The position numbers were made by a program, and so were the translations under genes. 64,000 nt of DNA from positions 310,001 through 374,000 of the forward strand of contig JAAFYY010000001.1 in the NCBI GenBank assembly GCA_014284505.1, written 5' to 3'. Under the pieces are notes generated by a model. The model was given only the letters and a program-made list of their open reading frames with translations. It was not told where the DNA came from and did not search any database. How positions within the stretch are numbered: the stretch's first letter is position 1; each line of letters begins with the position of its first letter. The DNA comes from Streptacidiphilus sp. 4-A2. Lineage in GTDB: Bacteria > Actinomycetota > Actinomycetes > Streptomycetales > Streptomycetaceae. Positions 1-64,000 of this stretch are shown here, piece after piece.

Positions 1-1223
1 ATGTCCCGTGTCCGGTCCTCCCGGGTATGCAGGCGTAGTTCTACCGGGAGCCCTCCGTGCCGGAGCGCGTTCCCGACCAGATTGGCGATGATCACGTCGA
101 GGCGGCGCGGATCGAAGCGCCCGCGGAGGGCCGGGCTCGGGCAGGCGTCCGGTGTCGACCGTCTCCAGCCAGGCGCGGGAAGCGAGCGTGCGCCGCAGGG
201 ACTCGGCGACGTCGATCTCGTTCAGGTGCAGGTTCGCCGCTCCCGCATCGAAGCGGGAGATCTCCATCAGGTCATCCACCAGAAGGGCCAGCTTCACCGT
301 CTCCTCGCTGATGAGCCGGACCGCGGTCCCCACGTCCGGGGCAAGGAGCAGCGCGTCCTCGTCGAGGATGTCGGTGACCGCGGACATGGCGGCCAGCGGG
401 GTGCGCAGTTCATGGGAGACGTCGGCGGCGAAGCGCCGGGCCCGTGCCTCCATCCGGCGCAGCTCGGCCACGGACTCCTCCAGAGCGGCAGCGGTGTCGT
501 TGAAGGCGTGGGAGAGGTCGGCCAGTTCGTCGGAGCCGTGGACGGAGCCGGGTGTCGAGGTGGCCCTCGGCGATGCGGTGGGTGGCATGGCGCAGCCTGC
601 GCACCGGGCGCAGCACGCCGCGGGCTGCCAGCAGCGCCAGCAGCACGGCCAGCCCCAGCACCGGAAAGGACGGTCCGCTCGACCGCGTTGACCAGGGTCT
701 GCACGAAGCTCTGCTCGTCGGCCAGCGGTACGGTCAGGAAGACGTCGATGCCGGACTGCTGGTCCGTGGGCTCGTGCAGGGTGCCGAAGGTGACCGGCAG
801 ACCGACGATGAGCGAGGGACTGCCGGCCGTCATCACCCGCTGGAAGACGGTGGTGCTGTTGGAGCGCACGGCCGAGCGCAGGGCGGAGGTCAGCTCCGGG
901 AACGAGTCGTTCGCGGTGGAGGTGGCGGTCATCCCCTGGTAGGTGGCCATGACGTGCCAGTCCTGTGCGGGTTCGTCGCCGGCTACGGAGGTGACCAGGG
1001 TCTGCAAGTCGCTGCGGTCCGGGGGGTAGCTGAGGTTGCCGGCGACGCTGTCGACGTCGGTGCGGAACTGCTGGATCACGGTGTTCTGGGCCTGCTTGAG
1101 CACCTCGGTGCGGGCTTCGCGGAACATCAGGGCGCCGGTGGCCAGCGAGGCGATCGCTGCCACCAGGACGAAGGCCACCACCAGCCGGGCACGCAGGCCG
1201 CGCAGCAGGAACGGCGCCTTCAC
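1..1223 (-). CDS. Sensor histidine kinase, C-terminus beyond the window, frameshifted
   Basis: Membrane sensor kinase of a two-component system with the regulator just upstream. Residues about 12-32 form the first transmembrane helix. An extracytoplasmic domain of about 130 residues and a second helix follow, then a HAMP-like linker and the H-box DVSHELRTPL, with the phospho-His codon at 412-414. An N-box (NLVGNALRHG) can be read near 75-105. Reading frame changes near 665, 550 and 125; joining the three frames gives a continuous kinase. The GTG start at 1223 overlaps the regulator's TGA by 4 nt (GTGA), so the two are probably translationally coupled. The ATP-lid region and the end of the gene lie outside the window. 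The stimulus is unknown. Confidence 0.85.
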
Positions 1224-1911
1224 GCGGCTTTGAACCTGTAGCCGAAGCCGCGCACGGTCTGGATGTAACGAGGCTGTTCGCGGCTCTCGCCCATCTTCTG
1301 CCGCAGCCGCCTGATACAGGCGTCGACCAGCCGTGAGTCGCCGTGGTAGCTGTGCTCCCAGACGGCTTCGAGCAGCTGCTGCCGGCTGAAAACCTGGCCA
1401 GGCGAGGCGGTCAGGGTCAGCAGCAGCCGCAGTTCGGAGGGGGCGAGGGCGATCGGCACCCCCTGATGGGTCACGGTCAGTGCGGACCGGTCGATGGCCA
1501 GTTCGCCATGGGTCTCGATCTTCGATGCGGCCCCGTCTGCGGGTATGCCGCTGACCCGACGCAGGACGGCCGAATGCGGGCCTCGAGGACCCGGGCCTGG
1601 ATGGGTTTGACGACGTAGTCGTCGGCTCCCGCTTCGAGTCCGACGACTATGTCCACGTCTTCTCCGCGAGCGGTCGCCATGATGATCGCCAGTCCCTGGT
1701 CGTCGGCGCGGATCTTCTGGCAGACCTGCAGGCCGCTCATGCCGGGCAGCATCAGGTCGAGCACCACGACGTCCGGGCGGAAGGAACGGACCAGCTCCAG
1801 CCCCTCCTCCCCGGTCCCGGCCGCGGCGACCTCGCAGTCCAGACGGCGCAGCGCCAGTTGGACGCCCTCCCTCACGGCGGGGTCGTCCTCGATGAGTAGA
1901 ACACGTGGCAT
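1220..1911 (-). CDS. OmpR-family response regulator, one frameshift
   Basis: DNA-binding response regulator paired with the downstream histidine kinase. The receiver domain starts MPRVLLIEDD and has the phospho-acceptor context VVVLDLMLPG and the conserved Lys in DDYVVKPI. The C-terminal winged helix is clear (SRQQLLEAVW, then VDACIRRLRQKMG and YIQTVRGFGYRF). A frameshift near 1575 separates receiver and effector domains. The ATG at 1911 was chosen because the receiver fold begins there; an upstream in-frame ATG at 1950 would add 13 residues that do not fit the family. Rejoined length is about 230 aa, normal for the family. Confidence 0.9.
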
Positions 1912-2119
1912 GGGAACAGTATCTGCTCGCAATGCGGCTGGTCGGAGCATCTGTTACGCAACGATCACATAGGAGCAACCGTCCCGCCGACTGTCGCCGA
2001 CCGGTTGCCGGCCGGCCACGGAGCCGTCTGACCAGCTCCCTTGAGAGGGCCCGGGTCACCCCGCCTTCGGCGAGCGAGTCCAGCTGAGCCTCATCAACGG
2101 ACAGTGCGGGGTGCGCTGT

Positions 2120-2615
2120 CGAGGCTGGCCAGGGCTTGTTTGGAGTCGTGATCAATTGCCCGTTCCGCCCACCGTGGGCCGGGCGGGGCCGGCAGACCGT
2201 TTGCGTGACGCGACGCGAAGTGAGCCACAGCGAGTGGGAGTTGGCTGAGCCTTCCCTGCCGATCGGCCGGCCCTGCCGGTATCCGCAGCGTCTGCGCGAG
2301 CAGTTCGAGGGCGTCATTTGGAAGTTCCGCAGCGGTGGCCAGTGGCGGGAGATGCCACAGGAGTTCGGGGCCCGGCAGACGGCCTACGACCGCTTCGCTC
2401 AATGGCGCGCCGGCGGCGTGTTCGCCGCGCTGATGGCACCAGCAGGATGCATCTCGCGGCGGACCGGCGCTGTCGCCCGTTGGCGTTCGTGCTCACGCCG
2501 GAGCAGGCTGCCGACAGCCGCCGGGTCGTAGCGGTGCTGGAGAAGGTCAAAGTGCGCGGGCCGGTCGGCCGTCCGCGCACCCGGCCCGACGCGGTCGCCG
2601 CCGACAGGGCCGGCC
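2120..2615 (+). pseudogene. IS5-family transposase remnant
   Basis: Decayed insertion sequence. A GTG at 2205 opens a reading frame with the N-terminal domain typical of DUF4096/IS5 transposases (HSEWELAEPSLP, then FEGVIWKFRSGGQWREMPQEF and TAYDRFAQW). In another frame it continues with a catalytic-domain piece (MHLAADRRCRPLAFVLTP, then GRPRTRPDAVA). The stretch that should carry the first catalytic Asp between these blocks is missing, and the C-terminal half is absent. This is true decay rather than a single-base error. The sequence around 2120-2160 resembles an IS left end, but no matching right end was found. Confidence 0.75.
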
Positions 2616-2939
2616 GCGCAGCTCTGTGCGCGCCTCCCGGACCCGGTGAAGCGGACAGCACAGCTTCGTCCGCTTGGGTAGCCGCCACCTCCTGCAGCTG
2701 TGAGCGCTCAATTGGGGGCAGAGACATCAGCTCCATGCTGACGGAGTGCCGCGTTCGGACAGCACTCCAACGGCGATCCAGAGAGGAGGCGCACGGTGGG
2801 TCCGTCAATCACACCTCTTGTCGCAAGCACGGCCACTCGACCGCAGCCGTCAACTGGCCTGACCTTCCCCGAAAACCACCAGCTCACACTGATGCGTCCG
2901 TCCAACGACCAGGGCCCGTGCCGCGCCGGGGCGTCGCGC
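2616..2939. other. Gene-free stretch beside the IS remnant
   Basis: About 320 bp between the transposase remnant and the XRE gene. Short open frames occur on both strands (for example 65 codons on the minus strand, 2708-2905) but none has a ribosome-binding site or a recognisable product. It may be leftover sequence from the IS insertion. Confidence 0.4.
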
Positions 2940-3819
2940 TCAGGCGGCTATCTCTTCGCGAAGCCCGGCCAGGGCGACCCGCGCCCGATCGCGGACCTCG
3001 GAAAGGCCAACTGCCTCGCGCAGTATCCGCTGCAACTGGTGCGGAAGCCGGTGAGCCACCGCTTCCTCCACAGCAGGTGGTCGCGCCGGCCTCACCAGCC
3101 GCACGGGCCGGCAACGGCAGGACAGCAGCCCGCTCGTCCGGGGTCACCGCGAGGCTGACGGCGTGACGCAGTCGGTCCAGTGCTGCGCCCATCAGCCCAG
3201 CCTTACGCAGCTCGTTGCCGTGCATCCGCAAAGCAGTCGAGTGGAACGCGCGGTCGTCGAGATGGCAGGCGATGGCCACGCCCTGTCCGGTCCATCGGGC
3301 GGCTGTCGCCAGCCGCTCCTCCGGAAGGATGTGCCCGAGCGCGACGCCCAGGCTGGTCCGGGCACGGGCCAGCAGTTCCAGCACCTCGCGCTCGCAGTGC
3401 CCGTCCGCGACACGGGCCTCCAGTCGGGCAACCAGGGGCCACAGCTCGTTTACTGCCGCCGAGGCATGCCCGCTCTGGCGGGCGATCTCGGCCAGCCGAA
3501 TGGTCGAGTCGCCGAACTGGAGCATCGCGGCCACGTCCGTGTCGGCGGGATCGGTGACGCCCAGGACGTGTGGGGGCAGGCTCAGCGCGGTGGCGATGCG
3601 GCGCAGGGATACCACATCAGTGATCGTGCGACGGCCATTCTCCAGCATCGACACGTATGGCTTCTCGTATCCCAGCAGCACGCCGAGGGCGGTCTGCGAA
3701 AGGCTTTGCTGCTCGCGGTAGTAGCGCAGGATCGTGCCGAGGTTCCTGGTACCGAGAGCTTCCTGCGCCGCGGGAGTGGCCCAGCGCCACATCCCCGCCG
3801 GCCTCGGGTTCCCTGGCAC
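2940..3819 (-). CDS. XRE-family transcriptional regulator, one frameshift
   Basis: Cytoplasmic regulator of about 290 aa. An N-terminal helix-turn-helix lies around residues 30-85 (LSQTALGVLLGYEKPYVSML). A helical, TPR-like ligand-sensing region follows, the arrangement seen in many streptomycete XRE regulators. The frame changes near 3090. In the corrected frame the C-terminus reads AVEEAVAHRLPHQLQ onward to EEIAA and stops at 2940. The GTG start lies 6 nt after the Nudix stop, with the ribosome-binding site GAGGTGAGGAAC overlapping that stop, so the two genes form an operon. Targets are unknown. Confidence 0.8.
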
Positions 3820-3825
3820 AGTTCC

Positions 3826-4250
3826 TCACCTCTTCTGTTCCAGGCGGCTGAACCACTCAGCGATGGAGTCCTTGTAGCCCTGCGGCATCACCAGGCCAGG
3901 GACCTGGTCCCGAGCAAACAGGCCGATCTCCTTGTGCTCGTGGCTGACGACCGGCTCGATGTCGTTCATCGGGGCCGTGCAGCCGTACGTCACAATCAGG
4001 ACGTACCTGTCAGGGATCGGCTCGTACACCCATACGTCCAGCAGGGGGCCGGCGGTGACTTTCCAGCCGCTCTCCTCACCGACCTCACGAGCGACGCAGT
4101 CCTCGGGTTGTTCCCCGATCTCCAACCGTCCGCCGGGCAGCTCCCACTCCTGGCGTTCATTCTTGAGGAGCAGCACTTGGCCGTGGGCGTTGACGACGAC
4201 GCCCTTGACCGAGACTGGGTGCTTGGGGGCACGTAGGGCGACGGGTCCAT
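3826..4250 (-). CDS. Nudix hydrolase, frameshift near start
   Basis: Small Nudix pyrophosphatase of about 140 aa, first gene of a two-gene operon with the XRE regulator. The Nudix box is complete: GGRLEIGEQPEDCVAREVGE followed by ESGW. The ATG at 4250 has a good ribosome-binding site (GAAGGACGCC) and gives MDPSPYVPP followed, after one missing C near 4225, by KHPVSVKGVVV. Without that correction the frame runs back to a GTG at 4299 with an atypical N-terminus. The substrate cannot be read from sequence; a nucleotide-diphosphate compound is expected for the family. Confidence 0.85.
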
Positions 4251-4428
4251 GGCGTCCTTCACCGATCACGAGTGGGCAACAGCCTTCGGAACGTAGCACG
4301 CACAGGGGCCACCGACGTCTCGTCAGCGTTGCTTCCCAAGTTCACAGTTAGTGACTTTACGGAGCTACTCGCCCGGTCGGACAGTTGGTCTTCCCGAAGG
4401 CACCGTCTACGCACACGGAGATCTCCGA

Positions 4429-4851
4429 TGCCTGAACCCGGTGAGTACTTCGCCATCCACTACGAGGACATGGGCCTTCCTTTGTTCCCGGCCCGGGTCT
4501 CGTTACGGCTGCGCGCCGACGGGCTGGTCACGGTGGACGGTCTGCACAGCAGGCAGCGGGTCCTGGAGGCAGCACCCCGGCCGGCCACTACGCGCAGCTC
4601 GTCGTCGTCACCGAACTCCCGGACAACCTCGCCGCCACGGAGCTTGCACCCCAGCTCTACGACAGAGCCTCCCAACTCCTCCGCCGCCCGATACACCGAG
4701 CCAGAAGGCCCTCACTCATTTCAAGATCGCCCCACCGTGGACCCCGTCGCCGACCTCCATGGACAGAACAGCGAGCTCGTCGCCACCCGGCGCACTCGGT
4801 GGCGCCGCGCCGCCGTCGGCCGGGTTCGGGCGGTGGGACCAGAACGGATGA
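4429..4851 (+). CDS. Hypothetical protein, two probable frameshifts
   Basis: Not recognised. An ATG at 4429 preceded by GGAG opens MPEPGEYFAIHYEDMGLPLF and continues with LRLRADGLVTVDG. Restoring one G near 4570 and one C near 4690 gives about 141 aa that runs through HYAQLVVVTELPDNL and ends FGRWDQNG. The C-terminal third is Pro/Ser-rich and probably disordered. The gene is divergent from the Nudix-XRE operon and is followed at once by a long hairpin. The frame choice rests on G/C third positions and on the pattern of missing bases seen elsewhere. Confidence 0.45.
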   Translation, partial: CLNPVSTSPSTTRTWAFLCSRPGSRYGCAPTGWSRWTVCTAGSGSWRQHPGRPLRAARRRHRTPGQPRRHGACTPALRQSLPTPPPPDTPSQKALTHFKIAPPWTPSPTSMDRTASSSPPGALGGAAPPSAGFGRWDQNG

Positions 4852-4855
4852 AACC

Positions 4856-4891
4856 GGCGGCGGCCCGTGACCACGGTCACGGGCCGCCGCC
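4856..4891 (+). terminator. Hairpin terminator after the 4429 gene
   Basis: Perfect 17-bp inverted repeat (4856-4872 with 4875-4891) and a 2-nt centre, 4 nt after the stop at 4851. There is no T-tract, as is common in streptomycetes. Confidence 0.7.
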
Positions 4892-4953
4892 CGTTGGCTC
4901 GGTTGCGGAATGGGCTACAGGCAGGTCAGGCCGCGTGCGCTTGGGGAGCCGCT

Positions 4954-5005
4954 GGGGACTTTTCGGGGACTTTCTGCTTCGTCCGAGGGACTTTCCGGGG
5001 ACTTT
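4954..5005. repeat. Phased GGGGACTTT repeat array
   Basis: Four copies of GGGGACTTT (third copy AGGGACTTT) start at 4954, 4965, 4986 and 4997: two pairs, 11 bp apart within a pair and 32 bp between pairs. Read on the minus strand the same DNA could encode repeated KVP/KSP peptides, such as occur at the end of some actinobacterial integrases. The surrounding 4892-5182 has no convincing gene. Confidence 0.5.
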
Positions 5006-5182
5006 TGGCGGTGCAAGCAGGTAAGGCGCTGACAGCCCTGAAAGAGACAAAGCCACAGATCAGGGTGTGCCTCGTCGGCAGTCGACGACGTTGAACGCGA
5101 AGCCGCCGCGCGAGGTCTACTTGTACTTCCTGAACATCTTCGGCGGCAGGCGGGACTGAGCCGTGCTCCCGCAAACACGGCA

Positions 5183-5222
5183 GGGGCCGTCGGCCCGGAG
5201 CTGCCTCCGGGCCGACGGCCCC
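5183..5222 (-). terminator. Terminator of the tyrosine-catabolic operon
   Basis: Perfect 17-bp stem (5183-5199 with 5206-5222) and a 6-nt loop, about 30 bp beyond the dehydrogenase stop. It marks the 3' end of the minus-strand operon. Confidence 0.75.
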
Positions 5223-5254
5223 TGCCCACCTGTCGGGACGACAGGGCTCTGCTG

Positions 5255-6480
5255 TCAGTTCAGCTGGTCCAGCGCGATGGAGAAGGCGGTCGCCGCCAGG
5301 CCGGTGCGGTCGGACGAGCGCTCGTGGCAGCGCTTGAGGGCATCGCCGACGGTACGGGAGACGTCGTCGAAGACGGCGGTGTCGGTGATCGGGACGGAGC
5401 CGTCCATGAGCAGGGCGAAGGTGCGGGCCATGCCGCAGTTGGCGAGGAAGTCGGGGACGACGGCCACGCTCCGGTCGGCGTGCTCGTAGGTCGAGCCGTA
5501 GAAGATCTCCGAGTCCGCGAAGGGCACGTTCGCCCCACAGCCGATGACCTCCAGGCCGGCCGCGGTGAGCCGGTCGACCTGCTCGCGGGTGACCAGGCGG
5601 GAGGCCGCGCAGGGCAGGAAGACCTCGGCTCCCAGGTCCCAGATGCGGGCATCGGTCTCGGCGAACGGCACCAGGCCGTCCACCTGAAGGGTGTTGCCGC
5701 GCCGGTTCACGAAGAGCTCGCGGACCTCGTCGAGGCCCAGGCCCTGCGGGCTCAGCAGCCCGCCGTCCCGGTCGATGATGCCGACGATGCGGGCGCCCGA
5801 CTGCGCCGCGTAGTAGGCCGCGGCCGCGCCGACGTTGCCCCAGCCCTGGACGATGACGCGCTTGCCCTCCAGGTCACCGCCGTAGGTCGCGTAGTAGTGC
5901 CGGACCGACTCGGCCACTCCCCAGCCGGTGATCAGGTCGGAGACCGTGTAGCCCCGGGCGGGTCCGGAGACAGCCGCGGGTCCTCGACCACCTTGGCCAC
6001 ACCCTGGCGCAGCTGGCCCAGGCGGCGCACCCGGTCCGGGTCGCCGGCGCCGTAGTGGCCCTGGACGACGCCCTCCTGCGGGTGCCACAGCCCCTGGCTC
6101 TCGGTGAGCGGGACGACCTCCGCCATCTCGTCGACGTTCAGGTCGCCGCCGGTGCCGTAGTAGCTGCGCAGCAGCGGGGTGACGGCCTGGTACCAGCGAG
6201 TCAGGACGCCCTGCTTGCGCGGGTCGCGCGGGTCGAAGTCGATGCCGGACTTGGCGCCGCCGATCGCGGGGCCGGAGACGGTGAACTTGATCTCCATGGT
6301 CTTGGCCAGCGACTCGACCTCGTGCCGGTCCAGGCCGGCCCGCATCCGGGTGCCGCCGCCGGCCGCGCCGCCGCGCAGCGAGTTGATCACGACCCAGCCC
6401 TTGGCCGGGGTCTCGGTGTCCTGCCATTCGAAGACGATCTGCGGGGCCTTCGCTTCGAACTCGGCCAACTGGGCCTTCAC
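5255..6480 (-). CDS. Glu/Leu/Phe/Val dehydrogenase family amino-acid dehydrogenase, one frameshift
   Basis: NAD(P)-dependent oxidative deaminase of about 408 aa. The N-terminal dimerisation/substrate domain carries the catalytic-Lys motif GPAIGGAKSGIDFDP. The C-terminal Rossmann domain has VIVQGWGNVGAAAA, and both C-terminal blocks (LPCAAS, CGANVPF) are present. A frameshift lies near 5957. The GTG start at 6480 overlaps the fumarylacetoacetase stop (GTGA), so it belongs to the tyrosine operon. Inference: it may deaminate tyrosine or phenylalanine to feed HPPD, because no aminotransferase is present here. The substrate-pocket residues do not settle this, and glutamate remains possible. Confidence 0.85.
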
Positions 6481-7704
6481 TGCTGCTCCTTGTGCATGTG
6501 CTCAGAAAAGTGGGGGTAGCTGGGGGCGGGCTGGATACGGCCGGTGACCTCGCCGAGGCCGATGCGCGTACCGTCCGGGCCGGGAGCGGTGGCGGAGATG
6601 ACAACCTCGTCGCCGTCCTCCAGGAAGGTCCGGGTGGAGCCGTCCGGCAGGGCGATGGGTTCCTGGCCGCCCCAGCTCAGCTCCATCAGCGAGCCGCGCT
6701 GGTCCTTGTCGGGGCCGCTGACGGTGCCGGAGGCGAACAGGTCGCCGGGCCGGATCGAGGCGCCGTTGACCGTCATGTGCGCCAGCATCTGCGCCGGGGT
6801 CCAGTACATGGTCGCGTACGGCGGGCGGGAGACCGGGTGCCCGTTGAGCCGGACGTCCAGCTCCAGGTCCAGGCCCCACGGCCGGCCGCCGGTCAGGTAG
6901 GGCAGCGGCTGCGGATCCTGGACCGGCGGGGCGGTCCTGGCGTGCTCAAGTGCGGCCAGGGGAACCACCCAGGGCGACACCGAGGTGGCGAAGGACTTGC
7001 CCAGGAAGGGACCCAGCGGCACGTACTCCCAGGCCTGGATGTCCCGGGCGGACCAGTCGTTGACCAGGCAGACGCCGAAGACGTGCTCAGCGAAGTCCGC
7101 CGGGCCACCGGCTGCCCGGGCTTGGTTCCGGTGCCGACGACGAAGCCGACCTCGGCCTCGATGTCCAGGCGGCGGCTCGGCCCGAAGGACGGCGCCGCGT
7201 CCGCCGGTGCCTTGCGCTGGCCGTTCGGACGCAGCACCGGTGTCCCGGAGACCACGACGGTGCCGGAGCGGCCGTGGTAGCCGATCGGCAGGTGCTTCCA
7301 GTTCGGGGTCAGCGGCTCCGAGCCGGGGCGGAACATCCGGCCGATGTTGCCGGCGTGGTGCTCGCTGGCGTAGAAGTCCACATAGTCGCCGACGGTGAAC
7401 GGCAGGTGCAGCCGCGCCTGGTCCAGCGGGACCAGCGCGGGCTCCACCACTGCCCGCCACTGCTCGTCGGTGAGCAGTTCGGTGACGCGGGCGCGCACCG
7501 CGTCCCAGCGGGCGCGGCCCTGGGCGAGGAAGGCGTTGAGCGAGGGCTCGGCGAAGACCGGGTCGTCCAGCACCGCGGCCAGGTCCAGTACCTGGTCGCC
7601 GATGCGGACGCCCACCCGCGGCTCGCTGTCCGCGGTCGAGAACACCCCGTAGGGGAGGTTGCTCACGCCGAAGGCAGCGCCCTCGGGATGGCAAGCCAGG
7701 TCAT
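6477..7704 (-). CDS. Fumarylacetoacetase, two frameshifts
   Basis: Last hydrolytic step of tyrosine degradation: fumarylacetoacetate to fumarate and acetoacetate. The N-terminal SH3-like part reads GVSNLPYGVFSTAD. The catalytic domain has DFYASEHHAGNIGRMFR, the metal-site Glu in LDIEAEVGFVVGTG and NDWSARDIQAWEYVPLGPF. Frame changes fall near 7105 and near 7688. The second is explained by one missing G, after which the protein starts MTWLAIPEGAAFGV at the ATG at 7704. That ATG overlaps the preceding stop (ATGA). Rejoined length is about 409 aa, normal for the family. Confidence 0.93.
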
Positions 7705-8555
7705 GCGTCAGTCTCCTCGGGGCGGTGCACCAGGCCGAGTGCGACCAGGTCGGTAACGGGATCGGTGATACTGCATGTCCCGAAGGACAGGAAGCGGGCA
7801 CGGGCCCGCGCGAGCCGGCCGTCCTCGGCGGCCACGGCCACCTGGCCGGCGACGGCCTGCGGTGACCGCTCCGCCAGGATCTCGGCCAGCTCCGCGGGCT
7901 GCCCGCCGCGCAGCGCGGCGTCGGTCGCCAGCAGCACGTTCAGGAAGCCGTGCTGCTCCAGCGCGCCGTCGGTGTGCCGGACCGCGTGGTGCAGCCCGGC
8001 GGTGCACTTGAACGGCAGTCCGCGCTCGACCGCGCCGATGATCGTGCGGGACAGTTCCAGCTCGTCCGGGTGCGCCTCGGGGACCAGTCCGCCGGTGCGG
8101 AACTTGGCCAGGTGCCGGGTGCCGACCAGGGCGTCCAGCGCGTCCTGCCCGCGGGCTCCGCGCGGGATCTCCAGGAAGCCGGTGACCTCACCGGGCAGGT
8201 GGGCGTCCAGCACCGCGAGCGCCTCCGCGGCCGGCATCTGCTCCGGCAGTACCACCTCCACGGCCTGGAGGACACCGGGCGCCGTCAGGGCCCAGCGCTC
8301 CAGTGCCCGCGGGAGGTCCTGCGGGCCCGCGGGCAGGGTCAGACTGACCGTGAGCGGCCCGGTCAGCTCCTCGACCCGGGCGGCCGGGGACACGAAGCAG
8401 CCCACGAACGGGGCGTACCAGGCCGACCGGTGCTCCCGGTGCGCCGGAAGCGCCCGCGGCAGCGGCAGGTCGCCCGGGGGGAAGACCGCCGCGTCGTCGA
8501 ACAGCGCGCCAAAGACCTCGGCGGCGTCGAAGAAGCTGCTTGCGGGAACGCTCAC
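7701..8555 (-). CDS. Conserved protein of unknown function between hmgA and fumarylacetoacetase
   Basis: Intact 284-aa cytoplasmic protein, not assigned to a characterised family. It begins with a GTG overlapping the homogentisate dioxygenase stop (GTGA) and ends overlapping the fumarylacetoacetase start (ATGA), so all three are probably co-translated. Motifs that look structural or catalytic are ALFDDAAVFPPG near the N-terminus, GFLEIPRG, then KFRTGG, then LPFKCTAGLHHAVRHTD and a Gly-rich C-terminal part. Alternating strands and helices suggest an alpha/beta barrel. It occupies the position where maleylacetoacetate isomerase would be needed, but shows no glutathione-transferase or DinB-type signature. 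Function is inferred from context only. Confidence 0.75.
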   Translation of the reverse strand: MSVPASSFFDAAEVFGALFDDAAVFPPGDLPLPRALPAHREHRSAWYAPFVGCFVSPAARVEELTGPLTVSLTLPAGPQDLPRALERWALTAPGVLQAVEVVLPEQMPAAEALAVLDAHLPGEVTGFLEIPRGARGQDALDALVGTRHLAKFRTGGLVPEAHPDELELSRTIIGAVERGLPFKCTAGLHHAVRHTDGALEQHGFLNVLLATDAALRGGQPAELAEILAERSPQAVAGQVAVAAEDGRLARARARFLSFGTCSITDPVTDLVALGLVHRPEETDA

Positions 8556-9759
8556 GATCCCTCCCCTGCCTGCCGGGCCCAGGTCCAGGCGTAGCCCGGG
8601 TCCTCGCTCCGCTGCCCGGCGACGCCGAGTTCGAGCGGACGGAAGGTGTCCACCATGACCGCGAGCTCGTCGAAGAACTCGGCGCCGATCGAACGCTCCA
8701 CCGCGCCCGGCTGCGGGCCATGCGAGTGGCCGCCGGGTGCAGGCTGATGGAGCCCTGGCCGATTCCGGAGCCGCGCCGGGCCTCGTAGTTGCCGCCGCAG
8801 TAGAACATGACCTCGTCGGAGTCCACATTCGCGTGGTAGTAGGGCACCGGTACCGAGAGCGGGTGGTAGTCCACCTTGCGCGGCACGAAGTTGCACACCA
8901 CGAAGTTGCGGCCCTCGAAGACCTGGTGCACCGGCGGCGGCTGGTGCAGCCGGCCGGTGATCGGCTCGAAGTCGGCGATGTTGAAGGTGTACGGGTACAG
9001 GCAGCCGTCCCAGCCGACCACGTCGAACGGGTGGCGCTGCTGGACGTGGACCGTGCCCGCCTGCCCGCCCGGGCCCGCGCCGCGGTGCCGGATGTACACC
9101 TCGGTCTCGCCGCCGCTGACCAGCAGCGGCTCGGCCGGGCCGTGCAGGTCCCGCTCGCAGTAGGGGGCGTGCTCCAGCAGCTGCCCGTAACGTGACAGGT
9201 AGCGCTTGGGCGGGGCTATGTGGCTGTCCGCCTCGATGACATAGGCCCGCAGCGGCGCGTCCGGGTCCGGGACCCAGCGGTGGGTGGTGCCGCGCGGCAG
9301 CACCACGTAGTCGCCGGTGCGCACCGGCAGCACACCGAAGGTGGTCTCCACCGTGCCGCCGCCGCTCTCGACGTAGACGCACTCGTCGCCGATGGCGTTG
9401 CGGTACAGCGGACTGGGCGCGTCGGCGACGACATAGGACAGCCGCACATCGGCGTTGCCGAGCACCAGCCGGCGGCCGGTGACCACGTCCACCGGCCCCC
9501 CGTCCCCGGCCGGGAAGAGCGCGTGCAGTCGGAAGTGCCGCGGCAGCAGAGGCGAGTTGGCGACGGTGCTCGCGTCAGGCAGCTCCCAGGTCCGGGCGGC
9601 CACCAACGCGGAGGGGACACCCTCGTGGTACAGCAGAGAGGAGTCGCTGGAGAAACCCTCCTCACCGACCAGTTCCTCGTAGTACAGCCCGCCGTCCGGG
9701 CGGCGGTGCTGCGTGTGACGCTTGGGCGGGACGTGGCCCGCCCGGCGGTAGTACGGCAT
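8552..9759 (-). CDS. hmgA: Homogentisate 1,2-dioxygenase, one frameshift
   Basis: Non-heme iron dioxygenase that opens the homogentisate ring to maleylacetoacetate. The protein starts MPYYRRAGHVPPKRHTQHR. It carries the cupin iron-site region PVPYYHANVDSDEVMFYCGG and, once one G is restored near 8735, the second site HPGGHSHGPQPGA. The last part (GAEFFDELAVMVDTFRPLEL) is read in the new frame to a stop at 8552. Rejoined length is about 402 aa. It starts 22 nt after hpd and is followed by the unknown 284-aa gene with a GTGA overlap. Confidence 0.95.
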
Positions 9760-9781
9760 GCCGGGCCTCTCCTCCTGCAGC

Positions 9782-11011
<1,230 letters not shown>

Positions 11012-11107
11012 CTACGGCAATGGACACAGAGCACACCGCATGGGGCCGTGAAAGAACAAGGGCGACTTTTCCAGCTGAACACTGTGCCCGGCCTGCCCAG
11101 CAAACCA

Positions 11108-11122
11108 GCTCAATCACTGAGC
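11108..11122 (-). promoter_or_regulatory. Operator-like dyad upstream of hpd
   Basis: GCTCA-N5-TGAGC, a perfect short dyad in an AT-richer context, about 120 nt upstream of hpd. Size and symmetry fit an Lrp/AsnC-type or similar site. The regulator is not encoded next to the operon. Confidence 0.35.
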
Positions 11123-11364
11123 AAATTGCACAGCAGTCCGAGCAAGGCAGCCCTAACCACGGACGGCGGACCAAACCGAGGAGGGCGGGTTCGGGCCCCC
11201 GGTCGCCGGGCTGTCCGGGAGCACATATGCCATGGCCAGGGGCCGGGTCGCGGCAGGCGGCCGGCACCCCGGACGGCCTGCGCCGGACCGGGGGCCGGGG
11301 CCCGGGTCCGGCCCCGGCCCCGCTGCCGACCTCAGGAATGAGATACGCAGAGTGACGGACTGCC

Positions 11365-11391
11365 GCATTCGGCATTCGGCATTCGGCATTC
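11365..11391. repeat. Heptamer tandem repeat GCATTCG x3.9
   Basis: Uninterrupted tandem copies of GCATTCG just downstream of the epimerase stop. Probably replication slippage; no function is evident. Confidence 0.7.
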
Positions 11392-11416
11392 AGCGAGAGA
11401 CGGTCCGGCTGGTGTC

Positions 11417-12296
11417 TCAGGCCTGGATGTTCTCCAGGTCGTCGAGCAGGCTCGGGTGGGTCGGCTGCCAGCCGAGGGCCGCGCGGGTGCGGGCACTGGA
11501 GGCGGGCTGGTCGGTCGCGAAGATCGGGCCGAGGGTGCCGAAGTTCTCCTGCGGCACCGACTCGACGGGCAGGCCGAGCCGTCGGCCGATGACCGCGGCG
11601 ATGTCGCGCACCGCATCGCCCTCGTCGGCGACGGCCTGCCACGAGCTGCCGGCCGGCGCCTTCTCCAGGGCGAGCCGGAACAGCACGGCGGCGTCGAGCG
11701 CGTGGACGGCCGGCCAGCGCTGGGCGCCGTCCCCGGGGTAGCCGGCCACGCCGGTGCCGCGGGCGATCTGGGTGAGCAGCCCGGCGAACCCGCCGCCGCC
11801 CTGGTTGTGGACTGTGCGCGGCAGCCGTACCGCCGAGCTGCGCACGCCGCGCGAGGCGAGTTCGAGGGCGCGGTTCACCGACCGGCCGCGTCCGGCGACA
11901 GGCCCCTCGGTCGGCAGCGGGTCGTCCTCGGTGGAGGCGCGGCCCGCCGCGTGGGGCGTGCCCGACACGGTGACCAGCGGCCGGTCGGTGCCGATGAGGG
12001 CCTCGCCGAGCGCCGCGAGCGCGGCGCCCTCCTCGGCGATGCCCTGGGCGAGTGCTTCGGGCGAGCTGAAGTCGTTGCTGAAGGCGAGGTGGATGACGCC
12101 GTCCGCCTGTTCCGCGCCGGCCCAGCACGGCGAGGTCGGTGAGCCCTCCGCGGAGCACGCCGGCCCCGGCGGCGGCGGCGCGTGCCGCGGAGGCGTCGGA
12201 GCGGGCGAGGGCGGTGACCGAGTGGCCGGCGGAGAGCAGTTCGGCGACGACGGCCGAGCCGATCAGGCCCGTTCCGCCGGTGATGAAGACGCGCAT
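11417..12296 (-). CDS. NAD-dependent epimerase/dehydratase family (extended SDR), one frameshift
   Basis: Rossmann-fold oxidoreductase of about 293 aa. The N-terminus MRVFITGGTGLIGSAVVAEL carries the GxxGxxG dinucleotide motif. One missing G near 12125 restores LTDLAVLGAGAEQADGVIHL. Downstream blocks VTVSGTPHAAG, NRALELASRGVRSSAVRLP and VHALDAAVLFRLALEKAPAG are typical of the putative NAD-dependent epimerase subgroup found next to TetR/HxlR regulators. Substrate unknown. Two operator-like palindromes lie directly upstream. Confidence 0.85.
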
Positions 12297-12311
12297 AGCG
12301 AACTCCAGAAA

Positions 12312-12365
12312 GTGATGCGACTGATGTCCCATCACTGTACATCCCGATGCGACACATGTCGCATC
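12312..12365 (-). promoter_or_regulatory. Two palindromic operators upstream of the epimerase
   Basis: A perfect dyad GATGCGACACATGTCGCATC (12346-12365; 9-bp arms, 2-bp centre) and a close imperfect copy, GTGATGCGAC-TGAT-GTCCCATCAC (12312-12335), lie 16-70 bp upstream of the epimerase ATG. Two similar sites, 34 bp apart start to start, suggest cooperative binding of a dimeric repressor. No regulator gene is adjacent. Confidence 0.6.
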
Positions 12366-12384
12366 ACCTTGGTGGCCCGTCGAC

Positions 12385-12423
12385 AAAAAAGCCCGATGCG
12401 CGCCGGCAGGCGCGCATCGGGCT
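12385..12423 (-). terminator. Rho-independent terminator of the alpha/beta hydrolase gene
   Basis: A 15-bp perfect stem (12390-12404 with 12409-12423) and a 4-nt loop, followed on the minus strand by a T6 tract. One of the few textbook intrinsic terminators in the window. Confidence 0.85.
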
Positions 12424-12452
12424 CGATGACCTGGTTCGTTCGGTGGCTGACC

Positions 12453-13219
12453 TCAGCAGCGGGACCCGTGGATGTACTGGTCGGCCCAGGCGCTGATGAT
12501 GTGGGCGGCTCGCTGTGCCTGTCCCCGTGCGGTCAGCAGATGGTCCGCCTCTTCGAGCGAGACGAAGCTCCGCGGGTGCCGTGCCTCGCGGAAGATCTCC
12601 CGGCGTTGGCGATGTCCACGGTGGTGTCCGAGGGCGAGTGCAGCACGAGCAGCGGCAGGTTCAGGTCGCGTATCCGCTCCCGGAGCCGGGCCTGGTGCAC
12701 GTCCTCGACGAAGGCCCGCTTGAGGACGAGGGTCCGCCGCCGACGAACCACTCGTGCGAGCCCTCGCTGAGCACCCGGTCCATGACCGCGTCGTACTGTC
12801 GCTCCACATGGCTGGGGTCGGCGGGCGCCCCGATCGTGGCGACCGCGCGGACGCCGGTCGCCCCGGCCGCCGCGGCGATCGCGGCGGCGCCTCCCCAGGA
12901 GTGCCCCACCAGGCAGGTCTGCCGGAGTCCCTCGCTCCGCCATCAGCTCTGCCGCGCGGACGGTGTCCTCGACCTTGATGGTGAAGGAACCGTCCCCCCA
13001 GTCGCCTTCGGAGTCCCCGATCCCGAGGTTGTCGTAGCGCAGCATGCCGATCCCCTCGCGTGCCAGCTGCTTGCTGACCCGCGAGGCGGCCGGCGAGTTC
13101 CGGCCGAGGGTGAATCCGTGGACGAAGATTCCCCAGCCCCGGATCTCGCCTTCCGGCAGGTCGATGGATCCGGCCAGTTCGGGGCCGACGACGCTCTTGA
13201 ATCGCACTTCTTCGGACAT
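12453..13219 (-). CDS. Alpha/beta hydrolase, three frameshifts
   Basis: Cytoplasmic serine hydrolase of about 255 aa. It starts MSEEVRFKSVVGPELAG and has the oxyanion region FVHGFTLGRNS, the nucleophile elbow LVGHSWGGAAA and the catalytic-acid region LLVLHSPSDTTVD. The likely catalytic His lies in FVSLEEADHLL. Reading frame changes near 12950 (one extra G), 12735 and 12595. The fold resembles peptidase-like hydrolases often fused or linked to OsmC domains; no OsmC domain is present here. Substrate unknown. Confidence 0.8.
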
Positions 13220-13314
13220 GTTCTGATCGCCTCGGCATGGACTGGTCGCGGGTGAAGGCAGGTGGGGCGGACGAGAGGGGCGGACGGCGCAAGCAGGCGC
13301 CGACCGGCACCGCA

Positions 13315-13351
13315 CCGCGCCCGTGCTCCAGGCAGGGGAGCACGGGCGCGG
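13315..13351 (-). terminator. Terminator after the glutamate-synthase-like gene
   Basis: Perfect 15-bp stem (13315-13329 with 13337-13351) and a 7-nt loop, about 20 bp past the stop at 13372. Confidence 0.7.
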
Positions 13352-13371
13352 CAGATGTCACCGTCGGCGCG

Positions 13372-14913
13372 TCAGACGGTCAGGGTGTGCACCGGGGCCG
13401 GCTCGGCGGTGAGCAGCGCGGTGATCTCCTCGGCGAGGTGCAGGCCGAGCTCGCCCCAGCCGTCCTTGTACCCGTAGACACCGGCCAGGCTGCGAGCCTC
13501 GTAGTCGCCGTTCATGATCTCGACGTCGTTGGCCGTGATCAGGCCCGGGTGGGCGACGCCCACGGCCGAGGAGACCTTCATCAGCTCCCGGCGCAGCGTG
13601 CGCAGGTAGACCGCGGCCCGGGTGGACTTCGAGGCCGGGTCGAGGCCACGGGCCAGCCACTGGTTCTGGGTGGCGATGCCGGTGGGGCACTTGTCGGTGT
13701 GGCACTTCTGCGACTGGATGCAGCCGATCGACAGCATCGCCTCACGAGCCACGTTGATCATGTCCGCACCGAGGGCGAAGGCGACCGCGGCGTTCTCCGG
13801 CAGGCCGAGCTTGCCGGAGCCGATGAAGGTCAGCTCGTCGGTCAGCCCCAGCTCGGCGAAGGTGCCGTAGACCCGGGAGAAGCCCATCCGGAACGGCAGC
13901 GCCACCGAGTCGGCGAACATCCGCGGCGCCGCCCCGGTGCCCTCGCCGCCGTCGATGGTGACGAAGTCGACCCCGCGGCCGCCCTGCGCCATCAGCGTGG
14001 CCAGTTCCTGCCAGAACCCCATCTCCCCGACGGCGCTCTTCACGCCGACCGGCAGACCGGTCTCGGCGGCGAGCAGCTCGACGAAGTCGAGCATCGAGTC
14101 GACGTCGCTGAACGCGGTGTGCCGCGACGGGGAGGCACAGTCCTTGCCGACCGGGATGCCCCGGATCTCGGCGATCTCCGGGGTCACCTTGGCACCCGGC
14201 AGCATCCCGCCCAGCCCGGGCTTGGCGCCCTGGGAGAGCTTGATCTCTATCGCCTTGACCGGGGCGCCGGCCACCACGTCCTTGAGCTTGTCAAGGTTGA
14301 AACTGCCGTCCTCGTTGCGGCAGCCGAAGTACGCCGTGCCGAGCTGGAGGACGAGGTCGCCCCCGTTGCGGTGGTACGGCGAGAGGCCGCCCTCACCCGT
14401 GTTGTGCATGGTGCCCGCCAGCGCCGCGCCCTTGTTGAGCGCGGTGATGGCCGCGCCGGAGAGCGAGCCGAAGCTCATCGCCGAGATGTTCACCACACTC
14501 GCCGGCCGGAACGCCTTGGCGCGCCCGCGCGGCCCGCCCAGGACCTTGGCCGAGGGCAGCGGAGCCTGCGGGTCGTGCGCGTCGGGCAGAGCGCCGGCGA
14601 AGGTGCGCTGCTTCAGGTAGGCGTGGCCCTGCACATGCTCGACGTCGACCTCGGTGCCGAACCCGAAGTAGTTGTTCTCCTCCTTCGCCGACGCGTAGAT
14701 CCAGCTGCGCTGGTCACGGCTGAAGGGGCGCTCCTCCTCGTTGGAGGTGACGATGTACTGCCGCAGCTCCGGCCCGATCGTCTCCAGCAGGTACCGTGCG
14801 TGCCCGACCACCGGGAAGTTCCGGAGCAGTGCGTGCCTCTTCTGGACGAGGTCGCGGGCAGCCACCAGCGCCACTGCTGTGGCGGTGACCGCGCCGATTC
14901 TCCGGGCGTTCAT
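13372..14913 (-). CDS. FMN-binding glutamate-synthase-family protein
   Basis: Intact 513-aa protein with one N-terminal hydrophobic segment (about residues 5-20) ahead of a complete GltB-type alpha/beta barrel. Key blocks are VVNISAMSFGSLSGAAI, HNTGEGGLSPYH, KAIEIKLSQGAKPGLGG and VTIDGGEGGTGAAP-like sequence (here TIDGGEGTGAAP). The cysteine cluster CIQSQKCHTDKCPTGIATQ matches the 3Fe-4S ligands of glutamate synthase. No glutaminase domain is present, so it is a stand-alone, possibly membrane-tethered relative (YerD type). The ATG at 14913 was chosen over 14934 because GAGGAGGAAC lies 6 nt upstream. Confidence 0.9.
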   Translation of the reverse strand: MNARRIGAVTATAVALVAARDLVQKRHALLRNFPVVGHARYLLETIGPELRQYIVTSNEEERPFSRDQRSWIYASAKEENNYFGFGTEVDVEHVQGHAYLKQRTFAGALPDAHDPQAPLPSAKVLGGPRGRAKAFRPASVVNISAMSFGSLSGAAITALNKGAALAGTMHNTGEGGLSPYHRNGGDLVLQLGTAYFGCRNEDGSFNLDKLKDVVAGAPVKAIEIKLSQGAKPGLGGMLPGAKVTPEIAEIRGIPVGKDCASPSRHTAFSDVDSMLDFVELLAAETGLPVGVKSAVGEMGFWQELATLMAQGGRGVDFVTIDGGEGTGAAPRMFADSVALPFRMGFSRVYGTFAELGLTDELTFIGSGKLGLPENAAVAFALGADMINVAREAMLSIGCIQSQKCHTDKCPTGIATQNQWLARGLDPASKSTRAAVYLRTLRRELMKVSSAVGVAHPGLITANDVEIMNGDYEARSLAGVYGYKDGWGELGLHLAEEITALLTAEPAPVHTLTV

Positions 14914-15294
14914 GAACGTTCCTCCTCGATGCACGACTCCATCGCCAGGCGGTGAACGTCGTTGTGCCGTGTTGGGCGGTGACCGACGGGCACGACCAAG
15001 GGGACGTCAGCGTCCGTCGAAGAATCCGAAATGATAATAGGAGGCCGCAGGGGCAGGCCTGTGGCCAGGGTGCTGGTCCGGGCCCCGGGCCGGGCATCGG
15101 GCGGGGCATCGGCGGGCCGGGGCAGCGAAGCCGTGCCGCGCGGTCCGCAAGCCCCTGTCGATCAGCTGTCGGTCGGCTGTTGATCGGCTGCCGGTCGGCG
15201 AGCGGTCCGCGGGGTGGGGTACGACGGTGCGGATCGCGCGGGAGGGGCGTCGAAAGGCCCCGCGGGCGGCCCGGCATCTGGTAGTACGGTTCGT
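14914..15294. other. Divergent intergenic region
   Basis: About 380 bp between divergent genes. It includes an AT-rich island (GAAATGATAATAGG, about 15028-15041) that may carry a promoter, and two imperfect 22-bp direct copies of GATCAGCTGTCGGTCGGC near 15158-15201. No gene was found. Confidence 0.45.
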
Positions 15295-16886
15295 ATGAGT
15301 GACCGGAGCACCCCCGCTGCCCCCGCACGCTCCCGCTACGACGCGGTCGTCGTCGGCGGCGGACACAACGGGCTGGTGGCCGCCGCCTACCTGGCCCGGG
15401 CCGGACGCAGCGTGCTGGTGCTCGAACAGCTGGGCCGCACCGGCGGCGCGGCGGTCTCCGCCCAGGCGTTCCCGGGCGTGGACGCCCGGCTGTCGCGGTA
15501 CTCGTACCTGGTCAGCCTGTTGCCCCGGCAGATCATGGCGGATCTCGGGCTGCGGGTGGAACTGCGGCGGCGCGGGATCTCCTCGTACACGCCGACCGTG
15601 CGCGGGGGCGAGCCGACCGGGCTGCTCGTCGACAACCGGGACCGGGCGGCGACGGCCGAAGCCTTCCGCCGGGTCTGCGGTTCCGACCGGGAGTTCGAGG
15701 CCTGGCAGCGGTTCTACGCACGGACCGGCCGGGTCGCCGAGGCGGTCTTCCCGACCCTGACCCAGCCGCTGCCGCGACCGGCGGAGCTGCGCCGCAGGAT
15801 CGACGACGACGCGGCCTGGGAGGCACTGTTCGAGCGCCCCCTCGGCGAGGCGGTCGAGTCCGCCTTCAGCGACGACCTGGTGCGGGGTGTGGTGCTGACA
15901 GACGCCCTCATCGGCACCTTCACCCATGCGCACGACCCGTCGCTGCGCCAGAACCGCTGCTTCCTCTACCACGTCATCGGCAACGGCACCGGCGACTGGG
16001 ATGTCCCGGTCGGCGGCATGGGCGCCCTCACCGACGCCCTCTCGGATGCCGCGCTGTCGGCCGGAGCCGAGATCCTCACCGACTGCCGGGTCACCTCCAT
16101 CCAGACCGACGATGCCACCGCCGAGGTGGTCTTCCGCTCGGAGGACGGCCAGGAGCGCACCGTCGGCGCGACACAGGTGCTGTGCAACGCCGCACCGCAC
16201 ACCCTGGAACGGCTGCTCGGCGACGCGCCCTCCCAGCCCGCCCCCGAGGGTTCCCAGCTCAAGGTCAACATGCTGCTGCGGCGACTGCCCCGGCTGCGTG
16301 ACCGCACCGTGGATCCCCGGGCGGCCTTCGCCGGGACCTTCCACATCGCCGAGTCCTACAGCCAGTTGGAGACCGCCTACCGGCAGGCCGCGGCCGGGGC
16401 GGTGCCCTCCGCCGCGCCGTCGGAGATCTACTGCCACTCGCTCACCGACCCGTCCGTCCTGGGCCCCGGCCTGCGCGAGCAGGCTGTCAGACACTCACCC
16501 TGTTCGGGCTGCACCTGCCGGCGCGGCTGTTCGCCGCAGGCGACCACGACGCCGTGCGCGAGGCGGCGCTGGCCGCGGTCCTGGCGCAGCTCGACGCGGT
16601 GCTGGACGAGCCGCTGGCCGACTGCCTGGCGTCGGACGCCGAGGGAAGGCCCTGCGTCGAGGTCCGCAGCCCGCTCGACCTGGAGCGCGAACTCGGCCTG
16701 CCCGGCGGCAATATCTTCCACCGCGACCTGGCCTTCCCCTACGCCGACGAGACCGGCGCGGCCGGACGCTGGGGCGTGTCCACCAGCCGCGCCAACATCC
16801 TGCTCTGCGGTGCCGGCGCGGTACGCGGCGGCGGAGTCAGCGGCATCCCCGGCCACAACGCCGCCATGGCCGCCATGGGCAGGTAG
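15295..16886 (+). CDS. Phytoene-desaturase-like FAD-dependent oxidoreductase, one frameshift
   Basis: NAD(P)/FAD oxidoreductase of about 530 aa. The ADP-binding motif is AVVVGGGHNGLVAAAYLARAG, followed by a GG-doublet at LEQLGRTGGAAV. A central domain with DVPVGGMGALTDALSDAA and a C-terminal FAD block RANILLCGAGAVRGGGVSGIPGHNAA follow. A frameshift near 16485 lies at REQ-CQTLTLFGLHLP. The family includes carotenoid desaturases and isomerases, but no crt genes are nearby, so a carotenoid role is unlikely. Probably a single-gene unit divergent from the glutamate-synthase-like gene. Confidence 0.85.
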
Positions 16887-17072
16887 TCACCGCGTCGGGG
16901 CCCTGCTCATGCGCCCCGGCGTCGCCGCCGAACGGCCGAACGGCCGATCCGCCGCCCTCCGGCCGGGTGGTTGCGCCGGGACAGCGGCGCGGCTCGCCCC
17001 GCCCACCGCCTCCCGCTCCCATGCTGCACCCGACACCCGTCCGACATGGGTCAAGAGCAGAGGGCCGGAGCG

Positions 17073-17597
17073 ATGACATGGAGACCGGGAGCACGCGCGA
17101 GGCGCATCTGCCTGGCAGCGGCACTCGCGGTGGGCGGGATCGGGGCAGGCACGGCCGCCGCGGTCGGCACCGGCCCCGACGCGCTTCCGCCGACGACAGC
17201 GGCGAGCGCTGAAGGGCCCCTGCGGCTGGTCGTCGTCGACGTCGAGGTGGATCCGGTCGGGGCGCACGGGACAACCACGGTGCGGGCCACGATCGCGAAC
17301 GAGGCGCGGACCAGGACCGACGCGGCCGCCACCGTCGAGGTCCGACTGCCGGCCCGGACCTGGGCCTTCGGACGCTTCTTCCCGTCCGACTGCCGGGCCC
17401 GCGACCGGGGCTCGGTGGTGACCTGCCGCATCGCCAGGGGGCTCCCGCCGGAACAGACCGCCGCCGTCGAGGTACCGGTCCGTCCGGCCTACGGGGTCCG
17501 CCCGGGCGACCACCTCACGGGAGGGCTGGTCACCGCCTTCGATCCGGACCGGCGTGGCTACCAGGACGCACGGGAATTCGAGATCGACGTCCGCTAG
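17073..17597 (+). CDS. Small secreted protein of unknown function
   Basis: 174-aa protein not recognised by family. The N-terminus MTWRPGARARRICLAAALAV, followed by GGIGAGTAAAVG, is a typical signal peptide. The mature part reads as a beta-sandwich like DUF11-type repeats (LVVVDVEVDPVGAHGTTTV, TDAAATVEVRLPARTW), with two Cys (SDCRARD and VTCRIA) probably disulfide-bonded. The ATG at 17073 has GGGCCGGAG upstream; an in-frame ATG at 17046 is an alternative. Confidence 0.65.
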   Translation: MTWRPGARARRICLAAALAVGGIGAGTAAAVGTGPDALPPTTAASAEGPLRLVVVDVEVDPVGAHGTTTVRATIANEARTRTDAAATVEVRLPARTWAFGRFFPSDCRARDRGSVVTCRIARGLPPEQTAAVEVPVRPAYGVRPGDHLTGGLVTAFDPDRRGYQDAREFEIDVR

Positions 17598-17731
17598 CCG
17601 CGGCAGCCGCGACCCGGCGCCGGGCGCCGGCCGGCCTCCGCGCAGGAGCGCCGTCCGCCCCCGGCGCGTGCCAAGAGCGATGAATCCCGGCCCGTCCGGG
17701 TTGACGGGCCGACCCTACCGATCGGAGTCCC

Positions 17732-19156
17732 GTGGTCCTGTCCTATGGCGCCACCCTCGGCGCACTGGCGCTCCTGCCCGCACTGCTCCTGCCACCGGCG
17801 GCGACGGCCGCCCAGTCACCGGTCAGCCAGACCGGCCTGAGCCCCACCACCGCTACCGCCGACACACCGGTCGCGGCAACGCTGAAGGTCACCTCGAAGT
17901 CCTGCGTCACGGTCGACGAGCTCGGCGTCGGTGTCCGCGGCCCGCAGGGCGGCATCGTCGACTTCCCCGGATCAGCCGGCCGGACCCGCATCTGCTCCAC
18001 CGGCCACACCCTGACCACCGGACGACGCAGCTTCCCCGCCGGCGCGTACACCGAGTTCGGCTTCTACCGGATCGGCTCCACCTATCACAACCTCACCAGT
18101 CAGACGCTCACAGTCACCCCCGCCGGACTGCGTCAGCTCAGCCTCACCGCCGACCAGGCCCGGGCCGGCACCCCCGTCTCGGCAGACCTCCAGGTCACCG
18201 CCGCCACCTGCCAGACGGTCGACGCGATCGGCGTCGCCGTCCGGGACGCCGCCGGCAACCACTTCGACTTTCCCGGCTCGTCGGGCCGCACCCAGGTCTG
18301 CCCGGGCGACTTCGCGCTCAGCACCGAGCAGCGCACCTTCGACGCGGGCGACTACACCATGTTCGGCTACTACCGCGTCGGGTCCACGTACTACAACCTG
18401 CCCACCGTCCCCCTCACCGTCCGCCCGGCGAACGGCGGCGGCCAGGAACCGCCGCCCTCCTCCCGCGGCCGGCTCGTCCTCAACGACAACTTCGACCAGA
18501 GTCCTGCGGTCACCGGACTCTGGAGCGACGACCGGAGCAGTGCCTACCGCTACGGCAACCACAACCCCGACGACGACAAACTCGACTGGATCGTCCCGCA
18601 GGCAGTGGTCACCCGCGGCGGCACGGTCTCCTTCGTCGCCAAGCCCGGCACGCACCGGCTGGAGAACGGGAAGACCGCCTGGGACACCGGCCTGATCACC
18701 ACCGAGTACGCCCGGGACGGCTTCCAGCTGCGCACCGGCGACTGGGCCGAGCTGCGCTTCCGTGTCCCCCGGGGGCTGGGGGCCTGGCCGGCCCTGTGGA
18801 CCTGGAAGGACGGCGACAACGAGATCGACACCTTCGAGTACCACCCGGACAACCCGCACCTGCTGGAACTGAGCAACCGGATCCGCTTCGCCTCCAAGTA
18901 CTACGACGACCCCAAGGTGGTGCAGCCCGGCGGCTGGGTCACCATCGCCGTGCACTACGGCGCCGACAACTGCGACTGGTACGTCAACGACAAGCTGGTC
19001 TTCTCCGACCACATGGGAGTCGGTGCCCGCTGGTCCGCCTACCTCATCCTCAACCTGTCGATCACGGCCGGGAAGTGGCACCCCTCACCGGACAGCCACA
19101 CCCCGATCCAGTTCGACACCGACTACCTCCGGGTCTGGAGTCCCGCGGCGGGCTGA
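17732..19156 (+). CDS. Secreted GH16-like glycoside hydrolase with duplicated N-terminal module
   Basis: Intact 474-aa exported protein. A signal peptide (about 1-27) is followed by two tandem copies of a ~95-residue beta module (about 30-125 and 130-228). Both carry FDFPG/VDFPG, two Cys and FG[FY]YR[IV]GSTY. After a Pro/Gly linker comes a concanavalin-like domain with the GH16 catalytic motif EIDTFE (about residue 363) and the Trp-rich WPALWTWKDGDNE. Expected to cut a beta-glucan outside the cell; the duplicated modules may bind the polymer. Start is GTG with GGAG 6 nt upstream. Substrate is inferred from the family only. Confidence 0.85.
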   Translation: MVLSYGATLGALALLPALLLPPAATAAQSPVSQTGLSPTTATADTPVAATLKVTSKSCVTVDELGVGVRGPQGGIVDFPGSAGRTRICSTGHTLTTGRRSFPAGAYTEFGFYRIGSTYHNLTSQTLTVTPAGLRQLSLTADQARAGTPVSADLQVTAATCQTVDAIGVAVRDAAGNHFDFPGSSGRTQVCPGDFALSTEQRTFDAGDYTMFGYYRVGSTYYNLPTVPLTVRPANGGGQEPPPSSRGRLVLNDNFDQSPAVTGLWSDDRSSAYRYGNHNPDDDKLDWIVPQAVVTRGGTVSFVAKPGTHRLENGKTAWDTGLITTEYARDGFQLRTGDWAELRFRVPRGLGAWPALWTWKDGDNEIDTFEYHPDNPHLLELSNRIRFASKYYDDPKVVQPGGWVTIAVHYGADNCDWYVNDKLVFSDHMGVGARWSAYLILNLSITAGKWHPSPDSHTPIQFDTDYLRVWSPAAG

Positions 19157-19279
19157 GCCGATGCCCCCGGGCGCGGGCCAGTTCCTTCTGGCATGCTCGC
19201 CGGGACCGTCAACGCTGCACGCTCGGCGTGCTGGCCGGGCCCCGGGGCCCGGCCGGCACGGCCCGGCGAAGGAGGGCTC

Positions 19280-19924
19280 ATGGCGCGCGTCCTGTTCACC
19301 GGCTTCGAACCGTTCGGCGGAGCCGCCGTCAACCCCTCCTGGACGGCGGCCTCGCTGGCCGCCGCCGAACCGCCGCCCGGTGTCCGGGCGGAGGCCGTGC
19401 TGCTGCCGTGCGTCTTCGGCGACTCGCTGACCGCGCTGCGGGCGGCCGTCCGGCGTACCGAGCCCGACCTGGTGCTGTGTGTGGGCCAGGCGGGCGGACG
19501 GCCGGATGTCACTCTGGAGCGGATCGCCGTCAATCTGGACGACGCCTCCATAGCCGACAATTCCGGCGGCCGACCGGTGGACGAGCCGGTGGTGCCCGGC
19601 GGGCCCGCCGCGTACTTCAGCGGCCTGCCGGTCAAGGCCTGCGTGGCGGCCGTGCGGGCGGCCGGGCTGCCCGCCTCGGTCTCGCAGACGGCCGGGACCT
19701 TTGTCTGCAATCACGTCTTCTACGGCCTGATGCATCTGATCGCCACCGAACTCCCGTCCCTGCGCGGCGGGTTCGTTCACATCCCGTTCGATCCGGCGCA
19801 GGTCACCGACCGGGCGCAGCCCTCACTGCCGGCGCGCTGCTCGGCCGAGGCGCTGCGGCTGATCGCCGCCACCGCGCTGACCCGGACCGAGGACGCCCGG
19901 ATCAGCGAAGGCGCTGTCTGCTGA
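19280..19924 (+). CDS. pcp: Pyroglutamyl-peptidase I
   Basis: Intact 214-aa cysteine peptidase that removes N-terminal pyroglutamate. It starts MARVLFTGFEPFGGAAVNPS behind GAAGGAGGG. The catalytic triad can be read as Glu in VTLERIAVNLDD, Cys in TAGTFVCNHVFYG and His in GGFVHIPFDPAQV. Length matches the family (about 215 aa). It is convergent with the next gene, with 27 bp between stops. Confidence 0.95.
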   Translation: MARVLFTGFEPFGGAAVNPSWTAASLAAAEPPPGVRAEAVLLPCVFGDSLTALRAAVRRTEPDLVLCVGQAGGRPDVTLERIAVNLDDASIADNSGGRPVDEPVVPGGPAAYFSGLPVKACVAAVRAAGLPASVSQTAGTFVCNHVFYGLMHLIATELPSLRGGFVHIPFDPAQVTDRAQPSLPARCSAEALRLIAATALTRTEDARISEGAVC

Positions 19925-19951
19925 TCCCGGCGCGCCGCAGACCGCACCACT

Positions 19952-20836
19952 TCACCTGTCCGGTCGGCCACGGCCGGGGCCCCGCCCGGAGCCGTGCAGG
20001 GCCTCCAGGATGTGCGGCCAGGCGGCGGCCCCCAGGGCGGTGTCCTCGGCGTCGCTCCCCCGTAGTGGAGCTGCGTCGACGGGGTGGCGGGCCCCTCCCC
20101 GGGCAGACGGGGCCGGTGGCCGGCGGCGGGCCGCTCGACGAGCACGGTGGGCGCTCCCGCCGCCGACCGACGGTCTCTCAGCGCCGCGCGGCGGGGAGGG
20201 ACGGCCAGGTCCGGTCGTCTCCCCCGGCCACCAGCACGAGCTCGGCGGCGGCGTCCTCCACCGGGATGGCGGCGGCCAGGTACTGCTCGGGGCAGAGCCC
20301 GCCACTGTGTTCGTACCAGCCGCGCAGGGAGACCAGACTGTCCTCGGGTGCGCCCGGCTCCCAGGTCTCGTCGAGCGGTACGAACGGGAGCGGCTCGCCC
20401 TGCCAGGTCCAGGACGAGCGCCAGGGCCGGCTCCGCCCGTCCGTGCCCGGACCCAGATTCGCCCAGGTCACCGAGGTCGGCGAGAGTGCCACCACGGCCG
20501 CGGTGCGCTGGTCGAGGACGGACAGCCACAGCGCGGCCTCCGCCCCCTTGGACAGACCGAGCACCGTGAGCCGCTCGGCGCCCTCGGAGTGCAGTCGGTC
20601 CAGCGCCCGACTGAACGTCTCCAGCGGGACCTCGCAGATACCGGGCGGACGGCCCTCCCCGCCGTACCAGCGGATGCCCAGGGCCGTCAGCCCGGCACGC
20701 GCCAGGATCCGGCACCGCTCCAGCGTGCCGGCGCCGTAGGAGCCGTGCAGCACGAGCACACCGGCCCGGGCCCCGGCGGCCGGGCGCACCAGCACGCCTC
20801 CACAGCGCCGGTGATCTCCTGCTCGATGATGTCCAT
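19952..20836 (-). CDS. Dienelactone-hydrolase/BAAT-C-like alpha/beta hydrolase, three frameshifts
   Basis: Cytoplasmic serine hydrolase of about 295 aa. It starts MDIIEQEITGAVE at 20836; after a frameshift near 20790 it continues GVLVRPAAGARAGVLVLHGS. The nucleophile elbow is LGLSKGAEAALWL, as in acyl-CoA thioester hydrolase/BAAT C-terminal domains. The catalytic acid is probably in LVLVAGGDDRTWPSL, and the His in QLHYGG near the C-terminus. Two more missing bases near 20175 and 20055 join the last segments, ending AAAWPHILEALHGSG. Substrate unknown. Confidence 0.75.
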
Positions 20837-20945
20837 GTCTCCCCCGTAGATCGTTCCGGGAGATTCTGCCAGGCACGTCGGACGGTGCGGGGAACGGCGC
20901 CACCGGGGCGCCGCGCGCTCGGCGTCGTCGGCGCCCGGCCGGCGT

Positions 20946-21628
20946 CAGTATCCGGCCGGGCGGACCAGGCCGGTCTCGTAGGCGAAGACCGCGGCCTGGG
21001 TGCGGTCGCGCAGCCCGAGCTTCACCAGGATCCGGCTGACGTGGGTCTTCACCGTCTGCTCCGCCACCACGAGTTGTTCGGCTATCTCGGAGTTGGACAG
21101 GCCCTGCGCGATCAGCGACAGCCTCGGTCTCCCGGTCGGTCAGCTCCCCGACGCGTTCCTTCAGCGGCATCCGCGGCCCCGGCATCCGGGCGAACTCGGC
21201 GATCAGGCGCTTGGTGATGTTGGGTGCGAGCAGCGCGTCCCCCGCCGCACCACACCCTTACCGCCTGGGCCAGTTCGGCGGCCGAGGCGTCCTTGAGCAG
21301 GAAGCCCGACGCACCGGCGCGCAGCGCCTCGTAGGACGTACTCGTCGAGGTCGAAGGTGGTCAGCACGAGGACCTTGACGCCCGCCCCGCCGGCCCCGCG
21401 GTCGGCGCGTCCGGCGCGGTGATCCGGCGGGTCGCCTCGATGCCGCCGAGCTCGGGCATCCGGATGTCATCAGCACGACGTCCGGCGCCAGTTCCGCGAC
21501 CTTCGCCACCGCGTCGAGACGTCACGGCCTGCCCGGACGACCTCGATGTCGGGTTCCAGGTCGAGCAGCACCGTGAATCCCTGACGGACCATCATCTGGT
21601 CGTCGGCGATCATCACGCGGATCGTCAT
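20946..21628 (-). CDS. NarL/FixJ-family response regulator, about six indels
   Basis: Partner of the histidine kinase encoded upstream. The receiver starts [20 protein letters not shown] and, after restoring bases, has [14 protein letters not shown] and [11 protein letters not shown]. The LuxR-type C-terminal helix-turn-helix reads LTDRETE then [20 protein letters not shown] and ends GLVRPAGY. Indels near 21530, 21470, 21400, 21335, 21250 and 21120 make it the most damaged gene here. The start overlaps the kinase stop (ATGA). The high indel density leaves open real decay, but each change fits the error pattern seen in its neighbours. Confidence 0.7.
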
Positions 21629-22984
21629 GCGGGTCCTCCAGCGGCAGGGGCAGTACGGCGACCCACTTCGTAACCGCCGTCGGGGTGGGGCCGGTGGCCA
21701 GTTCGCCGCCCAGCATCGCGGTCCCTCGCGCATGCCGAGCAGGCCGTGGCCCACGCCCGGTGCGGGGGCGGGCCGGTGCGCCGGGGCGCCGTTGACGACC
21801 CGGACGGTGAGGCCCGCCGTCCGGTAGTCGAGCCGCACCCGGACCGCCGCGCCCGGGGCGTGCCGCATGACATTGCTCAGCGCCTCCTGGACGATGCGGA
21901 ACGCCGAGAGCTCGACGCCGGGCGAGAGCGGGCGCCGTTCGCCGCCGGTCTCGACGCTGACGGCGAGACCCGCGCCACGGACATTCTCCAGCAGTCCGTC
22001 CAGCTGGTCCAGGGTGGGCTGCGGCGCGTCACGGGCACCGTCGGCCGGCGGGTCCTCCGAGCGCAGCACGCCCAGCACCCGGCGCAGTTCGGTGAGCGCC
22101 TCGACCGCGTTCTGGCGGATGCCGGCCAGGTTCTCGCGCAGTTCCTCGGGCGGGTCGGCGACCAGGTGCGGGGCGACCTGCGCCTGGATGGAGATCACCG
22201 ACATGTGGTGGGCCACCACGTCGTGCAGCTCGCGCGCGATCCGGTTGCGCTCTTCGAGCAGTGTGCGCCGGGCGCGCTCCTCGGCGGCCAGCTCCTCCTG
22301 CGCGACCAGCTGCGACCGGGCCACCCGGCGGGCCCGGAACAGGGCTCCGATCAGCACCACGACCGCGAAGACCACGGCGGAGAAGGGAAGCGCCGTGCCC
22401 TGGCCCTCGGGCCGGTACAGCTGGGAGAGCAGGCCCGCGCCCAGGGTGAGTCCGAGCGCCTCGACGGCGATCCGCGACCGGGCCTGGAGCGCCAGCAGGA
22501 GCAGCACCCCCGCTTCGAGTCCGATCGTGGTCGGTGTCCAGCCGGCCTGAACCCGCTGTTCCTGCCCGGCCACCGGGAAGAAGACGCCGCCGCCGGCGGA
22601 CAGTGCGGTCGCGGACCACGCGCCCACCAGCATCGTGCCGGTCGACACCCACCAGGCGGATACGGGCTCCCAGAGCGCGGCGATGAGGGCCCCCGACTGG
22701 AGTGCCGCGAGCAGGAAGCCGAACGGCACGCCGAGGTGGTAGACGAAGATGTACTCGTTCCCGCTGATGAGCAGGAGGACCAGCGCGAGAATGCTCAGCA
22801 GCACCACTGCCGCCCGGCGCCGCCAGCCCCGTCCCAGGCGGCGGCCGAGGCCCAACTGGGCGGCCCGCCGGGAGGGGTCGCGTTCGAGGACCGAGGTGAT
22901 CATGTCCTCGCGGATGTTCCGTCCGAGCGTACGCAGCGTCGCCGTCAACTGCTTCCTGAGTTCGTCGCTGCTCACGGCACTCAC
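21625..22984 (-). CDS. NarL-type sensor histidine kinase, frameshifted near the end
   Basis: Membrane kinase of about 450 aa. A short cytoplasmic head (SSDELRKQLTATLRTLGR) is followed by four to five hydrophobic segments. A HisKA_3 dimerisation domain follows with the phospho-His in RIARELHDVVAHHMSVISIQ. The HATPase domain has FRIVQEALSNVMRHA and a G-box GVGHGLLGMRE. Frame changes near 21720 and 21680 affect the last 30 residues; it then ends overlapping the regulator start. The start is a GTG at 22984 or 22975. The stimulus is unknown. Confidence 0.85.
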
Positions 22985-22985
22985 C

Positions 22986-24265
22986 TTAGAGTCGCTCCGG
23001 CGGGGCCGGGAACTTGGGCGGGTACGGGAACTCGGGCGGGCCCGGGAACTCCAGCGGGTACGGGAACTTCGGCGGGCCGCGGAGCGGCTCCCCGCACGAT
23101 CCTGCTGCCGCCGGGCCTGCTCCGCGCCGCTCCCTGTGCCCGCTGCTGCTGCTCGTGGTGGCGAAAGGCCGCCCAGCACACACCGAGTGCCAGGGCGAAG
23201 ACCGGCAGCCAGGCCAGCCGCGCGAGCACCCAGCCCGCCCCGTCCGGGGCCGTGTGCAGGCCGGGCAGCGGGCTGCCGGCGAGCAGGCCGAGGGCGGTGA
23301 CCGCGATCATCGCGGTCTGGTGCCAGAGGAAGACGGTCATCGCGGACAGGTTGACCAGCGCCACGGCGGCCCAGGCAGCGGGCCGGGCCAGCAGCCGCCG
23401 CAGCCGGGCCGAGCAGCAGCAGCGCTCCCCCGCACTGGGCCAGGCCGAAGGTGACGGCCGCGAGCGTGGGCGGGTTGAGGTTGGAGATCCCGGCGCCGGG
23501 CACACCCACCATCGAGGCGGGGTAGCCGGCGAAGAGGATCAGCAGCGCGGTGGCGGCCGCGCCGCCGAGCAGCAGCACCCAGCCGGTCGACCGGCGCCCC
23601 CGGCCCTCCCTGGCCCAGAGCGCGCCCAGGCAGTACGGCACCAGCCAGCCTGCGGGCAGGTTGATCCAGCCCACCCAGCCGGGGCCGCCGAGCCCGAAGC
23701 GGAACAGGTCCACATAGAGCACCACCGCGAGCGGCCACAACGGGTGCAGCCGGGAGACCAGCGGTGTCGCCGCCGTCAGCGCGGCGAAGACCAGCAGGAA
23801 CCAGAGCGGCGAGAGCACCAGCTTGACCAGCATGGCCACGGTCGCGTAGTCCACACCGCAGACGAGCATCGCCACCGCGACCACCGACCACACCGCCAGC
23901 ACCGCGGCCACCGGCCGGAAGAGCCGGGCCAGCCGCGCGCCGAGCCACTGCCGGTAGCCGGTCCCCCGGGCGCGGGCCGCGTCGTAACTGCGCGCGGCCA
24001 CCTGGCCGCCGACCAGGAAGAAGACCGCGAGGGTCTGGAACGCCCAGGAGATGGGGGCCAGTTGCGGCATGTGCTGGAGCGGGCTGGAGTCGCTGATGGT
24101 GCCGCTGTCGAAGACGAGGGCGGTCACCAGCCAGTGTCCGAGCACCACGCCGAGGATGGCGAAGGCGCGCAGCGCGTCGACGGCCCGGTCACGGCGGGTC
24201 GCCGCGTCGATCCGGGCCACCGTCCGGCGCAGGGAGGTTCTGCTGCTGTTAGGCACGAGAGTCAT
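22986..24265 (-). CDS. Membrane acyltransferase (acyltransferase-3 type) with hexapeptide-repeat tail, frameshifted
   Basis: Multi-pass O-acyltransferase of about 425 aa. The N-terminus has RAVDALRAFAILGVVLGHW, carrying the catalytic-type RxxDxxRxxAxxxVxxxH pattern. About ten hydrophobic helices follow, including VNLSAMTVFLWHQTAMI. Frame changes lie near 23425 and 23120. In the frame with G/C third positions the C-terminus ends in a sixfold-period tail, P-K-F-P-Y-P / L-E-F-P-G-P, and stops at 22986. The ATG at 24265 sits inside the end of the upstream hydrolase gene. It probably acylates a cell-envelope or secreted carbohydrate. Confidence 0.8.
23010..23081 (-). repeat. 18-bp tandem repeat x4 in the acyltransferase tail
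   Basis: Four tandem 18-bp units (GGGAACTTGGGCGGGTAC and variants on the plus strand) encode the hexapeptide [PL][KE]FP[YGA]P on the minus strand. The proline/aromatic repeat forms the cytoplasmic or wall-facing tail of the acyltransferase. Confidence 0.75.
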
Positions 24266-25329
24266 GGCCGGCCTCCGAAGCGGTGGTTGTCGGGTGCGCC
24301 GCGGGCCCGGCGCCGGCCGCGCTGGCGGCCGCGCCCTGACCGGCGGCGTCGTGCCGGGTGGCGTAGGCCGCGTCCGCGGCGCCGGAGACGATCGCGGCGA
24401 TGCTGCGCAGCGGCACCGAGCCGGGCAGGAGATAGTCGCTGTGGCCGCCGTCCCCGGCCGGGAAGATCCGGGCGCCGAAGCCGGGCGCGACCGGGTCGGC
24501 GCCGAAGCCGATGGTGGCGAACAGCAGCGGCAGCCGCACATGCGGGACATCGGCGATCCAGTCGGTGCGGCCGCGCCCCGCCAGACGGACCGCTCTGGTG
24601 TGCAGCCGCGACGTCGGTCGCGTCGCCGCCGATGCCGGGACTGCCGTAGAGGACCAGGTCTGCGACGTCCAGCCCGCTCGCCGCGCGGGCGCAGACCACC
24701 GAGCCGTAGGAGTGGCAGACCAGCGAGATCCGGGCGTCCGGCTTCAGCTCCTCCAACTGTCGTACGAAATTCTGGAGTTGCGGCACCGCCTGGTCCGCGC
24801 GGCCGGTGGTCAGCACCGCGGGGCTGATGGTGTCGGGGGTGTCGTAGCCGAGCCAGGCCACGACGGCGGTCCGCGAGGCGTCGCCGCCCGACTGCTGCTC
24901 CAGCGCCACGGCCCCGGCGCGGAAGCGCGCGTAGGTGTCGAGGTCGGTGTCGGAGCCCGGCACCAGGACCGCGATCCGGTCGGCGTCCGCGAGGTCGCCC
25001 AGCACCTCGACGCTGCGCCCGCCGTCACGCCCGTCGAAGGAGAGGAAGTGCCAGGAGGGATCCGCCAGGGCCCGCAGGTTCGCGGCGCGTTGGCTGTCCC
25101 CGTGCTCCCCGGCCAGGCGCTCGGCCGCGAGGATGTCGGCCCGGTTGGCGGCGTAGCGGGCCGGCAGCCCGGCGAGCCCGCCCGCCGTGAGCGGACCCAG
25201 CGCGGCCGGCGCGGGGGCGGGCACCGCCCCGGGCCCGGTCATCGCGGACAGCGGGACCGCGACCGACGCGGACACGAACGCCGCGAGCAGCGCGCGGCGC
25301 AGCCTCGGGACCAATCGGCGGGACGCCAT
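24249..25329 (-). CDS. Exported alpha/beta hydrolase, DUF1023-like, one frameshift
   Basis: Secreted or membrane-anchored hydrolase of about 360 aa. The N-terminus MASRRLVPRLRRALLAAFVS, followed by ASVAVPLSAM, is a signal sequence. DUF1023-like blocks follow: VLVPGSDTDLDTYARF, VVAWLGYDTPD and the nucleophile elbow ISLVCHSYGSVVCAR. A 2-nt deletion near 24605 restores ALHTRAVRLAGRGRTDW, then FGARIFPAGDGGHSDYLLPG with the probable catalytic His. The gene overlaps the acyltransferase start by 17 nt and heads the four-gene minus-strand unit ending with the NarL-type regulator. Confidence 0.8.
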
Positions 25330-25901
25330 GGTGGTTGCCTCTCTTCGGTACCGGATCTGTCGTTGTTTCCGGTACTGAACCTAGGAATCGGGCCCCGTGG
25401 TCGGCGTCCCGCCGGGGAGCGCTTCCGCGGCGTAGCTCTGGAGTACTACGGGTCCTCAGGGTCTCCGGCGGGGTCACCCGGTCTGCCCCGGCCAGGGGCG
25501 TACCGACCGGCGCCGACCTGCGGGTCTGTTACTTCGGTTACTTCCGGCGCCACTCCCGCCGGGCATCCGCGGCGGCAGCCGGCCCCGGCAGGCGCCGGAT
25601 GGTGACCCCGGCTGCGCCGAACTGCCTTGGCCGCAGCCGCCGTTCGGCGGACAGCCGGGCGCCGGGCTTCCGGAACCACTTATTCCGCCGGTGCCGGGCG
25701 GCCGTTTCCGGCCCCCGCGGCTGTTTTCCCTGACGGCCGTCGCCCCCGTATCCTCCGCTGGGCCGACGCGCACACCATCACGCCGAGGCCCCGGGGGCAA
25801 TCGTGCTCCCCTCCGCACGTCCGCACCCGCTCCACCCGGACCAGCCTCGGCACACCCACCGTCGGACCGGCCCGGAGCCCGTATGCCAGGAGACCCCTGC
25901 A
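25330..25901. other. Long divergent intergenic region
   Basis: About 570 bp with no supported gene. It holds the dyad GTACCGGA-N12-TCCGGTAC (25348-25375) just upstream of the hydrolase start, and two tandem copies of GTTACTTC (25528-25545). Long antisense reading frames here follow GC bias only. Confidence 0.5.
25348..25375 (-). promoter_or_regulatory. Operator-like dyad upstream of the exported hydrolase
   Basis: Perfect 8-bp arms (GTACCGGA / TCCGGTAC) 12 bp apart, 18-46 bp upstream of the start at 25329. Likely binding site of a dimeric regulator or part of the promoter. Confidence 0.45.
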
Positions 25902-27188
25902 ATGGCGGAACTCACCCCTGTCGGGTCGAGACTTTCCGAAGCTCTGCTCCCGCGCGAACTCGCTCCCCGCGAGCTGCTGCGCACCCCGGCGGTGAGCCGC
26001 TGGAACGCCCTGCGCGGCGTCCGCGTCGGCCTGACCGTGTCCGTACTGCTGCTGCTCATGATCGGCGCCAATCTGGCCACACCGCTCTACCCGGCACTCC
26101 AGCGCAGCCTGCACCTGACCTCCGTGGACACCACGGTCCTGTTCACGATCTATGTCTTCGCGCTGCTGCCGGTACTCCTCGCGGTCGGGCACTGGTCGGA
26201 CCACCTCGGCCGCCGCGCGATGGTGCTGCCCGCCGTGCTTCTCGCCGCCGCCGGGGACCTGACCTTCGCCTCCGCGCACAGCCTGGCCCAGCTGGCCGTC
26301 GGCCGGGCGATCCAGGGCATCGCGGTCGGTCTGACCACCGCCGCGGCCGGCGCCGCGCTCGCCGACCTGCTGCCCGACCAGCCGGCCGCCGCCGCCCGGC
26401 TCACCCTGGCCGCCTCCGCGGGCGGCGTGGCCCTCGGCCCGCTGCTCGGCGCGACCCTGGACGTCGGGTCGGACCCGCTGGTCACCCCGTTCGTCACGCA
26501 CGCGATCGTGCTGCTCGCGCTGTGTGTGCCGCTGCTGCTGCTGCACCCGCGCTCGCCGGGCCAGGAACCCGCCGTCCACCCGCGGCCGCCGCTCCCGCTG
26601 CGCCCGCGCGCCTTCAGCCTGCCCACCCGCGGCCGCCGGCCGTTCCTGCTCACCGCCGCCACCGGCTTCACCAGCTACGCCGTCTTCGGCGTCTACCTGA
26701 GCCTGGCTCCCAGCTACGCCGCCACCCTGCTGCACACCCGCAACCCGCTGGCGGGCGCGGCCGTCGCCGCGCTGCTGCTGGGCTCGTCCGCGACCGCGCA
26801 GCTGCTGGCCCGGCCCACCCGGCGCCGCACCGTCCCGGCCATGGGCCTGACCGGGCTGGCCCTGGGCCTGGGTCTGGTCGTGCTGGCCGCCTACGTCCAC
26901 CAGCCCGCCCTGCTCTTCACCGGCAGCCTGCTGGCCGGCGTCTGCCAGGGCCTGGCCTTCCGGGCCCTGTTCACCCAGGCCACCGCCGCCATGGACCCGG
27001 AGCGGCGCGGCAGCCAGCTCAGCGCCTTGTGGGTGGTGGTCTACCTGGGCAGCTCGGTGCCGACCATCGCCGTCGGCATGCTCACCCAGAGCTACGGCAT
27101 CCTCCCGGCCGTCAGTGTCTTCGCCGCCGTCGCGGGCCTGGCCTGCCTGGCCATCGCCGCCGCCTCGCTGCGCCGCGAGCGGAGCTGA
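25902..27188 (+). CDS. MFS transporter (drug/metabolite efflux type)
   Basis: Intact 428-aa inner-membrane transporter with twelve predicted helices. The cytoplasmic loop between helices 2 and 3 has the MFS signature GHWSDHLGRRAMVLP. Helix 1 follows a 40-residue cytoplasmic N-terminus. ATG with AGGAG 11 nt upstream. It resembles drug:H+ antiporters of the DHA1 class; substrate unknown. The gene stands alone and ends at a strong hairpin. Confidence 0.9.
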   Translation: MAELTPVGSRLSEALLPRELAPRELLRTPAVSRWNALRGVRVGLTVSVLLLLMIGANLATPLYPALQRSLHLTSVDTTVLFTIYVFALLPVLLAVGHWSDHLGRRAMVLPAVLLAAAGDLTFASAHSLAQLAVGRAIQGIAVGLTTAAAGAALADLLPDQPAAAARLTLAASAGGVALGPLLGATLDVGSDPLVTPFVTHAIVLLALCVPLLLLHPRSPGQEPAVHPRPPLPLRPRAFSLPTRGRRPFLLTAATGFTSYAVFGVYLSLAPSYAATLLHTRNPLAGAAVAALLLGSSATAQLLARPTRRRTVPAMGLTGLALGLGLVVLAAYVHQPALLFTGSLLAGVCQGLAFRALFTQATAAMDPERRGSQLSALWVVVYLGSSVPTIAVGMLTQSYGILPAVSVFAAVAGLACLAIAAASLRRERS

Positions 27189-27204
27189 GCCGGCGCTGCC
27201 GCAC

Positions 27205-27247
27205 GCGAAGGGGCCGGACGCACACACCGTGCGCCCGGCCCCTTCGC
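27205..27247 (+). terminator. Terminator after the first MFS gene
   Basis: 19-bp stem with one mismatch (27205-27223 with 27229-27247) and a 5-nt loop, 16 bp after the stop. Confidence 0.75.
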
Positions 27248-27633
27248 GCATCCCGGCCCGGTGCCGTCCACGGGCCGCCGACCGCTCCCCGGTCGGCGCG
27301 CAGTTCGCGAGCCGGTGCTGTTTACTGGAGCTGAGGCTGGCTTCTCCCGACGGGCCTCGGGCCTGTGACGTCGGGTGATGCCCCCGCAGACGAGCCGCGA
27401 CCCGTTGCCGCAGCAGGCCGGGAAGCCAAAGGCCTCAGGCTCGGAGTCCGAAACCCAGATCCGGAACTCAGATCCGGAAGAGGAATCCAGAGAACGAGGG
27501 TCCTGCACGGTCACCATTCCGCTCGCCCCACAGATCTCCGGCGCGGCCGCGGGTTCGCGTCACCGTCCGGCCGGAGCGGCCGGCGCGGCTGTTGGCTGTT
27601 GTCCGCGCGCCGACGCGAAGGAGGGCGGAGCCT
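27248..27633. other. Leader region of the c-di-GMP gene
   Basis: About 385 bp without a gene. It contains a BldD-like site (27365-27379) and two direct copies of CAGATCCGGAA (27456-27466 and 27469-27479). The long distance to the GTG start leaves room for a promoter and an untranslated leader. Confidence 0.5.
27365..27379 (+). promoter_or_regulatory. Possible BldD-like binding site
   Basis: GTGACGTCGGGTGAT keeps the outer TnAC-N5-GTnA spacing described for BldD sites but differs at two central positions. It lies about 255 bp upstream of a GGDEF-EAL gene; BldD is known to control such genes in Streptomyces. Weak match. Confidence 0.25.
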
Positions 27634-30600
27634 GTGGCACGATTGCGGCTGCTGGTGGTCGGCTACCTGGTCGTCGTGGCCGTGGCCACGACCCTCTACC
27701 TGCTTCTTCCCGCCTGGCACACCCCCACCTGGGCCACCATCGGGTTCACCAGTGTGGCGGCGATCCTGCTGGGCGTCCGCATCCACCGGCCGTCGCGGCG
27801 GCTGCCCTGGTTCCTGCTCGCGGCCGCGAACTTCGCCTTCACCTCCGGCGACACCACGTACAACGTGCTGAAGTCCGTGACCGGCGAGGCCAATCCGTTC
27901 CCCTCGCTCGCCGACGCGTTCTACCTGATCACCTACCCGCTCTTCGCCGCCGGGCTGCTGGCTCATCCGCCGCCGCTCCGCCGACCGGCGCGACTGGGAT
28001 CGCTGCTGGACGCCCTGACCCTCACCTCGGGCCTGGCGCTGCTCTCGTGGATCTATCTGATCGCGCCCAACACCCAGGCATCCGGCACGACTTGGCTGCC
28101 AAGACCATCTCCATCGCCTATCCGCTCGGTGACGTGCTGATGCTGGCGATGCTCGCCCGGCTGCTGGTGGCCGGCAGCACCCGGACCCGCGCCATCCAGC
28201 TGCTCACCGTCGGCACCCTGGGATGCTCCTGTCGACTGCCTCTACGGCTGGTACCAGGTCAACGGCGCCTGGCAGGTCGGCACCCCGATGGACCTGGGCT
28301 GGGTGGTGTTCTACACCGCCTGGGGCCTGTCGGCCCTGGATCCGTCCATGGTGGGACTGACCGAGCCGGTGCAGCGGCGCCCGGCCGGGATACCCGGCCA
28401 GCGGATCGGCCTGCTGGCGCTGGCGTCGCTCATCGCGCCGACCATGCTGCTCTACGAGGCCATCCGGGGGAATGTCCGGGACGGGGGTGATCGCCGTCTT
28501 CTCCGCCGTGCTCTTCCTGCTGGTGCTCGCCCGCCTGGCCGGCCTGGTGAGCACCACCCGCCGGGTGGTGCTCCGCGAGCGGGCGCTGCGGGATTCGCCG
28601 CCTCGCTGTGGCGCGGTCAGCATGGAGGAGATCGCCGCCCTGGTCCGCAGCGCGGCATCGACCCTGGATGCCCACGGACGCACCAGCCGAGGCCGTGCTG
28701 GCGCTCCGGCGACACGGCCTGGCTGCGGCCGGTGCTGGGGCCGAGCCGCCGCCCCGGACTGGCGGATCACCTGGACCGAGAAGCTGTCGGGCAGCTGGCT
28801 GCAGGAGCTGGAGTCGGGAGGATCGCAGCAGGTGCCCGTCAGCGAACTGCTGGGCAGGCCCGGGGAGGTGTACGACCCGTCGACCGCGATGCTGTGCCCG
28901 CTGGTCCTCCAGGAGCGCCCCACCGGTGAATCCCTGTTCGGGACGCTGGTGGTGGCCGGGCCCGCGCAGCAGCTCGACGAGTTCCGCGAGGTCCTGGAGG
29001 CCCTGGCCTCCCAGGTGGCCCTGGCCGTGGAGCGGATCCGGCTGTCCCGGGAGGTCATCCGCCGCAACAGCGAGGCGTACTTCCGCACGCTGATCCACAA
29101 CGCCTCGGACGTGATCCTCATCCTGGACGACGACAACACCGTGCGCTACGCGAGCCCTTCGGCCGAGGCGGTGTTCGGTCCGGAGCCGCAGCACGGGGTG
29201 CGCAGACTGGTCGACCTGGTCCACCCCGACGACGCCGGACGCGCGGCGGAGGCGCTGGACCGGATGCGGGCGACCGACCGCGAACAGGACCTGCGCGAGG
29301 ACTGGCAGCTGATGAGCCAGGACCACCGGCGGGTCGAGGTGGAGGTCAGGTGCAGCAATCTGCGCCACGACCAGAGCGTGCGCGGACTGGTGCTGACCCT
29401 GCGGGACGTGACCGACCAGCGCAAGCTGGAACGCGAACTGACCCACCGGGCCTTCCACGACTCGCTGACCGGCCTGCCCAACCGGGTCCTGCTGCTGAAC
29501 CGGATCGAGCACGCCCTGGTCAGCCGGCCCCGGGAACGCGGCGACACCCTGGTCTGCGCGCTCTTCATCGACCTGGACGACTTCAAGGTCGTCAACGACA
29601 CCCTGGGGCACACCGTCGGCGACCATCTGCTGGTCGCCGCCTCGCGCCGGCTGTCGGCGACACTGCGGGCGGGTGACACCGCGGCGCGGCTGGGAGGCGA
29701 CGAGTTCGCGGTGCTCATCGAGGGCATCCGCGAACCGTCGGAGGCGGAGGAGATCGCCGACCACATCGTCGAGGCCCTGGCCCGCCCCTTCCACGTGCGG
29801 GGCGAACCCATCAGCGTGTCGGCCAGCGTGGGCATCGCCACCGAGCTGGACAGCAGCGACGCGGAGGAACTCCTGGGCCACGCCGACCTCGCCCTGTACG
29901 CGGCGAAGGCGGCCGGCAAGCGGCAGTGGCGGCGCTACCACCAGATCCTGCGACGCGGCATGGTCGAGCGCCACGAGCTGCGGACCAGCCTGGACAGCGC
30001 GATCGCCGAGGAGGAGTTCACGCTCCTCTACCAGCCCATCGTGGAGATGTCGTCCGACACCATCACCGGCTTCGAGGCGCTGGCCCGCTGGCCGCACGCG
30101 AGACTGGGCCTGGTGCTGCCCGAGCACTTCATCGCGCTCGCGGAGGAGACCGGGCACATCATGCCGCTCGGCGCCTGGATCCTGAAGCAGGCCGCCGGCG
30201 ACACCGCGCGCTGGCAGCAGGCGGCCCCGCACCGGGTACCGCTGGACATCAATGTGAATGTCTCCGCCCGCCAGTTCCGCGACCCCCGGTTCGTGGGCGA
30301 GGTGCGCCATGTCCTCGACGAGTCCGGACTCGCGCCCTCCTCGCTGGTGCTGGAGCTGACCGAGACCGTGCTGATGCGTCAGACGGACCAGGTCCGGACC
30401 GACATGCGCACACTCAAGGACCTCGGAGTGCGCATCGCCATCGACGACTTCGGCACCGGCTTCTCCTCGCTGGGCTACCTGCGGGACTTCCCGATCGACC
30501 TGCTGAAGATCGACAAGTCCTTCGTCGACGGGATCCTGGCCGACGAGCAGCAGGTCGCCCTGGTGGAAGGCATCATCGGCATCGCCGGCACCCTCGGCAT

Positions 30601-30985
30601 GAAAGTGATCGCCGAAGGCATCGAGGACCCCCGGCAGCAGGCCGTCCTCGCGGACATGGGCTGCGAGTTCGGGCAGGGATACCTGTTCTCGCCGCCGGTG
30701 AGCGCGGAGGGCTGCGAGCGCCTGCTGCGCACCGAGCGGGAGCCGGACCGCCGCCCGACGGCGGTCGCCGCCGCCCCGGAGCGCGACCCGGGCCCGGCAG
30801 CGGCGCTCGCGCCGGGCGGCTCCGGCCGCGCCGCGGCCCCCGGAGCGGTCAGTGGCAGCGGTCCGCCGGCCGCCGCCGGACCCGGCCGCCGGACCGCGGC
30901 CGGCTCCCGTCACCGGGGCCCACCGTGCGAAGAAGGAGCCAGCCATGTCCGATCCCTCAAGGACGGTCGCGGTACCGCGACGTGA
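27634..30985 (+). CDS. Membrane PAS-GGDEF-EAL c-di-GMP enzyme, about five frameshifts
   Basis: Composite diguanylate cyclase/phosphodiesterase of about 1,110 aa. GTG start with GAAGGAGGGCGGAG. The N-terminal third has about eight membrane helices (LLVVGYLVVVAVATTLYLLL and on), followed by a poorly conserved GAF-like segment. A PAS domain starts at AYFRTLIHNASDVILILDDD. The GGDEF active site is intact (RLGGDEFAVLIEG), with IDLDDFKVVNDTLGH. The EAL domain has FEALARWPH, DDFGTGFSSLGYLRDFP and KIDKSFV. Frame changes fall near 28095, 28225, 28475, 28690 and 28750. The Ala/Pro-rich tail overlaps the next gene by 41 nt. Confidence 0.85.
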
Positions 30986-32191
30986 CGCCCGCTGGAGCGA
31001 CCTCGAACGTCTGCGCCGGTCCAGTCCCATGTGCGACGCCGTCATCGACGAGGTACGCGGACGCCGGATCCGCTGCGGCGACCACTGGCTCACCGACTTC
31101 GCCTCGTGCAACTACCTCGGCTTCGACCTGGACCCCGAGATCATGGCCTCGATCGAGCCCCAGATCCAGCGCTGGGGCACCCACCCCAGCTGGTCCCGGC
31201 TGCTGGGCAGCCCCCGGCTCTACCCGCAGATCGAGGAACGGCTGACCGATCTGCTCGGCGCACCGGACACCCTGGTGCTGCCGACCATCACCCTGATCCA
31301 CACCTCCGTCATCCCGGCGATCGCGGGCACCGGCAGCATCTTCGTGGACACCGCGGCCCACCGCACCGTCTACGACGGCTGCATGATCGCCCGCGGCCAG
31401 GGCGCGACCGTGCACCGGTGCCACGCCGAGGACCTGGACGGCCTGGAGCAGCAACTGCGCGCCACCTCGGCCGCCGACACCCGTCTGGTCTGCATCGACG
31501 GGGTCAACAGCATGTCCGGCAACCTCCCCTGCCGGCGCTGGCCCGGCTGTGCCGTTCCTACGAAGCCCTGCTCTATGTCGACGACGCGCACGGCTTCGGG
31601 GTGATCGGCGAACGCGGCCCGGCCGAGCTCTGCCCCTACGGCAGCCGGGGCAACAGCATCGTCCGCCACTTCGGCGAGTCCTACGACGGCATCATCCTGG
31701 TGGGCGGGTTCTCGAAGGCGTACTCGTCGCTGCTCGCCTTCATCGCCCTGCCCACCTGGCTCAAGGACCACCTCAAGGTCGCGGCGGCGCCCTATCTGTA
31801 CTCCGGGCCCTCGCCCACCGCTTCGCTGGCCACCACCCTGGCCGGCTTCGAGGTGAACGAGCGGCGCGGCGACCGGCTGCGGGCCGACCTGTGGCGGATG
31901 TCCACCCGCGTCCTGGACCACCTGTCGGCGCTGGGCGTGCACACCCCCAACACCAGTGGGCTGCCCATCATCGAGATCCCGCTGGGCACCAGCTCCGACC
32001 TTGAGGCGACCGCCTCGTTCCTGTGGGAGCGCGGCGCCTATGTCACCCTGGCGGCCTACCCCCTGGTCAGCCGCGACCGGGTGGGCGTCCGCATCCAGAT
32101 CACCGCGGCCAACACGGACGAGGAGATCGAGGAGCTCAACGCGACCCTGACGGCGCTGGCCCAGCGGTTCGAGCTACAGCCGCGGGAGTGA
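30945..32191 (+). CDS. Alpha-oxoamine synthase family PLP enzyme, one frameshift
   Basis: PLP-dependent C-acyltransferase of about 415 aa, related to 8-amino-7-oxononanoate synthase, 2-amino-3-ketobutyrate CoA ligase and CqsA/LqsA. Seen: FASCNYLGFDLDPEIMAS, VDTAAHRTVYDGC, the PLP-contact DDAHGFGVIGERG and the Schiff-base Lys in VGGFSKAYSSLLAF. A frameshift near 31532 lies in SMSGNLPALAALARL. ATG with GAAGGAG 7 nt upstream, inside the end of the c-di-GMP gene; the next MFS gene starts 1 nt after its stop. Biotin genes are absent, so an aminoketone product other than KAPA is likely. Substrates are unknown. Confidence 0.82.
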
Positions 32192-32192
32192 G

Positions 32193-33509
32193 GTGCCCAC
32201 CGTCGGCGGGACCCGGACCACCAGGCGGATCCAGTTCCTCGCCCCGCTCGCCCACCGGGACTTCCGGATCCTGTGGCTGGGGATGAGCACCTCGCTGCTC
32301 GGCGACGGCGTGCTGCTGGTGGCACTGGCCTGGCAGGTGTACACGCTGACCGGCTCACCGAGCGGGATGTCCGTGGTCGGGGTGGCCCTGGCCGTACCGC
32401 AGCTCGCCCTGGTGCTCCTGGGCGGCGTCGTCGGCGACCGACTGGACCGCCGGTCGCTGCTGATCGGCAGCGACCTGGTGCGCGGCGCCTGCCTGACGGT
32501 GCTCGCCGTCCTCGCCTTCACCGGGGACATCCGGCTGTGGCACCTGGTCGTGGTGGCCGCGGTCTACGGGGCGCCTCCGGGTTCTTCCCGCCGGCCTTCG
32601 AGGCGATCGTGCCCGGTCTGGTGCCCGCTCACCAGCTGGTCGAGGCCAACGCCCTGGACCAGTTCGTCCGTACCGCGGCCCTCCAGATCGGCGGGACCGC
32701 CGTCGGCGGCCTGCTCATCGGCGTCTCCGGGACCGCGGGCGCCTTCGCCTTCGACGCGCTGACGTTCGTGGTCTCGGTGAGCTGCCTGCTGCGGATCCGG
32801 CCGGCTCCCCCGCCGTCGGCCGGGCCGGACGGGGGTCGTCGATGTGGGCGGACTTCCGTGAGGGCCTCGGATATGTGCGCACCCAGACCTGGCTGTGGGG
32901 GACCTTCCTCTCCGCCGCCTTCGCCTACCTGCTCTTCCTGGGCCCGACCGAAGTCCTGCTGCCTTTCGTGGTCAAGCAGTTGCTGCACGGCTCCGCCACC
33001 GAGCTGGGTCTGGTGCTCGCCTGCGGCGGCGTGAGCGCCGTCCTGGTCTCCTTCGCCATCGGGCAGCTCGGCCTGCCGCGACGCTTCATCAGCTTCATGT
33101 ACGTCACCTGGTCCCTCGCCACGCTGGCGGTCGCCGGGTACGGCATCGCCACCCGTACCTGGCAGCTCGCCCTGGCCTGCGCGGTCGTCAACGGCCTGGA
33201 GACGGCGGGCATCGTCGCCTGGGGCACCGCCAAGCAGCGGCTGGTACCGGCCGGGCTGCTGGGCAGGGTCTCCGGCCTCGACTGGTTCGTGTCGATCTCG
33301 CTCATCCCGCTGTCCTACGCGCTCACCGCGCCCGTCGCCGCGGCCGTCGGCGCTCGCTGGACCCTGGTCGGGGCCGGTGTCCTCGGTGCCGTGGTCACCC
33401 TGGCCTTCCTCTTCCTCCCCGGCATGCGCACCGTGGAACGCGCCCCCCGCCCGGAGGACCCGCCCCCGGCCGACCGTGCCGACCCGGCCGACCCGGCCGA
33501 TCTGGCTGA
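32193..33509 (+). CDS. MFS transporter (EntS-like), about three frameshifts
   Basis: Second MFS exporter, of about 440 aa. GTG start 1 nt after the alpha-oxoamine synthase stop. N-terminal block HRDFRILWLGMSTSLLGDGV and the loop VVGDRLDRRSLLIGSDLVRG are typical of the MFS_3/enterobactin-exporter group. Frame changes lie near 32570 and 32835, and probably one in the C-rich run near 33445, which would place the stop at 33509. If that last base is not missing, the frame runs on to 33672 through the next start. Likely exports the product of the neighbouring enzymes. Confidence 0.75.
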
Positions 33510-33546
33510 CCGTTCCGACCGTTCCGACCGTCGCAAGGAGTACCGC

Positions 33547-34303
33547 ATGCACCCCTCCCCGGAGGCCCGCGCCTCCCGCTGCGCAACGACGACGTGGACT
33601 GGGACCTCTGGCCGGTGCAGGACTACCTCGCCGAGAACTACCGCGAGTTGCACCCCTGCGACGCCCAGGTGATCCGTCACCACTCGGCCTTCTACCGGCG
33701 GCTGCCGCCGGGTTCCGTCGCCAGCTCGCTGGAGTTCGGCGCCGGACCGAACCTCTACCCGCTGATGGTCGCCGCCGCCGCCAGCCGGCGCATCCACGCG
33801 GTCGAGACCAGCGCGGCCGGCGTCCGGTATCTGACCGGCCAGCTGACCCGGGGACCCGATCCGAGCTGGCTGCCGTTCTACGCCCTGTGCCAGGAGCTCA
33901 ACCCTGACCTGCCGACGACCCTGGCCGAGGCGCTGGCACGCGTCGAGTGCGTGCGCGGGGATGTCCGCGACGTACCCGCCGGGAGCTACGACCTGGCGTC
34001 GATGAACTTCGTGGCCGAGAGCGTCACCGAGGACGCCGGGGAGTTCGCCGAGCTCTGTCTCACCTTTATCCATTCGGTACGTCCCGGCGGCCTGCTGGTC
34101 GCCGCATTCATGGAGAACATGCCGCGCTACCGGATCGGCTCCGGCCCGGCGTGGCCCGGCCTCCCCGTCGACACGGACACAGTTCGCACCGTATTCCAAC
34201 CTCACAGCGACCGGCTACGGGTCACCCGCGTGGACGCGGACCCCACCCTGCCCGAGTACGGGGACACCGGGATGGTGCTGCTGAGGCGGCCCGCAGCGGC
34301 TGA
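33547..34303 (+). CDS. SAM-dependent methyltransferase (NNMT/PNMT-like), two frameshifts
   Basis: Class I methyltransferase of about 252 aa. ATG with AAGGAG 6 nt upstream. One missing C near 33573 gives SPLRNDDVDWDLWPVQDYL. The SAM motif is LEFGAGPNLYPLMVAA and the acidic motif II is HAVETSAAGVRYL. VRGDVRDVPAGSYDLASMNF follows. A second missing C near 34285 ends the protein RRPRSG at 34303. The N-terminal layout (DWxxxxYLxENY) matches N-methyltransferases of small amines (NNMT/PNMT/TEMT). In the same transcription unit as the alpha-oxoamine synthase, it may methylate that enzyme's amino product. Confidence 0.8.
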
Positions 34304-34362
34304 AGACCACGTCCCGGGCAGGGTGGGCACCGGGTGCGGCGCGGGTGCGGCGCCACGGACGC

Positions 34363-34406
34363 GCAGCGGCCCGCAGCCCCGGGGAGGGGACTGCGGGCCG
34401 CTGCGA
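34363..34406. terminator. Convergent hairpin terminator
   Basis: Perfect 15-bp stem (34363-34377 with 34392-34406) between the convergent methyltransferase and NlpC/P60-like genes. It can serve both strands. Confidence 0.75.
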
Positions 34407-34434
34407 CGCGGTGGTCCGCGCTACGTGAGCAGGG

Positions 34435-35169
34435 TCACTTCCAGCTGTGGCCCACGTAGTGGTGGTGGCGGCCGTGGTAGCCCGAGTGCCAGTACCGCTG
34501 GCCCGAGCTGTCGCTGCTGGAGTCACTGGTCGCCTGGGCGGCCGTGCCTGTGCCCGTGCTCGGCGTGGTGGTGGTGGTCGTTGTGGAGCCGGTGGAGCCG
34601 GTGGAGCCGGCGGCGGCCGGGGTGGTCCCGGTGGCCGTGCCGGTGATGTTGTTGTAGCGCAGCGGGGTGTAGTCGCTGGTGGGCCAGCCGTCCAGGGAGC
34701 TGGCGTCCAGGTCACCGGTGTAGGTGTTGGTCAGCTGGCTGGGGTTGTTCTCGGCGTAGTAGGTGAAGGTGCCGGCGGCCTGGTCGACCCAGCCGCCGAA
34801 CAGGATCACGTGCTCGTCCGTGTAGTCCAGGGCGTCGCCGGGCTGGAGGTCGGAGCTGGAGATCTGGGTGGAGACCTCGGGCAGGGTCTGGGTGACCATG
34901 CTGGAGCTGAGGTCCCAGGCCATGGAGACGTAGCCGGAGCAGTCCTCACGGAAGGAGCCGTTGCTGTCCGTGTAGTAGGCGCCCTGGTTGTAGGGAACAC
35001 CTTCGCTGACCCAGCTCTGTGCCCGCTGGATGACCTCGTCCCGGGTGATGCTGCCGCCGGTGCTGGTGTCGGCGTGTGCGGGGGCGGCGGCGAAGAGGGA
35101 GGCGGAAGCGATGGCGGCACCGACGAGGCCGGACAGACAGCGGCGCGAGGAGGGCATGTGCATGGGCAT
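34435..35169 (-). CDS. Secreted NlpC/P60-like protein with His-rich tail
   Basis: 244-aa exported protein. The signal peptide ends near FAAAPAHADTS. The catalytic-type core has the nucleophile Cys in FREDCSGYVSMAWDLS and the His in DEHVILFGGWVD, so a peptidoglycan or amide hydrolase of the NlpC/P60 type is likely. A Thr/Ser/Gly linker of about 50 residues follows (Thr run near residue 205). The end is an unusual Trp/Tyr/His-rich tail, RYWHSGYHGRHHHYVGHSWK. It starts 47 nt after the lipoprotein gene, so they are probably co-transcribed. Confidence 0.75.
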   Translation of the reverse strand: MPMHMPSSRRCLSGLVGAAIASASLFAAAPAHADTSTGGSITRDEVIQRAQSWVSEGVPYNQGAYYTDSNGSFREDCSGYVSMAWDLSSSMVTQTLPEVSTQISSSDLQPGDALDYTDEHVILFGGWVDQAAGTFTYYAENNPSQLTNTYTGDLDASSLDGWPTSDYTPLRYNNITGTATGTTPAAAGSTGSTGSTTTTTTTPSTGTGTAAQATSDSSSDSSGQRYWHSGYHGRHHHYVGHSWK

Positions 35170-35216
35170 GGGTGACTCCGGGTTCCGTGGGGTGGGGGTG
35201 GGGAAGGTCCGGCCGA

Positions 35217-35948
35217 TTAGCTCAGCTGTCGGGTGACAGCGGTGAGCAGGGACAGGTCGGCGCGGGTGCTGTAGACGACCGGGTGGGCCGAGGCCCACTG
35301 GTCGAAGTGGATGACGGCCAGGGTGTCGCCCACCTGGACCGCGTAGAGGTGGTCGGTCTGCGGCCCGGCGGCCGAGATTCCCTCGACGCCGGTCCACTGC
35401 CGGGACCAGGCGCTGCCGTCATCGGTCGCGGCGGTCCGGGTGACCCGCGCATCGACAACGACATGGGACCGCGACTGGAGCGCACGGGACTGGGCCTGGC
35501 AGCCGTCCATCTGCGCCGCCAGGCTCAGCCGCGCCGCGTGCGCGGCGGAACTGCTGGCGAAGGTGAAGACGTCCTGCTCGGCGGGTGTCTGGTAGGTGCT
35601 GGCATAGGCCTGCTGCTGCCAGGTGGCGGCACCCTGGACGGTGGCGCACTCATTGACCTGGATGGTGCGTCCGGCCACGGTCTGCGTCCGCGCCGGGGCG
35701 ATGACCTGCCACTTCTCGGCAGCACCGGCGGGGAGCTGGGCTGCGGTGAGCCGGGCAGCGGGGCCGGTCGAGGGTGCGGCGCCGGTGGTGGCCGGTGCCG
35801 GGGTGGCACCGGTCATGGAGGCGGCGGTGCGGGTGGAACTGCCACAGCCGGTGACACAGACCAGTACGGCCAGGGAAATAAGGACGCCCACGATGCCGAG
35901 AGCGGCAGGGCGAGCGTGCGTGGTCGCGGGTCGTATGGAGCCGGGCAT
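35217..35948 (-). CDS. Lipoprotein with possible PknH-like sensor domain
   Basis: 243-aa lipoprotein. The N-terminal hydrophobic segment ends in the lipobox VTGC (LVCVTGCGSS). An Ala/Thr/Pro-rich spacer is followed by a compact domain with two Cys (VNECATVQG and MDGCQAQSRA). It has strands similar to the extracellular sensor domain of PknH-type kinases (DVFTFASSSAAHAARLSL, LAVIHFDQW). That family call is tentative. ATG at 35948 with GAGG 8 nt upstream. A sigma-70-type promoter is visible about 180 bp upstream. Confidence 0.65.
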   Translation of the reverse strand: MPGSIRPATTHARPAALGIVGVLISLAVLVCVTGCGSSTRTAASMTGATPAPATTGAAPSTGPAARLTAAQLPAGAAEKWQVIAPARTQTVAGRTIQVNECATVQGAATWQQQAYASTYQTPAEQDVFTFASSSAAHAARLSLAAQMDGCQAQSRALQSRSHVVVDARVTRTAATDDGSAWSRQWTGVEGISAAGPQTDHLYAVQVGDTLAVIHFDQWASAHPVVYSTRADLSLLTAVTRQLS

Positions 35949-36398
35949 AGGCAGGCCTCTAATAGGGGACATGGAGACACAGCGGCACAAGGGCATGGAG
36001 ATGCCCGGGCGAAGGGTGTTTCCTCGCGGGCAGGAGCGGGCATCGGAACGGTGTGCCACCGCTGATTCACGCCAGGCGGTCCTGGCGCTGGTTCCGGCTG
36101 TCCTCTGGGTGAGGCGGAGGCCGGTGCCCCGGATTCTTATTGGCCCGTTCGTAGGCTGTCAAGTAACGACTTTGCTACCTTTTGCGGCTAATAGCCGCAC
36201 ATCTTAACTATGTGGCTTTATGTCCGTTTTACCGGCTTAGAGTGGGAAATAAGGAACCAAGCTCCGGCAAAGACGTTCATGCCCGGCGGGCCCACTGCGT
36301 GCCTCTGCCCCCGAGCCTCCATCGCCGGGCATGAGGTGTCGACTGCCCCGCGGCTGCCCCGACCGCCGCCGGTGCGGCCGCCCCCGGCCGGGCCGTGT
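35949..36398. other. AT-rich intergenic region between the lipoprotein and DUF2690 genes
   Basis: About 450 bp. The section 36130-36265 is the AT-richest in the window and holds the lipoprotein promoter and a 15-bp dyad, GCGGCTA-A-TAGCCGC (36184-36198). A 12-bp inverted repeat (36277-36288 with 36323-36334, 34-nt loop) lies nearer the DUF2690 gene end. No gene found. Confidence 0.55.
36134..36162 (-). promoter_or_regulatory. Sigma-70-type promoter of the lipoprotein gene
   Basis: Minus-strand -35 TTGACA (36157-36162) and -10 TAAGAA (36134-36139) with exact 17-bp spacing, in AT-rich DNA. Transcription would start near 36127 and run into the lipoprotein gene at 35948 and the NlpC/P60-like gene. 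Confidence 0.6.
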
Positions 36399-37634
36399 TC
36401 AGCTGACGGTCGACGGCGGATCCGAGACGCACTGACTGCTGTCGCCTCTGGTCAGGCACACCTGCATGGGCACGCCCTGCCCCGGCTCCAGGCCGACCAT
36501 CGGGGTGAAGACGTAGTCCCGGGAATCCTGCGCACCGGCAACGACGTCCTGGGCCGGCTGGCCCGAAACGGCGAGGGTGAGCGTGTCCCCCGGGCGGTCG
36601 TTCCACATCCTGGCCCACGCGGCCCGACAGAGAGGGCTGAACCGCACCTCCACCCAGGCGCCGTCCGCGGTCTGCATCGACATCAGCGTCCCTGTGTCGC
36701 CTGCGCACTCGGTCGGCCGGCGGCCGTCGCAGCCGTCGCCGCTGCAACTGGCCTGCAGGGCCACGGTCCTGACCGTGGGAGGAGCGGCCGCGGCGGGGGC
36801 GGGCGTCCGGTGCCCGCCGGTGGGGAGGGCCACCACGGCGACGCACGCCAACGCCGACAGCAGGCGTCCGGTGCCCCCGAGTCGCGGCCGTTGCCGTGAC
36901 CGCCCGGCCGCTCCGGCCGCCCGGTCCACAACTACCGCCCCGGCACGGGCAGCTGAGTGGACCTCCGCGGCCTGCGGCGACGGTGCGCCCGCCGGCGGAG
37001 GAGCCGGGTGCACGGAGCCGCGCCCGCTCCAGGCGGACACCGCCGACTCCCACATGGCCCGCAGGCGCGCTTCGGGCCCGTCCGCCAGGCGGCAGAGTGC
37101 CTGCACCGCCGGCCAGGGCGGCAGCGCACGGCCCGCCAGATACCGCTGCCAGGACGACTTGCTGTAGGCCGACCGCGCCGCCAGCTCGTACAGCGTCAGC
37201 CCGGAGCACCCACGCAGCAGCCGCAGCTCGGCGGCCAGCCGCGCACACTGCGGCAGGGTCCCGGTGTCGGCCGCCGCACCGGGGCCGGTCCCGTCAGGTG
37301 TACAACTGCCGCTCCCCGGTGCGGGATCCGGTTCGGGCCGGCCGGGTGCGGAGTTCCCGGCCGGCCGGCGGCGCCAGGCCTGTGCCGCCTCCTCATAACG
37401 GACCAGCAGGCGCTCCGCGTCCGTCCCCAGCTCCTGCGCCAGCGCCTGCACCGCCTTCCTCGGCGGCAGCACCCGGCCGTACAGATAGCGCTCCCACGAC
37501 GCGGTGCTGTACCCGGACGCCGCGGCGAGCCGGTGCAGTGTCCACCCGCTGTCGTCCTTCAGACGGCGCAGCTGCACCACGAACTCCACGACTGCCGGGT
37601 CGAGCCCCGCGGGCAGTGCCTTCCAACGTGCCAT
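36399..37634 (-). CDS. Membrane regulator with two XRE domains and extracellular DUF2690
   Basis: Intact 411-aa one-component regulator. Two homologous helix-turn-helix domains lie in tandem: residues about 15-75 (LKDDSGWTLHRLAAASGYST) and about 125-190 (LRGCSGLTLYELAARSAYSK). Both are followed by SWxRYLxGRxLPP. A basic Pro-rich linker leads to one membrane helix (LLSALACVAVVALPTGG). The C-terminal exported domain has four Cys (ASCSGDGCDGRRPTECAG, then SPLCRAAW) and matches DUF2690. A ligand or wall signal outside could alter DNA binding inside. Start at MARWKALPAG; an ATG at 37667 is possible. Confidence 0.85.
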   Translation of the reverse strand: MARWKALPAGLDPAVVEFVVQLRRLKDDSGWTLHRLAAASGYSTASWERYLYGRVLPPRKAVQALAQELGTDAERLLVRYEEAAQAWRRRPAGNSAPGRPEPDPAPGSGSCTPDGTGPGAAADTGTLPQCARLAAELRLLRGCSGLTLYELAARSAYSKSSWQRYLAGRALPPWPAVQALCRLADGPEARLRAMWESAVSAWSGRGSVHPAPPPAGAPSPQAAEVHSAARAGAVVVDRAAGAAGRSRQRPRLGGTGRLLSALACVAVVALPTGGHRTPAPAAAAPPTVRTVALQASCSGDGCDGRRPTECAGDTGTLMSMQTADGAWVEVRFSPLCRAAWARMWNDRPGDTLTLAVSGQPAQDVVAGAQDSRDYVFTPMVGLEPGQGVPMQVCLTRGDSSQCVSDPPSTVS

Positions 37635-37714
37635 CCCCGGCCCCGGCCTCCCGTAGGACCGCCCCATGGTCCCGACCCATGATCGCAGCGTCCGGCGGCG
37701 GTGTACACACAGCG

Positions 37715-37768
37715 CCGGTCCGCGGCGGCTGCCACGGGAACGTCCCCGTGGCAGCCGCCGCGGACCGG
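37715..37768. terminator. 24-bp perfect hairpin
   Basis: Arms 37715-37738 and 37745-37768 are perfectly complementary, with a 6-nt loop. It sits between the end of the small membrane-protein gene and the start of the DUF2690 regulator, so it probably terminates the former. It is the longest perfect stem found in the window. Confidence 0.7.
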
Positions 37769-37807
37769 GCCACAGCGCGGCCGGTCCGCGCCCGGCCCGC
37801 CGACGGT

Positions 37808-38232
37808 TCAGCGGTGGGCGGCGCGGCCCCAGCCGCTCCAGGGGGTGGCGTGCCTGCGCCGGGTCTCCCGGCGGGCTGGTCGGCGTCGGCTGCCGGGGTG
37901 GCGCCTTGCGCGGTGGCGGTCTGCGGCGACCGGGGAGCGGTGCCGTTCTTGCCCAGGCGGGTCTCCGCGGCGACCGCCCGCTGCTGGGCGGCCCGGAGTT
38001 CGACGCTGCGCCGACGGTCACGGGCGCGGCCCGCCATCAGCAGGGCCAGTCCGAGGAAGAAGACGATGGCCAGGGCAAGAGCGGCCAGGAAGACGCCGAT
38101 CGGGCTCATGACCGCGATCTCGTGGCCGAGCACGGTCACGGTGATGCTGTGGCTGGTGTCGAGGTTGTCGGCGATCACCAGGCCGGTGAAGGCGCCGGTG
38201 GCGGCGAGGAGCAGAATTCCGAGCAGGAACAT
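37808..38232 (-). CDS. Small two-helix membrane protein (LapA/DUF1049-like), one frameshift
   Basis: Membrane protein of about 140 aa. Two helices (FLLGILLLAATGAFTGLVIA and GVFLAALALAIVFFLGLALL) enclose a short external loop with VTVLGHEIAVMSP. A charged cytoplasmic segment follows (GRARDRRRSVELRAAQQRAV). A missing base near 37870 would end the protein HATPWSGWGRAAHR at 37808; otherwise the frame runs far into the next gene. ATG with GGAGG 6 nt upstream. Layout resembles LapA-domain proteins; function unknown. Confidence 0.65.
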
Positions 38233-38397
38233 GGGTGCCTCCGTGAGGATGCAGGAAGCGGCCCGCCGCCGGGAACCGGAGCGGTCGCTCCCGGCGGGGC
38301 CGGGGACCGGCGTCGCGTACGCAGGCCCGCTACTGGGACTCGACTACCCCGTCCGTGCGAGTGAACACCCCGGCCCCGGCCGCCGCCGTCCGCGCCG

Positions 38398-40538
38398 CTA
38401 TCCCGCGGTCGCGACGTCCGACGGATCGCCGCCCACAGCGATGGTGCTGACCGCCTGCGTGGCGGGGTCGATCACGGTCACATCGGCGGGCAGTCCGGGA
38501 GCCGTCGTGGCCAGATAGAGCCGGCTGCCGTCAGGGGTGATCGCCAGTTCGTTGAGCGGCCCCGAGATGTCGGAGGTACCGGTGCCGACGGTGATGGTGC
38601 GGGTGACGGCGCCGGTCGCGGTGTCGACGACGGCGAGCGACTGCGTGTAGTCGCCGGTGGTGGTCCCGTAGGAGACGAGCGCGACATAGGCGGTCGACCC
38701 GTCCGGCGACAGGGACACAGCGGTGGCGGTGGCCGTGGTGCTGACGGTGAAGCTTCCGGTGACCGCATCGGTCGCGGTACTGATCACGGTGATCACACCG
38801 TCCCGGCCCAGGGCGTAGAGGCGCGTGCCGTCGGGCGACACCGCGAGCTGGGTGGTGCTGCTGACCTGGATGGTCGCAGTGACCGTGTCCGTCGCGGTGT
38901 CGATCACCGACACGCTGCCGACGCCGCCGTTCGCCCCGGAGCCGTTGTCGCCCATGACATAGACGGTGCTGCCGTCGGGCGAGACGGCCAGCGAGGGAGC
39001 GCCGTTGGTAATCGACGGGAGGGGGATTTCCGCGGTGACGGCGTCGGTCGCGGTGTCGATCACGGCCACGCCGGAGTCCGACGCGGAGGCGGCATAGACC
39101 CGGGTTCCGTCCGGGGACACGGCGATCGCGTTCAGCTCCTCGTAGCCGGGGTCGATGGTCGAGACGACGTCCCCGGTCGCGGTGGCGATCTCCGCGACGG
39201 AGCTGCCGTTCTGCCCGATGACATAGGCATCGGCGCCGCCCGGGGTCAGCGCGAACGCGTCCGGGTCCATCTCCTCACCGGCGACGGTCGCGGTGATGGT
39301 GTCGGTCCCGAGATCGAGTACGGACACGTTCCCGGCATAGGAGTTGAGCAGATATGCCTTGCCGTGGGCGAAGGCGAACGAGCTGAGTCCGGCGCTGTCG
39401 GGACAGTTGCGATCAGGGAACTGGTGGCGGTGTCGTACACCTGGACTTCGCTCGTCGAGGCGACATAGGCCCGGCTGCTGTCCGGGGAGAAGGCCAGGTC
39501 GAGGAACGAACCGGCCGCGGGAATGCTCCCGACGACGGCGCCGGTGGCGGGGTCGATCGCGGTGATCCCCGTGTCCTGGGTGGTGAAGGCGGCCTCGTAG
39601 GCCAGGGCGCCGTTCGGCGAGAACACCACGTGCCCGACCGCCGGATAACTGGTGCTCACTGTGTCGTCGGACGTGCTGATCACGTTCATCGTGCCCACGA
39701 TGTCGGCATAGAGCTCCGTCCCGTCCGGGGACAGCGTCAGCGAGTCGTAGCCGCCCTGCCCCTCGGACACCGGGATCGTGGCGACCGCGGTGTCCGTCGC
39801 GATGTCCACCACGGTGACGGTGGGAACGCCGGCCCCGGAGAGCACGTAGGCCGTGGTTCCGTCCGCGGAGATCACCGGGAGTGAGCCGTCCGCGGCGCTG
39901 AGCGTGTCGGCAAGCGCGCCGGTCGCGGTGTCGAACACCAGCAGGGAGCCCCGGCACGAGACGTACAACTCGGTTCCGTCCGGCGAGAATGCCACGCCGG
40001 CCGGCCGCAGGACCGTGCGCAGCCGGGTCGCCTTGAGGCTGTTGGCGTGGATCAGGTAGACGTTGTCCCCGGTGACGGCGACCGTCCTGCCGGTGGGGCC
40101 GACCACCGCGCCGAGCGGGTTGCGGCCGACCGGCACCCGGGCGGTCACCTTGCCGGTGGCCGTGTCGATCACCGACACGCTGTTGTCGCCGTCGTTGACC
40201 ACATAGACCCGGCTGCCGTCGGGGCTGACCGCCTCGGCGTCGGGCGCGGAGCCGATGCCGTCCGGGGCGGAGGCGTTGACGGTGGCGGTGACCGTGCCGG
40301 TGGCGGTGTCGACCGCTGACATCGTGCCGGCGGTTCCGTTGAGCACGTAGGCCGTCGGCCGGGGAGCGCTGTCGGTCGCCGTGGCGGCGGAAGCCGGAGC
40401 CACGGGACCGAGTGCTAACGCGGCGGCGACGGCGACCACCACCGCCGCCGTCGGCCGGGCGAACCTGGAGGATCTTGACGGCCGTAATGACCGGCCCGGG
40501 TCGGGTGCGAACAGCATCCGGATATCCCTCGCTTTCAC
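38398..40538 (-). CDS. Secreted YncE-like beta-propeller protein, one frameshift
   Basis: Exported repeat protein of about 713 aa. An N-terminal signal region (VVVAVAAALALGPVAPASAA) is followed by some fourteen 40-residue repeats with a recurrent SPDGxxxYV and VIDTATxxVxAT pattern. That is enough for two seven-bladed propellers of the YncE/NHL type. One frameshift near 39405 joins the two halves. GTG start with GAGGT upstream; ATG at 40517 is an alternative. Such proteins bind surface ligands or act as scaffolds; no catalytic residues are visible. Confidence 0.8.
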
Positions 40539-40975
40539 TGGTGACCTCGCTGAATCGACGGTCGTCTAGACCGACCGGAATACGGTTGCGGCAGATACCG
40601 AAGCACAGGATCAGCCGACACATCCGCATCACACCAGTATCCAGCCCAACAGGGTTCGAATTCGCCCCCTGGAAATAATAAAGGCCGATAATATCCGAGG
40701 GCGGATCCGGGCCGGGCGACTCCTCGTCCGCCCCGGCACCGCCTCCCGGGGGCGCTGACCTGCGCCGAGGGTCCGTCGAGCGGGTGCGGGCGGCGAGCGG
40801 GAGGGGCCGAGGGCCCCGACCGGTCGCATCCGGACAGCGGTGCGCCCCGCTGGATGCCCTGTGCTCCAGCGGGGCGCGGTCCTGGCCGCGTTCTGTCCGG
40901 TTCGGTCGGCGCGGTCAGCCGCAGGGGTGGCTCAGCCGGTGCCGCCGGCCCCTACGTGGTGCGGGTGGAGCGGTT
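40539..40975. other. Intergenic region upstream of the propeller gene
   Basis: About 440 bp. An AT-rich section near 40668-40702 (AATAATAAAGG, GATAATATCC) probably carries the promoter of the propeller gene. A GGTTCGAATTC element near 40651 looks like a tRNA T-loop but lacks pairing arms. Confidence 0.45.
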
Positions 40976-41236
40976 TCACCTGGTACAGACGAGGTGGGCC
41001 CGGTGCCAGGTGCGGGTCCAGAACCCGGCGTGCCACTTGCCGTGGCGGTCGCGGGTGGCCGGGTGCCAGGTGCGGGTCCAGTAGCCCGGCACCTCGTGGC
41101 AGCGCGAGTGGGCGATCGGGGCGCGGTGGTCCGGGGTCGCCGCGGCGGCGGTGCCGACCGTGGTGAGGACCGCACCCCCGGCGAGGGCGACGGTGGCGGC
41201 TCCGAGTGCCAGGGCGCGCTTGAACCTGTCGGTCAT
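40976..41236 (-). CDS. Tiny secreted Trp/His-rich protein
   Basis: 86-aa protein. A clear signal peptide (ALALGAATVALAGGAVLTTV, cleavage near AAAATPD) leaves a mature part of about 50 residues. This contains two copies of [YF]WTRTWH separated by RDRHGKWHAG, plus two Cys (SRCHEV, LVCTR) able to form a disulfide. The DNA of the repeat is a 20-bp exact duplication (41002-41021 and 41062-41081). Family not recognised. Confidence 0.65.
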   Translation of the reverse strand: MTDRFKRALALGAATVALAGGAVLTTVGTAAAATPDHRAPIAHSRCHEVPGYWTRTWHPATRDRHGKWHAGFWTRTWHRAHLVCTR

Positions 41237-41423
41237 AGTGCATCAGGCCTTTCTCGCATGTGCAGTGGTGCACGATCACCCTGCCGTGTCCGGCGGGGCG
41301 ATATCGAGAATGCACCGGCGGGGCACCGAAAAGAAGGCAAAAGGTGCCGGCGTTACTGGATCCGGATACCCCGGAGACAATTCAAAAATAGTCCGACAAG
41401 CGTACATTTCTGCCGCTGCCGGC

Positions 41424-41996
41424 TCAGCCACGCACGGAACCGGCCTCCCCGTGGTCCAAGTGGCCCGCATCGACGCCCCCCGATTCGACGCGCCCTGATC
41501 CGCCGTCGCCGGAACCGGCGTCGCCGGAATCGCGGTCGCCGGAATCGCCGTCGCCGGAATCGCCGTCGCCGGAATCGCGGAGCTCGGCGACAATCTCCAT
41601 CCCGAGGGCGTAGCCGGGCGCGCCCGAGGTGATCAGGGCGGTCTCGGCCACGCCGACAAGGTCGGCGAGGCGGGCGCCGGCGTGCAGCGCCCCGCGCGCG
41701 TGCAGCCGGGCCGCGGAGTCACGGCCGAGCGCCAGCAGCTGTCCGAAGTGCACGAGTTGCTGCACCCGGTCACCCAACGGGCTTTCGTGCAAGACAATAT
41801 GCCGCAGCGTCAGAAAAGCCTCCTCGACGGGCAGGCGTCCGAAGGCCTCGGCGACCGCCAGTCGCTCCTGCACACCCCGTGGAACCGTTCCATAGGTCAC
41901 CCGGAGCCGGTCCCGCAGGGCCTCCAGCCGTCGCTCCGCCGGCCCCTGGCCGCTGGCGTCGGCGATCTCGTCGCATTCCTGCCGGTGGGCGCTCAC
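41424..41996 (-). CDS. Carboxymuconolactone-decarboxylase-like protein with acidic repeat tail
   Basis: 190-aa protein. The helical core (PVEEAFLTLRHIVLHESP, LGRDSAARLHARGALHAGA, GVAETALITSGAPGYALGM) fits the CMD/AhpD fold but lacks the CxxC pair of peroxidase members. The last 45 residues are a Ser/Gly/Asp repeat (SGDGD) encoded by 15-bp units. GTG start overlaps the aldolase stop (GTGA), so the two are one operon. Possibly a decarboxylase or accessory partner of the aldolase; role not established. Confidence 0.6.
   Translation of the reverse strand: MSAHRQECDEIADASGQGPAERRLEALRDRLRVTYGTVPRGVQERLAVAEAFGRLPVEEAFLTLRHIVLHESPLGDRVQQLVHFGQLLALGRDSAARLHARGALHAGARLADLVGVAETALITSGAPGYALGMEIVAELRDSGDGDSGDGDSGDRDSGDAGSGDGGSGRVESGGVDAGHLDHGEAGSVRG
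41508..41582 (-). repeat. 15-bp tandem repeat x5
   Basis: Five in-frame copies of GCCGGAATCGCCGTC (plus strand, small variations) encode the SGDGD repeats at the end of the CMD-like protein. Confidence 0.75.
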
Positions 41997-42649
41997 GGCG
42001 CGACCCGGGCGATCGAGGCCCGCACGGCCTCCAGCGCGCCCTCGGGGAAGTCCACGGCCCCGCCGATCGCCGCCGCGGCCAGTTCCGCCTCCGCACTCTC
42101 CTCGATCGCCGTCACCAGCTGGACGACGGCAGCCGGATCGGCCCCGAACGCCATCAGGCCGTGATTGGCCAGCAGCACCGCGGAGGTCGTCGGGTGGTCC
42201 CGCAGCACCTCGGCGATACTGCGGACCGACACATCCGATCCGCGCGGCCCCCAGGCCACCACCGGCACCTGCTCGGCCTGGCCGAAGCGCAGCAGCGGCT
42301 CGGTCCGGCACGGCAGCGGCCGGTGGGCCACCGCGAAGGCCGTCGCGGCGGGCGAGTGCGTGTGGATCACCGCGCCCACCCCGGGCCGGGCCCGGTAGAC
42401 CACGCCGTGCATCGCGATGATCTCCGCGCTGGACGACTGCAACTGCCCTTCCAGGACCCGCCCGTCCGGTCCGACGGTTGCCACTTGACCTACCGTCAGA
42501 TTGCGGACGAATCCCGGGGTCAGCAGGAATCGTCCGTTGTCGAGCCGCGCGCTCAGATTGGCGTGCCCGGAGTGCGACATCACGCCCGCCTCGAACAACT
42601 GCCGGACCGCCTCGACGATCTGCCCGGCCCGGTCCCCTGTCTCGGTCAT
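41993..42649 (-). CDS. Class II aldolase/adducin-family protein
   Basis: Intact 218-aa zinc-dependent aldolase of the fuculose/ribulose-phosphate type. Zn ligands are visible in VIHTHSPAATAFA and LLANHGLMAFG, and the catalytic Glu is probably in SSSAEIIAMH. The N-terminus has HANLSARLDNGRFLLTPGF, the usual phosphate/substrate loop. It is divergent from a merR gene with the MerR-type dyad in between. Substrate unknown; a sugar-phosphate or hydroxy-keto acid is expected. Confidence 0.85.
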   Translation of the reverse strand: MTETGDRAGQIVEAVRQLFEAGVMSHSGHANLSARLDNGRFLLTPGFVRNLTVGQVATVGPDGRVLEGQLQSSSAEIIAMHGVVYRARPGVGAVIHTHSPAATAFAVAHRPLPCRTEPLLRFGQAEQVPVVAWGPRGSDVSVRSIAEVLRDHPTTSAVLLANHGLMAFGADPAAVVQLVTAIEESAEAELAAAAIGGAVDFPEGALEAVRASIARVAP

Positions 42650-42718
42650 TGCTCCAGCTCCGCATCACTCACCAGCGGCCGCTGCTGCTCCGCTGTCCTC
42701 AGGTGGGACCAGCCAACA

Positions 42719-42738
42719 ACTTCAACTAAGGTTCAAGT
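42719..42738. promoter_or_regulatory. MerR-type operator between aldolase and merR
   Basis: ACTTCAAC-TAAG-GTTCAAGT, a near-perfect 8-bp-arm dyad (one mismatch) in the 115-bp divergent region. Position and form fit a MerR-family activator site controlling both directions. Confidence 0.6.
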
Positions 42739-42764
42739 CAAACGCCGGAGCGGGGAGGACAGGC

Positions 42765-43136
42765 ATGCGGGTGACGATCGGTCGGCTCGCCGAGATCACC
42801 GGGGTGCCCGCGTCGGCGATCCGGTACTGGGAACGCCACGGCCTGCTGCCCCTGCCCGAGCGCCAGAGCGGCCAGCGCCGCTATCCGCCGGAGGCCGCCG
42901 AGCGGATAGTCCTGCTGCGCAAGTGCCAGCAGGCCGGGATGACCCTCGCTGAGATTGCCGACTTCCAGCAGGAGCAGCCGCGTCGCCAGGCCATGATCCA
43001 GGCCAAGCTCGCCGAGATCGACCAGCGCATGCTCGACCTCGAACACGCCCGCCAGCTGCTGGCCCACGCCGCGCAGTGCGGCAAGCCGGACATCGTCGCC
43101 TGCCCCACGTTCAGACAGCAGATGGCCGGCTGGTAG
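42765..43136 (+). CDS. MerR-family transcriptional regulator
   Basis: Intact 123-aa regulator. The N-terminal winged helix is typical (TIGRLAEITGVPASAIRYWE, then RHGLLPLPERQSGQRRYPPE). A dimerisation coiled coil follows (AKLAEIDQRMLDLEHARQLL). Two Cys near the end (AAQCGKPDIVACPTF) could bind a metal or sense thiol stress. ATG with GGGGAGGAC upstream. It probably controls the divergent aldolase operon through the dyad at 42719. Confidence 0.9.
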   Translation: MRVTIGRLAEITGVPASAIRYWERHGLLPLPERQSGQRRYPPEAAERIVLLRKCQQAGMTLAEIADFQQEQPRRQAMIQAKLAEIDQRMLDLEHARQLLAHAAQCGKPDIVACPTFRQQMAGW

Positions 43137-43166
43137 CGGCCGGCGCGTGAGCGGGGGCGAATTCCG

Positions 43167-44049
43167 TCAGTGCTCCTCGTCGGGAACGAGCACGAGGTCG
43201 AAGTTCATGCTTGTCCACGGGCCCTGGGGTGTGATCCGTCGGGGGCCGGTCCGGCACCGTGGTGCCCGGCGGCCACCACCAGGCTGTCCTTCACACCGAA
43301 CACCGCGTCGCTGCCCAGGTAGGGGTCGCCTGCCACGAAGATGTGGGTGACCAGGGTGCGATGGCCCGGCGCGGCGACCTTGAAGTGCAGGTGCGCCGGC
43401 CGCATCGGGCCGCGCCCGGCGGTCCTGAGCAGATCGCCGACGGGGCCGTCGTGCGGGATCGGGTACGGCGTCGGCAGGACCGTCCAGAACCGGTACCCGC
43501 CGTCCGGAGCCGCTCGCAGCCGGCCGCGCCCGGCCGAGCGGTCGCCGGGGTACTGGACGTCGTAGCAGCCGTCCGCGTCCGCCCCCAGACGTCGAGCAGC
43601 GCGCCGCCGACCGGGCCGCCGCCCGCCGACCGCACCTGCCCGGAGACGTGGCACGGTGTGCCCGCCGCTCCCCGCGCGAGGTCACCGCCCAGCGGGACCT
43701 CGGGCGCGCCGTCGACGAAGAACGGTCCCAGCACGGTCGCGTCGGTCGCTCCGCAGGTGGCCGGGTCGTTGATCGCGACCGTCAGCATGGACAGCCCGAG
43801 GACGTCGGACAGCAGGATGAACTCCTGGCGCCGTTCGTCGGTGAGATGCCCCGCGCGGGTGAGGAACCCGATCGCCGTCTCCCACTCCCGCTCGCTGAGC
43901 CGGACCTCCCGGGCGAAGGCGTGCAGGTGCTGGACCAGCGACCGGATGACCTCGCGGAGCCGCGGATCGGGGGTTCCGGCGAAACTGGCGAGCACCTCGT
44001 CGGTCACCGCCTGCTCGCGGTCGGCAGCGGCGGACTGTTCCGGGCTCAT
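43167..44049 (-). CDS. Intradiol ring-cleavage dioxygenase, two frameshifts
   Basis: Fe(III) dioxygenase of about 294 aa; the motif set is closest to hydroxyquinol/catechol 1,2-dioxygenases. The N-terminal helical linker domain ([20 protein letters not shown]) is followed by [20 protein letters not shown]. The iron ligands are Tyr in [12 protein letters not shown], Tyr in [18 protein letters not shown], and two His in [16 protein letters not shown]. Frame changes near 43590 and 43225. No catechol-pathway isomerase or decycling genes adjoin it. It is divergent from the FUSC exporter. Confidence 0.88.
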
Positions 44050-44447
44050 GTGTCCTCCCTTGACGGGTCGGTCCCGGCCCGGACGGCGCCGGGCCTCAGC
44101 GTCCGGGGAGGCGCGGGCCCCTCCGGAGAGCCCGGGACCCGCGCCGCCGACCGGGCGCCGGGCCTCAGCGTCCCATGACCCAGCCAGAAAGCGCGCCACG
44201 GCGGGGAGCCCCAAGGAGGAGCCGCTGAGGTACCGGGCGCCGGTGACGTCGGACTGGTGCACGGTGTCGGACTGCTTCGCCGGCGCTGCCGCCGTCGGGA
44301 CATGGCGGAACGTCCTCCCCGAGTGGAGTGACCGGTCGCTCACCCCGCCGGGCGCCTTCTCCCCTGCTCTCCTGACGGGACGTCCGGGGGTCGGCGGCCG
44401 GGCGAGGTCCGCCCGGCTCACGGTGTTGCGTAAGCGCTGGTCAGCAG

Positions 44448-46255
44448 GTGATATACACCGACCATGCCCCGTTCACAGCCTCCGTCCCCGCCCCTGCCCC
44501 GACCCCGACCGGCCGCCGGCGCCCGGTGGCCGGCGTGGCGCGGGTGCTGTCGCCGCGGGGCGCGCTCGCGCTGCATCCGGTCGACGGGGCACTGCTCTTT
44601 GCCGGGCGCGCGGCGCTGGCGATGGCGCTGCCGGCCCTGCCGGTGGTGCTGACCGGGCATGCACGGCTGGCCGTCTACGCCATGCTGGGCGCCTTCACCA
44701 CCACGTTCGGGCGCAACTTGCCCTATCGGCGCCGGGCCTGGGTGCTCGCGCTGGTCGCTGTGGCGATGACCGCGGCCGTGGGCTGCGGCACGGCACTGGC
44801 CGCGTGGGCCCATCCTCAGGCGGGGGGCGGCGCGGCCGTGGTCGTGGCCACGACGGCGGTGGTGGCCGGGCTGGCCAAGTTCGGCTGCGACGCGGCCCGG
44901 CTGAGCGGGCTCGGGGCCGTGCTGCTGCTCTTCTCCTTCGCGGTGGCCGCGAACGGCTCCGCCACTCCTGCGGACATCCTCCCGCACACGGCCCTGGCCG
45001 CGGCCGGAGCCGTGACGGCCTGGGCGCTGTCCCTGTCGGGCTGGCCGCGGCACCCGGACCGTCCGCAGCGGCTGGTCGTGGCCGCGGCGCTGCGGGAGCT
45101 GGCGGAGCTGATGGACACGGTCGAAGCGGGCGACGCGGCCGGACGCACCCGGCACCGGGCGACCGCCGCCGTCCTCCGGTCGTACCGCACGCTCGAACTC
45201 CATCCGCCCACCGCCGACGGGCGAAGCGGCCGGGGCGGGGTGTGCGTGCGGCTGACCGACCTGTCCTGGTCCCTGCTGGTCACCTCCGCGCACCGGCCGC
45301 CGGAGGACCGGCCGCCCTGGCACAGGATCTGCGCCGACAGGTCCGGCTGCTGATCGACGGGCGCCGCGAGTGCCCGGGCTCCTGCCCGGGCTCCTGCCGG
45401 AGCTCCTGCCCGGGTCGGCGGCTCCGGCCGCCGGGGCGCGGGGCACTACCGCGGGCGACGGGCGGAGGCCGGGTCGGCGTCGGCCGACCCATCGGCGGGC
45501 GCGCCGGTGAGCTGCTGGAAGGGCCGCGTCAGGAACGCTCCCGCCATCTGTCGGTCCTGGTCGTACCCGCGCTGCGGATGGTCCTCGGCACCGGGCTGGC
45601 GGGCGGACTGGCGGTGGCGCTGCACCTCGGGCACGGCTACTGGGCCGCGATCTCAGCCGCCGCGGTGCTGCACTCGGTCAATGTCCGTACGACGGCGCAG
45701 CGCGCGGTCCAGCGCACCCTGGGCACCTGCGCCGGGCTGCTGCTGACCCTCGGCGTACTGGCGGCGCACCCGGGGGCAGCCGCGCTGGCCGTCGTGATCG
45801 TCCTCATGGAGTTCCTGCTGGAGTATGTGGTCGCGCGCAACTACGGCCTGGGGGTGGTCTTCCTCACGCCGCTGGCGCTGCTGATGAGCGAGCTGGCCTC
45901 GCCCACGCCGGTGGCAGAGCTCGTCCGGGAGCGGGCACTGGCCAGCCTCCTGGGCATCGTCGTCGGGCTGGTCTGCGCGCTGCTGGTGGTCCACGACCGC
46001 GCCGCGGTGCGGGTGGAACGCGCGCTGGCCGCCTGCTCGGACGCCACCGGGCGCGCGGAGCGCGCGCTGGCCGAGCGCTCCGCGCAGCCGGCACCGGCCG
46101 TCCAGGTGCAACTGGCGGCGGCAGTGGTGGAACTGCGGGACGCGGACGACGCGGCGGCGGGCGAGCTGTGGCCGGCCGGGATCGATCCGGCCACGCTCGC
46201 CGCCGCGGAGCGGCGCGCCTATCTCGTCCTGGCGCGGCTCGCCGGCGATGCCTGA
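44448..46255 (+). CDS. FUSC-family membrane transporter, frameshifted
   Basis: Inner-membrane protein of about 602 aa of the fusaric-acid-resistance type. It has two membrane bundles: helices in about 50-190 (LAVYAMLGAFTTTFGRNLPY, VVATTAVVAGLAKFG) and in about 390-510 (MVLGTGLAGGLAVALHLGHG, YWAAISAAAVLHSVNV, LMEFLLEYVVARNYG). A cytoplasmic domain lies between them. A frameshift near 45325 links the halves. The GTG at 44448 sits in a TTGCGT-N18-TATACA-like stretch, so a start at ATG 44464 after another small indel is possible. Likely exports aromatic acids. Confidence 0.75.
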
Positions 46256-46276
46256 CGGCCTGCCGCGAGCCGTCGG

Positions 46277-46296
46277 AGGTGCGCCTTCGCGCACCT
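46277..46296. terminator. Short convergent hairpin
   Basis: 8-bp perfect stem AGGTGCGC/GCGCACCT with a 4-nt CTTC loop between the convergent FUSC and 3-hydroxyacyl-CoA dehydrogenase genes. Confidence 0.45.
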
Positions 46297-46307
46297 GCGG
46301 CGCGCTG

Positions 46308-47178
46308 TCAGTACCGGTGGAAGCCGCGGCCGGATTTGCGGCCGAGGAGGCCGGCGTCGACCATGCGCTGGAGCAGCGGGGGTGCGGCGTAGAGGGGTTC
46401 TTTGTATTCGTGGTACATGGATTCGGCGATGGAGACGATGGTGTCCAGGCCGATGAGGTCGCACAGGCGCAGGGGGCCCATGGGGTGGGCGCAGCCGGCT
46501 TCCATGCCCTTGTCGATGTCTTCGGCGGTGGCGACGCCGGTTTCGAACATGCGGACGGCGGAGAGCAGGTAGGGCACCAGGAGGGCGTTGACGACGAAGC
46601 CGGCGCGGTCGCGGGCGCGGATGGGTTCCTTGCCCAGGGCGGTGCGGGCGAAGTCCTCGGCGCGGGTGACGGTTTCGGCGGAGGTGGTGAGGGTGGGATG
46701 ATCTCGACGAGCTTCTGTACCGGGGCGGGGTTGAAGAAGTGGACGCCGAGGACCTGTTCGGGGCGGGAGGTGGCCGAGGCGAGTTTGACGATGGGGATGG
46801 AGGAGGTGTTGGAGGCGAGTATCGCGTCCGGGCGCTGGACGACCTTGTCGAGGGTCTGGAAGATCGCGGTCTTGATGTCCTCGCGTTCGGCGACGGCCTC
46901 GATGACCAGGTCGCGGTCGGCGAAGTCGGCGAGCTCGGTGGTGAAGGTGATGCGTTCCAGGGCGGCGTCGCGGTCCTCCTGGCTGAGCTTGCCCCGGCGT
47001 ACGGCGGTGTCCAGCGAGCCGGTCAGCCGCCCCGGCCCAGCTCCAGCGCCGCCCCGTTCGCTTCGCAGACCTTGACGTCCAGCCCGCCGGTGTCCAGCCC
47101 GGCCCGGGCGAACACCTCCGCGACACCGGACCCCATGAGGCCGCAGCCGACGACCCCTACCCGCACGATGTCGCTCAT
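46308..47178 (-). CDS. 3-hydroxybutyryl-CoA (3-hydroxyacyl-CoA) dehydrogenase, two frameshifts
   Basis: NAD-dependent oxidoreductase of about 290 aa. It starts MSDIVRVGVVGCGLMGSGVA. The second half of the Rossmann domain can be read after a missing base near 47030 (RRGKLSQEDRDAALERI, then ILASNTSSIPIVKLA). VLGVHFFNPAPVQKLVEI carries the catalytic His. The C-terminal helical domain (GFVVNALLVPYLLSAVRMFE, GLLGRKSGRGFHRY) follows a second missing base near 46698. Last gene of the minus-strand catabolic operon. Chain-length preference cannot be read. Confidence 0.9.
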
Positions 47179-47193
47179 TACCTCGTCCTTCGT

Positions 47194-47243
47194 TCGCTGA
47201 TGCGGGAGTTTCGCTGATGCGGGAGTTTCGCTGATGCGGGAGT
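47194..47243 (-). repeat. 17-bp tandem repeat x3 upstream of the 3-hydroxyacyl-CoA dehydrogenase
   Basis: Three consecutive copies of TCGCTGATGCGGGAGTT (last copy ends differently), ending 16 bp before the start codon region. It sits between two genes of the same operon and could be slippage or a control element. Confidence 0.7.
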
Positions 47244-47297
47244 GCAGTGACGGCGGCCCGCAGCGGTTCGACCGGTGCGGGCCGCCGGCTGCTCAGC

Positions 47298-48467
47298 TCA
47301 CGACGCGGCGGGCAGGGCGAGTACTCCGGTGCCCCGCTTGATGAGCTCGTTGGACACGATCAGGCGCTGGATCTCGCTCGTGCCCTCCAGATCCGGTCGA
47401 CGCGCAGTTCGCGGTAGAGCCGCTCGACCGGGTAGGAACGGTCGTAGCCCCGGCCGCCGAAGATCTGCACGCAGCGGTCGACGACCCGGCCGGAAGCCTC
47501 GCTCGCGGACAGTTTCGCGATGGACGCCTTGGCGTGCACCGTCTTGCGCTCGGTCCCCGGCTGGTCCGCCTCCCACGCGACCTGGTGGGTGTAGGCGCGG
47601 TTGACCGCGATGTCCACCGCGCAGTCCGCCAGCATCGCCTGGATCATCTGGAACGAGGCGAGCGGCGCACCGAACTGCTCGCGCTTCACCGCCCAGTCGC
47701 GTGCGGCGTCCAGGGCGCGCTCGGCCGCGCCGATGGTGCGCGCGGCGATCATGAGGCGCTCCTCGGTGAACCAGGAGCGGGTGATGTCGTAGCCCGGCCG
47801 AGGCCGCCGAGCAGGTTCTGCTCGGGGACGTACACGTCGGTGAAGGTGAACTCGGGGTGCTCGTAGACGAAGGTGTGCATGAAGCGCGGGGTGCGCTTGA
47901 CCGCGATGCCCGGGGTGTCCTTGTCGACCAGGAACAGGGTCGGGGCGCGGTCCTCGCCCGCGGCGGCGAGCACGATCATGAAGTCGGCGTGGTCCCCGAC
48001 GGTCACGAACCACTTCTCACCGTTGAGCAGCCAGCCGCCGCCGGCCTTGGTGGCCGTGGTCTGCTGGTTCTGCGGGTCGGAGCCCGCGCCCTCCTCGCTG
48101 ACCGCGTAGCAGTCCCGGCGGGCGCCGCGGATGACCGGGACCAGGTAGCGCTCGCGCTGTTCGGGGGTGCAGAAGCTCAGCGCGTTCGCCGGACGCCAGA
48201 CCATGTCCCACAGTGCCCGGTCAGCTTGCCGAGCTCCTCCTGCACCACCACCTGCTCGGTGACGGTCAGTCCGGCACCGCCCCACTCGGCGGGCATGTTG
48301 ACGGCCTGGAGCCCCGAGGCCAGGACCGCGTCGCGGACCTTGGCGTGGATCTCGGGCGGCAGTCCGTTGTCGCGCTCGCAGTCGTCCTCGAACTGCGAGA
48401 TGAACAGGTACAGGTCGTGCGCCGCCGACTTGAGGCCGGCCAGGCGCGGTGAGTAGCTGAAGTCCAT
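47298..48467 (-). CDS. Acyl-CoA dehydrogenase, three frameshifts
   Basis: FAD-dependent dehydrogenase of about 390 aa. N-terminal helices (SPRLAGLKSAAHDLYLFISQ) lead to the FAD-binding strand YAVSEEGAGSDPQNQQTTAT and WLLNGEKWFVTVGDHADF. C-terminal blocks are SWFTEERLMIAARTIGAAER, QIFGGRGYDRSYPVERLYRE and EGTSEIQRLIVSNEL with the usual Glu. Frame changes near 48225, 47800 and 47390. In operon with the acyl-CoA synthetase upstream and the 3-hydroxyacyl-CoA dehydrogenase downstream. A second member of the family lies at 60875 in the divergent operon. Confidence 0.9.
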
Positions 48468-48539
48468 GGCTGTGCTCCTCCTGGGAGTGATGCGAACGGA
48501 TGTGCTGCGCACGGGAGTGAGGGGTGAACGGGTGGGCGG

Positions 48540-50675
48540 TCAGGCGAGTACCGCGCGGGCGTCGAGGGCCAGGACGCCGCGAGGGCCACCAGCAGGGGGT
48601 TGACTTCGAGTTCGGCGATCTCGGGGTGCTCGGCCGCGGCCGCCGCGACGGCGCACACGGCCTGGGCGGCCGCGGCCAGGTCCAGCGCCGGGCGACCGCG
48701 CAACCCGTCGAACAGGGCGCTGCTGCGCAGTGAGCGCAGCAGCCGCCGCGCAGCCTGCGGGCCGATGGGGGCGAGCGCGAACGCGGTGTCCTTGAGCGTC
48801 TCGGTGGCGGTGCCGCCGAGGCCGACCATGACCACCGGACCGAAGCGCGGGTCGAGCCGGACGCCGACAATCAGCTCGACGCAGTCGCGCAGGTCCGCCA
48901 TCTCCTCGACCGAGTAGGCCGGGGGATCCCGGAGCCCGCGAACGCGGCGTCCATCCGCTCCCAGGCCGCCGCCAGCGCGTCCTGGTCGGGCAGGCCGAGC
49001 GCGACGCCGCCCGCGTCCGACTTGTGCAGCAGGTGCACCGCCTTGAGGGCGAAGGGCCCGGTCAGGGAGCGGGCGGCGGCGCGGACCTCCGCACCGGTGC
49101 GGGCGGGTGCGGCTGCGGGGAAGTCCAGTCCGTGACCGGCCAGCAGCTCGCGTACCGCGAAGTAGCCGACGTCCGCGAGTGCGGGGCGGGCCGGCGGCAG
49201 CGCCCCGACGGCGGTGGCGGTGACACCGTCGGCCGGAACGTCCGAGCAGAGGGCGGCCAGGGCCCGGGCGGCGTCCTCGACCGCGTCGAAGACCGGGATC
49301 CGGCGTCGGACAGGACGGCGCAGGTGGGCGAGTCCGGGTACATGCTCTGCGCCACCAGCGGACGGTCGCCCCCGGCGTACCGGTCGGCGATCCCCCGCGC
49401 GGCCGCCGTCTCGCCGTCGCCCAGCGCGCCGCCGAGTCCGGCGCCCTGCGTCGCCTCCGGGTGCGAGCGGTCGGCCGAGTAGCCGCCGAAGTAGCCGGTG
49501 AGCAGCACGCCGTCGATCCCGGGTGCGTCCAGCAGCGCGGCCGTCGTGGTCGCGTAGGAGGCAGGCTCCTGTTCGCCCATGCCCGCCAGGTCGACCGGGT
49601 TGCCGGTCGCGGACTGCTCCCAGAGTCCGGTCAGCAGCTCGGCCTGCACCTGGTCGGGCAGTTCCGGGACGCTGAGCCCCGCCGCCTCAAGGGCGTCCGC
49701 GGCCAGCGCCCCGTGTCCGCCGCCGTCGGTGAGTACCGCGACGCGCCGGCCCGCGGCCCGCCGACCGGTGCCGAGCGCGGCCAGGACGGTGGCCAACTCC
49801 CTTGGGGTGGAGACCTGGTGAATGCCGGTGTCGCGGCAGACCGCGGCGATGACGTCGGCCGGGGTGGTCATCGCGCCGGTGTGGGAGAGCGCGCCGCGGG
49901 CGGAGGCGGCACCACGGCCGGCGGTCATCAGCACGACCGGCTTGGGTGAGCGGGCGGCGGCCTGCGCGAAGGCCCGGCCGTCCGCGAAGTCCTCCGCGTA
50001 GACGGCGATGACCTCGGTGCCCTCGTGCCGGGCGCAGTCGTCCACCAGGTCGGCCAGGGTGACATCGGCCTGGTTGCCCAGGGAGACGAAGCGGGAGAAG
50101 CCCGCCGACCGGGGCCGCAGCCGCAGGCCGAGCTCCAGGGCGAGGTTGCCGCTCTGGCTCAGCAGCGCCACAGTTCCCGGGTCGAAGGGGTCCGAGGCGA
50201 GGTAGAGGCCGCTGGTGTTGTCCACCAGGCCGAGGCAGTTGGGGCCGACCAGTACCCCCGCCGCCCGGACCCGCTCGACGGCCGCCTGCTGCCGGGCTTG
50301 TCCGGCGGAGCCGGTCTCGCCGAAGCCCGCGGTGATCGCCACCACGGCGCGGGCGCCGGCGCCAGGGCGTCGTCGAGGGCGTCGTCGAAGGCGGCCGCGG
50401 GCACGCAGAGGACCGCGAGGTCGATGGGTGCGCCGATCTCGGTGGCACGGGTGGGGCCGCCTGTCCGAGGATCTGTCCGCCCCGGCGGTTCACCAGATGG
50501 ACCGGCCGGTGCCGGGGCCCGCGCAGGGCCTGCCTGGCGATCGCGCCGCCCCACTTGGACGGGTCCGCGCTCGCGCCGATGACGGCGACGGCCGCGGGTG
50601 CGAACAGGGGGGTCAGATCGCGTCGGCCGCCGGTGCACCCGCGGCGGTCGCGGTCACAGTCGTGACGGTGGTCAT
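48540..50675 (-). CDS. ADP-forming acyl-CoA synthetase (acetate--CoA ligase family), several frameshifts
   Basis: Single-chain nucleoside-diphosphate-forming CoA ligase of about 711 aa. The CoA-binding domain is FAPAAVAVIGASADPSKWGG. The ligase domain has VGPNCLGLVDNTSGLYLA, ALLSQSGNLALELG and the phospho-His loop in TDGGGHGALAADALEAAG. The ATP-grasp end has LLHKSDAGGVALGL, FGPVVMVGLGGTATE and IAELEVNPLLVAL. Frame changes near 50620, 50460, 50350, 49300, 48930 and 48580. ATG at 50675, 8 nt after the ferredoxin stop. It would activate the carboxylic acid formed by the divergent operon's aldehyde dehydrogenase. Confidence 0.85.
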
Positions 50676-50683
50676 GGCCGTCC

Positions 50684-50875
50684 TCACTTCCCCAGCCGCA
50701 GCGCGGTGTTGGGGCAGCGGCCGACCGCGTCACTGGCGGCCGCCAGGTCGGTCGGCTGCAATTCCCGCGACCGGACGCTCGCGTAGCCGAACTCGTCGAG
50801 GTCGATGAGGGTCGCCGCCGCTTCCTGGCACAGGCCGTAGCCCTGGCAGCGGGTGGGGTCGAGCAGCAGTTTCAT
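50684..50875 (-). CDS. Small ferredoxin (3Fe-4S type)
   Basis: 63-aa soluble electron carrier. Cys spacing is CQGYGLC (C-x5-C) near residue 10 and a single CP near residue 55 (VGRCPNTALRL). That is the pattern of actinobacterial 3Fe-4S ferredoxins that serve P450 or oxygenase systems. ATG overlaps the NuoF-like stop (ATGA). It may carry electrons between the NuoF-like flavoprotein and the Rieske oxygenase or another partner. Confidence 0.9.
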   Translation of the reverse strand: MKLLLDPTRCQGYGLCQEAAATLIDLDEFGYASVRSRELQPTDLAAASDAVGRCPNTALRLGK

Positions 50876-52223
50876 GATCGCCTTCCGGGGTGTCGCCGGT
50901 CCTGGTCCGGGACCGGTTGCGGTGTGCGGCAGTTGACGCAGGGCACGGACGTCCCGCGATCGGCGGTGTGCGCGTCGAGCAGGGCGGGGAAGTTCGCCGC
51001 GAGCGTCCCGGCCAGCCCTGCCGCCGCGTCCAGCAGCCCGCAGGCGCCGCGCCCTGGCAGCGTCCGCGCCCAGCGACCGAGGGCCTCGCGGTCCGCGCCG
51101 GTCGCCGTGCCGTCAGCCACCCTGGCGAGGGTGGCCGCGAGGGCGCGGGTGCCCGACACGCAGACGCCGCACTGCCGGGAGGACTGCTCGGCAAGGTAGC
51201 CGAGGGCCTCGGCGACCACGGCCACCGGGCACTCCTGCGGGCCGATGAGGCGGATCGCGGCGCAGCCAGGGGCGGCCCTGGACCCGGTGCCGGCCCGGGC
51301 GCGGGGTCGATCAGCAGGTCGAGTGCGTCGCCGCGGTGGATGCCGCCGAACAGGCCGCCGACCATGACCGCCCGGATCCGGCCGGTGCCGGCGGTGCCCA
51401 GAACGGCGGCCGCCAGCTCACGCAGTGAGGTTCCGCGTGGCACCTCGTGGAGCTCCTGGGCCACGCCGGACCCGACGGCGGCGGTGGTGACGGTGACAAG
51501 TCGGGTGTCGGCCGGGAGCCCCGCCGCGACCAGCGCGATCTGGGCGAGGGTCTCCACATTGGAGACCAGCGTGGGCACACCGCCGACGCCCTGCTCATAG
51601 GCGCGCGGCGGCTTGGCGGTCGGCAGGGCGGGCCCGCCGTCCAGGAAGCGGACGGCCGCGCTCTCCTCCCCCGCCACATAGCTGTGTTCGACCTCGGCGA
51701 CGTCGATCACCGTCTGCGGCCGGGGATCCCGGGCGAGCCGTTCCGCCAGGGCGGTGCGTACCGCTCCGGCGGAGGCCGGATCGGAGACATAGACATGGGC
51801 GCGCCGGGCGCCGATGATCCGGCAGGCGTGTGACAGGCCGTCAAGTACCAGATGGGGACGGTGGCGGAGCAGATAGCGGTCCTTGACCGAGCCCGGCTCG
51901 CCCTCCTCGCCGTTGGCCACGGCGATGGGGCTGACGCCCTGGGCAAGGGCGTTGTCCCGGACCGTGGCCAGTTTCACCGCGGCGGGGAAGCCCGCGCCGC
52001 CGCGGCCGCGCAGGTCGGCCTCGGCCAGCGCGGTGAGCAGCGCGGCCGGAGCGGGGCTCGGGCCGGGGCCGGTCCGGTGACCCAGCCGGTCGCGGTGCGC
52101 CCGCAGGTCCTCGGGCCGCCCCGGATGCTCCCCGGTCAACGGACCGGCGAGGGAGCGGATGGAGAAGTCGGGGGCCTGCCGGGTCCGGTCGGGTATCGCC
52201 CGGGTGGTGCGTAGGGTGCTCAA
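50872..52223 (-). CDS. NuoF-like NADH-binding flavoprotein, one frameshift
   Basis: About 450 aa related to the FMN/NADH subunit of complex I. Seen: the Gly-rich nucleotide loop LRGRGGAGFPAAVKLA, ANGEEGEPGSVKDRYLL, the FMN region VAGEESAAVRFLDGGPALPT and the SLBB-like VGSGVAQELHEVPRGTSLRE. A C-terminal Fe-S helical segment has Cys in SSRQCGVCVSGTRAL. A frameshift lies near 51255. A TTG start overlaps the upstream stop (TTGA). No other Nuo subunits are present, so with the ferredoxin it probably forms a dedicated NAD(P)H-ferredoxin reductase. Confidence 0.82.
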
Positions 52224-52780
52224 CTTCCGCCTTCCTGCGTGGGATCGGCCGGCTGCGTGGGATCGGCCGATTGCGTGGGATCGGCCGGCTGCGGCGCGTG
52301 CGTGGCCAGCCATGCGCTCAGCCGGGCGACTGTCGCGGCCAGTACCGTGCGGTCCTGCTCCGTCTCCCGGTAGCCGGCGCCGGGCAGACCGATCAGCATC
52401 CGGTGGTGTTCGAGGACCACCTCGCCGACGAGCAGCGCCGCCGTCGCAAGCTCCCGGTCGGTCCCGTCGGTCCGGTCGGTCCCGTCGGTCCGGTCCGCTC
52501 GGCCGGCTTGGTCCGCTCGGCCGGCTTCCGTGACCCGGTCGGCGACCTGATGCGTCAGCTCGGAGATCTCGTGCAGATAGCGGCGCCAGGAGCGGCCGGT
52601 GCCGCGCAGTACGAGCCGCTGCACCTTCCGCGCCTCCGAGGAGGTCCCGGCCGACGCTTCGGGTGGTGTCTCGGCGTTTCGCAGGGTCCGTCGCAGCACG
52701 GCGACGGCTTCGGGGAGTTCCCGTTCGGGTTCGGGGGTCAGGGCGAGCCAGGCAAGCCTGGAGCCGGCGTGTGCGGTCAT
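52220..52780 (-). CDS. Unknown protein heading the catabolic operon
   Basis: Intact 186-aa protein, not recognised. Helical core with HAGSRLAWLALTPEPERELP, EARKVQRLVLRGTGRSWRRY and VGEVVLEHHRMLIGLPGAGY. Two low-complexity stretches: an internal ADRTDGTDRTDGTDRE repeat and a C-terminal ADPTQ repeat (18-bp DNA units, 52235-52290). Its stop overlaps the TTG start of the NuoF-like gene. The position suggests an accessory role in the electron-transfer unit. Confidence 0.6.
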   Translation of the reverse strand: MTAHAGSRLAWLALTPEPERELPEAVAVLRRTLRNAETPPEASAGTSSEARKVQRLVLRGTGRSWRRYLHEISELTHQVADRVTEAGRADQAGRADRTDGTDRTDGTDRELATAALLVGEVVLEHHRMLIGLPGAGYRETEQDRTVLAATVARLSAWLATHAPQPADPTQSADPTQPADPTQEGGS

Positions 52781-52914
52781 GTCACCTCGGCTACCGCCGA
52801 CCGCCGTTCGGTGTCCCGGCGTGCTGATCGGCGTCAAGAGCAGGGACGTGGGGATGGGTGGCCGCAGCCTGCGGCGGCGGTTCGCCGGAGCATCGCGGTG
52901 CGGTGGTCGCACAC

Positions 52915-52940
52915 GCTAACTAATCAGTCAGTCAGTCAGC
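52915..52940 (-). promoter_or_regulatory. TetR-type box, copy 1
   Basis: GCTAACTAATCAGTCAGTCA followed by GTCAGC. The CAGT-repeat core with flanking TAAC/TAAT resembles sites of TetR-family repressors. It lies about 135 bp upstream of the minus operon's first gene and shares most bases with copy 2. Confidence 0.55.
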
Positions 52941-53032
52941 AAGGGCTCGGCCGGGATCCATACGGCCGGATTGTCACCAGGAGATTTCCACGACGTGAAC
53001 CCTTGACAGGGCAGAGGCAAGCGAGCACTGTC

Positions 53033-53057
53033 GCTAACCAATCAGTCAGTCAGCCAG
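53033..53057 (+). promoter_or_regulatory. TetR-type box, copy 2
   Basis: GCTAACCAATCAGTCAGTCA followed by GCCAG, about 25 bp downstream of a TTGACA -35-like hexamer and about 130 bp upstream of the Rieske gene. Placed to block transcription of the plus operon when the TetR regulator is bound. Confidence 0.55.
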
Positions 53058-53186
53058 TCCGAGGCTCGGCCCGATGCCCGGCTCCGACCGGCGGCACCCG
53101 ACTGCGCCCAAGGGAAGCCGAGCAGGCAGAGCCGCTCGCATGCCTCCCGCCGTCCGCCCATACCCAACAGCTTCAGGAGCGTGACC

Positions 53187-54408
53187 ATGCCTTCCCCTCC
53201 GACAGCGTCGGGCACCACGACAGCTCCGCAGCAACGACCCGAGTCCTCACCCAGGCCCGCGCCCAGGCCGCTCCCCCCGGCCCTCGCCGGGGCTACTACA
53301 CCGATCCGGCCACGGCCGCCGCCGAACAGCAGCGGATCTTCGAGAAGTCCTGGCAGCTGGTCGGCCACGAGTCGGACCTGCCCGTCGCCGGATCCCGCTT
53401 CGCCGCGCCCGTCGCCGGCCGGGAGGTGCAGCTGGTACGCCGCGAGGACGGCGGGGTCAGCGGACACCTGAATGTCTGCCGGCACCGCGGCGCCCAACTC
53501 CTCACCCAGGCCGAGTCGAAGCAGGTCGAGCCCGCGATCCGCTGCCCCTACCACGGCTGGACCTACCACCTCGACGGCACCCTGGTCGGCGCCCCCGAGG
53601 GCAGGCAGATCCCCTGCCTGGACAAGCCCCGGCTCGGGCTGTTCCCGGTGCGGGTCGAGTCCTTCCTCGGCTTCCTGTTCGCCAGCCTCGACCCGGACGC
53701 CGTCCCGCTCGCCGAGTCCTGCGCCGGTCTGGTCGAGGCGGTGGGCCGCTACTGCGGACCCGATCTCACCGTGGTCGGCAAGCACCGGATCCACAGCAGC
53801 GAGAACATCGAGCGGCAGAACGCCAACTGGAAGGTGGTGGTCGACAACTTCCTGGAGGGCTACCACGTTCCCGTCGCCCACCCGGGTCTCATGCGCCTGT
53901 TCGACTACCAGAACTACACCGCCGAGCCGCAGTCCGCCTACACCCTCTTCGAGGTCCCGCTGCGGGAGAAGCCGTCGAGCAACCCCACCGAGCGCCTCTA
54001 CCAGCGGCTGGCCTCCCCCATGCCGGGGCTGGGCGAGGCCGACCGCCGGGTCTGGCGCTATGTCGCGATCTACCCCAACACCCTGCTCGACTTCTACCCG
54101 GATCACGTGCTGGCCTGGTCGGTGCTGCCGGACGGGCACGACGGAGCCACCCTGCCGGGCGCCTACTACGCCCGGCCCGGTGCCGGGCTGCGCACCCGGC
54201 TGGCCCGGCGGCTGAACATCCACATCGGCTGGGTCACCAACGACGAGGACGCCGAACTCGTCGCCCGGGTGCAGCGCGGCCTGTCGACCCCGGGTACCAG
54301 CCGGGACCGCTGTCGCACCGGGAGAACGCGGTCGCCTGGTTCCACGAACGGATCAGGAAGGACCTGGCCGGCGCGGTAGAGTTCGACGGGGCGGCGGCGG
54401 AGGAATGA
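53187..54408 (+). CDS. Rieske-type aromatic-ring-hydroxylating/demethylating oxygenase, alpha subunit, two frameshifts
   Basis: Terminal oxygenase of about 407 aa. The 2Fe-2S Rieske centre is CRHRGAQL ... CPYHGW. The mononuclear iron site is NWKVVVDNFLEGYHVPVAHP, with Asp/His ligands. Frame changes near 53240 and 54295; the corrected C-terminus reads HRENAVAWFHERIRKDLAG and stops at 54408. Start ATG 53187 behind CAGGAGCG. The TetR start overlaps its stop (ATGA). Single-component alpha subunits of this layout often demethylate quaternary amines such as betaines, which fits the amine genes downstream. Substrate is inferred. Confidence 0.88.
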
Positions 54409-55100
54409 CAGTGATCGCAGAGCGCGGGGCCGATCCGTCCGAACGGGCCGGGCGGACCGAGGCGACACGCCAGGCCATCCTCCAGGCAGCCTGCGAGGTC
54501 ATCGCCGAAGCCGGCCTGGAGTCGGTCCGGATGCGGATGATCGCCGACCGCGCCGCGGTGTCCACCGCGCTCCTGCACTACCACTTCGCCAACCGCGAGA
54601 CGCTCTTCCTCGCCGCGCTCAAGTACTCGTACGCCAACGCCGGGGCCCAGGACTACGGTGACGAGCCGCCGGCCCGCCACCCGCATGCCTGGCAGCTGGC
54701 CAAGGCGGTCGAGCTGTGCCTCCCGGTGACCACCGAGCTGCGCCGCGACTTCCTGCTCTGGCAGGAGCTCTCGCTGCGTGCCAGCCGCGACGCCGACTCC
54801 GCGGCGGCCGCGGCCGAGCTCTACACCGACCTGGCCGACTGGATCGCCGAGATCGTCCGCGGCGGCATCGCCGCAGGCGAGTTCCGACCGGTCGGCGCCG
54901 CTCCCGAGGCAGCCGCCGTACAGGCCGCGCACCTGGTCATCGCGCTGACCCAGGGATACGGCAGTGCGCTGCTGCTCGACGGCGCGGTGCTGGACCAGGA
55001 AGCGGCGCGCGACGCGATCTGGACCACCCTCTCGCTCTCCCTCGGCCTGCCCGCCGAGCGCCCCGCGGTGAACGGCGTCCCGAGGCCGACCGTCCGCTGA
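54405..55100 (+). CDS. TetR-family regulator
   Basis: Intact 231-aa repressor. The N-terminal HTH is typical (ATRQAILQAACEVIAEAGLE, then VRMRMIADRAAVSTALLHYH, FANRETLFLAALKYS). The C-terminal ligand domain has FLLWQELSLRASRD. Co-translated with the Rieske gene (ATGA overlap). It is the likely binder of the two boxes in the divergent region; its ligand is probably the amine or a derived intermediate. Confidence 0.92.
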   Translation: MTVIAERGADPSERAGRTEATRQAILQAACEVIAEAGLESVRMRMIADRAAVSTALLHYHFANRETLFLAALKYSYANAGAQDYGDEPPARHPHAWQLAKAVELCLPVTTELRRDFLLWQELSLRASRDADSAAAAAELYTDLADWIAEIVRGGIAAGEFRPVGAAPEAAAVQAAHLVIALTQGYGSALLLDGAVLDQEAARDAIWTTLSLSLGLPAERPAVNGVPRPTVR

Positions 55101-55304
55101 TCCGGGCCCGACCGCTTCTCCCCGCCTCCCCCGCCTCCCCGCTCCGACCACGCGCGCCCCGACCGCCGCGCGCCCCGAATCACCGTGCCACGGCGACAAA
55201 CCGCCATACCGCCATACCCCACAGCGACATACCGCTGTGCTGCCGTGTGGCTGTACCGCCGTGCCCGCAGTAGTCCGCGACCCCCGCTCCGGGAGGACCA
55301 TGAC

Positions 55305-56480
55305 ATGCGCCGCCGAACCCGATCCCCACTGTCCTCCCCACCCCCACCCCCACCACGCTCCGGACCGGATCGCAGGTCCCTGCTGCGCGCCGCCGCTGCC
55401 GGCTCGCTCGGCCTGACCCTCACCGGCTGCGCCTACATCCCGCACGCCGAGAGCGACGCGGCCGCCGCCGTGGACGCCGAGCCACCGCTGCCGATGGAGG
55501 TCGACGGCCCGCTCGTCTACTTCAACTGGGCCGACTACATCGACCCGACGGTCAAGGCCGGCTTCTCCGAGGAGTACGGGGTCGAGGTCATCGAGTCCAA
55601 CTTCGACTCGATGGAGTCGATGATCGCCAAGATGGACGCCGGCAACACCTACGACATCATCTTCCCCTCCGCGAAGTGGACCCAGCTGCTGTGGCAGGGC
55701 GGTCAGTTGCACAAGCTCCCGCTGCACCTGCTGCGCAACGGCGACGCCGTGTTCGCCCACTACGGCTACTTCGACAACCCCTGGTACGACCCCGGCTCCG
55801 CACACAGCGTGCCGTTCACCATGTACAAGACCGGGATCGGCTGGCGCAAGGACAAGCTCGGCGAACTGACCGGCTCCTGGCGGGACATGTGGGACGGGAC
55901 GGCCACCGGCCGGGCCTTCCTGCTCGACGACCGCGACGAGGTGCTCGGATTCGCCTCGCTCCAACTCGGCTGCGGCGCCTACGCGGTCGGGCACGAGCAG
56001 CTCGACCGCATGGCCTCCCTGGTCCAGAACCTGCGCCCGCGGCTGCGGGCCTTCGACAGCGACGACTACGACAACCTGCTCAACGGCGACGCCTGGCTCA
56101 CCCAGGCCTGGAGCGGCGACATGACCTCCGTCGTGCAGCAGGCCAAGGACCCGTCGGTGTACGGATTCGAGGCAGCGAAGGAGGGAGCGCCGGTGAACAC
56201 CGACTGCTACGCGATACCGGCCAACGCACAGCACCCGGGCACCGCGATGCTCTTCATCGACTACATGCTGCGCCCGGAGAACGTCGCCAGGAACATCGCC
56301 TACATCGGCTACCCGATGCCGGTGCACGGCAGCGAGCACGGCTACGAGCAGCTGGTCTCCACCCTGCCCGACTGCGTGGTCACCGAGCAGGACCTGGCCG
56401 CGAACCTGGTGTTCACCAACGGCACCCCGGCCCAGGAGGCCGCCCGGGACGCCTGCTGGACGAACATCCAGGCCGGGTGA
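55305..56480 (+). CDS. potD: Polyamine-type ABC transporter substrate-binding lipoprotein
   Basis: Intact 391-aa exported solute-binding protein. A Pro/Ser-rich head is followed by a twin-arginine motif (DRRSLLRAAAAGSLG) and lipobox LTGC at about residue 45. The mature protein has the PotD/PotF hallmarks LVYFNWADYIDPTVKAGF, YDIIFPSAKW, VPFTMYKTGIGWRKD and LTQAWSGDM. ATG with GGGAGGACC 5 nt upstream; four linked transport genes follow the usual D-B-C-A order. Ligand probably a polyamine or related amine. Confidence 0.9.
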   Translation: MRRRTRSPLSSPPPPPPRSGPDRRSLLRAAAAGSLGLTLTGCAYIPHAESDAAAAVDAEPPLPMEVDGPLVYFNWADYIDPTVKAGFSEEYGVEVIESNFDSMESMIAKMDAGNTYDIIFPSAKWTQLLWQGGQLHKLPLHLLRNGDAVFAHYGYFDNPWYDPGSAHSVPFTMYKTGIGWRKDKLGELTGSWRDMWDGTATGRAFLLDDRDEVLGFASLQLGCGAYAVGHEQLDRMASLVQNLRPRLRAFDSDDYDNLLNGDAWLTQAWSGDMTSVVQQAKDPSVYGFEAAKEGAPVNTDCYAIPANAQHPGTAMLFIDYMLRPENVARNIAYIGYPMPVHGSEHGYEQLVSTLPDCVVTEQDLAANLVFTNGTPAQEAARDACWTNIQAG

Positions 56481-56485
56481 GCGCG

Positions 56486-57441
56486 ATGTCCCCCTCCGCC
56501 CCCGCCGCCCCGGTACCGGCCGACGACACCGCGGCACCCCCGACCCGCACCGGGCCGGGACCACGCGCCGGACCGGCTCCCGGCCCAGGCCCCGCAGCGG
56601 ACCCCGGATCTGGGACCTGCTGGCCCTGCCCGGCGCGCTGTGGATGTCCGTCTTCTTCATCGCCTCCCTGCTGCTGGTCGCCGCGCTGTCCTTCGGCACC
56701 ACCAACGACCTGGGCAACGCCTACTTCGGACACAGCCTCGCCAACATCGAGGCACTGGCCGACCCGGCCTACCGGACCGTGCTGCTGCGCTCGCTCGCAT
56801 ACGCGGTGCTCACCTCGGCGATCTGCCTGGTGATCGCCTACCCGGTGTCCTACGCGATCGCGCTGCACTCCGGGCGCTACAAGAACGCCCTGATCGCGAT
56901 GGTCGTCGTGCCGTTCTTCGCCAACTACCTGGTGCGCATGTACGGCTGGTCCACGATCCTGTCCGACCAGGGCCCGGTGCTCAGCCTGCTCTACCGGCTC
57001 GGCGTGCCGCGCTCCTTCCACATCGTCAACACCGGCCCCGGGGTGGTCGCGGGACTGGTCTACGGCTTCGCCGTGTTCATGGTCCTGCCGCTGTACGCGG
57101 CGATGGAGCGGATGGACACCTCCCTCATCGAGGCGGGCCGCGACCTGTACGGCGGGCCGCTGCGCACCTTCCTGAAGGTCACCGTCCCGGCGACCAGGCA
57201 GGGCGCGCTGGCCGGGATCGTCCTGGTCTTCCTGCCGGCCATGGGCGACTTCGTCTCCGCGCAGCTGATGGGAGGACCCAACCAGATCATGATCGGCAAC
57301 CTGATCCAGGAGCAGTTCTACGGCGGTCAGAACTGGCCGCAGGGCGACGCGCTCACCATGCTGCTGATGGCCGTCCTGCTCATCGGCATGGCCGGCTACC
57401 TGCGCCGGGCCCGCAAGGACGAGGCGGAGGCCGTCCGATGA
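56486..57441 (+). CDS. potB: Polyamine-type ABC transporter permease, one frameshift
   Basis: Permease of about 318 aa with six helices. A Pro-rich N-terminus of about 40 residues leads, after a missing base near 56590, to IWDLLALPGALWMSVFFIAS. The ABC permease EAA loop reads MDTSLIEAGRDLYGGPLRTF. It starts 5 nt after potD and overlaps potC by 4 nt (ATGA). Confidence 0.88.
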
Positions 57442-58295
57442 GCGCCACCCGCCGTCCGGCGGCCACCGCCCGGCGCCGCCGGCGCGGCGTGGAACGCAAG
57501 CCCCTGTTCGCCTTCGCCTGCACCGCGGTGTTCTTCTTCCTGCTCTACCTGCCCATCGGCGCGGTGGCCCTGTTCTCCTTCAACGGGCAGAAGTCCCTGG
57601 TCGTCATGAAGGGCTTCTCGCTCCGCTGGTACCGGGCCTTCTTCCACGACCAGCAGCTGCTCGCCTCGCTGCGGATGAGCCTGGAGGTCTCCACCCTGGC
57701 GACCGCCTGCGCCCTGGTCATCGGTGTGGGTCTGGCACTGGGCCTGGTGCGCTCCCGCGGCAGGGTCGGCTCCTACGCGGCGTTCATCATGCTGGTCCCG
57801 CTGATCACCCCCGAGATCGTCACCGGCGTCGGCTCGCTGACCCTGTTCAAGGGCATCGGCATGACCCTGGGGTTCGGCACGGTGACCCTGGCCGAGGTCA
57901 CCTTCTCCATCTCCTACGTCACCGTGATCCTGCGCTCGCGGGTCGCGGCGCTCAACCCCGAGACCGAGGAGGCCGCGCTCGACCTCGGGGCCACCCGCTG
58001 GCAGGCGCTGCGCCTGGTCACCCTGCCGGCGCTGCTGCCCGCGATCATCTCCGCCGGGGTCCTGGTCTTCGCCATGATCTTCGACGACTTCGTGCTCGCC
58101 TTCTTCACCACCGGCGTCAGCCCGGAGCCGCTCGCGGTGAACATCTACTCGCAGATCCGCCTCGGCGTACAGCCGACCATCAACGCTGTCGGCACCCTGA
58201 TGCTGCTCGGCTCCCTCGCCCTGATCGCCCTGGCCATCGTGGTCCCCCGGCTGTTCGGTCGCACCGGCGGCCTTGAGATCCTGACAGGAGACTGA
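57438..58295 (+). CDS. potC: Polyamine-type ABC transporter permease
   Basis: Intact 285-aa permease. Six helices (LFAFACTAVFFFLLYLPIGA and on) and the EAA loop NPETEEAALDLGATRWQALR. Characteristic PotC features are FSFNGQKSLVVMKGFSLRWY and ITPEIVTGVGSLTLF. Translationally coupled to potB. Confidence 0.92.
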   Translation: MSATRRPAATARRRRRGVERKPLFAFACTAVFFFLLYLPIGAVALFSFNGQKSLVVMKGFSLRWYRAFFHDQQLLASLRMSLEVSTLATACALVIGVGLALGLVRSRGRVGSYAAFIMLVPLITPEIVTGVGSLTLFKGIGMTLGFGTVTLAEVTFSISYVTVILRSRVAALNPETEEAALDLGATRWQALRLVTLPALLPAIISAGVLVFAMIFDDFVLAFFTTGVSPEPLAVNIYSQIRLGVQPTINAVGTLMLLGSLALIALAIVVPRLFGRTGGLEILTGD

Positions 58296-58297
58296 CC

Positions 58298-59418
58298 TTG
58301 TCGGTTACCGAAGTGCCCGCGCCCTCGCCCGCACCGCGCAGCACGGAGTCCGGGGAGACCCCCGCGGTCCGTCTCGACCATGTCTCCAAGCGGTTCGAGC
58401 AGACCTTCGCCGTGCGCGACCTCGAACTGGACATCGCCCAGGGGAGTTCTTCTCCCTGCTCGGCCCCTCCGGCTGCGGCAAGACCACCAGCCTGCGGATG
58501 ATCGGCGGCTTCGCCGATCCGACCGAGGGCTCGATCCTGCTCGCCGGACACGACGTCACCGGCCTGCCGCCGAACAAGCGCGACGTCAACACCGTGTTCC
58601 AGTCCTACGCCCTGTTCGACCATCTCTCGGTCGCCGACAACATCGCCTTCGGGCTCAAGCGCAGGCGGGTGGAGAAGCAGGAGCTGCGCCGCCGGGTCGC
58701 CGAGGCCCTGGAACTCGTGCAGCTCGCCCACCTGGCCACCCGCAAGCCACGCACCCTCTCCGGCGGCCAGCGGCAACGCGTCGCCCTGGCCCGCGCCCTG
58801 GTGAACCGGCCGGCCGTGCTGCTGCTCGACGAGCCGCTCGGCGCCCTGGACCTGAAACTGCGCCGGCAGATGCAGATCGAACTCAAGCAGATCCAGCGCG
58901 AGGTCGGCATCACCTTCGTGTTCGTCACCCACGACCAGGACGAGGCGCTGACCATGTCCGACCGGCTCGCCGTGATGAACGGCGGAGTCATCGAGCACTG
59001 CGGCACCCCCGAGGACGTCTACGAGCGGCCCGCCACCCGCTTTGTCGCCTCCTTCATCGGCACCTCGAACCTGATGCCCGGGGTCTACCGGAACGGCTCG
59101 GTGGTGCTGGAGTCCGGCCAGGCCGTGCCGGTCGGCAGGCGGGCCGGACTGGCCGAGGGCGCGGAGGTCTCGCTCTCGATCCGGCCGGAGAAGATCTGGC
59201 TCTCCGAGCTGACCCCCGGGATGGCCCGCGCCACCGGCGTGCTGCGCGACACCGTGTACTGCGGCGCGACCACGACCTATCTGGTCGAACTCGCGGCCGG
59301 CACCACCCTCGCCGTGCTGGAGCAGAACACCGCCAGATCCCGGATGGAGGACCGCTGGAGCAACGGCCAGCAGGTCGAACTGGGCTGGCTGCCCGAGCAC
59401 AGCCTGGTGCTCGGATGA
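58298..59418 (+). CDS. potA: Polyamine-type ABC transporter ATPase, one frameshift
   Basis: ATP-binding subunit of about 373 aa. One G missing in the run near 58445 restores GEFFSLLGPSGCGKTTSLRM (Walker A). Q-loop FQSYALFDHLSV, signature LSGGQRQRVALARAL, Walker B LLLDEPLGALD and H-loop FVTHDQDEA follow. The C-terminal TOBE domain is LSIRPEKIWLS. TTG start 2 nt after potC, preceded by CAGGAG. Confidence 0.93.
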
Positions 59419-60748
59419 CCGGCCCGGGGACGGCGGCGTACGACGCGATCGTCCTGGGTGCCGGGCTGGCCGGTCTCTCGGCAGCCCGCGACCTGGCCGC
59501 GGGCGGGGCGGAGGTCCTCGTCGTCGAGGCCCGCGACCGGGTCGGCGGACGCGTGGAACAGGCGGCGCTGCCCGACGGGCGGCTGGTCCAGCTCGGCGGC
59601 GAAGTCGTCGGCCGCGCCCACACCGCCTATCTGCGCCTGGTCGAGGAGCTGGGGCTCACCCTCACCCCCAGCTATGTCGCCGAACCCGGCAGCCTGACCA
59701 GGGCCACCCCGAGGGCGCCTCCACCGGCGGCGAACCGCACTGGTTCGGCCCCGGTGACAGCGCCTGCCACGCCCGGGTCACCGAGCGGTTCGTCAAGCTG
59801 GCCGCGGAGGTCGACCCCGACAACCCGTGGCGCCACCCCGACGCGGCGCGGCTGGACGCATCCGGCGTGGGCGCCTGGCTGCGTCTGGCCGGCGCGACCC
59901 CGGCCGTGGTGCGGCTCTGGGAGATCGAGCAGCTCGGGCTGGCCGGCGGCTCGGTCGAGCGCACCTCGCTGCTCGCCGCGCTGCGCAAGAACGCCGCGGT
60001 GCCCAGCGCGGGGCACTACGACTACGAGGACTGGGAGGGCCTGCGGGTCGCGGAGGGCTCGGCCACGGTCGCGCTGCGACTGGCCGAGGGGCTCGGCCAC
60101 CGGGTCCGGCTCGGCTCCCCGGTCGAGGCGGTCACCGTCGCCGGCGGCCGGGCCGGGTGCACGGTACGGCTGGCCGGCGGCGAGACCCTGCGCGCCTCGG
60201 CCGTGGTCTGCGCGCTGCCGGTGGGTCCGCTGCGGCAGGTGCACATCTCGGGTGTCTCCGACGCCCGGCTCGGCTCCCTGCACGCGCAGCGCCAGGCCCG
60301 CGCGGCCAAACTCGCCGTCGCCTATGCCGATCCCTTCTGGCGGGCCCGCGGGGCGAACGGACTTTCCGAGTCCGAGCATGTCCTCGGTTCGACCTGGCCG
60401 CAGGGGTACGCGGTGCTCTCGGCCCTGATCCCGCCCGAGCGCCTCGGCGTCCTGCTCGGCATCCCGCCGCAGCTGCGGGAGCAGGAGCTGCTCCGGGAGA
60501 TCGCCGATCTCTACGGCGACCAGGCGCTGCACCCGCTCGCCCTGTATCTGCGCATGTGGGGCACCGACCGCTGGACCCAGGGCTATGTGACCCAGTGGGT
60601 ACCCGGCGACGTGATGCGGGTCGGCCCGCTGCACGGCACCCACGAACCGCCGTTCTATGTCTGCGGATCCGACCAGTGGGTGGCCGGATACCTGGAGGGC
60701 GCCGTCCGCACCGGACGCGCCGCCGCAGCCGCGCTGCTCAGCCGCTGA
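59415..60748 (+). CDS. Flavin monoamine oxidase family protein, one frameshift
   Basis: FAD amine oxidase of about 444 aa. The dinucleotide motif AIVLGAGLAGLSAARDLAAG and the GG-doublet DRVGGRVEQAALPDG are at the N-terminus. A missing base near 59698 restores GEPHWFGPGD. The C-terminal FAD block is PFYVCGSDQWVAGYLEGAVR, with the aromatic motif DRWTQGYVTQW. Expected to turn a primary or secondary amine into an aldehyde plus H2O2. Start overlaps the potA stop (ATGA), linking uptake to oxidation. Confidence 0.88.
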
Positions 60749-60843
60749 ACCCACAGGACCCACTCAACCCACTCAACCCACTCAACTCATTCAGACTGCT
60801 GAACCCGCTGAACCCGCTCAATCCGCTGAACCCACTGAACCCG
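60745..60843 (+). repeat. 9-bp tandem repeat, eleven units
   Basis: Eleven in-register units of CTGAACCCG/CTCAACCCA starting in the amine oxidase stop region and ending about 30 bp before the next start. Two blocks differ at the third and ninth base. In one forward frame it would read as Leu-Asn-Pro repeats, but no gene uses that frame. Confidence 0.8.
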
Positions 60844-60874
60844 AAGAGCATCCGCCGACAGAAAGGCGCACACC

Positions 60875-62085
60875 GTGAGCGCGCACCCCGCCCCCACCGC
60901 GGCCGCGGGCCCGGACTTCCCGTGGTCCCTGCCCGAGTACCCCGCCCCCGAGCTGCGCGCCCTGGCCGAACGCGCCCGCCCTTCATCGAGGAGGAGTGCG
61001 TCCCGCACGAGGTCCAGGCCGAGCGCAACCACGGCCGGCTCCCCCAGGCCGTCGTCGACCGGGTCAGGCAGGCCGCGATCGAAGCCGGCCTCAACGGCGG
61101 CCGGCACTCCCGGGAACACGGCGGCCAGGACTGGACCGCACAGCAGTACGTCGCCGTGCACGAGCAGCTGGGACGCAACACCAACGGCATCTGGTGGTGG
61201 ATCCCGGACGCCTACAACGTGCTGCGCTCCGGCAGCCCCGAGCAGATCGAGCGCTATCTCATCCCCTCGATCCGGGGCGAGGCCGCGCTCTCCTACGCGG
61301 TGACCGAGGCGGACGCCGGCTCCGATCCCTCCGGTATCACCACCACGGCCGTCCGGGCCGCTGACGGCTGGCTGCTCAACGGCGAGAAGTGGTTCGTCAC
61401 CAGCGGCGACGTGGCCGTGGCGCACCTGGTCGCGGCCGACACCGCGGAGGGCGTGACGATCTTCATCGTGCCGGCCGACGCCCCCGGGGTCAGCACCGCC
61501 GACGACCCGCCCTTCACCCACTCCTTCCCGCACGGGCACCCGGCGATCCGCTTCGAGGACGTGCGGCTCGGCCCGGAGGCGGTGATCGGCCCGGTCGGCG
61601 GGGGCAGCGCGTTGCAGAACGCGTGGTTCACCGAGGAACGGCTGGGCATCGCGGTGCACTGCGTCGCCGCGATGAACCGGCTGCTGGAGGAGGCCGTGGC
61701 CTGGGCCGCCGGGCGGGTCCAGGGAGGCGTGCGGATCTACGACCACCAGGGCGTCTCCTTCCCGCTGGCGGACTCGGCCGCCGACGCGGCGGCCGCACGG
61801 CTGATGGTCTGGGACGTCGCCCGGCACATCGACCAGGGCGCGGATCCGAAGATCGTCCATGCCAAGGCGTCCATGGCCAAGCTCTTCGCCAGCGAAGCCG
61901 CCAACCGCTGCGCGGACCGGGTGCTCCAGGTCTTCGGCGGCCGCGGCTATATCCGCGACTACCCGGCCGAACGTTTCTTCCGCGAGCTGCGGGTCGACCG
62001 GATCTGGGAGGGGACCAGCGAGATCCAGCGGCTGATCATCGCCCGTTCGCTCGAACGGCGGGGCGTCACCGCCGTCATCGGCTGA
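60875..62085 (+). CDS. Acyl-CoA dehydrogenase, one frameshift
   Basis: FAD enzyme of about 403 aa. GTG start with GAAAGGCG upstream. One missing C near 60980 restores ARPFIEEECVPHEVQAERNH. FAD/substrate blocks are LSYAVTEADAGSDPSGITTT and WLLNGEKWFVTSGDVAVAH. The C-terminus has QVFGGRGYIRDYPAERFFRE and IWEGTSEIQRLIIARSL with the catalytic-type Glu. Paralog of the gene at 47298. Inference: it desaturates the acyl-CoA made from the amine-derived acid. Confidence 0.92.
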
Positions 62086-62176
62086 CCCGTCCACACCACG
62101 GACGGCGGCACGGCCGCACCACGGCGAGACCGGACAGCCACCACAGACAGTGACACCGGACAAGGAGGGCACGGCG

Positions 62177-63606
62177 ATGGCCGAGGAGCACAACCGGATT
62201 CTGATCGGCGGCGCATGGCGCCGGGCCGGAGGCGAGGAGAGCGATCCGGTCGTCGACCCGGCGACCGGCGAGCAGTACGCGAGCGTCCGGTCGGCCGACG
62301 CGCGGGACGTCGACGCCGCCGTCGACGCGGCCCGCTCCGCCTTCGGCGCCTGGCGGGCGACCACCCCCGCGGAACGCTCGTCAGCGCTGCTGGAGCTCGC
62401 CGGGGCGCTGGCGCAGGACGCCGCCGAGCTGGCCGGCATCGAGTCGCGCAACGCCGGCAAGCCGATCTCGGCCGTGCCGGAGGAGATCGGCTACGCCCTG
62501 GACAACCTCAGGTTCCTGGCCGGCGCCGCCCGCACCCTGACCGGCCCGGTCGCCGCCGAGTACACCCGGGCGCGACCTCCTACGTCCGCCGGGAGCCAGT
62601 GGGCGTGGTGGGGGCGATCGCGCCCTGGAACTATCCGCTGATGATGGCGGTCTGGAAGCTCGCCCCGGCCCTGGCGGCCGGCTGCCCGGTGGTGCTCAAG
62701 CCCTCCGAGTGGACACCGCTCAGCACGCTGCGGCTCGGCGAGGCGGCGGCCCGGATCCTGCCGCCCGGCGTGGTCAACATCGTCACCGGCGCGGGCCCGG
62801 TCGGCGCGGCGCTCAGCGCGCATCCGGGAGTCGACCTGGTCTCGGTGACCGGCTCGCTGGAGACCGGTCGCCGTATCGCCGCCGCGGCCGCACCGACGGT
62901 CAAGCGGCTGCACCTGGAACTCGGCGGCAAGGCCCCGGTCGTGGTGTTCGACGACGCCGACCCCGCGGCCGTCGCGGCCGCGGTACGGACCGCCGGTTTC
63001 GGCAACGCCGGACAGGACTGCACCGCGGCCTGTCGCGTCATCGCCACCCCCAAGGTCTACCCGGCGGTCCTGGAGGCGGTCGCCGCCGCGGCGGGCGCCC
63101 TGCGCTGCGGGGATCCGGCCGACCCGGCCACCGAGCTCGGCCCGCTGGCCTCCCACCGGCACCGCGACCGGGTGGCCGGTCTGGTCGCCCGGGCGCTGGC
63201 GGCCGGTGCCCGGCCGGTCGCCGGCGCGAGGACGCCCGACGGCCCCGGCGCCTTCTACCCGGCGACCGTGCTGGCCGGCCCCGGCCAGGGCGCGGAGATC
63301 GTGCAGCAGGAGGTGTTCGGCCCGGTGGTCACCGTCCAGCGCGCCGCCGACGAGGAGCAGGCCCTGGCCATGGCCGCGGACGTGCCCTTCGCCCTGGCCG
63401 CCTCGGTCTGGACCCGCGACGTCGGCCGGGCCATGCGCGCGACCGCCGCGCTGCGCTTCGGCGCGGTCTGGGTCAACGACCATCTGACGAGCGTCTCGGA
63501 GATGCCGCACGGCGGCTTCAAGCAGTCCGGCTACGGCAAGGACAACTCGACCGGCGCCATCGACCACTACACCGAGCCCAGGCACGTCATGCTGCGCTGG
63601 GACTGA
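62177..63606 (+). CDS. Aldehyde dehydrogenase (aminobutyraldehyde-dehydrogenase-like), one frameshift
   Basis: NAD(P)-dependent enzyme of about 476 aa. ATG with AAGGAGGGC upstream. One missing C near 62570 restores PGATSYVRREPVGVVGAIAP. Catalytic Glu in RLHLELGGKAPVVVFDDAD and Cys in FGNAGQDCTAACRVIATPK are visible. The C-terminus MPHGGFKQSGYGKDNSTGAI, then DHYTEPRHVM, resembles gamma-aminobutyraldehyde dehydrogenases. It would oxidise the aldehyde produced by the amine oxidase. Last gene of the plus operon. Confidence 0.92.
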
Positions 63607-63630
63607 CCCGGCGGCCGGAGCCGCCGGGTC
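63605..63630. terminator. Convergent hairpin terminator
   Basis: Perfect 11-bp stem (63605-63615 with 63620-63630) and a 4-nt loop between the aldehyde dehydrogenase stop and the end of the protease gene. Confidence 0.7.
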
Positions 63631-63637
63631 CGGCCGG

Positions 63638-64000
63638 TCAGTGGCCGCGGCGCAGGGCGGCGATGAAGACGGCGCCGTTCGGGGTGCCGATGCCGGTCAT
63701 GGTGTCATAGCCCTTGGCGGTCACCTGCTGGGTCTGCGAACGCTGCTGGTCGTCGAAGACGTCGACGTTCGCGCTGGTGAAGTCGTCGATGGGCGCGATG
63801 TACGCGGCCCGGTCCGGCTTCGGCGTGGACGCGCCGACCGGCAGGGCGTCGTGGAACGCCTGGGTCGGGGCCAGCCGGTAGAGCAGCGGATCGATGAAGC
63901 CGTAGGGCGTCTTCTGCCCCTGCTGGGCGTCGGCGACCAGGCCCGCGACCAGCGGGGTGGCCAGGCTGGTGCCCGCGTTCACCACGGTCAGGTAGCGCCC
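63638..64000 (-). CDS. Sedolisin (S53) family serine protease, C-terminal fragment
   Basis: The last 121 codons of an S53 peptidase; the rest lies beyond the window. The catalytic Ser motif is VVNAGTSLATPLVAGLVAD, followed by the Ca-binding-type C-terminal part (YDTMTGIGTPNGAVFIAAL). Secreted acid proteases of this family are common in actinobacteria. Intact in the part visible. Confidence 0.88.
   Translation of the reverse strand, partial: GRYLTVVNAGTSLATPLVAGLVADAQQGQKTPYGFIDPLLYRLAPTQAFHDALPVGASTPKPDRAAYIAPIDDFTSANVDVFDDQQRSQTQQVTAKGYDTMTGIGTPNGAVFIAALRRGH

Follow-up and report, generated by a model that had tools for sequence, protein, structure and literature searches.

In the window, by which we mean the whole 64,000-nucleotide stretch of Streptacidiphilus sp. 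4-A2 that was analysed, two divergent operons on balance probably form one conserved gene unit, likely repressed by a TetR-family regulator and predicted from sequence comparison to import an amine, most likely methylated (quaternary), and break it down. An earlier note on this DNA had described two divergent operons, and all genes that it named were found, in the order given. For the minus operon the named genes are indeed present, but the first gene does not encode the NuoF-like flavoprotein but a small conserved protein (SCP) that had been overlooked, as had two operator-like repeats between the operons. The features are:

46308..47178, minus strand: 3-hydroxyacyl-CoA dehydrogenase (3-hydroxybutyryl-CoA type), last gene of the minus operon, three frame pieces
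47301..48467, minus strand: acyl-CoA dehydrogenase, orthologue of ACAD2 of relatives, four frame pieces
48543..50625, minus strand: ADP-forming acyl-CoA ligase with CoA-binding, Succ_CoA_lig and ATP-grasp domains, four frame pieces
50684..50875, minus strand: single-cluster ferredoxin with CXXYXXC(X)nCP motif (a relative matches Pfam Fer4_15)
~50905..52219, minus strand: stand-alone NuoF-like flavoprotein (Complex1_51K + NADH_4Fe-4S), two frame pieces, ends approximate
52220..52780, minus strand: SCP, heading the minus operon, without Pfam family
52916..52935, no strand: operator-like site 1, CTAACTAATCAGTCAGTCAG, 135 bp upstream of the SCP start codon
53003..53008, plus strand: TTGACA box (predicted -35 of the plus operon), 31 bp ahead of the start of site 2
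53034..53053, no strand: operator-like site 2, CTAACCAATCAGTCAGTCAG, 133 bp upstream of the likely Rieske start codon
53187..54408, plus strand: Rieske oxygenase large subunit with DNFLEGYHVPVAHP motif
54405..55100, plus strand: TetR-family regulator (BetI-type C-terminal domain in the L005 orthologue)
~55301..56480, plus strand: PotD-like substrate-binding protein, start approximate
56536..57441, plus strand: PotB-like permease
57440..58295, plus strand: PotC-like permease, start approximate
58304..59418, plus strand: PotA-like ATPase, two frame pieces
59439..60748, plus strand: flavin amine oxidase (MAO/putrescine-oxidase family), two frame pieces
60937..62085, plus strand: second acyl-CoA dehydrogenase, ACADp
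62177..63606, plus strand: aldehyde dehydrogenase (aminobutyraldehyde/betaine-aldehyde type), two frame pieces

The stop codon of the Rieske gene overlaps the TetR start, and both NuoF-like domains (Complex1_51K, NADH_4Fe-4S) are present in an intact relative. Eight window genes (those for 3-hydroxyacyl-CoA dehydrogenase, the minus acyl-CoA dehydrogenase, ligase, NuoF, Rieske, PotA, amine oxidase and aldehyde dehydrogenase) are each fragmented over different frames, in two to four pieces, with at least 13 frame breaks across approximately 17 kb; the Rieske gene has one near its C-terminus and probably another near its N-terminus. This number of breaks, the single open frame of rpoB in the same genome and an eroded copy of the cluster elsewhere (L118) would suit decaying pseudogenes and a unit that is non-functional in its own genome. 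However, class-I tRNA synthetase matches in this genome are likewise spread over several open frames and genome completeness is 76.5%, which points to assembly indels, while other clusters of the same genus give single uninterrupted matches for most genes. Homologues in relatives are mostly single-frame. The breaks are thus likely assembly errors, and decay, which we dropped as first choice on the tRNA synthetase frames, the completeness and the intact same-genus clusters, appears very improbable.

Conserved linkage of the two operons

The earlier note presumed that the two operons belong together and named a lack of conserved linkage as grounds for giving this up. Put to that check, the idea stands: the arrangement is kept, as far as the contigs reach, at all 30 loci with a Rieske more than 50% identical; it occurs at none of the 16 loci with a more distant Rieske, 5 of which hold less than 10 kb. 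We counted the genes at 42 fully covered loci, including the window and leaving out two duplicates and seven contig-edge loci. SCP, Rieske and TetR are present in all 42, the Rieske count being partly so by construction since Rieske or SCP was the bait for the locus set. Ligase and ferredoxin follow with 41, PotD with 40, PotB/C/A and amine oxidase with 39, NuoF and aldehyde dehydrogenase with 37, and 3-hydroxyacyl-CoA dehydrogenase with 24.

In a class sample of 394 genomes, the Rieske occurs in 8 and SCP in 9, and all 8 Rieske genomes have SCP. In the ninth SCP genome (G293) SCP lies at a contig end, and no Rieske was found elsewhere in this genome at E<=1e-80. Thirty family genomes carry SCP; among the 26 checked, the Rieske adjoins SCP in 25 and a contig end cuts the remaining one. 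Given the linkage across loci, the class sample and the 42-locus counts, we rejected a chance neighbourhood of two operons.

The paired operons are kept in many Streptomyces relatives and some mycobacteria, with natural variants. The mycobacterial clusters L024-L027, L029 and L117 are without a linked NuoF gene, the genome of L117 (G306) holding an unlinked copy elsewhere that is 55% identical to the L028 copy. L027 is without importer, and G427 has the cluster but no amine oxidase of this kind genome-wide at E<=1e-40.

Operator-like sites and the TetR regulator

The two 20-bp repeats lie in the divergent intergenic region, with none expected from 100 shuffles of the window, and do not recur elsewhere in the 9-Mb genome at up to two mismatches. 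Matches in seven further genomes all fall in the divergent region but for one two-mismatch match in G306, to be read against a reversed control pattern that also gave 0-3 matches per genome. At 29 distinct loci the two sites are exactly 57 bp apart, and a TTGAC box lies between them in 28/28 of those with sequence printed. The window's own sites are spaced 118 bp, not 57, and are less perfect as palindromes (12 and 10 positions out of 20, against 12-16 for five sites of relatives). L115 and L121 have diverged sites, and in L106 none were found.

The recognition-helix region of TetR is near-identical in all 27 sequences printed. The L005 orthologue contains TetR_C_6 (PF13977, 62.4 bits against a cut-off of 27), and the BetI equivalog cut-off is not reached (50.9 against 201.3 bits). 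The sites between the operons and the conserved linkage agree with the single regulon that the earlier note proposed, and both operons are likely switched by one TetR repressor at the paired operator-like sites. Binding of a ligand would free the repressor, turning both operons on together.

The Rieske oxygenase and its putative electron supply

The best solved relative of the Rieske is the carnitine monooxygenase CntA, followed by 3vca/4qup, which we take to be the stachydrine demethylase Stc2 (clade Vb). Like CntA of the CntA/CntB system (group V, clade Va), all 31 cluster Rieskes have the bridging glutamate (CntA E205) before the first iron-ligand histidine, within the motif DN[Y/F]LEGYH (31/31), and an aromatic residue at CntA position 203, which is Tyr in 30 and Phe in the window. 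According to the cited section of PMC7948474, the glutamate of CntA serves electron transfer, its aromatic residue 203 makes a pi-cation contact with the ammonium group, and an aromatic at this position marks clade Va, whereas clade Vb (GbcA, Stc2) has Asn. The residue aligned with Tyr225 is invariant, as is, in a weak alignment, that aligned with the iron ligand Asp323.

The Cys206/Cys209 pair of CntA is absent, with Gly and Val in 31/31 cluster Rieskes, and CntA Phe319 aligns to Thr, albeit in the weak C-terminal alignment; other pocket residues appear different as well, so the pocket seems to differ from that of CntA. Because a Cys-X-X-Cys pair next to the catalytic iron occurs in some members of group V and nowhere else (described in part of PMC10952381), its absence does not exclude group V. 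GbcA of the GbcA/GbcB system (NF058607; clade Vb) is the top NCBIfam match of both the window and the L106 Rieske, with scores near 120 bits (120.4 for the window) against an equivalog cut-off of 670. The earlier note called for an oxygenase step on the carbon skeleton; the signature residues favour another site, and the Rieske more likely attacks a quaternary nitrogen than hydroxylates the skeleton.

In the intact L005 cluster, the identified genes are of families other than the CntB/GbcB-type (FNR plus [2Fe-2S]) reductase. Instead of CntB, the identified genes include the NuoF-like protein, the CXXYXXC ferredoxin and SCP and, unlike in CntA/CntB, the Rieske is linked to Pot, amine oxidase, ligase and acyl-CoA dehydrogenase genes. 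The CXXYXXC motif is found in the ferredoxins of the window and of 25 out of 27 relatives extracted; L014, for which the wrong piece was taken, and L028, a wrong match, gave no readable motif. No cytochrome P450 is among the identified cluster genes. For SCP, 1,130 homologues were found; of the 120 listed, all that bear a name are annotated as hypothetical or uncharacterized proteins, and one of them additionally as TetR.

The earlier note listed NuoF and ferredoxin in the minus operon, together with the ligase and the dehydrogenases. That they serve the acyl-CoA dehydrogenases as an alternative to ETF, rather than the Rieske, would match their position in one operon with ligase and acyl-CoA dehydrogenase in the window and most loci. 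However, the 20 kb read at L106, from the same genus, contain only SCP, NuoF, ferredoxin, Rieske and TetR of this gene set, with no Pot, ligase, acyl-CoA dehydrogenase or amine oxidase there, which argues that SCP, NuoF and ferredoxin are the oxygenase's own module and not beta-oxidation parts. Next to the L106 module lie broken genes for N-demethylation and folate metabolism, namely pieces of PurU, FolD, ETF beta and a flavoprotein of the sarcosine/glycine-oxidase type; an amino-acid permease is also nearby. These linked genes look chimeric (pieces of different genes joined), which weakens L106 as a witness. Two further observations speak against an ETF substitute: CXXYXXC is typical of ferredoxins associated with cytochrome P450s (cited part of PMC6237146), and the unlinked NuoF-like gene of G306 has a Rieske ferredoxin, a P450 and another ferredoxin as neighbours. 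We regard service to the acyl-CoA dehydrogenases as distinctly improbable and read NuoF and ferredoxin as the electron chain of the Rieske, with SCP likely assisting the oxygenase module.

More tentatively, these genes may represent a second, undescribed electron supply for quaternary-amine Rieskes, consisting of a NuoF-like NADH flavoprotein, a P450-type [3Fe-4S]/[4Fe-4S] ferredoxin and an obligatory helical SCP, the module being mobile between pathways (betaine/C1 in L106, importer-amine oxidase-CoA in the window). If so, Rieske oxygenation would have a previously unrecognised component in SCP, e.g. a docking or regulatory subunit.

Predicted pathway and substrate

In the proposed pathway, PotDBCA would bring in the cation, and electrons would run from NADH via the NuoF-like protein and ferredoxin to the Rieske, as the conserved linkage suggests. 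The Rieske, judging from its signature residues, would cut a C-N or N-methyl bond at the quaternary nitrogen and could act either at the start or late, on a betaine intermediate. From the freed or remaining amine, the flavin amine oxidase would produce an aldehyde, the aldehyde dehydrogenase would convert this to an acid and the ADP-forming ligase the acid to an acyl-CoA. Entry into beta-oxidation would then run through the acyl-CoA dehydrogenases and, in clusters that have it, the 3-hydroxyacyl-CoA dehydrogenase, with hydratase and thiolase coming from elsewhere. That these two are missing, as the earlier note stated, agrees with the gene lists; as to their place elsewhere, no second operator-like site marks one in the eight genomes searched, barring the G306 match.

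The minus acyl-CoA dehydrogenase matches ACAD2 of relatives at 82-87% in three pieces and 64% in the N-terminal piece, and ACADp is approximately 50% identical to ACAD1/ACAD2. We considered ACADp as a diverged ACAD1 and rejected this, since in a tree it falls outside both groups, at the end of a very long branch, and the closest relative found for it (75%) is encoded by a second amine cluster in a genome of the same genus.

Several enzymes point to small molecules. For the ligase, the closest solved relatives bear the names of C3-C4 acids; among the best are a 4-hydroxybutyrate/3-hydroxypropionate-CoA ligase and the DMSP lyase DddX, the latter matching over nearly the whole length. DddX acts on an onium carboxylate (cited part of PMC8163506), and the likeness of the cluster ligase to ADP-forming synthetases and DddX comes from the overall match, not from active-site residues. 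For the aldehyde dehydrogenase, a putative betaine aldehyde dehydrogenase ranks first among solved relatives and a gamma-aminobutyraldehyde dehydrogenase second; the window enzyme, its gene cut by a frame break, scores 521 of 615 bits for NF010000 and 429 of 909 for TIGR03374. The carbon skeleton is probably short (C3-C5). With an importer of polyamine type, these relatives lend no support to the long-chain amine that the earlier note had considered. In benzalkonium dealkylation by OxyBAC, a Rieske is associated with an amine oxidase and the substrate is a long-chain disinfectant. OxyBAC is a clade Va Rieske with Phe at 203 like the window Rieske, a likeness taken from the published residue (cited part of PMC7948474) and not from an alignment, but the importer and ligase relatives here point to small, polar substrates. 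A long-chain or benzalkonium-type substrate was therefore set aside as first choice, the relatives of importer, ligase and aldehyde dehydrogenase being small-molecule types.

A simple diamine would agree with the polyamine proteins that come closest to PotD and to the amine oxidase, and with one of the two closest relatives of the aldehyde dehydrogenase: putrescine or cadaverine would pass via Pot, oxidase and aldehyde dehydrogenase to an omega-amino acid and its CoA ester, with the Rieske as a side activity. The nearest solved relatives of PotD are the polyamine-binding PotD/PotF, and the acidic residues aligned with D168, E171 and D257 (presumably the PotD numbering) are kept, but the positions of Tyr85 (Lys/Gln) and Trp255 (Asn) are changed in all 14 aligned sequences. 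Putrescine oxidase is likewise the nearest solved relative of the amine oxidase, yet its Glu324, which we assume to hold the distal amine, falls in a gap against the profile of 8 cluster amine oxidases. Moreover, it is the Rieske that is constant over the 42 bait-selected loci, while amine oxidase, importer and aldehyde dehydrogenase are each sometimes missing, and simple omega-amino acids would need neither a CoA ligase nor two acyl-CoA dehydrogenases. Streptomyces polyamine utilisation (GlnA3, EpuRII, Pot-like importers, GabT) shares the Pot-type importer and an aminobutyraldehyde-dehydrogenase-type enzyme with the cluster, but is described in the cited part of PMC9397018 as proceeding via gamma-glutamylation and GabT under an Lrp/AsnC-type regulator, whereas the cluster has TetR, and the identified cluster genes include neither the gamma-glutamylpolyamine synthetase nor the transaminase. 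We thus judge ordinary catabolism of diamines or polyamines to be unlikely and tentatively favour a short-chain, perhaps C4, methylated amine as the candidate substrate.

If this reading is right, soil actinomycetes and mycobacteria would possess a TetR-switched degradation pathway for Rieskes of the quaternary-amine type, with a new reductase-ferredoxin pairing for such enzymes and a new protein family (SCP). Through the operator pair and natural variants such as the minimal module and the cluster that lacks amine oxidase, the individual parts are open to direct tests of their roles.

Gene content and conservation of the two operons

The two divergent operons are present with the gene list of the earlier note, in a genome of 9.05 Mb in four contigs (76.5% complete). 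For the minus operon the genes listed are all there, but NuoF is not the first of them, since a gene for a small conserved protein (SCP) had been overlooked. Several window genes are split into frame pieces: four each for the minus-operon acyl-CoA dehydrogenase and the ligase, three for the 3-hydroxyacyl-CoA dehydrogenase, and two each for NuoF, the Rieske oxygenase, PotA, the amine oxidase and the aldehyde dehydrogenase. Class-I tRNA synthetase matches in this genome are also scattered across several open frames, although rpoB is one open frame; the breaks in the window are probably assembly indels. Directly past the aldehyde dehydrogenase gene lies an open frame (63638-63985, minus strand) with GTSLATP, similar to the motif around the catalytic serine in subtilisin-like proteases.

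One genome per species (84,980 species) was scanned for the Rieske oxygenase with a pattern, a method that misses some copies, and 46 loci emerged. The cluster is kept, as far as the contig extends, in all 30 loci with a Rieske of more than 50% identity (24 Streptomyces, 6 mycobacterial or unclassified actinomycete); the remaining 16 are without it, 5 of these lying in stretches shorter than 10 kb. Twenty further regions were chosen around SCP or Rieske matches; all contain SCP and 19 the Rieske, the exception (L116) stopping at a contig edge. TetR is found in each of 42 fully covered loci, the ligase and ferredoxin in 41, PotD in 40, PotB/C/A and the amine oxidase in 39, NuoF and the aldehyde dehydrogenase in 37 and the 3-hydroxyacyl-CoA dehydrogenase in 24; SCP and Rieske also reach 42 each, partly by construction because one or the other served as bait. 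An unbiased test of their co-occurrence was provided by an even sample of the class (394 genomes), in which 8 genomes have the Rieske, 9 have SCP and all 8 Rieske genomes have SCP, with a chance of overlap of 7e-16 assuming independent genomes, which they are not. In the ninth SCP genome (G293) the contig stops at SCP, and the rest of the genome gave no Rieske match at E<=1e-80. At the family level, SCP occurs in 30 of 297 genomes, and the Rieske adjoins it in 25 of the 26 checked, G293 again being the exception. Nine of 14 genomes of the same genus have a Rieske of this kind (E<=1e-60). The linkage in the 30 close loci agrees with the proposal that the two operons form one regulon, and a single conserved regulon is well supported.

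Gene order within the unit varies. Most Streptomyces loci have both acyl-CoA dehydrogenases in the minus operon, which ends with TetR and the 3-hydroxyacyl-CoA dehydrogenase. TetR follows the Rieske in the window, the mycobacterial loci and the eight same-genus loci read, and in the window one acyl-CoA dehydrogenase (ACADp) is found in the plus operon rather than the minus. Genes swap sides yet remain in the unit, which argues for a joint function.

A second amine cluster was seen in G427, of the same genus, in a stretch (L150:232-13170) beginning 3 kb past PotA of its first cluster. Besides a Rieske resembling glycine betaine monooxygenase GbcA, it encodes an aldehyde dehydrogenase, homologues of PotD and PotA, a flavoenzyme of OYE/FadH type, a cupin and TetR. 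Its acyl-CoA dehydrogenase shares 75% identity with ACADp of the window, which may derive from a cluster of this type. An eroded copy of the main cluster occurs in G570 (L118:5190-14415): Rieske, SCP and TetR are near full length, NuoF, ligase, PotD, acyl-CoA and aldehyde dehydrogenases are partial only, and PotB/C/A, amine oxidase and ferredoxin were not found at the locus. In five genomes, not a systematic count, the cluster lies no more than about 0.4 Mb from the end of its contig (G627:C1:50317, G182:C1:227989, G173:C1:338933, G570:C3:8327248 and, for the window, G000:C4:362292); in G427 it is mid-contig. Accessory genes on Streptomyces chromosome arms likewise lie near the ends.

SCP and the intergenic operator-like sites

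Features of the divergent region
52220-52780, minus strand: SCP, opening the minus operon; no Pfam family
52916: operator-like 20-bp repeat 1, 135 bp upstream of the SCP start codon
53034: operator-like 20-bp repeat 2, 133 bp upstream of the likely Rieske start codon

Invariant columns of 12 SCP sequences give the motifs W-L-x-L-T-P-E-P-E...L-P, a central L-x-G...W...L and H-x-R-x-L-I-G-L-P-G. Of 7997 candidates scored against a profile, 1130 are homologues at E<=0.001; among 120 listed, those named are hypothetical or uncharacterized Streptomyces proteins, one also bearing a TetR name in one source. AlphaFold2 predicts a bundle of five helices, and the fold search gave no significant match to it. 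The window's SCP contains low-complexity inserts (52223-52540; RTDGTD and PADPTQ repeats), from which the other aligned sequences are free.

No further operator-like site was found in the window's genome at up to 2 mismatches, and in seven further genomes matches are confined to the same intergenic region, bar one (G306, 2 mismatches); the reversed pattern, used as control, gave 0-3 matches per genome. The paired sites are exactly 57 bp apart in 29 distinct loci, and all 28 of these whose sequence was read have a TTGAC box in the gap. Three loci (L107, L108, L110) have a weak second site at 69 bp, L104, L105, L109, L111 and the mycobacterial loci a single site, and L115 and L121 diverged sites; none was found in L106 or the contig-edge loci L012 and L116. 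The window's sites are less palindromic than most relatives' sites scored. The recognition-helix region of TetR hardly varies among the 27 sequences read. In loci with the 57-bp spacing, as in the mycobacterial loci and the window, the TTGAC box precedes the Rieske-side site by 27 to 33 bp, a spacing that would fit the geometry expected for plus-operon repression.

The Rieske oxygenase and its probable electron chain

Among solved structures, carnitine monooxygenase CntA is closest to the Rieske, followed by 3vca/4qup (stachydrine demethylase). All 31 cluster Rieskes carry DN[Y/F]LEGYHVPVAHP, with an aromatic residue at CntA position 203 and the glutamate bridge at 205. According to PMC7948474, aromatic 203 makes a pi-cation contact with the ammonium group and separates clade Va (carnitine, choline, benzalkonium) from Vb (glycine betaine, stachydrine). 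The residue matching CntA Tyr225 is also shared. The cysteine pair of CntA, confined to some group V members according to PMC10952381, is absent from 31/31 cluster Rieskes. Opposite CntA Phe319 stands Thr, in a weak C-terminal alignment.

The ferredoxin has a CXXYXXC(X)nCP motif, of a type that PMC6237146 describes for the ferredoxin partners of cytochrome P450s, but the cluster genes identified do not include a P450. In relatives, the NuoF-like protein combines an FMN and a 4Fe-4S domain, as NuoF does. It is missing from 6/7 mycobacterial-type clusters, L028 being the exception, and G306 has a copy elsewhere in its genome, 55% identical to that of L028. The neighbours of this unlinked gene (L157:4116-14536) encode an amidohydrolase, a Rieske ferredoxin, a protein resembling ChsH2/thiolase, a P450 and a further ferredoxin, and suggest a separate cluster for oxidative degradation.

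In L106, a same-genus locus and the most informative one for the electron chain, SCP, NuoF and ferredoxin stand opposite Rieske and TetR; the 20 kb read showed neither an importer of this kind nor a ligase, an acyl-CoA dehydrogenase or an amine oxidase. Past TetR there are partial genes for a flavoprotein of the glycine/sarcosine oxidase type, formyltetrahydrofolate deformylase, ETF beta and FolD, which may point to a setting of N-demethylation and C1 transfer but carry limited weight because they are apparently joined from different genes. Genes at L106:5605-8021 (G421) look chimeric: the flavoprotein N-terminus continues into a PurU C-terminus, and the FolD C-terminal domain is preceded by an unrelated N-terminus. 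The cause is a loss of sequence during assembly at this place or a true deletion.

Importer, downstream enzymes and possible substrate

We compared 14 PotD sequences with E. coli PotD: the residues aligned with Trp34, Trp229, Tyr293, Asp168, Glu171 and Asp257 are kept, and Glu36 is changed to Asp, Tyr85 to Lys/Gln and Trp255 to Asn. The amine oxidase most resembles putrescine oxidase, with a gap opposite Glu324 of that enzyme. Nearest to the aldehyde dehydrogenase are 1wnb (named putative betaine aldehyde dehydrogenase) and 6c43 (gamma-aminobutyraldehyde dehydrogenase), to the ligase 4-hydroxybutyrate- and 3-hydroxypropionate-CoA ligases, with DMSP lyase among others, and to ACAD1, one of the two acyl-CoA dehydrogenases of relatives' clusters, short- and medium-chain acyl-CoA dehydrogenases. 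Together these sequence relationships favour a substrate that would be short, polar and cationic, and our favoured guess is a C4 skeleton like that of gamma-butyrobetaine or an N-methylated putrescine. The amine oxidase step is not always needed, because the G427 cluster has no amine oxidase of this kind.

Among the literature matches listed, none describes this regulon. Its probable function is the breakdown of quaternary amines, in which SCP, NuoF and ferredoxin would form the oxygenase module.
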